Source of the DNA: Labilibacter sediminis
Lineage (GTDB): Bacteria > Bacteroidota > Bacteroidia > Bacteroidales > Marinilabiliaceae
DNA length: 56,357 nucleotides
Direction: 5' to 3'
NCBI RefSeq assembly: GCF_005877885.1
Contig: NZ_VCHY01000029.1
Location: 1-56,357 of the forward strand
Shown here: in pieces, positions 1 to 56,357 of the stretch
Layout of the letters: every line of letters starts with the position of its first letter
Position numbering within the stretch: the first letter of the stretch is position 1
Notes under the pieces: generated by a model
The model's database searches: none
Told to the model about the DNA's origin: nothing
Seen by the model: the letters and a program-made list of their open reading frames with translations, nothing else
Made by a program: the position numbers and the translations under genes

Positions 1-276
1 GACCAGTTGAGCGAAAACGTATTTGTCTTGAAACATATGCTATCAGATTAATCTAACCCAAAGCTATAAATTCAAGTCCGTTCGCTCAGAAAACCTCTAT
101 AACAAACTAAATTTCAAATATTTCAAAGAACTTTTTTAGACTTTAATGGGACATTAATGACCTGTTTTATCAGATGAACATATGTATTGGCTATTGTATT
201 TATCTCATAACATTATTTTTTAAACTTCAAAGCAATAAAATGGGATATTTGAACTGGTTTATATATGTGCTCATAT
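1..276. other. Gene-free stretch at window edge
   Basis: I see no credible reading frame, RNA gene or clear repeat here. The sequence is AT-rich with many stops in all frames. It ends where the CTGTCCTAAA-bounded region begins. Confidence 0.5.
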
Positions 277-470
277 CTGTCCTAAACGTTCATGTCGTTT
301 TTGTTTAAATATTTAAGTAATAGCTTTTTGTAATAGTTTATAGCTCTGGTTAATAATATCGTTGTTGTTATAAATAAGCCTGAATTGAAAATCGACGCAG
401 TCAAAGGCTTTAACTTCAATAGCCCGGGACTATAACCCTCTAGTGTTCGAAAAGGTTTTATATAACTAGA

Positions 471-584
471 TCCGGGTTTTAACCCGGAGAAATCAGCAGG
501 TTTCGAAATGGGTTTTAACCCAAAATATAAGTTTAGGCTAAAGCCATTTTATTATATCATTGTTTACCTGGGTTAAAACCCAGG
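471..584. repeat. Cluster of three GGGTTTTAACCC-type hairpins
   Basis: Three near-perfect palindromes lie within 115 bp. Positions 471-488 form an 8-bp stem TCCGGGTT/AACCCGGA with a TT loop. Positions 509-522 form TGGGTT/AACCCA with a TT loop. Positions 567-584 form CCTGGGTT/AACCCAGG with an AA loop, so the third is in the opposite orientation. They resemble a small cluster of REP-like units. No REP-associated transposase gene is in the window. Confidence 0.6.
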
Positions 585-621
585 CCTAATTAATAGTTTT
601 TGCTTTTCGAACACCCAAGGG

Positions 622-978
622 TTAAAGCTATCTTATATTTAGTAAAGCGTTATTACTTAATGCAGAAGATCTTTTGAGGAAGTATTTGGAATAACGTGCT
701 GAAGGCACAGCTTATCCCAGCCACATGCAACGCATGGGGTTATGCAAGAAGGGAATCAGCGTCCTGAAGGGACAGCTCAAAATAGGGTTAAGTTGTCCCT
801 TTAGGACGCTGATTAACAAAACTGACAAACCCCAGGTGTCACTGCGTTTTACCTGGGGCTGTGATGAACTAGGCTTTCAGCCTGCATTTGTTTGATTCTT
901 GATGATTTATATGTATAAAAGATGAGAAAAAGGGTAGGTCCGAACAATATAGTTATTCTTAGCCTGACGGCTGTGGCC
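622..978. repeat. 372-bp multi-hairpin inverted-repeat element, copy 1 (left end lost)
   Basis: This copy is closely similar to 7645-8017 and 24936-25307. It keeps the right terminal repeat TGACGGCTGTGGCC (965-978), but the matching left end GGCCATAGCCGTCA is missing, and similarity starts at TTAAAGCTATC. Internal hairpins: GTGC/GGCAC near 693-707, a CATGC/GCATGGGG hairpin near 722-740, the 18-bp arms at 757-774 and 794-811 around a 19-nt loop, and CCCCAGGT/ACCTGGGG near 830-858. No reading frame is conserved between copies, so I treat it as non-coding. Confidence 0.8.
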
Positions 979-1174
979 TGTATGCAGGCTTCTGTTTTTT
1001 GGATCAAGCCAATTATTGCATTTAGTGAGAGCAGAGTCAAGTTCACTTGAACTATGCCGAGCAAAGCAATAATCTTAAAATAAAAAAAATGAAGTCGGGT
1101 TTGGGTGAAACGCCAATAGTATGATTTTATTTAGGACAGGATTGATTTAGAATAAGGAATTGTTTTATTTATGT

Positions 1175-1182
1175 TACTTTTG
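1175..1182 (+). promoter_or_regulatory. Candidate -7 promoter element (TACTTTTG)
   Basis: TACTTTTG fits the Bacteroidota primary-sigma consensus TAnnTTTG and lies 34 bp upstream of the ATG at 1217. A -33 TTTG at the usual spacing is not convincing, so this is a moderate call. Confidence 0.4.
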
Positions 1183-1216
1183 AGCACCAAAATATTTTAT
1201 AATCAATCGTTATTTT

Positions 1217-1609
1217 ATGCCTTATCAAGATGTGTTTGTTCAATTCTGGGAACAGGTAAAAGAAAGTGTTCAGGAAGGTAACTTTGCCAAGTTAACCATG
1301 GCAAAAACCATTGGTAAGCCCGACTTGAGAAATATATTTGTGAGACCAGTTTATGCTGAAGATGGCTTTAAGGTCTTATTGAAATTTCGCTACCGATCCA
1401 GAGATACAGCTGATAAGGAGGATGAGCTTACATTAGAGGAGGCGTTTGAGGTGGTGAAGTCACATCTCAGAAATCCTTTTACATCAGTTCTGATTTTTAC
1501 CACCACAAAGGATGTTACTTTTAAAATGAATAAAAAGGGAGCAGCCAGTATTACCGAGTCTTTGCCAACGTTTCGTGATGTAACACAGGCAGAGAGAGAT
1601 GTAGAATAG
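1217..1609 (+). CDS. Small conserved protein resembling the N-terminal domain of Bacteroidota SAM-dependent methyltransferases
   Basis: This is a 130-residue cytoplasmic protein with no signal peptide. The pattern KLTMAKTIGKPDLRNIFVRPV, then a YRSRDT stretch, then LIFTTTKDVTFKMNKKG matches, as I recall it, the N-terminal domain of ~390-residue Bacteroidota methyltransferases, where this module precedes the Rossmann methyltransferase domain. Here the reading frame ends right after the module, and no methyltransferase fold or decayed remains of one can be read in the 230 bp downstream. It is therefore either a genuine stand-alone version or an old truncation. No enzymatic activity can be assigned; RNA or substrate recognition is possible. 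A TACTTTTG promoter word lies 34 bp upstream. Family link: moderate. Real gene: high. Confidence 0.75.
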   Translation: MPYQDVFVQFWEQVKESVQEGNFAKLTMAKTIGKPDLRNIFVRPVYAEDGFKVLLKFRYRSRDTADKEDELTLEEAFEVVKSHLRNPFTSVLIFTTTKDVTFKMNKKGAASITESLPTFRDVTQAERDVE

Positions 1610-1663
1610 CTTGTCTCTTAAAATTTCAATTAACCTTTAGTTAACTATTCAGTCGTAAGACAA

Positions 1664-1818
1664 AAGTATAAAGACATAAGACTTAAATATTTAATACACC
1701 TGAAATCTCAATTATCAGCAAAAAACATTCAATAAATGATCTTTCACTTCTTGTTTTGTTATTTAATGCAAGAGTTAAGGTAACTGATATCTTTATACTT
1801 ATGTCTTTATACTTATGT
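1664..1818. repeat. Perfect 17-bp inverted repeat plus 14-bp tandem repeat
   Basis: AAGTATAAAGACATAAG (1664-1680) is the exact reverse complement of 1798-1814. The unit CTTTATACTTATGT is repeated head to tail at 1791-1804 and 1805-1818. A similar vocabulary (CTTGATACTTGTGTCTTG) occurs at about 16107-16142 upstream of the GH5 gene. The gap between the converging flanking genes contains nothing else recognisable. Confidence 0.6.
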
Positions 1819-1837
1819 CTTTATTCTTTATACTGAA

Positions 1838-2080
1838 TTAGCCCTTAGATTTCACATGATGTAAATATAGCTGTTCCACCTTGTCTCTTGCCCACGGTGT
1901 TTTTCTCAAAAACTTAAGACTTGATTTAATAGACGGGTCGTTATTGAAGCACCTGATATTAATCCTCATTCCAAGTTCTTCCCATCCATATGCAGCCACT
2001 AATTTCTCTAGCATATCTATCAATTTCACACCATGCAATGGATTGTTGGCATGTTCATTGCTCGATTTATCAATATCCAT
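1838..2080 (-). CDS. VF530 family protein (DUF2132)
   Basis: This is an 80-residue soluble protein. It carries the family signature almost word for word: [40 protein letters not shown] and a short C-terminal helix. The length matches the family. VF530 proteins are small, widely conserved and structurally characterised as an alpha-helical DNA-binding-like fold, but their biological role is not established. The gene lies 10 bp downstream of the 107-residue gene on the same strand, so the two are probably co-transcribed. Product family: confident. Function: unknown. Confidence 0.92.
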
Positions 2081-2090
2081 TATTGTAATT

Positions 2091-2414
2091 TTACTTCTTC
2101 AATATTTTATCAGCAAACTGCTTGGCATCTGTACAATATTTGTCATCACCCTGCAATTTCCATTCGCCGGTTTTTTTAATGTAAAATCGAACTGTTTTCT
2201 CTACAACTTCTGAATAACCACCATGCGCTGCCAACATTTTTTGCACTTCTTCCATATATTCACTGTTGCTTAATTCGTCTTTGGTTACCAGGTCCCACAA
2301 TCTGTTAATTCGCTTTAATTGGTCTTTATAAGTGGGTTTTATCGTTTTATGAGCCATTAAAAAAAGTGATAATGCTTTTGCTTCAGGAGATGGCTTTTCT
2401 GTTTTTCTTTTCAT
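2091..2414 (-). CDS. Conserved hypothetical protein, operon partner of the VF530 gene
   Basis: I place the start at the ATG at 2414 ([11 protein letters not shown]), giving 107 residues. The frame stays open for 17 hydrophobic codons upstream, but those look like translated AT-rich leader rather than a signal peptide. The protein is basic and mostly helical, with a conserved-looking core ([21 protein letters not shown], then [26 protein letters not shown]). I do not recognise a family. The 10-bp gap to the VF530 gene suggests a two-gene operon. Confidence 0.7.
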
Positions 2415-2723
2415 ACTTATTGTTATGTGATAAATAATTGGGTAAAAGTAGTTTAATATTTTCAATCAATAGTGTCTTAAGCGATGATTAGTTTGATATA
2501 CTTGATAGTATATTTGAGTTTGGTTTTTGCCTGAGTTTTAGCCAAGCTAAATTATTTTTAATTGAAAGGCGGAAATAACAAAAGCGCTTGTTGTAGTATG
2601 AAATCTAAGTTGTTGTTGATCAGTATTAATCGGTGGACTTACAAAGCAGAAACTTCTCCCTGTTTTTCGCCATGTTCATTGGGATGAATTTAGCCAAATG
2701 CTTTAAAAGAAAATAAATGGATT

Positions 2724-3207
2724 ATCGCATAACTAAGGAGCTAATATTTCCTTTATGAGGGTTATATAATCACCTTTGATAGTGTCATTCGTGTTACTTA
2801 AAGTCTAATTTAAGCACAAAAATGCTTTAACATATTTAGTTCATAGTTTTATCACTTCTGTATATTCATTGCAGTTTATAAATATAAGGTGGTATAACAG
2901 AATCACTAAGTGGATTGTCGATCGTACTAGATAGAATAAAAAACTATTATATCGTTTGTTTCCCTATTTAGATGGCTTAATGTCCAATCTGGTAGTTTTC
3001 GCAATATGCGTTAGAAAACCTATTACGTAATGAAACTACTGCCAATCAAGGCGTAAACTAACTTGTTTCAACTCACCATAGCGGTGCTATGAGTCGTCTC
3101 GACAAGTCCTTGATTGTTTGCACTTTCATTCCTCATAACGATGTTCTAACACATAATCCGGGTTTAATATCTTAGTTGAAGGAAAATTTTGGAGTATATT
3201 CTTTGTA
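2724..3207. repeat. ~310-bp interspersed repeat, copy 1, interrupted by an inserted structured element
   Basis: This segment is similar along its length to 5901-6214: both begin ATCGCAT.ACTAAGG, share CCTTTATGAGGGTTATATAATCACC and CACTAAGTGGATTGTCGATCG cores, and end with a TTCTTTGTA word. This copy is about 170 bp longer because a structured element sits at about 2998-3164. Without it the flanks join as in the second copy. No coding capacity is seen. Confidence 0.75.
2998..3164 (-). repeat. 170-nt nested-stem repeat, copy A (divergent, minus orientation)
   Basis: Read on the minus strand, it follows the same plan as the six other copies: outer arms (TTATGTGTTAGAA / TTCTAACGCATA), a second stem AATGAAA / TTTCATT, a third stem AATCAAGG / CCTTGATT and an apical hairpin CATAGC / GCTATG. 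Sequence identity to the other copies is clearly lower, yet pairing is kept through paired changes, such as A-T to G-C in the outer stem and T-A to A-T in the second. It sits as an insertion inside the 2724-3207 repeat. Confidence 0.8.
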
Positions 3208-3249
3208 AAAATACATAAGACTGCTCTTAAAGAGGTTTATTCAGTACGT

Positions 3250-3308
3250 ATTTTGTTCCGAAGAGGCAGAATAGGGCCTTCCCCAAATACAACCCTTCAG
3301 AACAAAAC
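3250..3308 (-). terminator. Imperfect hairpin downstream of the cupin gene
   Basis: TTTTGTTCcGAAG near 3251-3262 pairs with CTTCaGAACAAAA near 3295-3307 across a ~33-nt loop. It lies 20 bp past the stop of the minus-strand cupin gene. The T tract is weak, so terminator function is tentative. Confidence 0.35.
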
Positions 3309-3330
3309 GTCAGACTATAACTATTTCAAA

Positions 3331-3894
3331 CTATCTTTTTGTGTCAATTATATTCTGTAATAGAAATTTACATTTTCCACAATCGGTACCTGCTCCTGTA
3401 ACTTCTCCAATTTTTTCAACTGTATCTGCACCACCTTTCACTGCATTAACTACAGTTTCAACAGTAACCATTTTGCATCCACATGCAAGTGATAATATTT
3501 TTTCAATATCTTTAATACAATTCCCACATTCGGTTCCGGCACCTGTAATTTCTTGTATTTCTTTTACAGTACGAGCTCCACTAACCATTGCTTTCCTAAT
3601 ATCACCATAGCTCACCTGTTTACAGTGACAAATAATTCGATTTACGGGAATAAGAATAGTCGTTACATACATATTCCCATCACTTTTAAGAGAGTGCTTT
3701 TTTCCTGCAGGGGCAACAAATACATCTCCTACATGCATCTCAACTTCCTTATCTTCTAAGATACCAACCCCTGAACCCTGAATACAATAAAAAATTTCGT
3801 CTTGAGTAGCATGTTCATGAAGAGGAACTTTTAAATCAGGATGTATATGATATACGTGTGTTTCGATTGCTTCCTGAATACTATTTAAATCCAT
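3331..3894 (-). CDS. Cupin fused to two tandem BFD-type [2Fe-2S] domains
   Basis: I choose the ATG at 3894 (MDLNSIQEAIE), which gives 187 residues; the 55 codons upstream run into repeat DNA and are unlikely to be protein. Residues 13-70 form a cupin: motif 1 PLHEHATQDE..YCIQG with metal-type H26, H28 and E33, and motif 2 GDVFVAPAGKKH with H67. Two bacterioferritin-ferredoxin-like (Fer2_BFD) modules follow, each with CxC then CxxC: C89/C91/C123/C126 and C138/C140/C172/C175. Each module carries the GAGT.CG.C signature. BFD modules usually bind a [2Fe-2S] cluster and transfer electrons. The three-part architecture is unusual. A metal- or redox-sensing or electron-transfer role is an inference. 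Confidence 0.85.
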   Translation of the reverse strand: MDLNSIQEAIETHVYHIHPDLKVPLHEHATQDEIFYCIQGSGVGILEDKEVEMHVGDVFVAPAGKKHSLKSDGNMYVTTILIPVNRIICHCKQVSYGDIRKAMVSGARTVKEIQEITGAGTECGNCIKDIEKILSLACGCKMVTVETVVNAVKGGADTVEKIGEVTGAGTDCGKCKFLLQNIIDTKR

Positions 3895-4000
3895 AATAAT
3901 TATTGTTTTATGTTGTCTATTTCGATTATTATATGACTTGTTCAAAATCAACAATAGAATACTCGTATAAGAGAAAATTGTTGATATATTCAACAGTAAA

Positions 4001-4270
4001 TTAACCTGAGTTCGACATAAAATTATTGGCTCAGACCGCTTATTAATATTGAGTTTCAAGAAATATTTGTGAAGGTATAGCGGGCTATATCAAACAAATA
4101 TGACGTAGAAAATCGATGTTAATAAGTGGTTTTACTAGAACTTTTTAATAAAACACTAATCTACTGCGTAAAATAATATTAACATAGCTCGCTATGCCAA
4201 TATTATTTTACTTATATATCAGTATTTTATTAAAATCTGAGCTAAATAATTTTAATCGAACTCAGGTTAA
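4001..4270. repeat. 270-bp MITE-like element with ~35-bp terminal inverted repeats
   Basis: Both ends read inward as TTAACCTGAGTTCGA, followed by an ATAAAATTATT..GCTCAGA stretch, as near-perfect inverted repeats (4001-4035 and 4236-4270). The interior has a second inverted pair (TATAGCGGGCTATA near 4077 and CATAGCTCGCTATG near 4183) and no reading frame. One end abuts the stop codon of the SDR gene at 4272. A lone end of the same type lies at 26845. Confidence 0.75.
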
Positions 4271-4271
4271 A

Positions 4272-5144
4272 TTAAGAATACACCTCTTTTAAATACTCCT
4301 CAACCGAAGTTGCTTTTCTTCCAATCAACTTTTCAATTATTGAGTTGGTATTGTCGAGCTCCCCCTCAATCATTGCCAGTGAGAATCCTGCAAACAGACC
4401 TATATATTCTGCAGGTACACCTGCTTCTGTCAATGTTTTGTTGAACTCTTCCACAGAAGGAGAAGTATAACGAATCGTTTTTCCTGAAATATTAGAAATT
4501 ATAGTAGCTATGTCATAGTAAGAATATGCCTTATCAGCTGTGATATCATATTCCTTATTTTCGTGTCCCTCGGTGGTAAGAATGTGTGCAGCAACCTCTG
4601 CCATATCCTCTCTCAGGGTAAATGCAGCCTTACCTTCACCGGCAGGCAGATAAATAAGCCCAGTTTCTAGTACTTCTTTACCAACAAACAAGGGAAGCAT
4701 ATCCATATATAAATTATGCTTCAATATGGTGTGCTCCATACCCGATTCTTTCAACCAGGTTTCGGTATCAATGTGATCTTCAACTACAAATGAAATTGGC
4801 GAAGTTTTTTCTTCGTTTTTGCGCTGGAAACTAGTATAAATAACATGCTTTACTCTTGTTTCTTTAGCTGCATTCACAACATTTTTGTGCTGCATCGAAC
4901 GACCTTCAAAATCACTACCTGAGATAAAAAATAATTTATCTATACAGTTAAATGCTGCAACAAGCGATTCATATTTTGTGTAATCGCCAATTCGCACATC
5001 AATACCTTCGTTTTTTAAATCTTCAATTTTATCAGTATTACGAACTAATACGGCAATATTTTCTGCATCCATCTTTGTTAATAAATGCTTAATAACTGAT
5101 TTTCCTAAATTCCCTGATGCCCCTGTAACTAAAATTTTATTCAT
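4272..5144 (-). CDS. NAD(P)H:quinone oxidoreductase type 2-like / NmrA-type atypical SDR
   Basis: This is a 290-residue soluble Rossmann protein. It opens with the nucleotide motif TGASGNLG (residues 7-14) and continues with a GDYTKYESL segment, FFISGSD and YTSFQRK, the layout of the QorB/YtfG-like atypical SDR group. Enzymes of that group reduce quinones with NADPH in the cytosol. The gene is divergent from an HxlR regulator 160 bp away, the same arrangement as E. coli ytfG/ytfH. The stop codon lies 1 bp from the end of a MITE-like element, so that insertion borders the gene without visibly damaging it. Substrate is not provable from sequence; redox or electrophile response is the likely theme. 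Confidence 0.85.
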   Translation of the reverse strand: MNKILVTGASGNLGKSVIKHLLTKMDAENIAVLVRNTDKIEDLKNEGIDVRIGDYTKYESLVAAFNCIDKLFFISGSDFEGRSMQHKNVVNAAKETRVKHVIYTSFQRKNEEKTSPISFVVEDHIDTETWLKESGMEHTILKHNLYMDMLPLFVGKEVLETGLIYLPAGEGKAAFTLREDMAEVAAHILTTEGHENKEYDITADKAYSYYDIATIISNISGKTIRYTSPSVEEFNKTLTEAGVPAEYIGLFAGFSLAMIEGELDNTNSIIEKLIGRKATSVEEYLKEVYS

Positions 5145-5209
5145 TTTATTTTTATTTAATTGTTAAACTTAGGTTGATTACGAAATGTATATTACTTACT
5201 TTTGGTGAG

Positions 5210-5236
5210 TCAAAGATATATAGTTAGTATCTTTGA
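5210..5236. promoter_or_regulatory. Candidate HxlR operator (TCAAAGATA-N9-TATCTTTGA)
   Basis: A perfect 9-bp inverted repeat (5210-5218 and 5228-5236) lies between the divergent oxidoreductase and HxlR genes. A direct repeat ACTTACTTT brackets it at 5194-5202 and 5263-5271. HxlR-type dimers commonly bind inverted repeats in such divergent gaps, so this is the obvious operator. It would control both genes. Confidence 0.6.
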
Positions 5237-5304
5237 CACAATAAGGTACAGCCAAGTGTCATACTTACTTTCAAGAAACTATTATTGATTTACAATTAAA
5301 TAAA

Positions 5305-5670
5305 ATGGAAAATAATTTGAAAAATTTTTCGGTTTCCGAAAAATGTCCCGTAAGAAATGTATTAGACCGTTTTGGAGATAAGTGGTCTATATTAGTACTC
5401 CTAGTTTTGGGAGAAGTAGAAAAAATGCGTTTTAATGCCTTACATAAAACAATTCTAGATATATCGCAGAAGATGTTAACAGTTACCCTACGTAGCCTTG
5501 AAGCCGATGATTTGGTTAAACGTACTATTTATCCCGAAATCCCTCCAAGAGTTGAGTATGAGATTACAGAGAGAGGGAAATCTTTATTGACGCACATTCA
5601 TAATTTAACTGCCTGGGCTGAAGAGAATATGTTGGATATTTTAGAATCAAGAGAAAAGTTTAAGTCTTAA
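5305..5670 (+). CDS. HxlR/YtfH family winged-helix transcriptional regulator
   Basis: This is a 121-residue cytoplasmic DNA-binding protein of family length. The HxlR hallmarks are visible: C14 in KCPVRNVLDRFGDKWS, the recognition region RFNALHKTILDISQKMLTVTLRSLE and the wing YPEIPPRVEYEITERGKSL. In related regulators (YodB, HypR, QorR) the N-terminal cysteine senses quinones, diamide or other electrophiles. The conserved C14 and the divergent quinone-reductase-like neighbour support a redox-sensing repressor of that enzyme. The inverted repeat at 5210-5236 is the candidate binding site. Family: high confidence. Ligand: inferred. Confidence 0.92.
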   Translation: MENNLKNFSVSEKCPVRNVLDRFGDKWSILVLLVLGEVEKMRFNALHKTILDISQKMLTVTLRSLEADDLVKRTIYPEIPPRVEYEITERGKSLLTHIHNLTAWAEENMLDILESREKFKS

Positions 5671-5900
5671 TTTATTTGTATACATTTTTAAAATATCTAT
5701 TTATTCTTCGTTCGATTACAAACAACATATCTTTTTATAATTTTAACTCTTAAATTGGCTTATAAGCTCATCAAACTCAAATTTAAAAATTGTCTTTATG
5801 AACGTACAGCGTTGGAGGAAAAATAAAATAGTGCAATTCTATATGAAATCCCCTTGTAGCTAACTAACAAATCACTTCACCACTCGTGTCTTATTTAAAT

Positions 5901-6214
5901 ATCGCATTACTAAGGTGCAATATTTCCTTTATGAGGGTTATATAATCACCCATGTTAGTGCCATGCATAGTTACTTGTAATCTAATTATAGCAAAAAAAT
6001 GTTTTAATATATTTAATCCATAGTTTTATTGCTTCTGTATATTAATTGCGGTTTATAAACGTAGGGTGGAATAACAGAATCACTAAGTGGATTGTCGATC
6101 GCACTAGATGAAATAAAATCTATTTATATGGTTTGTCTCCTTATTTAGATGGTTTAATAATTAGTCTGGCAGCTTTAATATCTAAATTAAAAAAATAGGA
6201 GTATGTTCTTTGTA
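5901..6214. repeat. ~310-bp interspersed repeat, copy 2 (empty-site form)
   Basis: This is homologous to 2724-3207 but continuous: CTGGCAG runs straight into CTTTAATATCT near 6173, exactly where the other copy carries the structured insertion. Downstream, 6235-6330 repeats part of the 1020-1110 region. The rest of the 5671-6460 gap has no recognisable gene. Confidence 0.75.
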
Positions 6215-6460
6215 TCATGACTATTATTACTGTAAATGAAAGCAGAGTTAAGCTTGCTTGAACTATGCAGAATGAGGCAATAATCTTTTGTAAAAAAAAA
6301 TGAAGTCGAGTTTGGGCGAATCGTCAATAAGGTTTAAACGTATACGATAGGATTGTACTGTAATGATTGTTACCTGAAAATATTTGAAAATACACGCCGC
6401 CGAATGATATCGAGCGAGGTTAATATATTCTTTACGCCTAATTTTTGCGGAGCAAACATA

Positions 6461-7324
6461 TCATTGCAACAAATCTTTCATGCCGAAGGCGGTTAAGAAA
6501 TTCGTATGTTGTTCGGCCACATGCTTATTGGCAGTTTCTACAAAATCTCCAGTCATAGCATCTACAACGGTTCTTAACGGGCGTTGCCCTTTAGGTGTTT
6601 CAATCAATTTTAAAATAGCATCTGGCACCATCTGTGGATTTGGTTTCATGGCTTCGAACATTTGTCCCATGCCCTCGCCAATTTGCTCGGGAACGTTTGC
6701 CAAATCGCCATATGCTGCTGCAATTGACTGGTCCGAACCATATGTTACTTTACCAAATATTTCGGTAGGGAAGGCACCCGGCTGAATCAAAGCCACATCT
6801 ACGCCCAGAGGTCTCACCTCATAGTGCAAACCCTCAGTAAGGCCTTCTACAGCAAACTTAGTACTGTTATATACAGTCATAAAAGGTGCCGAAAAACGGC
6901 CGAGTCCACTTGATATATTAATAATCAATCCCTCGCCTTGTTTTCGCATTTGTGGAAGGCTGGCCTTGGTCACTCTCCATGTGCCTTTGAGATTCACATC
7001 AAACATTTTTTCAATATCATCCGCTTCGTATGATTCGGTTAATCCTCCACCGAAAAACCCAGCGTTGTTCACAACTACATCTAACTGACCTTCTTTGGCA
7101 ATAATGCTGGTAACAGCTTTTTTAACTGCCTCATCTTGGGTTACATCTAATTCTACTACGTTAATGTTGTCAATCCCTGATAGTTCTTGGGCTCTTTCTG
7201 CATTTCTACCATTAATATCTCTAATAGTGGCATAAACCGTATAGCCTTTGGCCGCAGAGCTTTTGGCTGTTAAATAACCAAATCCACTATTTGTTCCGGT
7301 AATCAATACTACTTTCTTTTCCAT
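6461..7324 (-). CDS. Classical short-chain dehydrogenase/reductase
   Basis: The start is taken at ATG 7324 (MEKKVVLITG), giving 287 residues; the 27 codons upstream are not protein-like. Classical SDR landmarks are present in order: TGTNSGFG cofactor loop, LDVTQDE, VNNAGFF, the catalytic serine in NISSGLG, and YNSTK with catalytic Tyr and Lys. The length is slightly above the ~250-residue core, with a C-terminal extension as in extended oxidoreductases of the retinol-dehydrogenase-like group. NAD(P)(H)-dependent oxidoreduction of an unknown carbonyl or alcohol is expected. It stands alone among repeats, with no operon partner to suggest a substrate. Confidence 0.85.
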   Translation of the reverse strand: MEKKVVLITGTNSGFGYLTAKSSAAKGYTVYATIRDINGRNAERAQELSGIDNINVVELDVTQDEAVKKAVTSIIAKEGQLDVVVNNAGFFGGGLTESYEADDIEKMFDVNLKGTWRVTKASLPQMRKQGEGLIINISSGLGRFSAPFMTVYNSTKFAVEGLTEGLHYEVRPLGVDVALIQPGAFPTEIFGKVTYGSDQSIAAAYGDLANVPEQIGEGMGQMFEAMKPNPQMVPDAILKLIETPKGQRPLRTVVDAMTGDFVETANKHVAEQHTNFLTAFGMKDLLQ

Positions 7325-7432
7325 TTTGAATAGTTTATTGATGAAGAATAACTCGACTTGTAAAAGTTTAACACCAAGCTTGTTTGATTGTTTACAGGTA
7401 AACATGTCCTACATATTTAGAAGATTTCACAT

Positions 7433-8134
7433 CTGTCCTAAACGTTCAAATCGTTTTTTGCTTGAATTCCTTGAGGAACGAAGGTGATGAGTTTAAACGA
7501 TTTCAGTCAAATGACCGTTAGTTTCTTGAATGAATCAGGTGTAGCCTTGAATTTTTGCTAAGAGCGTGGGTATTGGCAAGTTCTCTTGTGCAATGCTGAG
7601 CGATGCAAAAATCATGAAATAATTTTTTTACCTGCCTGCCGACAGGCCATAGCCGTCAAGCTAAAGCTATCTTATATTTTGTAAAGTGTTATTACTTAAG
7701 GCTGAAGATCTTTTGAGAAAGTATTTGGAATAACGTGCTGAAGGCACAGCTTATCCCAGCCCCATGCAACGCATGGGGTTATACAAGAAGGGAATCAGCG
7801 TCCTGAAAGGACAGCTCAAAATAGGGTTAAGTTGTCCCTTCAGGACGCTGATTAACAAAACTGACAAACCCCAGGTGTCACTGCGTTTTACCTGCGGCTG
7901 TGATGAGCTAGGCCTTCAGCCTGCATTTGTTTGATTCTTGATGATTTATATGTATAAAAGATGAGAAAAAGGGTAGGTCCGAACAATATTGTTATTCTTA
8001 GCCTGCCGGCTATGGCCTGGGGCAGGCAGGCTTAGTTTTTGTCATCAAGAACATCGGAATGATTAAGAATTGAATATTCTTAATTGTTTCAGCAGTAAGT
8101 CTGGTTTGGGCGACGCACCAATTATTTAGGACAG
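7433..8134. repeat. Second CTGTCCTAAA-bounded composite region
   Basis: It begins CTGTCCTAAACGTTC (7433) and ends TTTAGGACAG (8125-8134), like 277-1139, and encloses a complete copy of the 372-bp hairpin element. The stretch 7490-7610 (GAGTTTAAACGATTT..ACCGT.GTTT..CTTGAATTTTTGC) is a divergent relative of the inverted repeats that flank the second regulator at 32.2 and 34.6 kb. No transposase is present. Confidence 0.55.
7645..8017. repeat. 372-bp multi-hairpin inverted-repeat element, copy 2
   Basis: This is a full-length copy with ends GGCCATAGCCGTCA and TGCCGGCTATGGCC. G/C-rich words CCTGCCTGCC and GGCAGGCAGG lie just outside and extend the inverted symmetry to nearly 28 bp. The central hairpin has arms at 7796-7813 and 7833-7850 around loop GCTCAAAATAGGGTTAAGT, in the same orientation as copy 1. 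No conserved reading frame. Confidence 0.85.
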
Positions 8135-8559
8135 CTCTGTTATCAAATATATTTAGATAATGGAAGAAGAATTATCACACCTTCATTAGATTAATTTTTT
8201 CAATAATAAATCTCAATTAATAAAGGGAAAATTAAATACAAGTCCATTCTTGCCATGTTCATTTAGAGGTAATAGTCATCTTTTTGTTCCTTATTTCTAC
8301 CGCCCTTTTAGGCAAAATGTTTAAAAGTGTATAAAAATATTTGTTTTTGTAAGTGGCTGATATTTAACGGCAAGAGGTAGTGTGTATATCCCAATTAACC
8401 ACCAAATAACCACTGTATACCATTAGTAGAGATTGAATTTTAGGTATGCCAAATCATACCAATTATCATTGCATTGTCGAAAAGTATAAGTCAATACAGT
8501 AAACTCTAATATCAAATATTTTAAGAAATGCGCCATGTTGAATAAGGCAAGTTTCATTA

Positions 8560-8729
8560 AACCCGCATTATGTATTAGAACTTCGTTATGAACATTGAAA
8601 GCACGATAAAACAAGGCTTTACTGAGACGAGGCATAGCATCGTTCTGGTGAGTTGAAGTGAAGCAACAAAGTGTCTTGATTTGAAGTGATATCAATGTGT
8701 AATAGATTTTCTAATGCATAAAGCGGGTT
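8560..8729 (+). repeat. 170-nt nested-stem repeat, copy B
   Basis: The outer arms AACCCGCATTATG.. and ..CATAAAGCGGGTT are intact, and the inner arms ACATTGAAA / ATCAATGT pair less perfectly than in the other copies. The flanks read TTAA on both sides. It lies 24 bp upstream of the susC leader, so it could be transcribed into the susC 5' region or sit in its promoter zone. A minus-strand frame across it is a by-product of the repeat. Confidence 0.85.
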
Positions 8730-8753
8730 AAAAAAAACTAATGAAAAAAACAC

Positions 8754-8854
8754 ATGAAACGAACATGTAAATTTTAATCTTAAAAATTACACACAGAGTA
8801 ATGATTAAAATTTCTTGAGAGTTCCATGTGACAACTAAAAGAAAACTTAAACAC
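8754..8854 (+). promoter_or_regulatory. susC leader with conserved hairpin
   Basis: The ~100 nt before the susC ATG are clearly similar to those before susD (12032-12131): ATGAAACGAACATG, then a stem-loop, then GAGAGTTCCATrTGACAA. Here AAATTTTAATC (8769-8779) pairs perfectly with GATTAAAATTT (8803-8813). The stem is kept by different bases in the susD copy. A 5'-UTR control element or processing site is likely; no known riboswitch family is recognised. Confidence 0.6.
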
Positions 8855-11800
8855 ATGAAAAAACTCTATTATTTATTGTTTCTAACCTTAATATTCGGAT
8901 GGAGCACTTGTTGGGCTCAAACGAAGGTAGTTAAAGGAATGGTGGTGGATGCAAACGGGGATTACCTGATTGGGGTCTCGGTATATGTTAAAGGTACAAC
9001 CAATGGTACCATAACAAATATTGACGGACGGTATGTAATATCAAATGTATCGCCAACAGATACATTGGTGTATTCGTTTATAGGTTTCGATATTCAGGAA
9101 ATTTTAGTCGATGGACACACAGATATTGATGTTGTTTTAAAAACTGACATGGCAGAGCTCGAAGAGGTGCAGGTAGTGGCCTTTCAAAAGCAAAAAAAGG
9201 AAAGTGTAATTGCATCCATTAATACCATTAAACCAGCTGAGCTTAAGCAGCCATCTACTAACTTAACCAACTCTATGGCGGGTCGTATTGCCGGAGTTAT
9301 TTCGTACCAACGTTCGGGTGAGCCGGGTGCTGATAATGCCGAATTTTTTATTCGTGGTGTCACCTCTTTCGGATATAAAAACAGTCCGTTGATATTGTTG
9401 GATGGTTTTGAAATCACTTCATCAGATTTAGCGCGAATTGAGCCGGATAATATCGCTAGTTTCTCAATTATGAAAGATGCTACGGCTACTGCCCTTTATG
9501 GTGCTCGTGGAGCCAATGGTGTAATCATGGTCACCACCAAAGAAGGAAAAAAAGGTAAGGCAAAAATATCTGTTCGTTTGGAGACAGTACTGGCTACCCC
9601 AACAAAAATGAATGAGTTTTTAGAAGGAGTGGATTACATGAATCTGTATAACGCGGCAGAGCGTTCCAGAAACCCCGATGTATCACCTGAGTATTCCAAA
9701 GAAAAAATAGAAAACACACGCGATAACATAAATCCTTATGTGTATCCCAATGTAAATTGGTACAACGAGCTGTTTAATGATTATACCAGAAACACAAAAG
9801 CCAACATCAATGTAAATGGAGGAGGCGAGGTTGCCCGATATTATCTGGCAGTATCCTATGTAAACGAAACAGGATTATTAAAGGTTGACAATAGAAATAA
9901 CTTTAATAATAATATTGATATCGATCGATATAACCTGCGAGCTAATATTGATATTGATCTTTCGAAGACAACGGTGGCTTCTGTTAAGTTCTATTCATTA
10001 TATGACAGATATAACGGACCAACAACCAGTGCTTCTGATATTTTTCAGTCGGTGGTAAAAGCCAATCCTGTAAACTTTCCTAAGTTTTTTCCTGAGGATG
10101 AGGCCAATGCTCATGTTAATCATACCATGTTTGGTAATAAAGGTAATGGAGGATACGAAAATCCATATGCCAATATGGTAAAGGGGTATAGAGATCAGTT
10201 TACTTCAACTATTTTATCTCAGTTTAAGATAGAGCAAGACTTAAGTTTTATTACAAAAGGTCTTTCTGCAAGAGGCTTAGCATCCATTAAGAACTATAGT
10301 AAGTTCGAAACTGACCGTAGCTTTACTCCATACTATTACAATGTAGCAGCTTATGATGCTCCGTCAAATAGTTACTTGTTGAATCAGATAAGTGAAGGAA
10401 CAGAATATCTGGGAGCACCATTAAATAAAACCTGGGCCAATAGTAGATCTTACTTTGAATTGGCTACAACCTATGGTAGAGATTTTGACAGGCACTCTGT
10501 AGGCGGATTATTGGTGTACACACAGGAGGAGAGGTTAAATACCATTGAAGATTACGATGGTACAGAGATTTATGCCTCCTTACCAGCGCGTAATATGGGA
10601 CTAGCCGGACGATTTACCTATGGCTACGATAGTCGTTATTTTATAGAGTTAAACTTTGGTTATAATGGATCCGAACGATTTTCAGAAGACCAACGCTTTG
10701 GTTTCTTCCCATCTGCAGGTTTGGGTTGGGCAGTATCTAATGAAGCATTCTGGCAAAGAATAAAGCCCGTTGTTAATCTCTTAAAATTAAAAGGAACCTA
10801 TGGTTTTGTAGGTAACGATGCCATTGCCGAAGAAAGAGAACGTTTCTTGTATCTGTCAAGTGTTAATCTCGATGATAATGGGAAGGGTTATGCATGGGGC
10901 GAAAACTATGGAACCTACTATCCGGGTGCTACCATCAACCGTTACCCGAACCCTGATGTAACCTGGGAGGTAGCAGAAAAGATGAATATTGGTTTTGAAA
11001 TGGGATTGTTTGATAAGGTAAATATCCAGGCCGATTACTTTACCGAAAATAGAACCAATATCTACATGGAAAATCAGTTTATCCCTGCCACAATGGGGTT
11101 ATCATCTACCATAAGTAACAATATTGGAGAAGCCAAATCGCATGGTATAGATGGTTCTATTGATTACAAGCAGTTTTTTGGAAATGATTTATGGATAACA
11201 GGTCGTGCAAACTTTACTTACGCTACAAGTGAGATGGTGGTGAATGGTGAGCCCGATTATGCTTATGATTATTTAAGTGAGATTGGTCAACCGTTGAATC
11301 AACCGCGTGGATTAGTAGCCGAAAGGTTATTTATTGATGAGAATGAAATAATGAACTCTCCTGAACAAACATTCGGAGGCGAAGTTTTGCCGGGTGATAT
11401 AAAATATGTGGATGTAAATAAAGATGGAAAAATTGATGCCAACGATATGGTGCCTATGGGTTATCCAACAGTACCTGAAATAGTTTATGGTTTTGGTTTA
11501 TCCACCGGATATAAAAACTTTGATTTCTCCTTTTTCTTTCAGGGTTCAGCAAGGTCTTCATTTTTTATCCGAACGCAAGACGGATATGAGTGGGGACAAG
11601 AGAAATTAGGAATTACTCCTTTTGTTGACGAACGAAATGCCTTAAAGATTGTAGCCGATAACCATTGGTCAGATACCAATCCGGACCCTTATGCATTTTG
11701 GCCTCGCTTAAGTGTTCAGCCTGAGCCTAATAATGTACAACCTTCTTCGTGGTGGTTAAGGGATGGCTCTTTTTTAAGGCTTAAAAGTGTGGAGCTGGGA

Positions 11801-11980
11801 TATACATTGCCTACTAGTCTATTGAATAAAGTAAGAGTAAAGGAAGCTCGGGTTTATGTGAGTGGAAACAACCTGCTCACCTTTAGCAAGTTCAAACTTT
11901 GGGATCCAGAAATGGGAGGTAACGGATTAGGTTATCCTACTCAGATGCTGATAAATATGGGTGTAAACATTCACTTTTAG
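8855..11980 (+). CDS. susC: SusC-like TonB-dependent outer-membrane transporter
   Basis: The start is the ATG at 8855 (MKKLYYLLF), giving 1041 residues with a signal peptide ending near WAQ; an upstream GTG at 8828 is in frame but does not improve the signal. Domains in order: a carboxypeptidase-D-like regulatory domain (~residues 25-105), a TonB-box segment, a plug domain with the SusC hallmark LLDGFEI and IMKDATATALYGARGANGV, and a long beta-barrel ending in an aromatic residue (NIHF). SusC proteins import glycan oligosaccharides across the outer membrane with a SusD lid. It is the first gene of the glucan locus and is followed by susD after 151 bp that contain a duplicated leader. The glycan is inferred from the neighbouring enzymes. 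Confidence 0.95.
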   Translation: MKKLYYLLFLTLIFGWSTCWAQTKVVKGMVVDANGDYLIGVSVYVKGTTNGTITNIDGRYVISNVSPTDTLVYSFIGFDIQEILVDGHTDIDVVLKTDMAELEEVQVVAFQKQKKESVIASINTIKPAELKQPSTNLTNSMAGRIAGVISYQRSGEPGADNAEFFIRGVTSFGYKNSPLILLDGFEITSSDLARIEPDNIASFSIMKDATATALYGARGANGVIMVTTKEGKKGKAKISVRLETVLATPTKMNEFLEGVDYMNLYNAAERSRNPDVSPEYSKEKIENTRDNINPYVYPNVNWYNELFNDYTRNTKANINVNGGGEVARYYLAVSYVNETGLLKVDNRNNFNNNIDIDRYNLRANIDIDLSKTTVASVKFYSLYDRYNGPTTSASDIFQSVVKANPVNFPKFFPEDEANAHVNHTMFGNKGNGGYENPYANMVKGYRDQFTSTILSQFKIEQDLSFITKGLSARGLASIKNYSKFETDRSFTPYYYNVAAYDAPSNSYLLNQISEGTEYLGAPLNKTWANSRSYFELATTYGRDFDRHSVGGLLVYTQEERLNTIEDYDGTEIYASLPARNMGLAGRFTYGYDSRYFIELNFGYNGSERFSEDQRFGFFPSAGLGWAVSNEAFWQRIKPVVNLLKLKGTYGFVGNDAIAEERERFLYLSSVNLDDNGKGYAWGENYGTYYPGATINRYPNPDVTWEVAEKMNIGFEMGLFDKVNIQADYFTENRTNIYMENQFIPATMGLSSTISNNIGEAKSHGIDGSIDYKQFFGNDLWITGRANFTYATSEMVVNGEPDYAYDYLSEIGQPLNQPRGLVAERLFIDENEIMNSPEQTFGGEVLPGDIKYVDVNKDGKIDANDMVPMGYPTVPEIVYGFGLSTGYKNFDFSFFFQGSARSSFFIRTQDGYEWGQEKLGITPFVDERNALKIVADNHWSDTNPDPYAFWPRLSVQPEPNNVQPSSWWLRDGSFLRLKSVELGYTLPTSLLNKVRVKEARVYVSGNNLLTFSKFKLWDPEMGGNGLGYPTQMLINMGVNIHF

Positions 11981-12031
11981 TAAATGAGCATTATCGAAAA
12001 TTTAATGGACATACGATTTAAAAAATATAGG

Positions 12032-12131
12032 ATGAAACGAACATGAATTTAAGCATTCTAAAATACACATAAGAGAATGATTAAAATTCATCGAGAGTTC
12101 CATATGACAAATGAAGATAAATTTTAGACAT
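12032..12131 (+). promoter_or_regulatory. susD leader, second copy of the hairpin leader
   Basis: GAATTTAAGCATTCT (12045-12059) pairs with AGAATGATTAAAATTC (12074-12089) with one mismatch and one bulge. The flanking words match the susC leader (ATGAAACGAACATG before; CGAGAGTTCCATATGACAA after). Its place between susC and susD suggests separate control or mRNA processing of susD. Confidence 0.6.
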
Positions 12132-14048
12132 ATGAAAAGATTTTCACATATACTAGTTACCACCTTAGTTATCATAGCGCTGGGATTGGGTAGCTGCAAA
12201 GACTATCTGGATATTGTTCCGGATAAAACACAGGAGTTGGAGTTGTTGTTTGATCGCAGAGAACAGGCTTTTAAGGCCTTGGCTACCTGCTACTCTTACT
12301 TACCGAAGAATGATGATTTGTATGGTACGCATGCACTAAAAACCGATGAGTTAACTACACCTTTGGGCCAGCCTACCAATGCCATCAATATAATGAGAGG
12401 ATACCAGAGTGTGAATGCGCCTCTTATGGGTTTTTGGAAAGGATACAATGGAGGGGCCTATCAAAATTCTCTTTTTAATGGCATTAACGATTGTAATATT
12501 TTTCTCGAAAATATTCATGAAGTGCCGGATATGAGCATGGAAGAAAAAGAGGTTTGGAAAGCTGAGGTTACGTTTTTAAAGGCATATTATCATTTCTTAT
12601 TGGTACGCAGTTATGGACCAATTCCTATTGTAGATAAAAATATTCCTATTACAGCTTCTGTAGAAGAGATGAGAGTATCTCGAAATACAGTAGATGAGTG
12701 TTTCGATTACATCGTATCTAATATTAACGATGCCATGGAAGTACTGCCAGACAGAGTAAGCAATTCTCTTTATCTGGGCCGAATTGACAAAACCATTGCA
12801 GCAGCCATTAAGTCGCGTGTTTTATTATATGCAGCCAGTCCGCTGTTTAACGGAAATGCAGAATATTATCAGGATTTTATAAATAAAGATGGCACGCAAC
12901 TCTTCAATACATCTTATGATAATGAGAAATGGAAAGCAGCTTTGGATGCTACTGTTGAAGCTATTAATCTTGCCTTGCAGAACAATGTGTCCATGTTCGA
13001 ATTTACAGGAGATGTACTGGAAGCTGACCAACGCGATATGCAAAGTACGCTAATGCAAGGGCTGTATCATTACAAGTATATGTTCACTGAAAAATGGAAC
13101 TCCGAACTTATTTGGGGGCACTCTATGCCAACCACCGAATGGTATCAGGTACAGGCAGCTTCCTTAATGAAAAGTCCGGATGTGTCGAGCAATGAAGCCG
13201 CATGGCAGTGGTTATCGCCTACAATGAGGATGGCTGAAGCTTATTATACTAAAAATGGCTTACCCATTGATGAGGATTTAACTTTTGATTATGAAAACAG
13301 ATATGAAGTATTGCGAATTCCTTTGGCTAACCGCATTGAAGCGCAGCCGGGACAGTTTACCACAAATCTTCACTTAAACAGAGAAGCTCGCTTTTACGCT
13401 TCAATAGGTTTCGATAGAGGATACAACAGAGCCTATAGTAAAAAGCATAACCTAAGGATGAGATACCTGGAAAAACCTGGAGGCAGACAGGAAAACTCTA
13501 ATGATTATCTCATCTCAGGTTACCTGTTAAAGAAATACGCCCATGTCAATTCCGAAGGTACGTCATATGCAAACCTGGTAAAGTACCCATGGCCTATTAT
13601 CCGTATGGCTGAACTGTATTTAAACTATGCAGAAGCATATAACGAATACAATGGTCCGTCACAAGAAGTGTATGATGCCCTAAATATTGTTCGCGACAGA
13701 GTACGTCTGCCAAATATAGAAACAGTGTGGTCGGATGCAACTTTGGCAAAAACAGTGAATAAGCATCAATCGCAAGATGGATTAAGAGAAATTATTCAAC
13801 AAGAAAGAACGATAGAGCTTGCCTTTGAAGGTCATCGATACCATGATGTACGTAGGTTAAAGCAAGGTGCAAAGTACTTTAATTCAGCAGTAAAAGGCTG
13901 GAGTGTAAATGAAGAGGAATATGTTGATTACTACAATATCATAGATGTGGGGACGCGATCCTTTATTACACCACGAGACTATTTTCAACCTATTGATTTG
14001 GATGAAATAACCAGAAATCCCAACCTGGTTCAAAATCCGGGATGGTAA
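12132..14048 (+). CDS. susD: SusD-like outer-membrane glycan-binding lipoprotein
   Basis: I choose the ATG at 12132 (MKRFSHILV), giving 638 residues with a type II signal peptide and lipobox ALGLGSC. SusD/RagB features follow: CKDYLDIVPDK, the TPR-like helical region, AIKSRVLLYAASPLFNG, and the C-terminal REIIQQERTIELAFEGHRYHDVRRLK signature. The protein is the surface lid and glycan binder of the SusC transporter. The length is slightly above typical (~550-620). The next gene starts immediately downstream; a possible upstream start there would overlap by 7 bp, so translation may be coupled. Confidence 0.95.
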   Translation: MKRFSHILVTTLVIIALGLGSCKDYLDIVPDKTQELELLFDRREQAFKALATCYSYLPKNDDLYGTHALKTDELTTPLGQPTNAINIMRGYQSVNAPLMGFWKGYNGGAYQNSLFNGINDCNIFLENIHEVPDMSMEEKEVWKAEVTFLKAYYHFLLVRSYGPIPIVDKNIPITASVEEMRVSRNTVDECFDYIVSNINDAMEVLPDRVSNSLYLGRIDKTIAAAIKSRVLLYAASPLFNGNAEYYQDFINKDGTQLFNTSYDNEKWKAALDATVEAINLALQNNVSMFEFTGDVLEADQRDMQSTLMQGLYHYKYMFTEKWNSELIWGHSMPTTEWYQVQAASLMKSPDVSSNEAAWQWLSPTMRMAEAYYTKNGLPIDEDLTFDYENRYEVLRIPLANRIEAQPGQFTTNLHLNREARFYASIGFDRGYNRAYSKKHNLRMRYLEKPGGRQENSNDYLISGYLLKKYAHVNSEGTSYANLVKYPWPIIRMAELYLNYAEAYNEYNGPSQEVYDALNIVRDRVRLPNIETVWSDATLAKTVNKHQSQDGLREIIQQERTIELAFEGHRYHDVRRLKQGAKYFNSAVKGWSVNEEEYVDYYNIIDVGTRSFITPRDYFQPIDLDEITRNPNLVQNPGW

Positions 14049-14077
14049 TCATGTTAAGAAATTTAAAGACAGGTAAA

Positions 14078-15292
14078 ATGGAGAAATTAAGATTAACTAA
14101 AATAATGGCCTTCATAGGCATTGTGTCGACCATATTGGTATCATGTAGTAAAGATGATGATAACAATTTAGATTCAACACCTCCCGGACCGGTATCAAAT
14201 GTGCAGATTGAACCTACGCACGGGGGGGCAAAAATAACCTACGATTTACCCGGTGATAAGGATGTGATGTATGTAAAAGCCAGTTACGTGAATACACTTG
14301 GGCAAAAAATGTTTAAGGTAACCAGCTTTTATGATAATGAAATTATTCTGGATGGCTATAACGATGTAGAAGAACATAATGTGAAAATTGAGGTGTTCGA
14401 TCGTTCCAATAATGTTTCAGAACCCATCAATAAAAAGTTTACACCATTGGTCTCTCACATTGAGTTAGCCAAAGAAAATATGGTGGTAACACCTGATTTT
14501 GGCGGTGTAAGATTGGTGTGGGAAAATGTAACGGGAGATCCTATGTACACCTTCTTAACCTACGAAAGTCAAGGTGAGGATGTGCGACGCATTATTGCTT
14601 CTTCACATGAAGATGGCAAAAAAGTGGAACGCAGCATGGATACCTTAAAGAAGGAATTTTTTGTGCAGCTCGAAGATTTTTATGGCAATAAAACCGAAAG
14701 AGTATCTAAAGGTGAGCATAGTCCGTGGTTTGAAGAGGAGATTGATAAAACCATTTGGGATTTAGTACCATCACTTAGTGTGGATGGTAATATTTATGAG
14801 GGAAAGACTGAAAATATATGGGATGGTATTGTAGATACCAAAGATAGTAATGACGACAATAGTTATGCCTTAATACACCGAAGCAATAATGGTGGTCAGT
14901 TAAACTTTCCTTTAGACGTGGTTATTGACCTCAATGCTATGGTAGTGATTAATCGTTTTGTTGTATGGCAACGTGCCTTTTGGTGGGGCAACGATGGAGA
15001 GTATTTTTATTACCAAAACGAAAATTTCAAATCCTTTAACCTCTACGCAAGTAACGATAAAGTGGAGTGGTCGCTCATTGGAGAATTCGATCTTGGCGAC
15101 CCAAAGGATGCCGACGGCAATGTCCCTTTAGATATCCTTAAAGAAGCGGCCAACGGGCATGAGTTTGAATTAGATGAGTACCCGGAGCCATTTCGCTACC
15201 TAAAACTGAGTATCACAGGAAACTTTGGTAGTGAAGAAATGACGGCTTTCTCAGAAATAACACTTTTTGGTAAACACGAAGATTTAAACTAA
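14078..15292 (+). CDS. Surface lipoprotein with Ig-like domains and a discoidin-like C-terminus (DUF4959/DUF5000-type SGBP)
   Basis: The start at 14078 (MEKLRLTKI) gives 404 residues with lipobox ILVSC. The body has two fibronectin/Ig-like segments (STPPGPVSNVQIEPTHGGAKITYDLP; then a second near VTPDFGGVRLVWENV) and a C-terminal region (FPLDVVIDLNAMVVINRFVVWQR..KYLKLSITG-like) that resembles F5/8 type C or DUF5000 jelly-roll domains. This order is typical of SusE-position surface glycan-binding proteins encoded right after SusD. It would help capture beta-glucan chains at the surface. In-frame starts at 14042 and 14051 exist but give weaker signal peptides. Confidence 0.85.
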   Translation: MEKLRLTKIMAFIGIVSTILVSCSKDDDNNLDSTPPGPVSNVQIEPTHGGAKITYDLPGDKDVMYVKASYVNTLGQKMFKVTSFYDNEIILDGYNDVEEHNVKIEVFDRSNNVSEPINKKFTPLVSHIELAKENMVVTPDFGGVRLVWENVTGDPMYTFLTYESQGEDVRRIIASSHEDGKKVERSMDTLKKEFFVQLEDFYGNKTERVSKGEHSPWFEEEIDKTIWDLVPSLSVDGNIYEGKTENIWDGIVDTKDSNDDNSYALIHRSNNGGQLNFPLDVVIDLNAMVVINRFVVWQRAFWWGNDGEYFYYQNENFKSFNLYASNDKVEWSLIGEFDLGDPKDADGNVPLDILKEAANGHEFELDEYPEPFRYLKLSITGNFGSEEMTAFSEITLFGKHEDLN

Positions 15293-15296
15293 AACC

Positions 15297-15698
15297 ATGG
15301 AAAAACATACAAATAATTTAAAGCTAAAAGCCCTATGGGTTTTGAGTGTATTGCTTGCAGTCGTATTTGGCTTTTCGTCATGCGATGAGATGGATGACAA
15401 TTATAAGGACTATATAGAGCATGTGGTGTATTCGCCGCGAGTAACTGAATTATCAGCTGTTGAGGGATTAAAAGTAATTACCCTAAACTGGCAAAACCCT
15501 GTAGGAGATATAGCTCAAAAAATCATTGTTGAATACGATGATGTGGTACTTCCCTTCGATGAAATGATCAATACCCTTGTGATTGAAGATTTAGATATTA
15601 AAGGATATGAGATGCGTGTATATACCGAAGATGCCTTCGGTAACCGCTCGGTACCAGCTACGATATTTGTTTTTCCCAACGGGGGAGAAGAGGATTAG
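15297..15698 (+). CDS. Small surface lipoprotein, DUF4998-like
   Basis: This is a 133-residue lipoprotein with lipobox FGFSSC, starting 4 bp after the previous stop. After an EMDDNYKDYIE linker it has one Ig-like/DUF4998-like module (YSPRVTELSAVEGLKVITLNWQNP..KGYEMRVYTEDAFGNRSVP). Full DUF4998 proteins are usually longer, so this is a short member. The position in the locus supports a surface glycan-binding accessory role. No catalytic residues are apparent. The family name is moderately certain; coding status is high. Confidence 0.8.
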   Translation: MEKHTNNLKLKALWVLSVLLAVVFGFSSCDEMDDNYKDYIEHVVYSPRVTELSAVEGLKVITLNWQNPVGDIAQKIIVEYDDVVLPFDEMINTLVIEDLDIKGYEMRVYTEDAFGNRSVPATIFVFPNGGEED

Positions 15699-15847
15699 CT
15701 AGTGCTCATAAAATATCATTGAGGTCATGTAAATAAGCTCTCCTTCTTTAAAAGGAGGAGAAATAAAGGTTTTAGTGTGAAAAATACATGCTTCAAGCTA
15801 ATTATTTGGAAAAACGATTTCTAAGTAAATCACCTTTAAAACATTTA

Positions 15848-16017
15848 AACCCGGATTATGTATTAGAACTTCGTCATGAACATTGAAAGGACAATAAAAC
15901 AAGGCTTTACTGAAACGAGGCATAGCATCGTTCTGGTGAGTTGAAGTGAAGCAACAAAGTGTCTTGTTTTGAAGTGATTTCAATGTGTAATAGGTTTTCT
16001 AATGCATAAAGCGGGTT
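15848..16017 (+). repeat. 170-nt nested-stem repeat, copy C
   Basis: This is a full copy (AACCCGGATTATG.. to ..CATAAAGCGGGTT) with TTAA on both sides. It lies between the small lipoprotein gene and the GH5 gene. The intervening 16018-16154 holds a CTTGATACTTG tandem (about 16107-16142) and the GH5 start region. No other feature is seen in this 456-bp gap. Confidence 0.85.
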
Positions 16018-16154
16018 AAATGAAACTAGCATGGACAGAGCAATAATTGAGTACATACACGAATGGTTATCAAAAGAAACACTGTGTCTCTAGGTCTTGG
16101 CATTCAACAGTCTTGATACTTGATACTTGTGTCTTGATACTAATTTTTAAACAC

Positions 16155-18191
16155 ATGAAAAAAATATTATACATAGCTATTATCGCATTAAGTAGCTTTT
16201 TGTCTCTCGGAGCTCAAAACGTAGATGGTTTTTTACGTACGAGTGGAACACAAATAGTGACAGAAAGTGGAACAGAATTTATTATCCGTGGAATGGGGCC
16301 TGGCGGTTGGATGCTTCAGGAAGGATATATGTTTCATACTCCGGTTGGAACACAGTGGGAGATTAGGGAGATGCTGGAAGACTTAACCGATAAAGCAACT
16401 ACTGATGCGTTTTACGACGATTGGTTAACTCATTTTTTCACCCGCACTGATGTGGAGCTAATTGCCGATTGGGGGTTTAACTCTATTCGTGTACCACTGC
16501 ATTATAACCTGTTTACTCTTCCCATTGAAGAAGAACCAGTATTGGGTGAGATAACCTGGTTAGATAAAGGCTTTACCATGGTAGATGACCTGTTAACCTG
16601 GTGTGAAGACAATGATATCTATTTGATATTAGATCTTCATGGAGCACCGGGAGGTCAAGGTCGAAATGCAGATATAAGTGATTATGACCCCTCAAAACCT
16701 TCCCTTTGGGAAAGCGGATATAATACCGATAAAGCAGTGGCTATATGGCGAAAGCTTGCAGAGCGATACAAAGACAAAGTTTATATAGGAGGCTATGATC
16801 TTTTAAACGAAACCAACTGGGGATTTGAAGGTGAAGGTGGCACCGATAATGGTTGTGGTTGTAATGCCAATGCGCCACTTCTCGACCTTTACCATCGTAT
16901 GATCGATACCATCCGCGTGGTGGATACCAATCATCTTATTTTCATAGAAGGAAACTGCTGGGCCAATGATTTTAATGGTCTGGAGCCTTTAGCTGAATAT
17001 GATAACAACCTGGCTTTTAGTTTTCATAAATACTGGACCTATAACACCGATGCCGTTATTCAAGGACTGTTAGATATGAGGTCCAGGACCAATGTTCCAC
17101 TATATCTTGGTGAAACAGGAGAAAATTCAAATACCTGGATGACAGATATGGTAAAGCAGATGGAGCGTTTAGGTATAGGCTGGTCAACATGGGCTTATAA
17201 GCAAATTGATTGCGATGATCCTTTTACTATCATCTCAGATAAATGGAAAGCCATTACCGATTATAATCCAACTACAGGAGCAAACCGACCATCAAAAGCT
17301 GTGGCAACAGAGGCTATGGCGGATATGATTGAAAAGCTGAAGACGCCAAATTGTAAGTTTAACCCCGATGTAGTATATGCACTTACAGGTTCCCCGTTAG
17401 GCGCACCTACAAAAGCTTATAAAGACCACTCCATACCCGGAACCATCTTTGCAACTGATTATGATATGGGTGAAGTACGTAAAGGTTGGTACGATAAGGT
17501 TTATCAGAATTTTCATGTGAGTTCGGGAGAATATACAGCATGGAACAATGGTTATCAATACCGTAACGATGGAGTAGATATTGAGCCATGTACTGATGAC
17601 ATCACCAATGGTTATAATGTGGCTCATACCGACAATGGTGAATGGTTAAAGTATACCCTTAAAGATGTAATTCCGGGTAATTACAAAATCACTTTTAGAG
17701 TAGCAGCTTACAGTGGCAAAATAAACCTGAGAATTGGTAATCAAATGATCAGTCAGGAACATATTGTTACACCTCATACGGGGGGGTATCAATTGTGGAA
17801 AGATGTGCTTGTGGAAAATGTGAATATTCCTGAAGGTACAACTGAAATGACACTGGTTATTGCTGAAGGAGGACTAAATCTGAATTATATCAAATTTGAA
17901 GCTATACCAACATCAGTTCAGGATATAGCTCAAGAAGAAATTTATATATCCAACATACATAGTAAGTCCGGTCATCTTAACATACAAATCACCAACAAAA
18001 CAGAAAGTCCCTTAAGTATAAGTTCCATTGACATATTTAATATGCAAGGCAGGCTTGTAGTACAAAATAAAATGGCCCAACAAATTAGTGGAATAGGAGA
18101 AATAAGTATAACAGCTCCTCCTCAAAAGGGATTGTATATCATTCGTTTAAATACACCTCACAGGCCATTAACAAAGTCATTCCTTTTGTAA
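16155..18191 (+). CDS. GH5 family glycosidase with CBM6-like module and T9SS sorting domain
   Basis: The start is ATG 16155 (MKKILYIAI), 678 residues, with a signal peptide to SLGAQ; the open frame upstream covers non-coding repeat. Residues ~25-400 form a GH5 (beta/alpha)8 domain with IRVPLHYN, acid/base E219 in LLNETNW, and nucleophile E320 in LGETGEN. Residues ~425-585 form a CBM6/35-like jelly roll (NDGVDIEPC.., VAHTDNGEWLKYTL, FRVAAYSGKINLRIGNQ, LNYIKFE), common on laminarinases. The last ~75 residues are a type IX secretion Por sorting domain (IDIFNMQGRLV, GLYIIRL). Secreted or cell-surface endo- or exo-beta-glucanase activity fits the locus; the subfamily is not assigned. Confidence 0.9.
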   Translation: MKKILYIAIIALSSFLSLGAQNVDGFLRTSGTQIVTESGTEFIIRGMGPGGWMLQEGYMFHTPVGTQWEIREMLEDLTDKATTDAFYDDWLTHFFTRTDVELIADWGFNSIRVPLHYNLFTLPIEEEPVLGEITWLDKGFTMVDDLLTWCEDNDIYLILDLHGAPGGQGRNADISDYDPSKPSLWESGYNTDKAVAIWRKLAERYKDKVYIGGYDLLNETNWGFEGEGGTDNGCGCNANAPLLDLYHRMIDTIRVVDTNHLIFIEGNCWANDFNGLEPLAEYDNNLAFSFHKYWTYNTDAVIQGLLDMRSRTNVPLYLGETGENSNTWMTDMVKQMERLGIGWSTWAYKQIDCDDPFTIISDKWKAITDYNPTTGANRPSKAVATEAMADMIEKLKTPNCKFNPDVVYALTGSPLGAPTKAYKDHSIPGTIFATDYDMGEVRKGWYDKVYQNFHVSSGEYTAWNNGYQYRNDGVDIEPCTDDITNGYNVAHTDNGEWLKYTLKDVIPGNYKITFRVAAYSGKINLRIGNQMISQEHIVTPHTGGYQLWKDVLVENVNIPEGTTEMTLVIAEGGLNLNYIKFEAIPTSVQDIAQEEIYISNIHSKSGHLNIQITNKTESPLSISSIDIFNMQGRLVVQNKMAQQISGIGEISITAPPQKGLYIIRLNTPHRPLTKSFLL

Positions 18192-18280
18192 AAGTGTTTG
18201 AGTAAGAATGAATTATGAAACAGTAAAATCCTTGACCTTAAGGTCTTTATTTAATTTTTATAAAACTTAAAGTAAGCATT

Positions 18281-20716
18281 ATGAAAAAATTTACAATTTT
18301 ATTTTTTGTGCTTTTGATTGCAACCCTCAGTCAGGTAAATGCACAGGTTATTTTTGCCGATTATGAAACGGTAGATATGGAGTTTGGTGGATGGAATGGC
18401 ACAGAGTGGGCCAAAACTACCAATGATTATTCAGACGCTGTTAATTCATCAGCAAATGTAGGTCAGTTTACACATGCCAATAACAATTGGTGGTCGGGTA
18501 TTGCAGGTACAATTGCATTGGCCAGTAATATTGATTTTTCAGTCACTCCTTTTATTCGCATGAAGGTATATGCAGAAAAAGCATGTAATGTGATGATGAA
18601 AATAGAGAATGCTACAGATGGATCAAAGGCAACCGAATTGATGTATAAGTTAAAGGATGATGAAATTAATAAGTGGGTTGAAATAACTTATAATTTCTCG
18701 GAAGTAACAGAAACAGAGTTGAATAAGTTTGTTTTGTTTTTTGATCCTGATCAATCTGCAGGTTCAGATGCAACAACAAAGTATTATTTTGATGATATAA
18801 TAGGAAGTGATGTACCGCCGGCAGGTCAATTTGCATTTTCTCCTGAGAACGGAGCTACAGAAGTAAAAACGCAAGATCCATTGTCATTAACATCTAACCT
18901 TAAGTTAAGAATGATTGATGATTCTCCAATCACAGATCCCACTTCTGTATTAATCTTTAAAAAGACGGATGCCAATGGTGAAGATGTACCATTTACAGGT
19001 TTTATCAGTACAGATGGCTATACATTAACCATTGTACCCGATGTTTTCTTAGATGAAAGTACAGTATATTATTATGGGATCAAGGACAATACAATAGAGT
19101 ACGCAATTGGAGAGACTCCTGTTACCGGAGTATCAGCTTCGTTTACTTCAACTGCTGATGGTTTCCCAATGGTATACACCATTAACGATTTTGATGGAAC
19201 CAGTAAAACAAGGGTTGTGGAAACATTGGGAGATCCGGCTCCATCGTTTGCTGTTATGACTGAAACAGATGCAGGCATTGGAAGCGAAGACAATAGTGTT
19301 TTACAATTTAATAAAACCGGCACCTGGGGTGGATGGGAACGCATTCATATGGAACTAAATTATCCTATTGAGGTAGTTGATGGTGAAGCTGCTTTCTCTT
19401 TAAGAGCATACTTCCCAAAGGAAACATACGTGCGATTCAAGCTATCTAACCAGAAAGATGACGGTGGAATATTTAAAGAAACAGATGCAGATGTTACGGT
19501 TGTAAACGGATGGCAAACCTTATATTTCGAATTTACAGGTCTTGAAGAAGCTGATTATTCTCATTTATTAATTTTTCCTGCGGGAGGAGACGGAGCAGAG
19601 TTAACTTATTATATCGATGACGTAAAAGGTCCGAATATCCCAACTCCTGAAGTAAAAGTAGATTATTCTCCGTTGGATGGAGCTACCAATGGATGGGCAT
19701 TCTCAAAAATGAGCATCACATCAAATTATTTGATGAAGAATCTGGATGGAAGCGTAGTAACTGATTTATCGGGTAAGGTAGAGCTAAGAAAGGATAATGC
19801 ATCAGGCACTCCTGTAGCTTTTACGGCTGCCATGAGCGCAGATAACAAAGTAATTACAATTACGCCGGATGCAGACTTGGAAGAGGGATCTACTTATTGG
19901 TATGGTGTTGTGGATAACACGCTGAAGTTTGAGGATAACGATGAAAATTTAGTTGGTATTGCTGCTTCATTCACAGTGCGTGCTCCGGAGATGGAGATGT
20001 ATTGTAATTTTAATGAGTTTACAGGCGGTGTTGATCATGTTTCTGTTTTAAAGGCTCAACCTGACGGATATGGTGCAAATGCAAGTGCAGTACAAGCAAT
20101 GGTTAATTACGATCCTACTTTTACCAGAGAAGTGCTTGAGTGGTCGAGAGGAACTGATAATTGGGGATGGGAATTTGTGCAATTTAAATTGGAAGATCTT
20201 GTGGATGTTAGCGGTGATAAAATAGTATCGATGGATGTTTATTCTCCAAAATCAACTTATGTACGTTTGAAGATTTCTAACGATGATGAATCTGTTTTTC
20301 ATGAGGTTGATGCAGATATTATGCAATCAGATACGTGGGAAACATTATTTTTCGATTTAACAGATGTTGATTTATCCGATGCAGATTATAATACCCTAAC
20401 ATTCTTTATTGACGGAGGTAACGGTGATGATCCACAAACTTACTATATCGATGATCTTAAAGGTCCTTTTGTAAAATCAGCAACCGGTATTTTCAATGCG
20501 AAAGTTGAGACGCTTACTGTTAGTCCTAATCCAGCTACCAATGTCATTAGAGTTGCTGGAGTAAATAGTGCTGATGTGGTAGAGGTTTATAATACAGTTG
20601 GTGAAAAAGTAAAAGAAATGCCAGCAGGTGATGGAACTATTTCAATTGCTGATTTATCAAGCGGTATTTATATCGTAAAAGTAAACGAAGCAACAGCTAA
20701 AATCATTAAAAAATAA
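18281..20716 (+). CDS. Modular T9SS-exported carbohydrate-binding protein
   Basis: This is 811 residues with signal peptide MKKFTILFFVLLIATLSQVNA. The body alternates: jelly-roll module A1 (~20-170, ending YYFDDI), SbsA-type Ig-like module B1 (~180-285), A2 (~290-440, ending YYIDDVKGP), B2 (~450-560), A3 (~570-725, ending YYIDDLKGP), then a Por sorting domain (LTVSPNPATNVIRV..SGIYIVKV..KIIKK). The A modules each carry a WGGWE/WGWEF-like aromatic patch and a YxDD end, as in beta-glucan-binding jelly rolls. I see no catalytic acid pair. A surface beta-glucan binder, possibly released by T9SS, is the best reading. A strong terminator follows, so it may end a transcript. Confidence 0.8.
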   Translation: MKKFTILFFVLLIATLSQVNAQVIFADYETVDMEFGGWNGTEWAKTTNDYSDAVNSSANVGQFTHANNNWWSGIAGTIALASNIDFSVTPFIRMKVYAEKACNVMMKIENATDGSKATELMYKLKDDEINKWVEITYNFSEVTETELNKFVLFFDPDQSAGSDATTKYYFDDIIGSDVPPAGQFAFSPENGATEVKTQDPLSLTSNLKLRMIDDSPITDPTSVLIFKKTDANGEDVPFTGFISTDGYTLTIVPDVFLDESTVYYYGIKDNTIEYAIGETPVTGVSASFTSTADGFPMVYTINDFDGTSKTRVVETLGDPAPSFAVMTETDAGIGSEDNSVLQFNKTGTWGGWERIHMELNYPIEVVDGEAAFSLRAYFPKETYVRFKLSNQKDDGGIFKETDADVTVVNGWQTLYFEFTGLEEADYSHLLIFPAGGDGAELTYYIDDVKGPNIPTPEVKVDYSPLDGATNGWAFSKMSITSNYLMKNLDGSVVTDLSGKVELRKDNASGTPVAFTAAMSADNKVITITPDADLEEGSTYWYGVVDNTLKFEDNDENLVGIAASFTVRAPEMEMYCNFNEFTGGVDHVSVLKAQPDGYGANASAVQAMVNYDPTFTREVLEWSRGTDNWGWEFVQFKLEDLVDVSGDKIVSMDVYSPKSTYVRLKISNDDESVFHEVDADIMQSDTWETLFFDLTDVDLSDADYNTLTFFIDGGNGDDPQTYYIDDLKGPFVKSATGIFNAKVETLTVSPNPATNVIRVAGVNSADVVEVYNTVGEKVKEMPAGDGTISIADLSSGIYIVKVNEATAKIIKK

Positions 20717-20767
20717 ATGCTTGTATTGTCAGGGCACAGGATAGACAATATGCTTGTTTAAACTAAG

Positions 20768-20800
20768 AAGGGTGCAGAGTATATCTGTGCACCCTTTTTT
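20768..20800 (+). terminator. Rho-independent terminator
   Basis: AAGGGTGCA pairs with TGCACCCTT around a short loop and is followed by TTTT. It separates the modular binding protein gene from the GH3 gene. Confidence 0.85.
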
Positions 20801-20846
20801 AAGAAAACTCTATCATTCATCATTATAATAGATAAAAGTTAATTTA

Positions 20847-23800
20847 ATGAGAATTACGGTCATCATAATTCTGAGTTTTATTCCATTTATTTTATCAGCT
20901 CAAAAGCTTGAGGATAGAATCAATGCTCTTTTGGATGAAATGTCTTTAGAGGAGAAGGTATATCAACTTACGCATGATACCTACTTTTCAACAGGAACTA
21001 ATACCAGATTAAATATTCCTGGTTTCATCATGTCAGATGGCCCTCATGGCGTTCGTTTTGGTGGAGCTACATCATTTCCTGTAGGTATAGCTATGGCATC
21101 CACCTTTAATACACAATTAATTGAAGATGTTGGAGAGGCAATGGCTGAAGAATTTTGGGCCTATGGTAAACATCAATTGTTAGGACCTTGTATTGATCTA
21201 TGTCGCGACCCGCGAAATGGGAGGAGTGCAGAAACAGCCGGAGAAGATCCTTTTTTGGCCGGAGAAATAGGAGCCGCCTATGTAAAAGGAATACAGAAAA
21301 CACCCGTGGTGGCTACGGTTAAGCATTTTAATTTGGTTAACCGACAAGATTACCGCCACTCCAGTAATGTAACCATTAACGAACGGATGTTGATGGAGCA
21401 TTATGGTGAAAATTTTAGAAAAACAATACAAGAAGGAGGGGCGCTTAGCGTAATGAATGCCTATAACTTAATCAATGGGGTTCATTGTTCTGAAAGTCCT
21501 TTGTTACTAGATACCATATTACGACAGCGATGGGGCTTCCCTTTTTATGTGGTATCTGACTGGGGAGCTGTTTATAACGCCAAAAATGCATTGTTGGCCG
21601 GAACCGAAATATGTATGGCTTCCGATCATTATGCAAATGACTTACCCGCATTAGTTAATTCGGGTCAAATTACAACACAAAGATTAGATAGCGCTGTAAG
21701 CAGGGTGCTAAAAACCAAGCTGCTTAATGGCATGCTGGATTATTATCCACGAGCCAATAATGAGTTAATAAATTCACAGGAGCATCGTGATTTGTGCAGG
21801 CTAGCCGGCCAGGAAGCGATGATCTTATTTAAAAACGAAAACAATATTCTACCTGTTCAAAAGGATCAGGTAGCCAAAATAGCCGTTATAGGCCCCAATG
21901 CATCAGTGATGCAAACAGATGGCTTTGGAAGTTCATGGGTTGATGTTATCTATAGTGTCTCCCCCCTTGAAGGTATTCAAAATGCCATCGGAGCAAGCAA
22001 AGTAGATTATGTACAAGGATGTGAAATTAATAGTACCAGTACGGCAGGATTTAGTGCAGCGCTCAATGCTGCAGGTCAGGCCGATTATGTAATATATGTT
22101 GGAGGATTGGATAAAACACAGGAAGGAGAAGGTTATGGCGAAGGTGGTGACCGTAAATCTGGTTCGGTTGATTTGCCGGGAGTTCAGCAGGATTTAATTA
22201 ATGCCCTGGCTGCACAAAATGAAAACCTGATTGTGGTAATCAATAGCGGAGGTGTTTGTGGTTTAAATCGCTCCATACAAAATATTAAAGGTCTTATTTA
22301 TGGTTTTTATCCTGGTCAGGAAGGGGGTAATGCTATAGCAGATGTCATCTTTGGAGATTATAATCCGGCTGGTCGTTTACCGGTAACCATGCCCGTGTCA
22401 GATGCCCAAATACAACCTCAAAACGATAATTTTAATGATGATTTAGGAGGTGGTTATCGTTGGTACGACAAACGTAATATAGTTCCTGAGTTTGCCTTTG
22501 GTTTTGGATTAAGCTACACTACTTTCAGCTATTCAAATATATCCATCGCGGAGGCTGTAACAGAAATAGGTAAACCTATAACCATTACTGCAGATGTTAG
22601 CAATACAGGAGATGTAGATGGTCAGGAGGTTGTACAACTTTATCTGGCTTTGGAAGCAACCGAGTTATGGATGCCGAAAAAAGAGCTAAAGGGCTTTAAA
22701 AGAATACATCTTCAGGCCGGAGAAACAAAAAGGATATCTTTTACCTTATCACCAGAAGACATGTATTACTGGAATACAACATCTGATAATTATTACGTAA
22801 AGACAGGAAACTACAGTGTGATGATTGGTGGTTCGTCAGATAACCTTCCTTTAAGTACCCAGTTTGAACTGCAATCGTCTACCCTTAAACCTGACCTGAA
22901 AATAACACGTGTATTTACCTTGCCACGTTATCCTGTTGAAGGTGATCAGGTACAGTTTTTTGCCTTGGTAAAGAACATGGGTACGGAAGCCACAAAAGTT
23001 GGGGATGTTCATCATGTTCAGTTTTTAGTGGATGGACAAGAGGTTGATGCAGGATTAAGCAATACAATATCTATTCCGGCGGGGGGAATGCAATTAATTT
23101 CATCTGATAATGCTAATTGGGTGGTACCATCCGAAGGTACTTATGAGGTAAAGGCAAATGTAAATTCAGAAGGCCAAATTCAAGAACTAAATATTTTAAA
23201 TAACACAGCCGAATTATTACTGACAGCTATAAGTGAGGAAACATTGATACTGTCTAAAAACCTGGCACTAAATAAACCCATCACATCATCGTCAAATGAA
23301 GGAGGTGATTTATCAGCATCAAATGCAGTTGACGGTAACTCAGGAACCAGGTGGTCTTCACTATGGTCCGATCCTCAGGTGCTTACCATAGATCTTGAAG
23401 AATTATACGAAATAAAGAAAATAAGTATACAGTGGGAAACAGCCTATGCCAATGAATATAAAGTAGAACTATCGGTTGATGGACAGGTATGGGAGGAAGT
23501 AATTTATGAAAGCAACGGAGATGGAGGTAAGGATGAGTGGATGTTAACTGATCCTGCTTATTATCGATATGTAAAACTAACAGGATTACAAAGGGCTACT
23601 GAATGGGGTTACTCTATATATGAATTGGAAGTGTTTGGTACAGCACAGGATCAAGGTACTTATGTAAAGGAAATTTCAACGACCTCTCTTTATCCAAATC
23701 CGGCAACGCATGTTATTCATGTGAACGGAAATTATGGAGTAGAAGAAGTGTATATATATGATATGAGTGGGCGATTAGTAAAGAGCGCAATGTTGGTGAA

Positions 23801-23885
23801 TGGCCAACTGAATGTTACTGGTCTGGTCAAAGGTATTTACTGGCTTAAGATAGAAGAGGAGTATCATAAATTTATTAAAAAGTAA
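20847..23885 (+). CDS. GH3 beta-glucosidase with CARDB, F5/8C and T9SS sorting domains
   Basis: This is 1012 residues with a signal peptide ending near ILSAQ. The GH3 N-domain (~20-290) has MSDGPHGVR, DLCRDPRNGRSAETAGEDP, VKHFN and nucleophile D238 in VVSDWGA. The GH3 C-domain (~330-560) includes GEGYGEGGDR, and an FnIII-like domain follows (~580-680, GFKRIHLQAGE). Next come a CARDB-like Ig module (~690-790), an F5/8 type C or CBM32-like domain (~800-930, LNKPITSSS..AVDGNSGTRWSS) and a Por sorting domain (SLYPNPATHVIHV..KFIKK). GH3 enzymes of this form release glucose from beta-glucan oligomers. The added C-terminal modules suggest retention near substrate or the surface, unlike periplasmic GH3s. 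Confidence 0.93.
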   Translation: MRITVIIILSFIPFILSAQKLEDRINALLDEMSLEEKVYQLTHDTYFSTGTNTRLNIPGFIMSDGPHGVRFGGATSFPVGIAMASTFNTQLIEDVGEAMAEEFWAYGKHQLLGPCIDLCRDPRNGRSAETAGEDPFLAGEIGAAYVKGIQKTPVVATVKHFNLVNRQDYRHSSNVTINERMLMEHYGENFRKTIQEGGALSVMNAYNLINGVHCSESPLLLDTILRQRWGFPFYVVSDWGAVYNAKNALLAGTEICMASDHYANDLPALVNSGQITTQRLDSAVSRVLKTKLLNGMLDYYPRANNELINSQEHRDLCRLAGQEAMILFKNENNILPVQKDQVAKIAVIGPNASVMQTDGFGSSWVDVIYSVSPLEGIQNAIGASKVDYVQGCEINSTSTAGFSAALNAAGQADYVIYVGGLDKTQEGEGYGEGGDRKSGSVDLPGVQQDLINALAAQNENLIVVINSGGVCGLNRSIQNIKGLIYGFYPGQEGGNAIADVIFGDYNPAGRLPVTMPVSDAQIQPQNDNFNDDLGGGYRWYDKRNIVPEFAFGFGLSYTTFSYSNISIAEAVTEIGKPITITADVSNTGDVDGQEVVQLYLALEATELWMPKKELKGFKRIHLQAGETKRISFTLSPEDMYYWNTTSDNYYVKTGNYSVMIGGSSDNLPLSTQFELQSSTLKPDLKITRVFTLPRYPVEGDQVQFFALVKNMGTEATKVGDVHHVQFLVDGQEVDAGLSNTISIPAGGMQLISSDNANWVVPSEGTYEVKANVNSEGQIQELNILNNTAELLLTAISEETLILSKNLALNKPITSSSNEGGDLSASNAVDGNSGTRWSSLWSDPQVLTIDLEELYEIKKISIQWETAYANEYKVELSVDGQVWEEVIYESNGDGGKDEWMLTDPAYYRYVKLTGLQRATEWGYSIYELEVFGTAQDQGTYVKEISTTSLYPNPATHVIHVNGNYGVEEVYIYDMSGRLVKSAMLVNGQLNVTGLVKGIYWLKIEEEYHKFIKK

Positions 23886-23969
23886 GTTGTTTGAAGCAGG
23901 ATAAAATATGTATGAATTATTCAAATACAGTATATAATAAACAGATTAATTAAAAAATAGAAATTCGAT

Positions 23970-24836
23970 ATGATAAAAATAGATTATAGGCTTTTATTAA
24001 GTTTTATGTTGTTAGGAATGAGCCTGATATCATGTAAAACAAATGGAAAAGAGAATTCAAATGAAAATGTAATGTCAAATGTTTGGGAAGTAGATTTTTT
24101 GGACGAATTTGACACATTTAACCCGGATAACTGGCAGGACCAACTGCTTTGGGTAAACAATGAAACGCAATGCTATGTGCCCGACGGTGAGCATGGAACA
24201 AGAGAGGTTAGTGACGGAACTCTGAAATTAAAAGTTATTAATGTTGGTGAGAAATGTAGCTGTGACAATCTTGACAAACATGGTAAACAACATCCGGATA
24301 CAGAGTACCTGGCCGGAAGAATATGTTCTAAAAACCGAAAAGAATTTGTTAAAGGAAAATGGACCGCCAGACTAAAACTTTGGGGTAATGGTCAGGCAAG
24401 TATGTTTCCTGCATGGTGGTTATTAGGGGCTCAAAATAATGAACCACCGGTACAAGAAGACAATGAATACATTAGTTGGCCGTCAACAGGGTCTGGAGAG
24501 ATTGATATATTTGAACACCATGGAGACCACCAAAAAGACCATTTCACTACCGGAGCAATTAAATGTCTAGAGGAACGACGTAAAGGAGACTGGTGGAGTT
24601 TACGTAAGGGATTTGATGCCACTCTGGATGACTACCATGAATACTCTGTAGAATGGGAAGGTAGTGACCTTGTGTATCGAGTTGATGACAAAGAAATATA
24701 CCGTAATGTTGGTCAGGGAGATAAATATCCGGAACCTATGTTTGCTATTTTAAACTTTGCCAAGATCACAGATTCTCCTATGACCGGAGAATGGGTTATG
24801 GAAGTAGACTGGGTAAAACACGAATATCGAAAATAA
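23970..24836 (+). CDS. GH16 endo-beta-1,3-glucanase (laminarinase-type) lipoprotein
   Basis: This is 288 residues with type II signal peptide and lipobox SLISC. One GH16 beta-jelly-roll domain fills the rest. The catalytic motif ExDxxE is present as E177-I-D179-I-F-E182 inside GSGEIDIFEHH; the extra residue (beta-bulge form) is typical of laminarinases, not agarases. Flanking WPAFW-like segment MFPAWWLLG and the C-terminal WVMEVDWVKHEYRK are standard. Endo-hydrolysis of beta-1,3-glucan is expected, probably at the cell surface because Bacteroidota lipoproteins with acidic early residues can be surface-exposed. It is the clearest indicator of the locus substrate. Confidence 0.93.
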   Translation: MIKIDYRLLLSFMLLGMSLISCKTNGKENSNENVMSNVWEVDFLDEFDTFNPDNWQDQLLWVNNETQCYVPDGEHGTREVSDGTLKLKVINVGEKCSCDNLDKHGKQHPDTEYLAGRICSKNRKEFVKGKWTARLKLWGNGQASMFPAWWLLGAQNNEPPVQEDNEYISWPSTGSGEIDIFEHHGDHQKDHFTTGAIKCLEERRKGDWWSLRKGFDATLDDYHEYSVEWEGSDLVYRVDDKEIYRNVGQGDKYPEPMFAILNFAKITDSPMTGEWVMEVDWVKHEYRK

Positions 24837-24838
24837 TT

Positions 24839-24923
24839 AGATGTAAAATTTAATGATTCAATTTTCAAAAATGAGAATTGTTAAATCGGGGAAGCCAATG
24901 ATTAAATTTCATTAAGAGTTCCC
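24839..24923 (+). promoter_or_regulatory. Third copy of the hairpin leader, orphaned
   Basis: AAATTTAATGATT (24846-24858) pairs with AATGATTAAATTT (24897-24909) with one mismatch and is followed by a TTAAGAGTTCCC word, the same order as in the susC and susD leaders. It is not next to a susC- or susD-like gene: the 372-bp repeat begins 13 bp later. It may be a leader whose original gene was displaced. Confidence 0.5.
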
Positions 24924-24935
24924 AGTCTGTTGGTA

Positions 24936-25307
24936 GGCCATAGCCGTCAAGCTAAAGCTGTCTTATATTTAGTGAAGCGTTAGTACTTAAGGCTGAAGAT
25001 CTTTTGAGAAAGTATTTGGAATAACGTGCTGAAGGCACAGCTTATCACAGCCCCATGCAACGCATGGGGTTATGCAAGAAGGGAATCAGCGTCCTGAAGG
25101 GACAACTTAACCCTATTTTGAGCTGTCCCTTCAGGACGCTGATTAACAAAACTGACAAACCCCAGGTGTCACTGCGTTTTACCTGGGGCTGCGATGAGCT
25201 AGGCCTTCAGCCTGCATTTGTTTGATTCTTGATCATTTATATGTAAAAACATGAGAAAAAGAGTAGGTCCGAACAATATAGTTATTCTTAGCCTGACGGC
25301 TATGGCC
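24936..25307. repeat. 372-bp multi-hairpin inverted-repeat element, copy 3 (inverted loop)
   Basis: The ends GGCCATAGCCGTCA and TGACGGCTATGGCC are perfect inverted repeats. The central hairpin has perfect 18-bp arms (25087-25104 and 25124-25141). Its 19-nt loop ACTTAACCCTATTTTGAGC is the exact reverse complement of the loop in copies 1 and 2. The element ends 37 bp before the sugar-porter ATG and would be part of its upstream region. Confidence 0.88.
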
Positions 25308-25344
25308 TGCTGGCAGGCCTGCAACAAATGAAAATTATAAACAC

Positions 25345-26853
25345 ATGAATAAGGGATATACAATTTTTATAAGCTTAATTGTAGCATTAGGAGGTTTTCT
25401 TTTAGGGTTTGATAGCGCTGTTATTTCAGGAGCTGTAAACGGAATTACAGGTTATTTTAATATGTCAGACTGGGAATTGGGATTCTCTGTTGGCTGCGTC
25501 ATCTTTGGGGCCATGGCAGGTAACATATCTGCAGGACCACTAAGTGATAAATTTGGACGAAAAAAGATACTAATTATTACAGCCATATTATTTACTGTTT
25601 CTGCCACATGGTCGGCTTTGGCGACAAGTTATATTGAATTTGTTACAGCCAGAATTATAGGAGGAATTGGTATAGGAGGAGCAATATTAATAGCACCCAT
25701 TTATATAGCTGAAATAGCACCGCCAAAATTAAGAGGGAGTTTGGTGTCTTTAAATCAGCTTAATATAGTTTTAGGAATTTCGGTAGCGTATTTTTCCAAC
25801 TACTTTATGAAAGATTTAGAAGGTGAAAGTTGGAGATGGATGCTGGGTGTTGAAGCTATTCCTGCTTTAGTTTACTTTTTAGCCCTATTCACTGTTCCAA
25901 GAAGCCCTCGATGGCTAATCCAAAGATTAAACAAGGTTGAAATAGCCGAAAAGATTTTAATTAAAATTGGGGGAAAGGATTATGCCCTTTCAACCAAGGA
26001 AGAAATTCAAAGAGGAATAGCGAAAAAGCAAGAGAAAGGAACATTGTCTCAGTTGTTTAGTAGTAGAATGCGTACCATTGTTATCATTGCCTTTGGACTT
26101 GCGTTTTTTCAGCAAATAACAGGCATTAATGCTATTTTTTATTATGCTCCTACCATATTTGAACAAGCTGGAGGTAACACTGACTCTTCGTTTTTACAGG
26201 CTATTGTTGTTGGACTAACCAATTTAGTTTTTACACTGGTGGCTATTAGGCTAATTGATAAATTAGGCCGAAAACCGCTTTTAATAATAGGGACAGCAAC
26301 TATGGCCATCGCATTATCTATGGCAACTTTAGCTTTTAATAATGCAACTTATGAGGTTAACAATGAAGCCATTGAGAAGGTAGGTAATATAGAAATCAAG
26401 ACAGCGGTTGAAAACCTTCGAGGAACCTCGTTTAATTCACAAAAGGAATTGTTTAACAATCTTGAACCCTTATTGAGTGAGAATCAGTTACATGAGTTCA
26501 AACGTAATGAAGTTAAAAAATTTATATCCATTAATGCAACTTTGGTGTTAATTGCCATTTTGCTATATGTTGCCGCATTTGCAATATCATTAGGTCCTGT
26601 AATGTGGACAATGCTATCAGAAATTTTCCCTGGAAACATTAAGGGGATAGCAATATCTGTTGTTGGCTTTTTTAATTCCCTGGTAAGTTATACCGTAACT
26701 CAATTTTTCCCTTGGGAACTAACAAATTTGGGACCAGCAATAACATTTGCAATTTATGCGGTATTGGCAATTTTATCCTTGCTGTTCGTAATGAAATTTG
26801 TAGTTGAAACAAAAGGAAAAAGTTTAGAGGAAGTAGAGGAGTTATTAACCTGA
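25345..26853 (+). CDS. MFS sugar porter (XylE/GalP/GLUT type)
   Basis: This is 502 residues with 12 predicted transmembrane segments. Sugar-porter signatures are visible: LLGFDSAVISGAV in TM1, GPLSDKFGRKK after TM2, RIIGGIGIGG, PRSPRWLI, QQITGINAIFYYAPTIF in TM7, LIDKLGRKPLL, and a PETKG-like VETKGKSLEEVE at the C-terminus. A ~60-residue polar loop precedes the last TM group (about 335-395); such a loop is common in Bacteroidota members. It would import glucose or a related monosaccharide across the inner membrane after GH3/GH30 action. Its stop codon (TGA in TTAACCTGAG) is provided by the end of a repeat, so the native C-terminus may have been slightly altered. Confidence 0.93.
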   Translation: MNKGYTIFISLIVALGGFLLGFDSAVISGAVNGITGYFNMSDWELGFSVGCVIFGAMAGNISAGPLSDKFGRKKILIITAILFTVSATWSALATSYIEFVTARIIGGIGIGGAILIAPIYIAEIAPPKLRGSLVSLNQLNIVLGISVAYFSNYFMKDLEGESWRWMLGVEAIPALVYFLALFTVPRSPRWLIQRLNKVEIAEKILIKIGGKDYALSTKEEIQRGIAKKQEKGTLSQLFSSRMRTIVIIAFGLAFFQQITGINAIFYYAPTIFEQAGGNTDSSFLQAIVVGLTNLVFTLVAIRLIDKLGRKPLLIIGTATMAIALSMATLAFNNATYEVNNEAIEKVGNIEIKTAVENLRGTSFNSQKELFNNLEPLLSENQLHEFKRNEVKKFISINATLVLIAILLYVAAFAISLGPVMWTMLSEIFPGNIKGIAISVVGFFNSLVSYTVTQFFPWELTNLGPAITFAIYAVLAILSLLFVMKFVVETKGKSLEEVEELLT

Positions 26854-26888
26854 GTTCGATTAAAATTATAGAGCTCAGATTTTCTTAG
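26845..26888. repeat. Solo end of the TTAACCTGAG element
   Basis: About 44 bp match the terminal repeat of the 4001-4270 element (TTAACCTGAGTTCGATTAAAATTAT..GCTCAGATTTT). No second end is found downstream. It overlaps the stop codon of the sugar porter. Confidence 0.6.
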
Positions 26889-27047
26889 ATGATTGATTTG
26901 CAATGCTAATCAATGTTGCTGATTTACTCAATGGCGTTTAATGGATTCAAACAGGAGGTATCCACTATAGGCTGATTAAGAAATAATTATAGATAAATAA
27001 ATAAACTCAATGACAAACTATATTATAAATTGATAGGAGACTTTAAT

Positions 27048-28511
27048 ATGAAAAGGAAAATAACAGTTTTCATAATTGCGATAGTTCTTTCGGCCTGCTC
27101 AATGACAGTTCCTAAAGAGGAGGTTAAGAATAAGGAGTTTTGTACTGATGGCAAAATTGTTTCGGTATATACCACTGCTGAAAATACAGATTTAAGATTA
27201 ACCATAACGGATAAGCTGGTATTTAAAAAAGCAGATCAACCTATTGAACCGGATGTATCAGTATTTGTGAACCCTAACAAAACATTTCAATCCTTAAAGG
27301 GCATTGGCGGGGCAATTACTGATGCTTCAGCTGAGGTATTTGCCAAATTGCCGGTCAATAAACAAAAAGAACTACTGGAGGCGTATTATGATGCAGATAA
27401 AGGTATTGCCTATTCTTTGGCACGTACACCGATTCATAGTTGCGATTTTAGCTCTGCCAGTTTTACCTATGTTGAAGAGGGAGATGCAGAACTTAAAACC
27501 TTTAGTATTGAGCATGATAAGGAGTTTAGGATACCAATGATAAAGCAAGCTATTGAAAAAGCAGGAGGTTCGCTTTTGTTATATGCCAGTCCATGGAGTC
27601 CGCCTGCGTTTATGAAAACCAATAACAATATGCTTTGGGGAGGATCGCTCTTGCCCGAATATTACGATGCATGGGCTACCTATTATACCAAGTTTATTAC
27701 GGCTTACGAAAGTGAAGGTATGCCAATATGGGGAATCACCATTCAAAACGAACCTATGGCTGTTCAACGTTGGGAGTCGTGTATTTACACTGCTGAACAG
27801 GAAAGAGATTTTCTGAAAAACCACCTGGGACCTATTATGGAAAAAGAAGGCTTAGGAGACAAGAAAATTATTGTTTGGGACCATAACAGGGATTTAATCA
27901 ACCATAGAGCCAATACTATTTTTGATGATCCTGAAGCGGCCAAATATGCCTGGGGTATAGGTTTTCATTGGTATGAGAACTGGGCTGGCGGAGATCCTAT
28001 GTTCGATAACTTAGGTAATGTGCACGAGTCGTATCCGTCTAAAAATCTAATATTTACAGAGGGTTGCAACGAAGGGTTTAATGCGGAGCGTTATGAGTAT
28101 TGGCCCAATGCCGAAAGATATGGTCGTTCTATGATTACTGATTTTAATAAGGGAACTGTTGCCTGGACCGATTGGAATATATTACTGGATGAAACTGGAG
28201 GTCCTAACCATGTGGGTAACCTGTGTTTTGCACCCATACATGCAGATACTCAAAAAGGAGAGTTAATTTACACACCAACATATTATTACATCGGTCATTT
28301 CTCAAAGTTTATACAACCTAAAGCCAAAAGGGTAAGCACGGTTGCAAGCCGCAGTCATTTATTAAGTACATCATTTATGAATGAGGATGGAACCATGGTA
28401 ACTGTAGTGATGAACCAGAGTGATATGGAAATCAAATATCAATTATATGTTGGATCAAAGGCTGTAATGCTTACTATATTACCACATGCTATGCAAACAT
28501 TGGTTTATTAA
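27048..28511 (+). CDS. GH30 beta-glucanase/beta-glucosidase lipoprotein
   Basis: The start is ATG 27048 (MKRKITVFI), 487 residues, lipobox VLSAC. The GH30 (beta/alpha)8 plus beta-sandwich fold is shown by GIGGAITDASAEVF, SLARTPIHSCDFS, YASPWSPPAFMKTN, acid/base E235 in ITIQNEPMAVQRWESC, GIGFHWYENW, nucleophile E338 in LIFTEGCNEG, and a C-terminal beta-sandwich (YIGHFSKFIQPKAKRV). Subfamilies GH30_1 and GH30_3 share this pattern; GH30_3 enzymes are beta-1,6-glucanases and pair with GH3 in pustulan-type loci. With GH16 next door, hydrolysis of beta-1,6 branches of laminarin is the likely role. Exact linkage is inferred. Confidence 0.92.
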   Translation: MKRKITVFIIAIVLSACSMTVPKEEVKNKEFCTDGKIVSVYTTAENTDLRLTITDKLVFKKADQPIEPDVSVFVNPNKTFQSLKGIGGAITDASAEVFAKLPVNKQKELLEAYYDADKGIAYSLARTPIHSCDFSSASFTYVEEGDAELKTFSIEHDKEFRIPMIKQAIEKAGGSLLLYASPWSPPAFMKTNNNMLWGGSLLPEYYDAWATYYTKFITAYESEGMPIWGITIQNEPMAVQRWESCIYTAEQERDFLKNHLGPIMEKEGLGDKKIIVWDHNRDLINHRANTIFDDPEAAKYAWGIGFHWYENWAGGDPMFDNLGNVHESYPSKNLIFTEGCNEGFNAERYEYWPNAERYGRSMITDFNKGTVAWTDWNILLDETGGPNHVGNLCFAPIHADTQKGELIYTPTYYYIGHFSKFIQPKAKRVSTVASRSHLLSTSFMNEDGTMVTVVMNQSDMEIKYQLYVGSKAVMLTILPHAMQTLVY

Positions 28512-28581
28512 TGGTTTAATGAATGGACAAGATTGATTTATAATTATTTGTATTAGTGAATGTTTTTTCCTAACCTGAGGT

Positions 28582-28620
28582 ATGGCCTTCTGAGATTATT
28601 TTCAGGAGGCCATATTGTTT
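28582..28620 (+). terminator. Hairpin terminator after GH30
   Basis: ATGGCCTTCTGA (28582-28593) pairs with TCAGGAGGCCAT (28602-28613) with one wobble. A short T-rich tract follows. It marks the probable end of the glucan locus and abuts copy D of the structured repeat. Confidence 0.65.
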
Positions 28621-28778
28621 AATCCCGCATTATGTATTAGAACTTCGTCATGAGGATTGAAAGTGCAATAAAACAAGACTTTACCGAAACGAGGCATAGC
28701 ATCGTTCTGGTGAGTTGAGGTGAAGTAACGAAGTGACTTGTTTTGAAGGAATTTCAATGTATAATAGATTTTCTAATG
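28621..28778 (+). repeat. 170-nt nested-stem repeat, copy D, left part (split by IS110)
   Basis: The copy runs from AATCCCGCATTATG to TTCTAATG and then stops matching the family. The missing right arm reappears at 30076 as GCATATTGTGGGTT, 16 nt with three differences from the family arm. That piece still pairs with this copy's left arm (CCCGCATTATG), including a G-T wobble. The IS110 element lies exactly between. Confidence 0.75.
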
Positions 28779-28823
28779 AATTCTATGGTTAATCCAAGAA
28801 TATTAGGTTTAAATTTAATAAAA

Positions 28824-29849
28824 TTATGCAGCCTCAGATATCTGTTGGAAAGAGTAACTTTTATCATACTCTTGACCGGATGATACCACGGCACATATTC
28901 TGTATATCAACTTATTTTTAACATTATTAAGTACATTCATTTTGTGCTTGCCTTCTTTTATTTTCCGTTCATAATAAGCTTTCATAAATGGGTCAAATTT
29001 AACTGCATTAAGTGCACACATATGCAGCAGTGACTTTAGTTTCTTGTTGGCGATATGGCTGACCTGGCTTTTCCCTTTAACGCTGGTTCCTGATTGCTTT
29101 GAGAATGGTGCTACACCACAATAACATGCTAATTGACGGGGATTATCAAATGCAGTAAAACCCCAAGTGTGAATAAGCAAATATATAGCTGTCTGCATAC
29201 CAACACCCACTACCGAGTTAATTAATTTGTAGAGTCGCTTCAGTTCAGGATCTGTTTCTAGTAATGCCAACATCTTACGTTCTACATCCTTGATTTGTTC
29301 GTCAATAACCTTAACTATTTCTAAACTCTGAGTATGGATGTATGTGGCCTCTTGCCATTCTTCCCTTACTTGTTTAAGCTCTTGACTAGGTACGATTAAC
29401 TGTGTTCTGTTCTTTGTGAGCCTGTCTTTAAAGCGGACTAATTCTCTCACTTTTAACAATGCTTCCCCCTTGGGTTTATAGAGTTTGGCCCGATCCATAA
29501 AGCGAATAGCATACATCGCTATTTGAGCCGAATCTACTTTATCGCTCTTCTCTCTCTGTATTCCATTTGAGAGTTTTAGCTGTTGTGGGTTCTCAAGCCA
29601 CAAATCAATCCCTTTAGAATTGAAAACCATGGCTGCAGTCATTGAATAAAGACCGGTATACTCACCACATATTAACCAACCTGAACAATCAATTGTACTG
29701 CCCTTTACCCATTTAACAATCTGATTACAGCCTTCTTCTGTATTATCAAACTGTTGGTAATATTTTACATCTGGTTGTTCTGTTTTAACAAAGGTCACAT
29801 CCAGTGTTAATTTTGAAAAATCGATTCCTATAACTACACTTTTATTCAT
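28824..29849 (-). CDS. IS110-family transposase (DEDD RuvC-like plus serine domain)
   Basis: This is 341 residues, a normal length for the family. The N-terminal DEDD domain begins VVIGIDFSKLTLDV with D10 as the first acidic residue; ESDKVDSAQIA-like sequence EKSDKVDSAQIAMYAIRF follows near residue 100. A coiled middle region leads to the C-terminal Transposase_20 domain (SVVGVGMQTAIYLL, PRQLACYCGVAPFSKQSGTSVKGKSQVSH), which carries the conserved serine segment. The frame is intact from start to stop, so the enzyme may be active. IS110 recombinases use a bridge RNA from the element's own non-coding end to pair donor and target; the upstream 226 nt are the candidate. Confidence 0.95.
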   Translation of the reverse strand: MNKSVVIGIDFSKLTLDVTFVKTEQPDVKYYQQFDNTEEGCNQIVKWVKGSTIDCSGWLICGEYTGLYSMTAAMVFNSKGIDLWLENPQQLKLSNGIQREKSDKVDSAQIAMYAIRFMDRAKLYKPKGEALLKVRELVRFKDRLTKNRTQLIVPSQELKQVREEWQEATYIHTQSLEIVKVIDEQIKDVERKMLALLETDPELKRLYKLINSVVGVGMQTAIYLLIHTWGFTAFDNPRQLACYCGVAPFSKQSGTSVKGKSQVSHIANKKLKSLLHMCALNAVKFDPFMKAYYERKIKEGKHKMNVLNNVKNKLIYRICAVVSSGQEYDKSYSFQQISEAA

Positions 29850-30075
29850 ACTGTTGATCCATTATTTTATGGATTAACCAATGGCTTTATGTACTAACAC
29901 CCTTATTAGGTTTTACCTATAATTCTATCTGGTATCTTAAGCCATGTCAACAGAAGTCTAATTCATAAGGTAGGTTCATACACCTTGCATATTGCCTAGT
30001 TTACTTCTGATGACCGGTTAACTGCTACTAAACTACAAAATCAGTAACAGTAACCTTGGCTTGGCAAACCTAAGG
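29850..30075 (-). ncRNA. Candidate IS110 bridge RNA
   Basis: Read on the transposase strand, two stem/internal-loop units can be drawn. Unit 1 (30009 to 29951): outer stem CAGAAGT/ACTTCTG and inner AAGGT/ACCTT; its 5' internal arm holds CAATATGC, identical to the 8 bp just outside the element at 30083-30076. Unit 2 (about 29945 to 29880): outer stem ATGGCTT/AAGCCAT and inner TAGGT-AAA-ACCTA; its 5' arm holds ATAGAATT, identical to the element's own terminal 8 bp (28786-28779). This mirrors target- and donor-binding loops. Fold and guide roles are inferred. Confidence 0.65.
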
Positions 30076-30091
30076 GCATATTGTGGGTTAA
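30076..30091 (+). repeat. Right-arm remainder of repeat copy D
   Basis: GCATATTGTGGGTTAA matches the family right arm GCATAAAGCGGGTTAA at 13 of 16 positions and pairs with the left arm of copy D on the far side of the IS. Beyond it, CTGTCCAAAACAATTGGTGC (30114) is a divergent relative of the end at 8134 read in reverse. Apart from the promoter at 30185 nothing else is seen before the regulator gene. Confidence 0.6.
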
Positions 30092-30184
30092 TGTCATTTA
30101 GTGCAAATCAGGGCTGTCCAAAACAATTGGTGCTTCGGGTTGTCGTTTTCGTTTGTTTATAATGGATAATCCGGATTAACAGTA

Positions 30185-30216
30185 TTGCCATAGGCATAAT
30201 CATCTCCGTATCTTTA
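30185..30216 (+). promoter_or_regulatory. Promoter with embedded palindrome, regulator gene 1
   Basis: TTG (30185-30187) lies 21 nt before TATCTTTA (30209-30216), close to the Bacteroidota -33/-7 pattern. The palindrome TGCCATAGGCA (30186-30196) overlaps the -33 word. The same arrangement precedes the other two paralogs. Confidence 0.6.
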
Positions 30217-30252
30217 CATGGTAAAATGTAATTTGATACTAATGCTTTTACA

Positions 30253-32133
30253 ATGGTTAATCAACCTTCAATGGATGATCAATTTCTCATTAAGGTTCAT
30301 CAGGTTATCGAAGATAATATCGATAATGAGAACTTTGGTGTTGAGGATTTAGCTGACTCAGTTGGCTTAAGCCGGTCGATGTTGCACAGAAAACTGGTTA
30401 AGCTGACAGGTAAATGTGCAAGCGAGCATATTACACAAAGCAGGTTGCTGAATGCGAAATCTATTTTGGAAGATAATAGTGCAACCGTATCGGAAACAGC
30501 TTATAAGGTTGGGTTTAAAAGTCCCAGCTATTTCATCAAAGTATTTAAAAAATATTTTAATGTATCACCCGGTGATGTAAAAAAAGGAATGATAACTGAT
30601 CGCACGGTTAGTTTAAGTGATTTGGATCCCAAAGCAGGAAAGCTTGATTATTCAAAAAAACTCTTCATCAAACAAGAAATACTGATTATATTTTTCATCA
30701 TATTATTAGTTGGTGTTGGTACTTATATGTGGATCTCATTGTCCGAGCCTACTCAAAAATCCATAGCTGTACTTCCTTTTAAAAATCTTAGTGAGGATGA
30801 AACTAATCAATATTTTGCCGATGCCATGATGGCAGAACTATTAAACAATCTCTCTCATATGAAAGGCCTTAAAGTTATCTCTCGAACCTCTTCAGAAAAA
30901 TATAGAGATAGTAATAAATCCCTACCGGAAATTGCGGAGGATCTGCACGTTTCATATATAATAGAAGGAAGCGTTCAGAAATACGAAAATAGTGCAAATA
31001 TTTCTATCCAGCTTATTGATGCACGAAAGGATCAAACTCTATGGTCGGAGAATTTTAACAGGGAACTTAAAGATATTTTTAAGCTGCAAAGTGAAATAGC
31101 CAAGCAAGTCGCTTCAGAACTGGAAACGGTTCTTTCTCCAGGAGAAATTGAACAAATAAACAAAACACACACCACAAACCTGGAGGCCTATAACCTATAT
31201 CTTAAGGGTAGGTTTTTCTGGGATAGACGAACTGAAAACGATGCGAAAATAAGCTTGCAATATTTTAAGCAATCACTTGAAATGGATTCTAATTATAGTT
31301 TGGCCTATGCAGGTTTAGCAGATGCTTATCATATTCTTGCCTCATGGGGATGGTATCCAAAGATAGAAGGTTATTCTAAAAGTAAAGCATATGCCTTAAA
31401 AGCACTCAGTATCAATAATGATCTTGCAGAAGCCCATGCAACCCTGGGTTGTCTTAATATGGATTACAACTGGAATTGGGATGTTGCAGAGAAAGAGCTC
31501 ATGCTAGCCATAGAACTCAATCCTAATTATGCTACTGCTCATCATTGGTATGCTGGTTACCTGAGAGATGTGGATAAGCAGGATAAAGCGAGGGTACATA
31601 TTAACCGGGCTATTGAGCTTAATCCACATGCTATACATATGCATTCGAGTAGTGTATGGACTTATATGGGACAGCAAAAATACAATGAAGCATTAAAAGC
31701 AGCAGAAAAAGTTAATGAACTGGAAAATGACCGGATACCTTTGGATTGGATAAAAATTCCAATGTATATGCAGCAAGGCAATGACTTAAAAATAATAGAA
31801 GTTTTGCAACAAAATAAAGACATACAAAAAGCCTTGGAAAAAGATTCCGCTACACTGACAGATATGTATAATAAAACAGGAATAGAAGGTGTTATCCGGT
31901 ATAGGATTAAGCACTTTATGAAAGAAAAATACCGTTCTGATTTTAATTGTATGGTAGCCAGATATTTTTTATGCATAAACGATAAGGATGCTGCCTTGGA
32001 TTACCTGGAAAAAGCTTTTGAATTATATGAACCGCCTTTACCAAGCATCAAGTACGATTTGCATTTTAAACCCCTCCGCAATGAACCTCGTTTTCTTGAA
32101 CTATTAAATAGAATGAACATGGGAGGTTATTAA
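30253..32133 (+). CDS. Membrane-tethered AraC-type regulator with TolB-like and TPR sensor region (paralog 1)
   Basis: This is 626 residues. Residues ~10-115 form an AraC-type double helix-turn-helix at the N-terminus (VEDLADSVGLSRSMLHRKL; then ETAYKVGFKSPSYFIKVFKKYFNVSPGDV). A single transmembrane helix spans ~142-164 (EILIIFFIILLVGVGTYMW). A TolB-N/FlgO-like domain follows (~170-290: SIAVLPFKNLSEDETNQYFADAMMAELLNNL, YIIEGSVQKYENSANISIQLIDA), then TPR-type helices to the end. Expected topology: DNA-binding domain in the cytosol, TolB-TPR region in the periplasm. It would sense a periplasmic signal, plausibly glucan fragments, and activate nearby genes. It stands first in a tandem of three close paralogs. 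Confidence 0.9.
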   Translation: MVNQPSMDDQFLIKVHQVIEDNIDNENFGVEDLADSVGLSRSMLHRKLVKLTGKCASEHITQSRLLNAKSILEDNSATVSETAYKVGFKSPSYFIKVFKKYFNVSPGDVKKGMITDRTVSLSDLDPKAGKLDYSKKLFIKQEILIIFFIILLVGVGTYMWISLSEPTQKSIAVLPFKNLSEDETNQYFADAMMAELLNNLSHMKGLKVISRTSSEKYRDSNKSLPEIAEDLHVSYIIEGSVQKYENSANISIQLIDARKDQTLWSENFNRELKDIFKLQSEIAKQVASELETVLSPGEIEQINKTHTTNLEAYNLYLKGRFFWDRRTENDAKISLQYFKQSLEMDSNYSLAYAGLADAYHILASWGWYPKIEGYSKSKAYALKALSINNDLAEAHATLGCLNMDYNWNWDVAEKELMLAIELNPNYATAHHWYAGYLRDVDKQDKARVHINRAIELNPHAIHMHSSSVWTYMGQQKYNEALKAAEKVNELENDRIPLDWIKIPMYMQQGNDLKIIEVLQQNKDIQKALEKDSATLTDMYNKTGIEGVIRYRIKHFMKEKYRSDFNCMVARYFLCINDKDAALDYLEKAFELYEPPLPSIKYDLHFKPLRNEPRFLELLNRMNMGGY

Positions 32134-32192
32134 TGTTTATTCATATATATTTCCAATCAAGATTTATAACTTCTGTAATAAAAACATTTATC

Positions 32193-32480
32193 TCAGGGAC
32201 TTCATCCCTAAAACCCTGACTTCCTTTTGTTCATAAGAGTTAGCAAAATAATGTATTCACGATTTACGCTACGCTCCAATTCTTTTCTTGATAAAAGAAA
32301 GGAAGCAAAGAAAATCAAGACTGCGCCCGCTTTGCTATAAAAACATACGGTTGGTTTGTCTAAATCGCTAAAACTCGCTTCTTCCTTCCTCAGAAGCTCA
32401 AACAAATCGCAATTTTTCGACAAACAACCTTGTTTTTATGCTCACCGGACAAGGTCAAGGTGAAGACAAGCTGGCTTTGC
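32193..32480. repeat. ~290-bp inverted repeat, left arm, flanking regulator 2
   Basis: The arm is largely the reverse complement of 34551-34838 (shared CCCTAAAACCCTGACTT, CAAGACTGCGCC.GCTT, CTAAATCGCT.AAACTCGC, CAACCTTGTTTTTATGCTCA). No credible gene lies inside; a 71-codon minus-strand frame is a by-product. A more distant relative lies at 7490-7610. Confidence 0.8.
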
Positions 32481-32553
32481 TAAAAAATGCCATATTAAAC
32501 TCTTGATTGGCATTTATAATGGTAGTGTAATAAAATATGAGTGTTATATAATA

Positions 32554-32585
32554 TTGCCATAGGCATGATACTCATCGTATCTTTA
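32554..32585 (+). promoter_or_regulatory. Promoter with embedded palindrome, regulator gene 2
   Basis: TTG (32554-32556), palindrome TGCCATAGGCA (32555-32565) and TATCTTTA (32578-32585) keep the same spacing as in gene 1. The preceding ~45 bp (TAGTGTAATAAAATATGAG) are nearly identical to those before gene 3. Confidence 0.65.
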
Positions 32586-32623
32586 CTACACTTATATATC
32601 ACAGAACATTAAACCTAAGTGCA

Positions 32624-34498
32624 ATGGATACCCAGGTTTCCATAGATGATCAATTTCTCACTAAGGTTCACCAGGTTATCGAAGATAATATTGATAATGA
32701 GGACTTTTCAGTGGAAGATCTGGCTAATTCGGTTGGCTTAAGCCGGTCGATGTTGCACAGAAAACTGGTTAAGCTGACAGGTAAATGTGCCAGTGAGCAT
32801 ATTACCCGGAGTAGGTTGCTAAATGCGAAATCTATTTTGGAAGATAATAGTGCAACCGTATCGGAAACAGCCTATAAGGTTGGGTTTAAAAGTCCCAGCT
32901 ATTTCAATAAAGTATTTAAAAAATATTTCGATATATCACCTGGTGATGTAAAAAAAGGAATGATAACTGATCGCACAGTTGGTTTAATTGATTTGGATCC
33001 CAAAGGAACAAAGCTTGATTATTCAAAAAAACTCTTCATCAAACAAGAAATACTGATTATATTTTTCATCATATTATTTATAGGTGTTGGTACTTATATG
33101 TGGATCTCATTGTCCGAGCCTACTCAAAAATCCATAGCAGTACTTCCTTTTAAAAATCTTAGTGAGGATGTTACAAATCAATATTTCGTAGATGGCATGA
33201 TGGAGGAATTATTGATCAACCTTTCCGGCATTGAAGGATTAAAAGTTATTTCACGTACATCCTCAGAAAAATACAGAGGAAGTGATAAATCTGTACCTCA
33301 GATAGCAAAGGAACTCAGGGTTTCCCATATTATAGAAGGTAGTGTGCAAAAGAATGACAATGACGCTAAAATTTTTATACAACTTATCGATGCTCGAAAG
33401 GACCAGCATGTTTGGTCAGAGAGCTATACAAGAAAATTAGTAGAAATTTTTAATGTACAAAGTGAAGTAGCCAAACAGGTAGCTACCAAGCTGAATACTG
33501 TTCTTTCTCCTGAGGAAGCAGAAGAGATGGACAAGACACATACGCAGAATTTGGAGGCATATAACCTGTATTTAAAAGGTCGATTTTTCTGGCATCGAAG
33601 AACCGAAATGGATGTAAAAAAAAGCATTGATTATTTTAATCAAGCGCTTGTAAAAGATCCAAATTATAGTTTGGCCTATGCGGGTTTGGCAGATGCTTAT
33701 CAGATTCTTGCGTGGTGGGGGTGGTATCCCCAGGCGGAAGGTTTTATTAAAGGAAAAGAATTTGCGGAAAAAGCACTCACCATAGATGAGAGTTTATCTG
33801 AAGCTCATGCTACCTTAGGTATTATTATGATGTTTCATGATTGGGATTGGGAAAATGCAGAAAAAGAGTTGAAACTGGCTTTAGCGCTTAATCCAAATTA
33901 TGCAACGGCACATCAATATTATTCTGAGTACCTGCATATAATGGGTGAAAAATATGAGTCGAGAAAACACATAAACCGCGCCATTGAGCTTAATCCTCAT
34001 GCTATAATAATGCACTGGTTAAGTTTTTGGTATTATATAGGCCAACAAAAATTCAGTGAAGCATTCGAAGTAGCAGAACAAGTTAATGAGTTGGAAAAAG
34101 ACCGTATTCCATTAGATTGGATATATATTCCTATGTATATGCAGCAAAGCAATGACTTAAAAGTTATAGAAATATTGCAAGAACAAACATATATTCAAAA
34201 AGCCCTTGAAAATGATTCTGTTAACCTTATGGATATTTATAAAAAATCAGGTATAAAAGGAGTAATTCAATTGCGTATCAAATTAAGGTTGAAAAAAGAT
34301 GATACACCAAACAAAGGTATAGCCAAAGACTATGTATGGATTAATGAAAAGAGTGCTGCATTGGACTATCTTGAAAAAGCTTATAAAGCACGTGAGTTAA
34401 ATTTGCCTTCTATAAAATATGACCCCGATTTTAAGTCCCTCCGTAATGAACCACGTTTTCTTGAATTATTAAATAGAATGAACATGGGAGGGTATTAA
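32624..34498 (+). CDS. Membrane-tethered AraC-TolB-TPR regulator (paralog 2)
   Basis: This is 624 residues with the same order as paralog 1: AraC helix-turn-helix (~10-115, VEDLANSVGLSRSMLHRKL), one transmembrane helix (~142-164), TolB-like domain (~170-290, YFVDGMMEELLINLSGIEGLKVISRTSS) and TPRs. The DNA-binding half is nearly identical to paralogs 1 and 3, while the TolB-TPR half is clearly more divergent, so the copies likely read the same DNA site but sense different cues. The C-terminal words RFLELLNRMNMGGY match paralog 1. The gene is bracketed by ~290-bp inverted repeats, so the unit could be flipped or excised by recombination. Confidence 0.9.
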   Translation: MDTQVSIDDQFLTKVHQVIEDNIDNEDFSVEDLANSVGLSRSMLHRKLVKLTGKCASEHITRSRLLNAKSILEDNSATVSETAYKVGFKSPSYFNKVFKKYFDISPGDVKKGMITDRTVGLIDLDPKGTKLDYSKKLFIKQEILIIFFIILFIGVGTYMWISLSEPTQKSIAVLPFKNLSEDVTNQYFVDGMMEELLINLSGIEGLKVISRTSSEKYRGSDKSVPQIAKELRVSHIIEGSVQKNDNDAKIFIQLIDARKDQHVWSESYTRKLVEIFNVQSEVAKQVATKLNTVLSPEEAEEMDKTHTQNLEAYNLYLKGRFFWHRRTEMDVKKSIDYFNQALVKDPNYSLAYAGLADAYQILAWWGWYPQAEGFIKGKEFAEKALTIDESLSEAHATLGIIMMFHDWDWENAEKELKLALALNPNYATAHQYYSEYLHIMGEKYESRKHINRAIELNPHAIIMHWLSFWYYIGQQKFSEAFEVAEQVNELEKDRIPLDWIYIPMYMQQSNDLKVIEILQEQTYIQKALENDSVNLMDIYKKSGIKGVIQLRIKLRLKKDDTPNKGIAKDYVWINEKSAALDYLEKAYKARELNLPSIKYDPDFKSLRNEPRFLELLNRMNMGGY

Positions 34499-34550
34499 TG
34501 TTTATTCATTTATAATGCAAATCAATAGTTGAAATTTGTATTTATAATGT

Positions 34551-34838
34551 GCAAACCGTCTTGTTTATCTCCTGACCTTGTCTGATGAGCATAAAAACAA
34601 GGTTGTTTTATCGTGAAATTGCTTTTGTTTGAGTGCCCGACGATAGGAGGGTGCGAGTTTAAGCGATTTAGATAAAAGAACCGTAGTTTTTCATAGCGAA
34701 GCAGGCGCAGTCTTGATCTTCTTTGCTTACTTTCTTAGATCAAGCTAAGAATTATAGCGAAGCGTCAATCATGAACGCCAAAAGCATAATCTGGTGAATA
34801 AAGTAAGTCAGGGTTTTAGGGGTGAAACCCTTGATATT
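34551..34838. repeat. ~290-bp inverted repeat, right arm, flanking regulator 2
   Basis: This is the partner of 32193-32480 in opposite orientation. It fills most of the gap between regulators 2 and 3; no gene is seen in it. Confidence 0.8.
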
Positions 34839-34917
34839 TAGGAGTGTGAATAATTAAAGTTAACCCTTGATTCAAATTTATAATAGTAGTGTAATAAAAT
34901 ATGAGTGTTATATAGTA

Positions 34918-34949
34918 TTGCCATAGGCATGATCCTCATCGTACCTTTA
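34918..34949 (+). promoter_or_regulatory. Promoter with embedded palindrome, regulator gene 3
   Basis: TTG (34918-34920), palindrome TGCCATAGGCA (34919-34929) and TACCTTTA (34942-34949) repeat the layout of genes 1 and 2. Confidence 0.65.
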
Positions 34950-34987
34950 TTGCAATTAAATTTCATTGGATATTATTCCTTAATGTA

Positions 34988-36883
34988 ATGGGTACTCAAC
35001 CTTCCATAGAAGATCAATTCCTTACTAAGGTTCATCAGGTTATCAAAGATAATCTCGATAATGAGAACTTTTCAGTGGAAGATCTGGCTAATTCGGTTGG
35101 TTTAAGCCGATCGATGTTGCATAGAAAGTTGATAAAACTCACGGGTAAAAGTGCCAGTGAACATATTACCAGGAGTAGGTTGCTGAATGCGAAATCTATT
35201 TTGGAAGATAATAGTGCAACCGTATCGGAAACAGCCTATAAGGTTGGTTTTAAGAGTCCCAGTTATTTTAATAAAGTATTTAAAAAATATTTTAATGTAT
35301 CACCCGGGGATGTAAAAAAAGGAATGATAACTGATCGCACAGTTAGTTTAATTGATTCGGATCCCAAAGTAAGTAAGCTTGATTATTCAAAAAAACTCTT
35401 CGCCAAGCAAGAAATACTGATTATATCTTTCATCATATTATGCATTACAATTGGTGTATATTTATGGGTGTCATTATCCGAACCCAATCAAAAATCCATA
35501 GCGGTACTACCTTTTAAAAATCTTAGTGAGGATGTTACAAATCAATATTTCGTAGATGGCATGATGGAAGAATTATTGATCAACCTTTCCGGTATTGAAG
35601 GATTAAAAGTTATCTCACGTACTTCCTCAGAAAAATACAGAGGAAGTGATAAATCTGTATCTCAAATAGCAAAGGAGCTCAGGGTTTCCCATGTTATAGA
35701 AGGTAGTGTGCAAAAGAGTGAGAATAATGTTAAAATATTCGTTCAGCTTATTGATGCACAAAGGGATCAACATCTATGGTCTGAAAGTTTTACAAGGGAA
35801 TTTGTGGAAATTTTTAATGTACAAAGTGAAATAGCCAGGCAGGTAGCAACGGAATTAAATACCGTTCTTTCTCCGGAAGAAAAAGAAGAGATTGAAAAGA
35901 CATATACAAAAAATATGGAGGCTTATAGTCTTTACTTAAAAGGACGTTATTTTTGGCATAGAAGAACAGAACAGGATGTGAAAAAAAGCATTGAGTATTT
36001 TAATCAAGCACTAATACAAGATTCAAATTATAGTTTGGCCTATGCAGGTTTAGCAGATGCCTACCATATTCTTGCTTTTTATGGTTGGTACTCTTGGGTA
36101 GAAGGTTGGGAAAAAAGTAAAGAATATGCAAATATAGCTCTAAGCATTAATAGTAATCTCGCAGAGGCTCATGCTACTCTTGGTTGTATTGCTACCTGGT
36201 ATGATTGGAACTGGGAAAAGGCAGAGCAGGAACTAAAGATGGCTATTAAGCTCCGTCCCAGTTATGCTTCGGCTTATCAATATTATTCAGAATATCAAAG
36301 AGTGCTTGGTAATTATGAAGATGCTATAAGGCAGATTGATATTGCCATTGAGCTAAATCCAAACTCTTTAATCATGTATCATATTCGATCGCTCTATTAT
36401 TATCATACGGGAGAGTATTCAAGGGCATTAAGAGATGGCGAAAAAGTATTTGAAATTGAGAAACAAAATATATTACAGCTATGGTTAAACTTTAAAATAC
36501 ATATTAGGCAAGGAAGTGAAGTAGAGGCTGTTACTGAATTGCAAAAACTCATATATATAAAGGAACCTGATTTGAATTCGGAAAAGCTGTTAGGTAATAT
36601 TTATGCTAACAAGGGAATTGAAGGGATTGTCGAATGGGTTATTCACAGGCAGGTTACAGAAAATTATTTTAATTATTCAAATGCAGTTATTGATAATCGA
36701 TTCATAGCCGAGCTATTTTCATTAAACAACGAATGGGACTCTGTTATGGTTTATTTAAGGAGATATGTAGAGTCTGACATTGTTAGACCAGATTGGTTTA
36801 GGTATAGTGCCGATTTTAAAAAGCTTGAAAATGACCCGGGATTTATGGCGTTATTGAAAGAAATTGGTTTGGATGAATTGTAG
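34988..36883 (+). CDS. Membrane-tethered AraC-TolB-TPR regulator (paralog 3)
   Basis: This is 631 residues. AraC helix-turn-helix (~10-115), transmembrane helix (~142-164, EILIISFIILCITIGVYLWV), TolB-like domain and TPRs follow the same order as its two neighbours. The TolB half is close to paralog 2 (YFVDGMMEELLINLSGIEGLKVISRTSSEKYRG is shared), but the last ~200 residues diverge strongly from both and end FMALLKEIGLDEL, so the tip of the sensor is distinct. The next gene, a T9SS glycosidase 270 bp away on the same strand, is a plausible target. Function inferred from domains. Confidence 0.9.
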   Translation: MGTQPSIEDQFLTKVHQVIKDNLDNENFSVEDLANSVGLSRSMLHRKLIKLTGKSASEHITRSRLLNAKSILEDNSATVSETAYKVGFKSPSYFNKVFKKYFNVSPGDVKKGMITDRTVSLIDSDPKVSKLDYSKKLFAKQEILIISFIILCITIGVYLWVSLSEPNQKSIAVLPFKNLSEDVTNQYFVDGMMEELLINLSGIEGLKVISRTSSEKYRGSDKSVSQIAKELRVSHVIEGSVQKSENNVKIFVQLIDAQRDQHLWSESFTREFVEIFNVQSEIARQVATELNTVLSPEEKEEIEKTYTKNMEAYSLYLKGRYFWHRRTEQDVKKSIEYFNQALIQDSNYSLAYAGLADAYHILAFYGWYSWVEGWEKSKEYANIALSINSNLAEAHATLGCIATWYDWNWEKAEQELKMAIKLRPSYASAYQYYSEYQRVLGNYEDAIRQIDIAIELNPNSLIMYHIRSLYYYHTGEYSRALRDGEKVFEIEKQNILQLWLNFKIHIRQGSEVEAVTELQKLIYIKEPDLNSEKLLGNIYANKGIEGIVEWVIHRQVTENYFNYSNAVIDNRFIAELFSLNNEWDSVMVYLRRYVESDIVRPDWFRYSADFKKLENDPGFMALLKEIGLDEL

Positions 36884-36971
36884 TTTTTTGTCCTAAACTG
36901 CCAATATTATAATTTATTAATTTTTAAACGATAACTTTATGAGGTAGGTATAATCTGATGGTTTATCATTA

Positions 36972-37141
36972 AACCCGCATTATGTATTAGAACTTCGTCA
37001 TGAACATTGAAAGCACGATAAAACAAGGCTTTACTGAAATGAGGCATAGCATCGTTCTGGTGAGTTGAAGTGAAGAAACAAAGTGTCTTGTTTTGAAGTG
37101 ATTTCAATGTGTAATAGATTTTCTAATGCATAAAGCGGGTT
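36972..37141 (+). repeat. 170-nt nested-stem repeat, copy E
   Basis: This is an intact copy with all four stems, flanked by TTAA on both sides. It ends 12 bp before the ATG of the glycosidase gene at 37154, so in a transcript it would form the whole proximal 5' UTR. Its 3' outer arm would cover the ribosome-binding region. Confidence 0.85.
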
Positions 37142-37153
37142 AAATCCTTACAA

Positions 37154-39037
37154 ATGAAGAATAAAAGCAAAAGAATGATTAAAGTATTCAATATAGTCAT
37201 AGGATTTATGTTATTACCATTCGTGGCTATTTCCCAAACAATAGAACTCAAAAACAATTTCTTTTATATCGATGGACAAAAGTTTTTTGTGAAAGGGATA
37301 GGTTATGAGTTAGGTGCATTGCCTGGAGAGGTTCCATGGGAAAAGACATATAATCCTGATCAGATTCATTTTGATATCCAACGAATTTTAAGCGGAGGGT
37401 ATAATACTATCAGAACCTGGGCACCTTTTACCCGGCAGGAACTCGAAGTTTTAAGTCAGTACGATATTAAAATTATCATGGGGATATGGATCGATCCTCA
37501 TGGTGATTTTGCTGATGAAGCATTTGTAAATAATGCCAGGAGTATTGTCGAGAATGTGTTAAGCTATTCGAAAAATTACAATAACATCATTGCCTATTTA
37601 ATCATGAATGAACCCTTGCCTGAAACTGTGGCAGGAGCAGGCTATAACGCAACGGTTTCCCTGTGGCAGGAACTCATCGACATTATTCATATTCAACATC
37701 CCGGCCACCCGGTTAGTATTTCTAATACCAGTAACGGAACATATATCGATTCTGATATTTTTGATTTTAGCGCATATAACGCCTATATCTATAATCCTGT
37801 AACGGTGAATTACCTGCATCAATATCAGGATTTTGTGTATTACCTGGGGCAACTTAATAAGTCAGGAGGACCGCTCATTATTACCGAGTATGGCTTGTCT
37901 GTTTCTCCTTCAGGAGAGGGAAATTGGGGGTATGGAGGCAACAGTGATCAGCAGCAGGAAGAAGGTGATATCTATATGTATAAAGCCTTGGTGAATGGTG
38001 GTGCAGCCGGCTCGTGTATTTTTAATTATAGCGATGGATGGTGGAAAGCAGGAAATGAATATGTGCATGATGATGCGGCCGAAGAATGGTTTGGCTTGGT
38101 TGAATATGCAGATTTATCGGATAATGAAGGTGTGGTGCGACAAGCTTGGAATGCTATTCATGATTTTCAATCGGCCATTATAACGGAGCCGAAGTCTTCA
38201 GGGATTTATAACCCCGTAGTACCACTTGAGATATTTGCTTCAGATACTATAAAAAGGACGGAAGTAGTGCTTGATGATGAAGTCATTTATCAAATAGATT
38301 TTGAAAGTGATTACTATTTAGGAGAGTTGATTATAGATACGCAGGAAATATTGGATGTTCATTTGGTATTTAATTGTTATAATGAAGACCACAATCTGAT
38401 TAAACAAGAGAGTAAATCCATACTTATTGCACCTTCAGGTGTTTCTATGCCCACTATAGATGTAGGTATAGTAAATGATGATCCCTGGCAGGATGGTTAT
38501 GTAGAGGTAGATTATCAACTAGAGAAAAGTACAGAATTTCAGATTGGTTCTAGTATGGATTATATATTCTACCCGCATGTGGGATTTAATTATGGTGATA
38601 GTTACCAAAAAGTAGTTACCTCTGGAAATTCAATGTCGTTTGGTGCTACTCATTATTTTAATAACAGTGTTGATGTGATAACAGTTGGCGCTGCAGTGGA
38701 TATCAGCTATCAATCATTTGAAAAGAGAATCGTAAATCAACAAACGATTTCCCGAATCAATAACATACCTTCTTCTATTGGTACCGAAAAGTATAGTGTG
38801 AACGATGTTATGATTTATCCCAATCCTGCTTCAGATAATGTTTATATATCTAATGCAGGAAAGAATAGTATGAATTACAAATTGTTTGATGGTATGGGTA
38901 AGCTTGTGATGATGGGAAAAGGAGCAGTTTCAGGAACTCGAATTTCATTGACAGGTTTACCGGCAGGCATCTACTTTTTGCAGGTGACTAGTTTAAGCGA
39001 TATGCATCAAACTATGCATAAAGTAATCAAGTTATAG
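37154..39037 (+). CDS. Clan GH-A retaining glycosidase with T9SS sorting domain
   Basis: This is 627 residues with an N-terminal signal (IVIGFMLLPFVAISQ); an internal ATG at 37175 is an alternative start. Residues ~25-310 form a TIM barrel: FYIDGQKFFVKGIGYE, GYNTIRTWAPF, acid/base E153 in IMNEPL, nucleophile E245 in IITEYGLS, and FNYSDGWWKAGNE. The pattern is that of GH2/GH5-like clan GH-A enzymes; I cannot fix the family (GH5, GH17-like or GH158 are possible). An Ig-like region (~355-450) precedes a poorly defined beta domain and a Por sorting domain (YPNPASDNVYISN..GIYFLQV). Likely a secreted or surface beta-glucan-active enzyme linked to the adjacent regulators. Confidence 0.8.
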   Translation: MKNKSKRMIKVFNIVIGFMLLPFVAISQTIELKNNFFYIDGQKFFVKGIGYELGALPGEVPWEKTYNPDQIHFDIQRILSGGYNTIRTWAPFTRQELEVLSQYDIKIIMGIWIDPHGDFADEAFVNNARSIVENVLSYSKNYNNIIAYLIMNEPLPETVAGAGYNATVSLWQELIDIIHIQHPGHPVSISNTSNGTYIDSDIFDFSAYNAYIYNPVTVNYLHQYQDFVYYLGQLNKSGGPLIITEYGLSVSPSGEGNWGYGGNSDQQQEEGDIYMYKALVNGGAAGSCIFNYSDGWWKAGNEYVHDDAAEEWFGLVEYADLSDNEGVVRQAWNAIHDFQSAIITEPKSSGIYNPVVPLEIFASDTIKRTEVVLDDEVIYQIDFESDYYLGELIIDTQEILDVHLVFNCYNEDHNLIKQESKSILIAPSGVSMPTIDVGIVNDDPWQDGYVEVDYQLEKSTEFQIGSSMDYIFYPHVGFNYGDSYQKVVTSGNSMSFGATHYFNNSVDVITVGAAVDISYQSFEKRIVNQQTISRINNIPSSIGTEKYSVNDVMIYPNPASDNVYISNAGKNSMNYKLFDGMGKLVMMGKGAVSGTRISLTGLPAGIYFLQVTSLSDMHQTMHKVIKL

Positions 39038-39468
39038 CTGTATTGATATTAGTGACCGGGTAATGTTTTAGAAATGCCTGGATCTCTTTATGAGTATTTA
39101 TTCTTTTTGTGATTGTTGAGGTGGGATTATTTTTCTTTTGTTATAAATATCTACCTTCTCAGGCCTATATATGATGGGTTCGAAGTAAAACGAAAATTTC
39201 AGGGCTACCCATCTGTAGAGAGGGTAGTTAGTAAAGTTAAGCAATTTCGGATGAGTTGTGTGCTGTTTTAAATAGGGTCTCAACATTATTTTAATATACT
39301 TTTAGGTGAGGTGTTTAAAAGGTTGTGGTCAGCTGTTATTTATAGGTGTTGTTTTTGATTAAATTTTAAGAAAGCAATGTTTTGAATTTCATATATTTTG
39401 TTGCAAATTTGTTCGAATTGATAAAATAAAGCAGCTTATTGCTTAAAAAATAATTAAAAATCACCATA
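39038..39468. other. Intergenic gap before asnA
   Basis: Nothing is recognised here: no repeat family, hairpin terminator or credible reading frame. AT-rich sequence before 39469 probably holds the asnA promoter, but no exact TAnnTTTG word was found. Confidence 0.4.
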
Positions 39469-40512
39469 ATGAGTTATAAATTAAAAATACCTAAGGGCTA
39501 TTCTCCTTTATTAGATTTACAAGAAACCGAACAAGCCATTAAGTTGGTTAAGGATTTTTTTCAACTTAATTTATCATCTGAATTAAGGCTAAGAAGAATT
39601 ACTGCTCCATTGTTTGTGAAAAAAGGAACGGGAATTAATGATGATCTTAATGGTATTGAGCGTCCGGTAAGTTTTCCTATCAAAGAAATGGGTGAGGCCC
39701 AGGCTGAAATTGTGCATTCATTGGCAAAGTGGAAAAGATTAGCCTTGGCAGAATTATCTATAGAACCAGGTTATGGAATTTATACCGATATGAATGCTTT
39801 GCGTCCGGATGAGGTATTTAGTAACCTGCACTCTATTTATGTAGATCAGTGGGATTGGGAAAGAGTTGTAACTAAAGAAGAAAGAAATATTGACTTCTTA
39901 AAATATGTTGTAACCAAGTTATATAGTATTCTTAAACGAGTAGAGTACATCGTATACGAGCGTTACCCTCAAATAAAGCCTGTTTTACCTGAAGATATTA
40001 AGTTTATTCATACACAGGAGTTAGCTGAACAGTATCCGGATCTTTCGCCAAGTGAAAGAGAAACGGAAGCTGCTAAGAAGTATGGTGCTATTTTCGTGAT
40101 TGGTATTGGCGCTCAACTTCCTGAAGGTAAGAAACACGATGGCAGAGCTCCTGATTATGACGACTGGAGTACTGAAACAGGAAATGGACAAAAAGGGTTA
40201 AATGGAGATATCGTGCTGTGGAATCCTGTTCTTGAACAAGCCTTTGAAATTTCGTCGATGGGTATTCGTGTAGATAAAAAAGCTTTATTGGAGCAGTTGG
40301 CCGTTGAAGGAGAAGAAGATAGAAAAGAATTGATGTGGCATAAAATGTTGCTTGAAGATAAATTACCATTAACCGTTGGTGGTGGAATCGGGCAATCGCG
40401 TTTATGTATGTTCTATTTAAGAAAGGCACATATTGGTGAAATTCAAACCAGTATTTGGCCTGAAGAAATGATTGAAGAGTGTAAACAGGCAAATATTCCT
40501 ATTTTATTTTAG
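39469..40512 (+). CDS. asnA: Aspartate--ammonia ligase
   Basis: This is 347 residues, the usual length. AsnA makes asparagine from aspartate, ammonia and ATP in the cytosol and has a class II aminoacyl-tRNA-synthetase-like core. Diagnostic segments: PLFVKKGTGINDDLNGIERPVSF, HSLAKWKR, EPGYGIYTDMNALRPDE, HSIYVDQWDWE, GRAPDYDDW, LNGDIVLWNP and the C-terminal LPLTVGGGIGQSRLCM motif. It is a single-gene unit with its own terminator 20 bp downstream. Confidence 0.97.
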   Translation: MSYKLKIPKGYSPLLDLQETEQAIKLVKDFFQLNLSSELRLRRITAPLFVKKGTGINDDLNGIERPVSFPIKEMGEAQAEIVHSLAKWKRLALAELSIEPGYGIYTDMNALRPDEVFSNLHSIYVDQWDWERVVTKEERNIDFLKYVVTKLYSILKRVEYIVYERYPQIKPVLPEDIKFIHTQELAEQYPDLSPSERETEAAKKYGAIFVIGIGAQLPEGKKHDGRAPDYDDWSTETGNGQKGLNGDIVLWNPVLEQAFEISSMGIRVDKKALLEQLAVEGEEDRKELMWHKMLLEDKLPLTVGGGIGQSRLCMFYLRKAHIGEIQTSIWPEEMIEECKQANIPILF

Positions 40513-40531
40513 GATTGAGATATAAAAATTT

Positions 40532-40578
40532 AAACGAGGCTGTATTCAGAAATGAAGATAGCCTCGTTTTTTATTTTT
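40532..40578 (+). terminator. Rho-independent terminator of asnA
   Basis: AAACGAGGCT pairs exactly with AGCCTCGTTT around a 19-nt loop and runs into a T tract. Confidence 0.85.
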
Positions 40579-40612
40579 ATAAAGTTGGTTTTGCTCTGTT
40601 ATTTTAGAGTTG

Positions 40613-40802
40613 AACCCGTATTATGTATTAGAACTTCGTCATGAACGTTGAAATCACGACCTGCCAGCCGGCAGGCTGGTAAAACAAGGCTTTACTGAAA
40701 CGAGGCATAGCATCGTTCTGGTGAGTTGAAGTGAAGCAACAAAGTGTCTTGTTTTGAAGTGATTTCAATGTATAATAGATTTTCTAATGCATAAAGCGGG
40801 TT
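40613..40802 (+). repeat. 170-nt nested-stem repeat, copy F (with G/C-rich insert)
   Basis: This copy is about 20 nt longer than the others because of a G/C-rich insert near 40659-40679 that folds on itself (CCTGCC-AGCC-GGCAGG). The insert sits between the second and third stems. TTGA occurs on both sides (40610-40613 and 40801-40804) as a direct, not inverted, repeat. It lies between asnA and the end of nudC. Confidence 0.85.
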
Positions 40803-40806
40803 GAAG

Positions 40807-41634
40807 CTATAATTCTTTGTGAGCAAACTTTTTAATGATTTCTCCGGCAATGCTTCTTTGTGGAGGAATGGTTGGTAAATTGTCACGTGTATACCATGCT
40901 GCTTCAGCAATTTCATGTTGGTCGATATTTATGGTTTGTTTGCTATCTGCTTCAGCAATAAACCCAATCATCATTGATCCGGAGAAAGGCCAGGGCTGAC
41001 TCTTATAATAGCGGATGTTCTTAATATCAACCCCCACTTCTTCTTTAACCTCTCTTTTTACTGCATTTTCAATGGTTTCGCCAATATCCACATAACCTGC
41101 CACGAGCGAAAACATTCCATTTGTCCAGTTAGCTCCTCTCGCCAATAATATTTTATCATCACTTATGATGGCCACAATAATAGCAGGAGAGATATTGGGG
41201 TATAAAATATGCTGGCAGGATGTGCATTCAATGGCTCTTTCTGTATTGCTCAATTGGTTACGTGATCCGCATTTGCCACAATATTTATGTTGCTCATACC
41301 AATTTTTCAGATGAAGAGCTACAGCACTACACCAGTCAATTTCGGCTTGTGATTTTGTGGTTAGGGAGTTGGCTTCATGATATGCTAAGTCAGTATGATC
41401 TATAGCCTGACAATCCCAAATTAGAAAGCATCGTGTATCGTTTAGTGAAAAAAGAAAGATGCCTTCAGAATCACATTGTTTCAGATCTTTCTTTCGGGGG
41501 AATTCAAAACCTTGTTTGTTTTGCTTTAGCAACAAAGATATACCCTTAAAGTGAAAGATGTAATCGTTTTCATTTATTTGACTGCCTGCAATATATTTAT
41601 TGCTAAACTGATGTGGGTATATGTCTTGAATCAT
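40807..41634 (-). CDS. nudC: NAD(H) pyrophosphatase / NAD-RNA decapping Nudix hydrolase
   Basis: This is 275 residues. A zinc ribbon is present (C119, C122, C137, C140) followed by the Nudix domain: box G180-x5-E186-x7-R194-E195-x2-E198-E199-x-G201, and the NudC-specific SQPWPFS motif (212-218). NudC cleaves NADH to NMNH and AMP and removes NAD caps from RNA in the cytosol. The N-terminal ~100 residues form the variable NudC N-domain. The stop lies 4 bp beyond repeat copy F, which therefore occupies its 3' region. Confidence 0.95.
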   Translation of the reverse strand: MIQDIYPHQFSNKYIAGSQINENDYIFHFKGISLLLKQNKQGFEFPRKKDLKQCDSEGIFLFSLNDTRCFLIWDCQAIDHTDLAYHEANSLTTKSQAEIDWCSAVALHLKNWYEQHKYCGKCGSRNQLSNTERAIECTSCQHILYPNISPAIIVAIISDDKILLARGANWTNGMFSLVAGYVDIGETIENAVKREVKEEVGVDIKNIRYYKSQPWPFSGSMMIGFIAEADSKQTINIDQHEIAEAAWYTRDNLPTIPPQRSIAGEIIKKFAHKEL

Positions 41635-41677
41635 AGAGTGTGCTGGGTTTAGGTGGGGAACCTGACTTTTGTAAAGC

Positions 41678-42367
41678 TTATGAAATTTTTATACTGTAAT
41701 TTGGGTTCTCTTTCTGTTCAATCTTTTTGATGTTTAGATAAAAGAAATCATTATGATCTTCTACTTCGGTTTCAGTTAGTTCTATATCGTATTTGAAAAA
41801 AGGAGCAGAGAGAACCATACTATGGTATTCTCCATTTTCTCCGGAGGCATCAATTTTATTTTCTGCCTGCATGATAAGAAGTTCGTTGATAAGATCTGTA
41901 TCTAAAATTTTACCGGTAATGGTTTGTGAAAAATGTTTTTTATATGACAGCGAACAGATAATCTTAAAATGATTGGGATTTATGGTTTTAAGCAGCTCTT
42001 CTCTTTCTTTTTTCCAAAGTGGAGTATGAACATCAATGATACCACTGGCGCATTCTCTAATCCAATTGGGATAATCGTTTACTGTTGAAATATCTCCTGT
42101 TATGATGGTATCAATATTGCTTTTTTTGATATCTATCATGGCCTCTCTGTAGCTCAGGTCAAAAGGCTCTTTAATGGTTACAAAGTCAATAGGCAAACCC
42201 ATACTTTGGGCTTGGGCTTTCATAATTACCAAAGAGTGAGCAAAAAACTTAGTGTGGTTTTCCGGAACAAATGTAACTAAACGATCTATTGCGAATTTTC
42301 CAATAGAATTAAATAATGCCAAGGCACAATCCTTGCCTCCAGTCCATAATATTACTGCCTTTTTCAT
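41678..42367 (-). CDS. Dph6-like ATP pyrophosphatase (adenine nucleotide alpha hydrolase superfamily)
   Basis: This is 229 residues. The PP-loop is modified to LWTGGKDCALAL at the N-terminus, followed by ITGDIST, and the Dph6 signature GENGEYHSMV (~177-186). In eukaryotes and archaea Dph6 amidates diphthine on EF-2; bacteria lack diphthamide, so the bacterial branch must act on something else, unknown here. Cytosolic, no signal. It is 32 bp downstream of the DsbA-like gene and 43 bp upstream of nudC on the same strand, suggesting one operon. Confidence 0.88.
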   Translation of the reverse strand: MKKAVILWTGGKDCALALFNSIGKFAIDRLVTFVPENHTKFFAHSLVIMKAQAQSMGLPIDFVTIKEPFDLSYREAMIDIKKSNIDTIITGDISTVNDYPNWIRECASGIIDVHTPLWKKEREELLKTINPNHFKIICSLSYKKHFSQTITGKILDTDLINELLIMQAENKIDASGENGEYHSMVLSAPFFKYDIELTETEVEDHNDFFYLNIKKIEQKENPNYSIKIS

Positions 42368-42399
42368 TTTTATATTTTAAAAGGCAGTAAAGATAACGC

Positions 42400-43137
42400 T
42401 TATTCTTGGCCTTCAAATAATACCTTTTGTAAAGTCTCTTCTAATTTGTGATAAGATACGGCTCCACTAATTTTGTATTTACCATTAACTACAATTGTAG
42501 GAACACTATTGATACCATTAATATGAATGTCTTTCATATCTGACTCTACAGCTTCTTTTGCTCGTTTACTCTCAAAATCGGCTTTAAACCTCTCTATGTT
42601 CAGGTTTATGGATTTCGCTATAGTTATGAGAACTTTTGGATCATTAATGTTTAAACAATCGGTTAAGTGAGCCTTCTGTACGGCATCAAAATAGTCCCAA
42701 TGAGCTTTCTCTCCACCTTGAAAGGCAGCAGCTTTACAAGCCATTAAAGCAGGCATGGAATAAGGGTAATCAAACTCTTTTTGTTCCATTAGATCTGTAT
42801 TGATTCTATGATCATCATCATTTTCATTGGCTGCTTTCCAGTGCTGCATAATTTGCCGTTTGCCTTCCTGTTTGCTACCAAACACTTCGGATATTCGTTC
42901 TTTATTTGGTGATAAGGCAAAGCTGCGGTGTATAACTTTTACTTCAGGATGATTGGCTGCCAGTTTTCTAACTCTTGGCGATAGGGCATAGCACCATGCA
43001 CATAATACATCATGATAGAATTCTACTTTCACGGTTTTGCTTGTATAAGTAATCATTTTTGCTTTTTGTTTTTGTTGAGAAAAGCATCCGTTAAAGACTA
43101 GCAATAACGGAATGCTTATAATAATTGATAATCGCAT
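42400..43137 (-). CDS. DsbA/FrnE-like thioredoxin-fold oxidoreductase
   Basis: This is 245 residues. The active site is C46-A-W-C49 in FYHDVLCAWCY, and the cis-proline loop is VPTIVVNG. The helical insertion between is typical of FrnE/DsbA-family proteins. The N-terminus has a possible lipoprotein signal with C18 in LLLVFNGC, which would place it in the envelope. A start at M28 (43056) would remove this and leave a cytosolic FrnE-like protein; I favour the longer form because the hydrophobic stretch and lipobox look genuine. Likely role: thiol oxidation or isomerisation. Confidence 0.85.
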   Translation of the reverse strand: MRLSIIISIPLLLVFNGCFSQQKQKAKMITYTSKTVKVEFYHDVLCAWCYALSPRVRKLAANHPEVKVIHRSFALSPNKERISEVFGSKQEGKRQIMQHWKAANENDDDHRINTDLMEQKEFDYPYSMPALMACKAAAFQGGEKAHWDYFDAVQKAHLTDCLNINDPKVLITIAKSINLNIERFKADFESKRAKEAVESDMKDIHINGINSVPTIVVNGKYKISGAVSYHKLEETLQKVLFEGQE

Positions 43138-43158
43138 AGCTATTTGTTGGTTGAGCTT

Positions 43159-43563
43159 TTAGTTTTGAATTTTCTTTGATGCAAAATGTGGTTTCACAAC
43201 CAACCAAAATAGCATTGGAAAAAAATGCATGGGGATGGTTAATCCGCTAAATAATTCCGGTTTAAGAGTGTTTGGTGGTAGGGGAGCACTAAAAGTTCCA
43301 TAAATAGATAAAAAAGATAAGATAAAGAATACAATATTAAAGATAAGGTCTGCCTGGCGACTAAACCATTTTATTTTTTTGTATAAAAAATATCCTACTG
43401 ATGCCAGAACTGTTCCTATAATGGAGCTAATGATAATCATAACTGGTTTGGCAACAGCCGAAAAATCTACCTCCAGGTTTGAGGAGTATACGTTTAAAAA
43501 TAATACTGATGCTATCCCGGCCAAAAGACCAGCCAATACTCCGTGTGTTAAATCATTTTTCAT
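43159..43563 (-). CDS. Small four-helix integral membrane protein
   Basis: I take the start at ATG 43563 (MKNDLTHGVL), giving 134 residues. Four hydrophobic segments are visible (about 9-24, 37-58, 73-93, 110-125), with a basic loop KKIKWFSRQ between helices 2 and 3. I do not recognise a family. It precedes the DsbA-like gene by 21 bp and may head the operon that runs to nudC. Confidence 0.7.
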   Translation of the reverse strand: MKNDLTHGVLAGLLAGIASVLFLNVYSSNLEVDFSAVAKPVMIIISSIIGTVLASVGYFLYKKIKWFSRQADLIFNIVFFILSFLSIYGTFSAPLPPNTLKPELFSGLTIPMHFFPMLFWLVVKPHFASKKIQN

Positions 43564-43813
43564 TTTTATAAGTTTTAAAATTATGATATAACAAAAGTAT
43601 AGAGCGCATGGCAGCCGGGAAATGCTAAAAACTGCAAATAGAATACACAAATGTGCATTGTGAATATATAGAGTAGTTAATTGAATTGATATCAGCTATG
43701 TTAGGAATTTTTGAATAATAGTGTCCATCAGTTTATAAAATGGTGATGAAGCAGAATTTCGAAACTTTATAACAGGGCATGAGTAAAAGTAGTTCTTAAC
43801 TAAAATTTATATA

Positions 43814-45298
43814 ATGAAGAAGCTATACTTTTTATCATTGATGTTGCTTACAGGTGCTTGTTTAAATGCCCAAAATATTAAAGAGTTAGATGTGAAAACA
43901 TCGTACTTGGAGTATCCTAAAATTCCCGTTGAAAATATTGATTTCGATAATTTGGTGGTTGAATTTGCACATAGTGAGGTAAAGATGGGGGCTAAGAGTG
44001 TTGCTAAGTCAGCAAATCTTTGTAAAGCAAAGGGGGCTAGTATTAAAGATGCCAAGGCATTAGAAACCTTCTATTATAGAATTAAATATACTTCACCCGA
44101 AGGGGTCATAAAAATATCAAATGCAAATGGCGATATGATATATGCCAAAATTTCGGAGACGAAGGGCGAAGGCGTGGACGAATTTGGTAAAAATGAATGT
44201 TATTTTATGGAAGCCATTCTGGAAAGTGCTTATAAGAAGATGCATGCTAAAAATGACTCCATACTTAAAAATGAAGTATATGATGCTATGTATAACAGAG
44301 CACAGGATTTTGTGAATAAGTCGATCTCTTTTTATTATAAGCCCGAGGAGATTGAGGTACATTACGTAAAAACAAATAAAGAATTTGATTACTCAGAATT
44401 GCAAATGGCCGCCAACACTGCTGTTGAAGGATATCAGTTGCTGAACAATAATTACAATAACCAGCAGGGTAAAGATAAGCTTAAAGAGGCTATTGCGGTT
44501 TGGGAAAAAACATTAGCAGAGCTGGATGCAAATAACAGGAAGGCAAAGATCAATAAAAGAGTAGGAGGACGGTTATATAAAAATATCGCATTGGCATATG
44601 CTTATTTATTGGATTATGATGCAGCTATGGATAATATTCAATCTGCTTTAAAATTATATCCAAGTACTTCTAACAACAGTACAGTGATATGGGAGCAGCT
44701 GAATAGTCGTTTTTATAAGCAAAAGAAAAGCTTTGATATGAATAAAGATGCTGAGGTTGTTATTAATAGTGGTGAAGTGAAGGTTATTAATAGGGGAATT
44801 GGTGCTTATGCAGCGTTTAAATCGGATTATAAGGTTTTTAGTGGTGAGGAAATGAAAAACCAAATTGCGGATATAAAAAAGACACATGCTGAAGGTGTGG
44901 CCTCAGGTAAAATAAATCCATATGAGGAAAAAATGGTGCATAGTGCAACGCAGGGGTATATGTTGGTACTTCCTTCATTAACAGGGATGATGACCACACT
45001 TGCGGAAATGAAAGAAGCTATGAAGAAACTTGAAGAGTTTCCTGTAGAGGTATGCGAATTAACACAGTTGAATCAGCTTACTTTAAAGAATAATCATATT
45101 AAAACCATTCCCACTGATATCAAGAATTTGGTCAATCTGAAAAGGCTGGATATGAGTAAGAATCAATTGGCAGTATTACCTGTTGAACTTGGTGAGCTAA
45201 AGGAGTTGAATACTTTAATCCTTAAAGGTAATCCGCTTAATGATGGTGAATTGGATAAGATTCAGAAGTTATTACCCGATTGTAAAATTAAATTTTAA
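43814..45298 (+). CDS. Secreted protein with TPR-like region and C-terminal leucine-rich repeats
   Basis: This is 494 residues. A signal peptide ends in ACLNAQ (a lipobox-like LTGAC is also present). The middle has a helical repeat region (GGRLYKNIALAYAYLLDYDAAMDNIQSALKLYP, TPR-like at ~250-285). The last ~90 residues contain about three LRR units (LTQLNQLTLKNNHIKTIPTDIKNLVNLKRLDMSKNQLAVLPVELGELKELNTLILKGNPL). Probably a periplasmic or outer-membrane interaction protein; no enzymatic motif. A strong bidirectional terminator separates it from the convergent dipeptidase gene. Confidence 0.8.
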   Translation: MKKLYFLSLMLLTGACLNAQNIKELDVKTSYLEYPKIPVENIDFDNLVVEFAHSEVKMGAKSVAKSANLCKAKGASIKDAKALETFYYRIKYTSPEGVIKISNANGDMIYAKISETKGEGVDEFGKNECYFMEAILESAYKKMHAKNDSILKNEVYDAMYNRAQDFVNKSISFYYKPEEIEVHYVKTNKEFDYSELQMAANTAVEGYQLLNNNYNNQQGKDKLKEAIAVWEKTLAELDANNRKAKINKRVGGRLYKNIALAYAYLLDYDAAMDNIQSALKLYPSTSNNSTVIWEQLNSRFYKQKKSFDMNKDAEVVINSGEVKVINRGIGAYAAFKSDYKVFSGEEMKNQIADIKKTHAEGVASGKINPYEEKMVHSATQGYMLVLPSLTGMMTTLAEMKEAMKKLEEFPVEVCELTQLNQLTLKNNHIKTIPTDIKNLVNLKRLDMSKNQLAVLPVELGELKELNTLILKGNPLNDGELDKIQKLLPDCKIKF

Positions 45299-45310
45299 TA
45301 AAAGCAAGAT

Positions 45311-45352
45311 AAACAGAAAGAGGCCGTAAGTTTTTACGGCCTCTTTCTGTTT
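45311..45352. terminator. Bidirectional terminator, near-perfect 19-bp stem
   Basis: ACAGAAAGAGGCCGTAA (45313-45329) pairs exactly with 45334-45350 around a 4-nt loop. Flanking A and T runs extend the stem and allow termination in both directions between two convergent genes. Confidence 0.92.
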
Positions 45353-45368
45353 GTATGTTATTTATTTC

Positions 45369-47042
45369 CTAATGTCCGGTATCTTCCTCACCCTCCAGCT
45401 TTTTCATTTTTAGTTTGTCACCAGTTTCTTCAGCAATTTGTTTGTAATGTTGTTCGTCGTAACCAGGGAATTCTGCATTAACGGGTAAACCGTGGGGGCT
45501 TTTTAAGAAAACTCCGTTTTCTTCTCGATGAAGGTTACCATCTAAATACTTAATCATTAAAAACTCACCAAGCTTTTTCCATTCGCTAACAGTGATAGAG
45601 GTTTGGTTTAAAGAATAATCTGTTAAGAAATCTTTAGCCAGCTGTGGATCCTGATCGTATAGGTTTTTGGCTGCTTGCTCTATTGCAGGCATATTGGCAG
45701 CGAATTTATCTTCAAGTTTCGATTGAACCTTTTTAATATCTTCAATCATGAAATTGTATCTGGCATAAGCCTGATTCGAAACCCAGTTAAATACCCAAAA
45801 AGCCGAAGTCCATGAAAACTCTATAAGGTTACCGTTTCCTACTGCAAACTCTTCCGGAATTTGGTTAATTCCGCAATAAATAGGTACGTAAACCGAACTT
45901 GCAGCATCATCAACACCAAACCATAAAATACCACCAATTGGATTGTCAAGCCAGCTTCGTAGCTGTGCGACAAAAGAAAAACCGGTTTGTTGTGTGGCAA
46001 TGGCACGTTCATTAAAGTATTCTTCTCCATCAACTTCCCATGTTAACGGACGAAAACGGTAAGGCTTTTTAAAAGCTCCGGCACCCACATCCTGAGTCAT
46101 ATCCATCGAAGTACCTTCGAAGTGGTCGCGCATTATATTTTGGATGTCACGATACGATATTTTTTTAGCGGGTTTAATCCATAGAGGCAATCTTTCAGAA
46201 GATTCTCCTTTTACGTATGGTTCGTATTTTTCCATTTCAGGATTCATTAACCTAAAACCTGACCATACGCGTGCCTCGCAAAAACGTAAAGCACCATAAT
46301 CCAAAGGAGCATAGGCATCAGCAAAGCTAAAATCTTTGTCTTTGCCTTCGTAGTAACCTTGTGCTTTGGCAAATGTGATTATATCTTCAGAAAATAAAGT
46401 ATTTTCTTTGTCTTTTAAAGGGAAAGTAGTGATACGAGCCTGGTTGGCGTGTCCGGATACCATGCCGTTGGGGATTTGTCGGGCTACCCAAACCGCACCT
46501 TTATTACCTACACCTTTACCAATCATTTCCATTATCCAAACTTCGTTAGGATCCGCTATGGAAAAGGATTCGCCAGAACTGTAATATCCGTATTCTGCTA
46601 CTAAGTCGGTCATAGTTTTAATAGCTTCACGAGCAGTTCGAGATCTTTGCAGCGCAACATATATTAAGCTCCCATAGTCCATGATTCCGGTGGTGTCAAC
46701 CAGTTCTTTTCTTCCGCCAAAAGTGGTTTCTCCAATGGCTACCTGATGCTCATTAATGTTACCAATTACCGTGTAAGTCTTGCTTACCTGTTTTATCTGT
46801 CCCAAATATTTTCCGGTATCCCATTCATGGATATCCAACATGGAACCTTCAGGCCATGTTTGTCCGGGCCAATAATAAAGTTCACCATATAAATCATGAG
46901 AATCTGCTGCATACGAAATTATTGTTGATCCGTCGAGAGATGCATTTTTAGTAACCAAAAAGTTGGTGCAGGCCTTGCTCAATTTGGGGGATATGAAACT
47001 AAAGACCAGCAGTAGTGCGATTGCAAATTTTATTTTGCTCAT
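45369..47042 (-). CDS. C69 family dipeptidase (PepD-like Ntn hydrolase)
   Basis: This is 557 residues. A signal peptide is followed directly by C25 in KACTNFLVTKNAS, which would become the N-terminal nucleophile after cleavage, as in C69 peptidases. Family segments include DGSTIISYAADSH, IGNINEHQVAIGETTFGG, GESFSIADPNEVWIMEMIGKG and VSGHANQARI. These enzymes hydrolyse dipeptides; the signal places this one in the periplasm. Length is typical for the secreted Bacteroidota form. Confidence 0.93.
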   Translation of the reverse strand: MSKIKFAIALLLVFSFISPKLSKACTNFLVTKNASLDGSTIISYAADSHDLYGELYYWPGQTWPEGSMLDIHEWDTGKYLGQIKQVSKTYTVIGNINEHQVAIGETTFGGRKELVDTTGIMDYGSLIYVALQRSRTAREAIKTMTDLVAEYGYYSSGESFSIADPNEVWIMEMIGKGVGNKGAVWVARQIPNGMVSGHANQARITTFPLKDKENTLFSEDIITFAKAQGYYEGKDKDFSFADAYAPLDYGALRFCEARVWSGFRLMNPEMEKYEPYVKGESSERLPLWIKPAKKISYRDIQNIMRDHFEGTSMDMTQDVGAGAFKKPYRFRPLTWEVDGEEYFNERAIATQQTGFSFVAQLRSWLDNPIGGILWFGVDDAASSVYVPIYCGINQIPEEFAVGNGNLIEFSWTSAFWVFNWVSNQAYARYNFMIEDIKKVQSKLEDKFAANMPAIEQAAKNLYDQDPQLAKDFLTDYSLNQTSITVSEWKKLGEFLMIKYLDGNLHREENGVFLKSPHGLPVNAEFPGYDEQHYKQIAEETGDKLKMKKLEGEEDTGH

Positions 47043-47149
47043 AAATGTGATATTTAATTGATTGAATATTCTTGAATGTGAAATTTTAAAATTAATATTT
47101 TTTAAAGCACTTAAATATAAGTTGAAAAAGTGAGCTAAAAGATGATATT

Positions 47150-48862
47150 TTATAGTGTAAAATGACTTTGATATGTTTGCGTATTGTCACAATTGTCGGT
47201 TACAATAAGTTTTAATTTAACGGGTCCTTTCTTTACAGGAGCTTTTGCTAACGGACAAGTGAGTTTGTTAGTTTTTGCATCGTATTCAAACAGGGTCCAT
47301 TTGCCATTTAAATATCCGTTGATCGATTTTATTCCGGAAAATTCATCTATAACTTTAAAGTAAATTTTAGAATTGCTGTTTAATTTTTGTCCGTTTATGT
47401 TAATGGATGGTTTTATGCTGGGAGCTATGGAATCTACGGTAAAAGTGTATTTGCCAAAATATCTGGTATATAATTCAATGGAGTTTTGTTTGATCACTCC
47501 TCCGGCATAGTACTTTTTATCGGATCCGTTAAGGGTTGCCAAGGTAAGTTTGTTTCCGTATTTTATCAGTTCTTCAGGAATCTTAATTGTTAATTTCATG
47601 GACTTGTGTAAAGGGATCTTCTTGCTTCCAATGACGTAAACCGGTAGCTGGTTGTATTGCGATTCTGAAAAATCAAATGGAATATCTTTATATAAGGCTC
47701 CTTTAGGAATAACACATTTTACGAACTGGTTTTCAAAGGTGTTTTCCTGATTCCATAAATAATTGGCCTTATCAAATTGGGGAGGCGATTGCGGCAAGGC
47801 AACATGTTTTCCTTTTAATATTTTAAAACTAAGTTTTGAGGTGTTTGCTGCGGCATCAGCTGCAATAATAGAAACTTTAATGGTTGAGTCCATTTGAATG
47901 ATACCTTCATTTTTGATATCATTATAGATACTTAAGTTATTGTTGGGATCACGAAAGCACTTTTCAAACCTTTTGCCATGTGTTTGTTTGTAGGCATAAT
48001 CGATATGGCTGTTTATATATCGTGATTCGGCAAAAGAAAAGCGTTTAAGTTCCCATCCATACCACAGCTTGTTGTTAGTATACATATCTAATTTATAAAC
48101 CCCGCATTTCTTCCATGATCCACTCATATAATCAAGCATTTCTATGGCTACACCAATTTTTCCGGTGGCATATATTTTAGGATTGCTTTTTAAGTGATAC
48201 TCACCGTCATAAAACACGATGGGGTAGTTTTTAGGGGCGTTTTGCCCGTTAATTGAGCTTTCGCCTGATAAAGGGTAAAGCCTTACGTTTAGAAGTTTTG
48301 GGCGGATGTTATCTTTAATTATGGATTGAAAAAAGAATGGATTAACAGGTTCTTCTGTTTGTGTATCTCTGATTTCGTAATGTAAGTGTGGTCCTCCCGA
48401 ACTGCCCGAATTACCTGAGTAACCTATTATCTCATCTTTTTCAATATTAATTTCTTCAGAAGGAAAGTAATCAATAGCAAAGCTTTCCTTTTCGTATTGT
48501 GCCTTTGTAATGATAGAATCAATTTTAGAGGAGTAATTTCTTAAATGACCATACACAGAAGTGTATCCGTTAGGGTGCTTAATGTATACAGCATATCCAT
48601 AACCAACAGGAGAAACTTTAATACGTGAAATAACACCTTGCTCCATACTTTTTATGGGTAATCCGGTTTTTCCATTAGTAGATAAATCTATTCCCGAATG
48701 AAAATGATTGCTTCTTAATTCAGCAAAAGAACCACTTACCACAGGGGTGGTATCTATAGGAAAAGAAAAATCAGCAACATTGTTTTGTTGGGCAAAGCTG
48801 TGATATGATAAAGAGCTTAGCAGTAGGCTTATTAGAAGTGTGTATGCTGTGTTTTTTGTCAT
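47150..48862 (-). CDS. M23 family metallopeptidase
   Basis: This is 570 residues with a signal peptide (to SFAQ). The LytM/M23 domain occupies ~40-180: zinc ligands H55 and D59 in NHFHSGIDL, and H159/H161 in GGPHLHYE. The remaining ~390 residues are beta-rich (Ig-like segments; VDSIAPSIKPSININGQKL near the C-terminus) and lack other known motifs. Such proteins act on cell-wall peptides in the periplasm or serve as activators of cell-wall hydrolases. All four zinc-binding residues of the family appear to be present, so activity is plausible. Confidence 0.92.
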   Translation of the reverse strand: MTKNTAYTLLISLLLSSLSYHSFAQQNNVADFSFPIDTTPVVSGSFAELRSNHFHSGIDLSTNGKTGLPIKSMEQGVISRIKVSPVGYGYAVYIKHPNGYTSVYGHLRNYSSKIDSIITKAQYEKESFAIDYFPSEEINIEKDEIIGYSGNSGSSGGPHLHYEIRDTQTEEPVNPFFFQSIIKDNIRPKLLNVRLYPLSGESSINGQNAPKNYPIVFYDGEYHLKSNPKIYATGKIGVAIEMLDYMSGSWKKCGVYKLDMYTNNKLWYGWELKRFSFAESRYINSHIDYAYKQTHGKRFEKCFRDPNNNLSIYNDIKNEGIIQMDSTIKVSIIAADAAANTSKLSFKILKGKHVALPQSPPQFDKANYLWNQENTFENQFVKCVIPKGALYKDIPFDFSESQYNQLPVYVIGSKKIPLHKSMKLTIKIPEELIKYGNKLTLATLNGSDKKYYAGGVIKQNSIELYTRYFGKYTFTVDSIAPSIKPSININGQKLNSNSKIYFKVIDEFSGIKSINGYLNGKWTLFEYDAKTNKLTCPLAKAPVKKGPVKLKLIVTDNCDNTQTYQSHFTL

Positions 48863-49077
48863 TACTTTTTATGAATAAGAATAAATTTTTTATACAAATA
48901 CAAACAATACATGCCCATTATATGTTCTTTACATGCTTAATTCTGTTATGTGGCAAAACGTAGCAATTTAAACTTTTTTTGATGTGTAAAATACTTATTT
49001 ATAGAAAGTATCTGTGATTACTTAAAGAGTTTGTAAAAAGAAATTTTGGGTTTGTTTTTATTTTATAATTGCAATGT

Positions 49078-49085
49078 TAACTTTG
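49078..49085 (+). promoter_or_regulatory. Promoter of the zapB-like/zapA/rny operon (TAACTTTG)
   Basis: TAACTTTG is a perfect -7 word of the Bacteroidota consensus, 18 bp before the ATG at 49104. A TTTG lies about 23 nt upstream, slightly farther than usual for the -33 word. Confidence 0.6.
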
Positions 49086-49103
49086 TAAGGCATTTTTGTA
49101 AAT

Positions 49104-49397
49104 ATGGCAAACGAAAATATACAAATAGTAAATAATTTACAACATAAAATCACTCAGTTGATTGACCGTTACAAGGGAGTTAAGACAGATAATGATCTGT
49201 TAAAGACCCGGAATGATCAATTGACTAAGGAATTAGAAGAATCAGCAAGAGAAATTGCTGAGTTAAGTGAAAAATACAATACATTAAAATTTTCTAAAAC
49301 GATTGAAGCATCAAGTGGAGACGTTCACAATGCTAAAATTAGAATTAATCAGATTGTGCGGGAAATTGATAAATGCATTGCTCTTTTAAACAGATAA
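49104..49397 (+). CDS. Short coiled-coil protein upstream of zapA (ZapB-like)
   Basis: This is 97 residues, almost entirely a heptad coiled coil (NLQHKITQLIDRYKGVK..TRNDQLTKELEESAREIAELSEKYNTLK), ending with an IDKCIALLNR helix. Proteins of this size and position commonly precede zapA in Bacteroidota and are thought to serve cell division, though similarity to E. coli ZapB is only architectural. The 10-bp gap to zapA supports co-translation. Confidence 0.8.
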   Translation: MANENIQIVNNLQHKITQLIDRYKGVKTDNDLLKTRNDQLTKELEESAREIAELSEKYNTLKFSKTIEASSGDVHNAKIRINQIVREIDKCIALLNR

Positions 49398-49407
49398 TTA
49401 GTTGCAT

Positions 49408-49698
49408 ATGGATGATAAGCTTTCAATACGTGTTAATGTGGCCGACAGGTACTATCCTTTAAAGATAGATCGTTCGGATGAGGAGCGTATCAGAAAGGCA
49501 GCTAAAATGATCAACGATAAAGTTTTACAATATAAACAACACTATTCAGATAAAGATCTACAGGATTTTTTAGGAATGGCGGCATTGCAGTTTGTAATTA
49601 AACTGCTGGAGTTAGAAGAGAAGCAGGATATATCACCAATAGTTGAAATGGCCAAAGAGCTGGATCATCAATTGAGTGAAATACTTGAAAAAGAGTAA
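49408..49698 (+). CDS. zapA: Cell division protein ZapA
   Basis: The start is ATG 49408 (MDDKLSIRV), giving 96 residues; an in-frame ATG two codons upstream is also possible. ZapA features: LSIRVNVADRYYPLKI, RKAAKMINDKVLQYKQ and ALQFVIKLLELEEK, then a C-terminal coiled coil. ZapA bundles FtsZ filaments at the division site. It sits between a coiled-coil gene and rny, a normal Bacteroidota arrangement. Confidence 0.93.
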   Translation: MDDKLSIRVNVADRYYPLKIDRSDEERIRKAAKMINDKVLQYKQHYSDKDLQDFLGMAALQFVIKLLELEEKQDISPIVEMAKELDHQLSEILEKE

Positions 49699-49805
49699 AA
49701 TATTCTATATATATCAATAATATCCGCATTGTTTTTACTGTAGGGGTTAAAAACCTTATATGGTATTGATGATTGCGGTTTTGTTTTATTTAATTAACGA
49801 GAGAA

Positions 49806-51335
49806 ATGGAAATAATAATAGGAGTTGTCGCCCTGGTCTTAGGGATTCTGGGGACGTGGATAGTATATGGCAAGGTCATGAAATCCGCGAGTCATAAAGT
49901 GATTCGGGATGCGGAAAGTAAGGCTGAGGTAATCAAAAAAGATAAAATCCTTCAAGCTAAAGAGAAGTTTTTACAGCTTAAATCAGATCACGAAAAAGAG
50001 ATAAATGCACGCAATAACAAAATTTTAGTTGTCGAGAATAAGTTAAAGCAACGCGAATCTACTTTTAATCAAAAACAGGAAGAGTTAACACGTAAGCGTA
50101 AAGAAACAGAAGTTATCCGTGAGAATTTAGAAGGACAGCTGGAGTTGGTAGACAAGAAATCGGAGGATCTGGATAAACTACACAAACAACAGGTTGAGCA
50201 GTTACAAGCTATTTCCGGCTTAACAGCTGATGAAGCAAAAAGCCAGTTGATAGAGTCGTTAAAGGCAGAGGCTAAAACAGAAGCCATGTCGTATATTAAC
50301 GATATTATGGATGAGGCTAAGATTAATGCCAATAAGGAGTCTAAGCGTATTGTATTGCAAACAATACAACGTGTAGCTACTGAAAATGCCATCGAAAATT
50401 CAGTAACGATCTTCCATATCGATTCTGATGAGATTAAAGGTAGAATTATTGGTCGCGAAGGAAGAAATATTCGTGCATTAGAAGCAGCTACAGGAGTAGA
50501 AATTATTGTGGATGATACACCTGAAGCAATCGTTTTAAGTGCTTTTGATCCTATGCGCAGAGAGATTGCACGACTAGCCCTTCACCAGTTAGTTACTGAC
50601 GGACGAATTCACCCGGCTCGTATTGAGGAGGTAGTGAACAAAGTTCGTAAGCAGGTAGAAGAAGAAATTATTGAAACAGGTAAGAGAACAACTATCGACC
50701 TGGGTATTCATGGATTACATCCTGAATTAATTAAGTTGGTAGGTAAAATGAAGTACCGTTCTTCATACGGTCAAAACCTGTTGCAACACTCTCGCGAAAC
50801 AGCTAACCTTTGTGCTGTGATGGCAAGTGAGTTAGGGCTTAACCCTAAAAAAGCTAAACGTGCCGGACTATTACATGATATTGGTAAGGTTTCTGATGAG
50901 GAGCCGGAATTACCACATGCTATCCTTGGTATGAAGCTGGCTGAAAAGTATAAGGAAAAGGCTGATATTTGTAATGCCATTGGTGCTCACCACGACGAAA
51001 TTGAAATGACTACAATGATGGCGCCAATCGTTCAGGTATGTGATGCTATTTCAGGTGCTCGTCCGGGTGCTCGCAGAGAAGTGGTTGATTCTTATATCAA
51101 GCGTTTAAAAGATCTTGAGAATTTAGCTTTAAATTATCCTGGAGTATTAAAAACATATGCTATTCAGGCAGGTAGAGAACTACGTGTGATTGTAGGAAGT
51201 GAGAAAGTTACAGATAAAGATGCTGAAACATTGTCATACGAAATTGCGAAAAAGATTCAAACAGAGATGACTTATCCTGGTCAGGTTAAGGTGACTGTAA
51301 TTCGTGAGACAAGAGCGATCAATTACGCTAAATAA
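49806..51335 (+). CDS. rny: Ribonuclease Y
   Basis: This is 509 residues in the canonical order: N-terminal membrane anchor ([21 protein letters not shown]), long coiled coil (~25-200), KH domain (~210-270, [30 protein letters not shown]), and HD domain with HD pair in [10 protein letters not shown] and C-terminal [15 protein letters not shown]. RNase Y is the membrane-bound endonuclease that starts mRNA decay. A terminator follows 36 bp after the stop. Confidence 0.98.
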
Positions 51336-51371
51336 CCGTGTGTTGGTCATAAATTGTTAGCGGGAAGATGT

Positions 51372-51397
51372 AAAGATGCTTATTTTGAGCATCTTTT
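51372..51397 (+). terminator. Rho-independent terminator of rny
   Basis: AAAGATGCT pairs with AGCATCTTT around a 7-nt loop, ending in T residues. Confidence 0.8.
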
Positions 51398-51450
51398 AAA
51401 CCTCATCTGGTACTTCTCTAAAAAGAGGGTATTAGATATAACAATATAGT

Positions 51451-52443
51451 ATGAAAGCAATCTTAAAAAATAAAAATGTATTAGTTACAGGTGGAGCCGG
51501 TTTTATCGGCTCTAATCTTATACAGAGGTTACTAACGCAAAACAATAACGTTGTTTGTCTTGATAATTTTGCTACTGGTAAACGCATCAATATCGAACCG
51601 TTTTTAAGTAATCCCGCTTTTAAACTCGTAGAAGGAGATATAAGGAACAGGGAAGATTGTGATAAAGCAGTTGCAGGGTGTGACGTAGTGTTGCATCAGG
51701 CAGCATTGGGATCGGTTCCACGTTCTATCAACGATCCTAAAACTTCAAATGATGTAAATATTACAGGTTTTGTAAATGTCGTTCTTGCAGCCAGAGATGC
51801 AGGAGTAAAAAGAATTGTTTATGCAGCCAGTTCTTCTACTTATGGTGATAGCGAATCCTTACCTAAGGTTGAAGATACAATAGGAAAACCGCTTTCTCCT
51901 TATGCTGTCACCAAATATGTAAACGAATTATATGCTGATGTATTTGCAAAGCTTTATGATTTGGAAATTATAGGCTTGCGCTATTTTAATGTGTTTGGGA
52001 TGCGTCAGGATCCTGATGGAGCTTATGCTGCTGTTATTCCCAAATTTGTTAAATCATTGATCAATCATGAATCACCAACAATTAATGGTGATGGTTCTTT
52101 TTCTCGTGACTTTACTTTTATTGATAATGTGGTTCAGGCTAATCAACTGGCGGCAACAGTGGAGTCTAAAGAAGCGGTGAATACGGTATATAATGTTGCT
52201 TTTGGTGAACGAACTTCATTAAATGAGTTAATTGCTTACCTGAAAGAATTTTTATCTCCTTACGATATAAGTATTGGAGATGTAAAAATAAATTACGGAC
52301 CAGAGCGTTTAGGAGATGTGCCTCATTCTCTGGCTTCCATTGATAAAGCGAAAACGTTGTTGGGGTATAGTCCTGAATATAGCGTCAAAGAGGGCTTAAA
52401 AAAGGCTATTGACTGGTACTGGGAAAATTTATCAGGTCAATAA
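51451..52443 (+). CDS. NAD-dependent nucleotide-sugar 4-epimerase (UDP-GlcNAc C4-epimerase, WbpP/TviC type)
   Basis: This is 330 residues, an extended SDR: cofactor motif TGGAGFIGS at the N-terminus, catalytic Tyr and Lys in SPYAVTKYVNE, and the segment YAASSSTYGDS. GLRYFNVFGMRQDPDGAYAAVIPKF and the RDFTFIDNVVQANQLA tract match the WbpP/TviC branch, which interconverts UDP-GlcNAc and UDP-GalNAc (or the uronic acids) for surface polysaccharide. It lies directly before a decayed GDP-fucose synthase gene, which suggests a remnant of a larger polysaccharide gene set. Confidence 0.9.
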   Translation: MKAILKNKNVLVTGGAGFIGSNLIQRLLTQNNNVVCLDNFATGKRINIEPFLSNPAFKLVEGDIRNREDCDKAVAGCDVVLHQAALGSVPRSINDPKTSNDVNITGFVNVVLAARDAGVKRIVYAASSSTYGDSESLPKVEDTIGKPLSPYAVTKYVNELYADVFAKLYDLEIIGLRYFNVFGMRQDPDGAYAAVIPKFVKSLINHESPTINGDGSFSRDFTFIDNVVQANQLAATVESKEAVNTVYNVAFGERTSLNELIAYLKEFLSPYDISIGDVKINYGPERLGDVPHSLASIDKAKTLLGYSPEYSVKEGLKKAIDWYWENLSGQ

Positions 52444-52448
52444 TGTAG

Positions 52449-52829
52449 ATCAGCAAGTCGGTGTTTCAATTAGATTTAAGGGGATCAGGTAAGCCACGTC
52501 GTGAATTTTTGCATTCTGATGATATGGCAGAGGCATGTTTATATGTGATGGAAAAGGTAGATTTTAAGGATTTATAGTCCCCGGAAAGAAAGGAGATACA
52601 AAATACCCATATTAATATAGGAGTTGGAGAGGACTTATCCATTGCAGAGCTGGCTCAGTGGGTGAAAGAGGTTGTAGGTTTTGAAGGAACGTTAAAGTGG
52701 GATTCCTCAAAGCCGGATGGAACCTTTCAAAAATTGTTGAATGTCTCTCTATTAAATGATTTGGGTTGGAAAGTATCCATAGGATTAAAAGACGGGGGGA
52801 CAAAAATATTTGAAGGTTATAAGAGTTAG
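52449..52829 (+). pseudogene. Decayed GDP-L-fucose synthase, C-terminal part only
   Basis: The frame starting near 52449 reads [24 protein letters not shown], reaches an in-frame TAG at 52575, and then continues in the same frame as HINIGVGEDLSIAELAQWVKEVVGF, WDSSKPDGTFQKLLNVSLLNDLGWK to a TAG at 52827. This is the C-terminal third of GDP-fucose synthase (Fcl/WcaG). The Rossmann half is absent: the fragment begins 6 bp after the epimerase stop. One stop codon and a lost N-terminus indicate a recent deletion and decay. Confidence 0.85.
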
Positions 52830-52876
52830 CCAGGTAAATCGACTTTAAACCAGTGATGGGATATTTGAAAATATTC

Positions 52877-52957
52877 AACCACAGATTGACACGAATTTGC
52901 ACAGATTTTTATTTTCCGAAGGAAAATAATTCGTGTTAATCCGTGAGATTTGTGGTT
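52877..52957. repeat. Imperfect inverted repeat with central perfect hairpin
   Basis: AACCACAGATT..ACACGAATT pairs imperfectly with AATTCGTGTTAAT..ATTTGTGGTT. The centre TATTTTCC-GAA-GGAAAATA is a perfect 8-bp hairpin. Such CACAGATT/ATTCGTG words recur in many Bacteroidota genomes as intergenic repeats. The rest of the gap contains only the promoter of the next gene. Confidence 0.6.
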
Positions 52958-53011
52958 TTAATATTTTTTTTGGTTTAAAAGCGAAATCCCTGTGAAGAGC
53001 TGGCACTAATC

Positions 53012-53041
53012 TTGGTAATGCCAGAAAATTAGATATATTTG
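53012..53041 (+). promoter_or_regulatory. Promoter of the small lipoprotein gene
   Basis: TTG (53012-53014) and TATATTTG (53034-53041) are spaced by 19 nt and match the Bacteroidota consensus. The ATG follows 34 bp later. Confidence 0.7.
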
Positions 53042-53075
53042 TAGACATTTTTTTATTAATCTAAACATTAAACAC

Positions 53076-53576
53076 ATGAAAATCTATTTCCCAAAAATGA
53101 TTTCGTTTTTTGCTGTTGGTTTCTTTATGCTCACTGCCTGTGGAGGTGGTAGCGATCCTAAACCGGAAGATCCGGTGGATGAGGCAAAACCAACTATTTC
53201 GACTGATTCACCAACAGAAGGGTTGGGTATTGCTATGACAGAACCTTTTGTATATAAGGGAACATTTGAAGATGATGTAGAGTTAAGCAAGGTGGTATTT
53301 TCTTTAAAGGATCAGAAACCAGCAGGGGTAGCAGGATTAAAAGCGGCAACAGGTGTGGATGATAATCCATGGGAACCTGCTGCAGAAACAGTTACTCTAT
53401 CTGGAAATTCCAAAACGCTGGATCAAAATATTTTTACTGCAGATTATAAAGATGATGGTAGTGGAACAATGGGTATTCCAAGAGATGTATATACCGGAGA
53501 ATATATTTTAACAATTACCTGTACAGATAAAGCAGGGAATGAAACAGTTGAGAATATTACAGTTGAGATTCAATAA
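53076..53576 (+). CDS. Small Ig-like lipoprotein (DUF4625-like)
   Basis: This is 166 residues. Type II signal peptide with lipobox MLTAC, then a GGGSDPKPEDPVD linker typical of surface-exposed Bacteroidota lipoproteins. One Ig-like domain follows (KPTISTDSPTEGLGIAMTEPFVYKGTFEDDVELSKVVFSL; ends TGEYILTITCTDKAGNETVENITVEI), resembling DUF4625. No enzymatic residues. It has its own promoter and terminator, so it is a single-gene unit. Role unknown. Confidence 0.8.
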   Translation: MKIYFPKMISFFAVGFFMLTACGGGSDPKPEDPVDEAKPTISTDSPTEGLGIAMTEPFVYKGTFEDDVELSKVVFSLKDQKPAGVAGLKAATGVDDNPWEPAAETVTLSGNSKTLDQNIFTADYKDDGSGTMGIPRDVYTGEYILTITCTDKAGNETVENITVEIQ

Positions 53577-53618
53577 ATCTCAAAGTGAATAAATATAGGA
53601 GGAATAACCTCTGAAATG

Positions 53619-53648
53619 AACCGGTGCTTTTGGGCATCGGTTTTTTTA
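53619..53648 (+). terminator. Rho-independent terminator
   Basis: AACCGGTGC pairs with GCATCGGTT (one G-T wobble) and is followed by a run of seven or more T. It ends the small lipoprotein gene. Confidence 0.85.
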
Positions 53649-53736
53649 TGCCTATAAAAATGGTGTGATTAATGAATGTTTGGATAGTGTAATTCTCAGT
53701 ACTAAATGCTTTTTTTGTATTTAAATACAGATGACT

Positions 53737-54921
53737 ATGAAATTTGATTTTGACGAGATAATAGACAGGGAAGGAACTGATGCCTTTAAATTAGAGTTAA
53801 GAGAAGCTTTTTTTGGAACCAATGACGTGTTACCATTATGGGTGGCAGATATGGATTTTAAAGCGCCACCTAAGGTAATTGAAGCTATTCAGGAAAGAGC
53901 AGCGCATGATATTTACGGGTATACCATCAGGGAGGAGAAGTTTACGGGTGCTATAGTGAACTGGCTTAAAACTCAACATGAGTGGGAGATTCAGGAAAGC
54001 AGTATTGAATTTACACCCGGTGTATTACCTGCTATTGTGGTAGCCATTCACGAATTTACCAATCCCGGTGATAAGGTGATTATTCAAACGCCGGTGTATC
54101 CTCCGTTTTATTCCATTGTAAGAGATAATAACAGGGAGTTGGTAAAGAATAGTTTAGTAGAAACTGAAGGTTATTATACCATAGATTTTGAAAGCCTGGA
54201 GGAGCAGGCCAGTGATCCGAAAACCAAGCTGTTTGTATTTTCTAATCCGCATAATCCGGTGGGTAGAGCCTGGAAATACGAGGAGTTAAAACGAATTGCT
54301 GAAATTTGTTTGAAGCATGAGGTGATGATCATTTCTGATGAAATACATAGTGATTTGTGCTTGTTTGGCAATAAGCATTTGATTATGGCTGATTTGTTTC
54401 CGGAGCTTAAAAGTCAGATTATTACCAGTATGGCACCGAGTAAAACATTTAATGTTGCCGGGTTATCAACGGCCTATGCTATTATTGAGGATGAGAAATT
54501 AAAATCTAGATTTCATAAGCAATTAAATGCCTTGCAATTGCATATGGGTAATCTTTTTGGCGGCGTGGCCTTAACGGCTTCATATAATTATGGCGTCGAG
54601 TGGTTAGAATCTTTGAAGTCGTATTTGGAATCTAACGCCTTATTGGTTGATTCATTTGTAAAAGAACATATGCCGGAGGTTGGCTTTGTGTTGCCCGAGG
54701 CTACTTATTTGCTGTGGTTAGATTTCAGGAAATGGGATTTATCTCCTGCAAAACTTAAAAAAGCAATGGTGGAAATAGGTAAGGTGGGACTTAATGATGG
54801 CGTTTCGTTTGGTGTTGAAGGTGCAGGTTTTCAGCGTTTAAATATAGGTTCGCCTAAGGCTGTTATTCAGGAAGGTTTGGAGCGAATCTTAAAAGTGCGC
54901 AACGAGGTTTATCATCCATAA
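53737..54921 (+). CDS. MalY/PatB-type PLP-dependent C-S lyase / aminotransferase
   Basis: I take the ATG at 53737 (MKFDFDEIIDRE), 394 residues; an ATG two codons earlier is equally possible. Fold-type I class I/II aminotransferase of the MalY/PatB branch: LPLWVADMDFKAPP, HDIYGYT, FTPGVLPAIV, SNPHNPVGR, ISDEIHSDL, and the PLP lysine in MAPSKTFNVAGL. MalY/PatB enzymes cleave cystathionine or cysteine conjugates (C-S lyase). Cytosolic. It precedes the glycerate kinase gene by 30 bp, so the two may be co-transcribed although the pathways differ. Confidence 0.93.
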   Translation: MKFDFDEIIDREGTDAFKLELREAFFGTNDVLPLWVADMDFKAPPKVIEAIQERAAHDIYGYTIREEKFTGAIVNWLKTQHEWEIQESSIEFTPGVLPAIVVAIHEFTNPGDKVIIQTPVYPPFYSIVRDNNRELVKNSLVETEGYYTIDFESLEEQASDPKTKLFVFSNPHNPVGRAWKYEELKRIAEICLKHEVMIISDEIHSDLCLFGNKHLIMADLFPELKSQIITSMAPSKTFNVAGLSTAYAIIEDEKLKSRFHKQLNALQLHMGNLFGGVALTASYNYGVEWLESLKSYLESNALLVDSFVKEHMPEVGFVLPEATYLLWLDFRKWDLSPAKLKKAMVEIGKVGLNDGVSFGVEGAGFQRLNIGSPKAVIQEGLERILKVRNEVYHP

Positions 54922-54951
54922 AATCATCATCCTTTAATCTTAATAGGAATA

Positions 54952-56070
54952 ATGAAACGTGTTTTCCTGGTATCCGATTCATTTAAAGGCTCATTATCAG
55001 CCACTGATATAAATAAAAATTTAACAAAGGGTTTGCTTCAGGGGAATCCTTTGTTAGATATTATATCTGCACCTTTATGTGATGGAGGAGAAGGTACGCT
55101 GGATACCTTAACAGATGCTTTGTCGGGCAGGAAAATAAGTTTTGAGGTTCATGATCCTTTGGGAAGAAATATAAAAGCTCAGGCTGGTATTGTGGATGAT
55201 GAAACTGCTATTGTGGAGATGGCTCAGGCATCAGGTATTGAGCGTCTTAGTGTTGAAGAGCTGAATCCTATGCAAACTTCTACCTACGGAACTGGTGAAC
55301 TGATAGATAAACTGATTGGTTTAGGTTATAAAAAAATCATTCTTACCCTTGGCGGAAGTGCAACGGTTGATGGAGGAACAGGTATCGTTCAGGCTTTGGG
55401 CGGTAAGTTTTATCATTCAGATGGTGCATTGTTACCTCCGAATAGCTCGCCTTTGTTTGAATACCATCGTTGCGATTTAAGTGGTTTTTTGAAAAGAACA
55501 GAAGGGGTGGCTTTTACGGTAGTGGTGGATGTGCAAAATCCTTTGTTGGGTGAGCATGGAGCAGCGGCGGTTTTTGGGCCGCAAAAAGGAGTCAGGCAAC
55601 ATCAGATGCAGGACTTTGATCATCAATTGTTGAGGTGGGCTCAGTTACTGGAAAAACACAGTGGCAAAAAGCTGACATCTGTAAAGGGAAGTGGTGCAGC
55701 AGGAGGTGCTTTGCTTCCTTTTTTAATGCATCCCGACACCAAAGTTGTTTCCGGGTTTTCCATGGTGAGTGAGCTGCTAAACTATGAACAAAATATAAAG
55801 AAATGTGATGTTCTCATTACAGGAGAGGGGAGTGTCGATGACCAGTCGTTTATGGGAAAAGGTGTGGGTAAATTGATTGATATGGCACATCAATATCATA
55901 AAGATGTTATTCTGGTGGTAGGGCAAAATCAATTAACAGATGGCAAGAATAAAAGCAAAGTCAACAAGGTTTGTGCTATTGCAGATATGGCAAATTCATT
56001 AAGTGATGCCATGGAAAACACGCCTGAGTATTTAACACAAATAGGTTTTAAGATTGGCAGAGAATTGTAG
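54952..56070 (+). CDS. Glycerate 2-kinase (GarK/GlxK family)
   Basis: This is 372 residues, the normal length. It phosphorylates D-glycerate with ATP. Family marks: VSDSFKGSLSA at the N-terminus, PLCDGGEGTLDTL, MAQASGIERL, TYGTGELI, LGGSATVDGGTGIVQALGG, VDVQNPLLGEHGAAAVFGPQKG and the C-terminal ITGEGSVDDQSFMGKG. It is the final gene before a copy of the 170-nt structured repeat. Confidence 0.95.
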   Translation: MKRVFLVSDSFKGSLSATDINKNLTKGLLQGNPLLDIISAPLCDGGEGTLDTLTDALSGRKISFEVHDPLGRNIKAQAGIVDDETAIVEMAQASGIERLSVEELNPMQTSTYGTGELIDKLIGLGYKKIILTLGGSATVDGGTGIVQALGGKFYHSDGALLPPNSSPLFEYHRCDLSGFLKRTEGVAFTVVVDVQNPLLGEHGAAAVFGPQKGVRQHQMQDFDHQLLRWAQLLEKHSGKKLTSVKGSGAAGGALLPFLMHPDTKVVSGFSMVSELLNYEQNIKKCDVLITGEGSVDDQSFMGKGVGKLIDMAHQYHKDVILVVGQNQLTDGKNKSKVNKVCAIADMANSLSDAMENTPEYLTQIGFKIGREL

Positions 56071-56116
56071 GTTGTGATAATGTCAATATTAGCTCAAAAA
56101 ATAAAGATCTTATTTT

Positions 56117-56286
56117 AACCCGCATTATGTATTAGAACTTCGTTATGAACATTGAAAGCACGATAAAACAAGGCTTTACTGAAACGAGGCATAGCATCGT
56201 ACTGGTGAGTTGAAGTGAAGCAACAAAGTGTCTTGTTTTGAAGTGATTTCAATGTGTATTAGATTTTCTAATGCATAAAGCGGGCA
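56117..56286 (+). repeat. 170-nt nested-stem repeat, copy G
   Basis: This is a full-length copy beginning AACCCGCATTATG and ending CATAAAGCGGGCA, so the terminal TT of the right arm is changed to CA. It lies 46 bp after the glycerate kinase stop. No terminator hairpin of the usual type is seen, so the repeat itself may end or protect that transcript. The remaining ~70 bp show nothing. Confidence 0.85.
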
Positions 56287-56357
56287 ATGTCGTTTAGTTA
56301 AGGATATCATAGCTGTTTAAAACATTTTAACTCACGATAGTAAAGGGGCGCGCAGGC

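Follow-up and report, generated by a model that had tools for sequence, protein, structure and literature searches.

The window analysed here is the whole of contig NZ_VCHY01000029.1 of Labilibacter sediminis (RefSeq assembly GCF_005877885.1), 56,357 nucleotides long. It carries copies of a 166 bp repeat (CCCG...CGGG) with an imperfect terminal inverted repeat of ~19 bp (Table 1). The initial annotation of this DNA had listed seven copies, and all seven were present: covariance model R1 recovered each with E-values of 2.6e-27 to 8e-35. R1 was built from a set of 35 diverged copies, two of which are window copies or their close kin, so that recovery of the window copies was expected. When the window was scanned with R1 up to E 0.1, one extra match (E 0.017) was returned besides opposite-strand readings of the seven copies. 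The borders first assigned lie a few bases outside the element proper, which begins at CCCG; their outer AA/TT is part of a 5 bp target duplication. The copy at 28621, which had been called split, is in fact complete; its right end is altered and TTAAT flanks it on either side. The sequence of the divergent copy at 2998 does contain the paired changes that had been quoted. Mobility with 5 bp target duplications, ends common with insertion sequences (ISs) of the IS1380 family and the presence of at least 150 copies in the genome had not been noticed in that annotation.

Table 1. Repeat copies and associated features in the window (MITE, miniature inverted-repeat transposon).
Feature	Position	Strand	Remarks
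MITE copy, diverged subfamily	2998..3162	-	TTAAA on left side (3163-3167); right terminus decayed
MITE copy	8562..8727	+	target duplication TTAAA at 8557-8561 and 8728-8732
MITE copy	15850..16015	+	target duplication TTAAA at 15845-15849 and 16016-16020
MITE copy, full length, altered right terminus (..AATTCTATGG)	28624..about 28788	+	target duplication TTAAT at 28619-28623 and 28789-28793
MITE copy, reference copy of the analysis	36974..37139	+	target duplication TTAAA at 36969-36973 and 37140-37144
MITE copy with 20 bp insert	40615..40800	+	target duplication TTGAA at 40610-40614 and 40801-40805
Palindromic 20 bp insert CCTGCCAGCCGGCAGGCTGG in the 40615 copy	40660..40679		same insert in other copies, at two positions
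MITE copy	56119..56284	+	TTTAA on left (56114-56118); another element replaces right flank
Second element (end CAATGTCGTTTAGTTAAG), start only	56285..56357	+	inserted at MITE terminus; contig ends inside it

The L. sediminis genome (6.36 Mb in 372 contigs) contains at least 150 full-length copies as judged by R1, with which all of the 150 candidates scored were matches. Termini within two mismatches of the end motif numbered 287 (reversed control, 0), and by similarity at least 40 near full-length copies were found, namely the query and 39 others with 95-99 % identity. Six 20 kb stretches of the genome, chosen regardless of copies, contained none at E 1e-3 (~2.8 expected); the copies may thus be unevenly spread. 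Plasmids and phages gave no match to the one copy queried. By DNA similarity, carriers were 8 of 61 genomes in 4 of 45 genera, L. sediminis included. The search of further genomes proposed in the initial annotation was run with R1 under stricter filters, and matches were obtained in 23 of the 395 class members searched (14 of 197 genera): L. sediminis and 22 others, one of them doubtful, since the match in genome G412 (E 7e-4) lacks the element ends and is probably due to chance. Of the 21 full-length copies in genome G004, not one is bordered by its own exact duplication; most have longer flanks in common and hence seem to lie within a larger repeat.

An exact 5 bp target duplication of the TTNAA type borders 109 of 149 full-length L. 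sediminis copies (TTTAA, 46; TTAAA, 46; TTCAA, 5; TTTAT, 4; TTGAA, 3; ATAAA, 2; three singles), as compared with a mean of 42.5 and a maximum of 55 when right flanks were shuffled among copies (500 rounds). A 3 bp duplication (TNA) was considered and dropped, since copies bordered by TTTAT or ATAAA agree with a length of 5 bp. Exact duplications border 74 of 122 copies in a catalogue of eight genomes, in which the G004 copies, absent from the count of 149, are included, and 12 of 28 class-wide copies. Queries made by joining the two flanks of a copy gave a junction-spanning match in 8 of 153 cases; three of these are clean empty sites, where TTAAA or TTTAA is present only once, located in paralogous repeats (L020 versus L290, L290 versus L020, L021 versus L218). 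For window copy 2998 the junction-spanning match was not reproduced with shorter flanks, and no empty site is claimed there. The repeat is short and apparently non-coding, has terminal inverted repeats, target duplications and empty sites, and is dispersed in high copy number; ends common with an autonomous element were found in relatives and not in L. sediminis itself. It is almost certainly a MITE, that is, a non-autonomous DNA transposon.

IS families with 5 bp duplications and CC ends formed the set of candidate movers, and IS1380 is the best fit among these. Transposase domain PF13701 was detected in 18 of 41 genomes searched, and at E 0.001 there was none in L. sediminis. Among 20 loci fetched, ISs in genomes G007 and G017 carry the MITE ends on either side of an intact 434 aa frame; both proteins, at 258 and 261 bits, score above the 180 bits required for the IS1380 family (NF033539, PF13701), and the G007 IS measures 1,393 bp with TTAAT at both sides. 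In G006 a single MITE-like end lies beside a broken IS1380 frame. Contig breaks in G025 coincide with at least five transposase 3' ends, and in the three IS ends examined the MITE end adjoins TTTAA, TTTAA and TTTAT; a MITE copy is also present in this genome. A match of the L122 type was found in 5 of 22 class-wide carriers (G412 counted) and in 2 of 20 non-carriers, a difference too small to carry weight; among these five carriers, matching ends were clear in three (G111, G214 and G446; 17-18 of 19 letters), and in G446 a CAGTAG end variant is common to IS and MITE. When 199 loci were read backwards as a control, the best end match was 15 of 19, seen once. The likeness is confined to the terminal ~19 bp and the 5 bp TTNAA-like target: comparison of the MITE with the two intact ISs gave similarity over the outermost 18-22 bp and nothing significant further in, and the 166 bp repeat has no coding capacity, so it is not itself an IS1380 insertion sequence and is related by its ends only. 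Since ISs in some relatives carry the same ends and target type, an IS1380-family transposase is very probably the mover of the MITE, as judged from sequence comparison.

In most carriers, L. sediminis included, a search for IS1380-type genes found none; assembly from short reads readily loses ISs present in many copies. Ten PF01609 transposase loci were identified in L. sediminis, and a MITE-like end was present at only one of them, C1:150501. The IS4-type transposase at this locus (L099/L111) lies between MITE arms and first seemed to be the autonomous parent. It was rejected, as it has ends of its own (CCTGCC..GGCCATAGCCGTCAAGCTAA) and the surrounding MITE derivative occurs without this transposase as well (L091, L093); we read it as an insertion.

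Folding was examined in the copy at 36970-37143. As RNA it gave z-scores of -8.8 (+ strand) and -5.7 (- strand), and as DNA -7.3 (+ strand), with none of 200 shuffles as good in any of the three cases. Covariation was assessed in alignment A2, which comprises 35 copies of less than 92 % identity from eight genomes, picked from 115 full-length copies and aligned by sequence. RNAalifold predicted 39 pairs, 27 of them with two-sided change. After addition of nine outer pairs, the resulting 48-pair model had 90.9 % of its cells paired (slid controls, 34-44 %), 32 pairs with two-sided change (slid, 14-21) and 167 cells with two-sided change (slid, 24-41; shuffle mean 49.5, 0 of 500 as high). On a FastTree tree of the 35 copies, 73 pair-keeping double changes were counted, compared with a mean of 7.0 (maximum 16 in 200) for re-partnered columns and 3-9 for slid controls; 55 of the 73 lie inside the element ends, in pairs at column 31 or further inward.

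The A2 structure was then placed on 24 sequence-aligned class-wide copies (28 less L263, L265, L268 and L272) with a mean pairwise identity of 58 %. Of their cells 88.4 % were paired, versus 41-48 % in slid controls, and 97 double changes were found versus a mean of 10.2 (maximum 20 in 200) for re-partnered columns; these copies were collected by using R1, which contains the structure, and the set is therefore not fully independent. The covariation is real, and the paired architecture is maintained across the class. Selection of the structure, which the initial annotation had deduced from one divergent copy, is thus supported on 35 copies from eight genomes and on 24 from other families, and the check in a wider alignment that it had suggested gave compensatory changes above controls in both sets.

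The same annotation had left open whether RNA or extruded DNA is the selected form. The + strand is the more stable as RNA in 34 of 35 copies (-51.9 versus -37.4 kcal/mol) and in 23 of 24 class-wide copies (-66 versus -52 kcal/mol). Among the pairs, G.U is more frequent than A.C (125 versus 28 in the 35 copies; 68 versus 23 class-wide). Of the steps that lead from a Watson-Crick pair to one of these two, 77 gave G.U and 31 gave A.C; the G.U share of 0.71 is above the 0.56 expected from rates at unpaired positions (p 0.0013). Among the L. sediminis copies the corresponding counts were 53 to 22 on terminal branches (expected 0.58, p 0.026) and 75 to 25 on all branches (expected 0.63, p 0.0097); these p values all treat parsimony events as independent. 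Because of the strand asymmetry and the excess of G.U over A.C, selection probably acts on the + strand as RNA. Folded single-stranded DNA is still compatible with the data, as DNA parameters favour the same strand in 59 of 59 copies.

The palindrome might be kept at the DNA level only, by template switching or as a selected cruciform or folded single strand, with no RNA function. Quasi-palindromes are corrected by template switching, and recent changes are not depleted in stems: on terminal branches of 114 distinct L. sediminis copies, stems change no less than loops (2.0 versus 1.46 events per site). Template switching, however, would restore Watson-Crick pairs equally on both strands, which does not fit the G.U excess among pairs or the excess of G.U-making steps beyond unpaired rates. 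The conservation of unpaired positions also speaks against a DNA-only explanation, since class-wide the inner unpaired columns are more conserved than the paired ones (0.74 versus 0.67, p 0.022); in A2 the two are equally conserved (0.81 versus 0.80, p 0.63). We regard such an explanation as unlikely.

It is also unlikely that the MITE represents, as DNA, a mobile non-coding RNA found across the class and acting in trans in the life cycle of the element. A transcript with a conserved fold and with internal loops that are non-canonical and nearly fixed might, for example, bind the transposase of the IS1380 partner or the mRNA encoding it, or steer insertion. If true, this would amount to an RNA-assisted DDE transposon.

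The gene context bears on whether the fold serves the bacterium. The statement that all copies lie between genes holds for 147 of the 156 copies in the genomic DNA analysed, a few of which, at locus edges, were possibly counted twice: with open reading frames (ORFs) of at least 100 aa, 48 copies lie between tandem genes in sense and 31 in antisense orientation, 41 between convergent and 27 between divergent genes; one lies inside an ORF and eight could not be placed. Between tandem genes, orientation is only weakly biased (p 0.07, or p 0.12 when ORFs from 80 aa are counted). A first, smaller sample of 75 copies had given 22 sense to 9 antisense (p 0.03), and relatives other than G004 show no bias (10 to 9). 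Among tandem cases, sense copies are closer to the stop codon (median 88 versus 181 bp, p 0.045); between convergent genes, stop-codon distance showed no effect of orientation (p 0.62). That the folded RNA eases insertion near gene ends is the role we prefer, but it is a guess and more doubtful than not.

A host regulatory RNA module adopted by the bacteria, be it a terminator, an mRNA stabiliser or a small RNA, would agree with the many copies shortly after stop codons and with the preponderance of convergent over divergent positions. None of 32 copies in relatives, however, has both neighbours in common with an L. sediminis copy; the comparison gave 29 single-neighbour matches at E 1e-15, all below 50 % identity. 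A selfish element is therefore likelier than a host RNA gene. The weakness of the orientation bias in L. sediminis, its absence in relatives and the lack of depletion of recent changes in stems likewise count against a host module, which appears improbable. Individual copies seem dispensable, whereas the fold persists in the lineage; this suggests that it is of use to the element itself. A single-stranded element of the REP/RAYT or IS200/IS605 kind, or an integron attC-like site, with one folded DNA strand as substrate, would account for the imperfect hairpin and the preferred strand and is nevertheless very improbable, because exact 5 bp duplications and empty sites indicate a DDE transposase, the ends are common with IS1380 elements and insertion of IS200/IS605, attC or REP/RAYT type is not known to make such a target duplication.

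The initial annotation had recognised no named family, and in agreement with this the whole window gave no match to Rfam (release 15) at the gathering cut-off. With a lax threshold, one copy gave four weak matches to eukaryotic or archaeal families, far below the cut-off and not credible. No description of this element was found in the titles and abstract openings of the top-ranked papers in the literature searches. Porphyromonas gingivalis, a member of the same phylum, is host to the BrickBuilt MITE. This element is likewise intergenic with predicted stem-loops and has 19 copies in one strain; it differs in its base of 23 nt tandem repeats, its ISPg1/ISPg9-like ends and duplications of variable length, and IS1380 is not mentioned in the portion of the article available (PMC4596501). 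In the accessible text of PMC2229807, the YPAL/RU-2 repeat of Yersinia (~168 bp) is alike in length, intergenic location, palindromic form, mobility seen from empty sites and a possible effect on upstream transcripts, and is unlike in its duplications of 3-26 bp, its internal inverted repeats and its enterobacterial hosts; the MITE described here has a fixed 5 bp duplication, terminal inverted repeats and hosts of the Bacteroidota type. ERIC/IRU/RU-1 and Correia/NEMIS are also small mobile intergenic repeats able to fold as RNA; ERIC and NEMIS have other hosts and sequences and TA-type ends, in contrast to CCCG ends with a 5 bp TTNAA target (PMC2229807, same extent). As described, YPAL/RU-2, ERIC and NEMIS (PMC2229807) are similar in kind and BrickBuilt (PMC4596501) in phylum, and all are set apart from the MITE by their ends, their duplications and their fold. 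According to a review, MITE transcripts form stable stem-loops; the terms "IS1380" and "Bacteroid" are absent from the part of its text at hand (PMC10969869).

Taken as a whole, the explanation that we favour, with a probability of roughly 0.7, is a MITE moved in trans by an IS1380 transposase, with a core kept by folding of the + strand as RNA. The transposase would recognise the ~19 bp ends (about CCCGNATTATGYATTAGAA) and insert the MITE at TTNAA-like sites, for the most part outside genes, and 5 bp of target would be duplicated. The core of ~130 bp that separates the two ends forms a nested hairpin, in which the pairs and several internal-loop letters are kept across the class. The + strand would be transcribed, usually together with a neighbouring gene, and would have to fold as RNA for the element lineage to persist; the folded RNA might, as a guess, buffer or end the neighbouring transcript and so make insertion at gene ends tolerable. 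The insertion footprints, the ends common with IS1380 ISs, the compensatory evolution and the strand asymmetry were computed directly.

Bacterial MITEs are usually viewed as remnants of ISs with freely drifting cores. Here, the core of the MITE is dissimilar to the two ISs compared and keeps an RNA-like architecture across the class, at the low identity found between families and while genomic positions turn over. The covariance model provides a means to annotate the repeat in the other genomes of the class that it matched. It becomes testable whether selection on the transcript, beyond the ends, decides the persistence of bacterial transposons.

Insertions within and beside copies of the MITE (166 bp), and other repeats and genes of the window, were located as listed below.

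Features located in the window and at other loci
Feature	Window	Other loci	Ends, sequence or context
Second element, ~330 bp	56285-56357	L106 5633-5961	ends CAATGTCGTTTAGTTAAG; within MITE terminus
20-bp palindrome	40660-40679	L044, L047, L050, L091, L093	CCTGCCAGCCGGCAGGCTGG; inside MITE copies
Repeat family distinct from the MITE, ~370 bp	623-989, 7662-8028, 24953-25318		IS4-type ends GGCCATAGCCGTCAAGCTAA
Three tandem paralogous genes, 624-631 aa	30253-32133, 32624-34498, 34988-36883		

The palindrome occupied two different positions among the MITE copies, and at two loci (L091 and L093) it replaced the MITE core between these positions. Of the fold's internal loops, GU..UGA / G.AAUAG was nearly fixed both in the class-wide alignment (24 copies from other families of the class) and in set A2 (35 diverged copies from eight genomes). 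Another, AAUAAA / GAAG, showed in the class-wide alignment a candidate likeness to a UAA/GAN internal loop.

In the third copy of the ~370-bp repeat, the central hairpin (~61 bp) was inverted relative to the first two copies; its arms (25084-25144) were 98% complementary to theirs (754-814 and 7793-7853), as if its own loop had been flipped. The first of the tandem paralogues carries an AraC-type helix-turn-helix and TPR repeats.

In one catalogue genome (G004; loci L187, L064 and L189), many MITE copies seemed to be embedded in a larger repeat with the common flanks TGCGCCCAGAAA.. and ..CTATTGTTCTGG, and several were spaced within a few kb. The flanks of the L226 copy were similar to an uninterrupted stretch of a DDE transposase locus, L110 (76-77% identity); judged from this resemblance, that MITE probably lies in a transposase gene or a remnant of one.

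The ~330-bp element at L106 has the 10-bp repeat CCCGCTTTAT on either side; this repeat is the very end of the MITE. Because the end of the ~330-bp element also adjoined MITE copies at L049 and L095, this element may have a preference for MITE ends.
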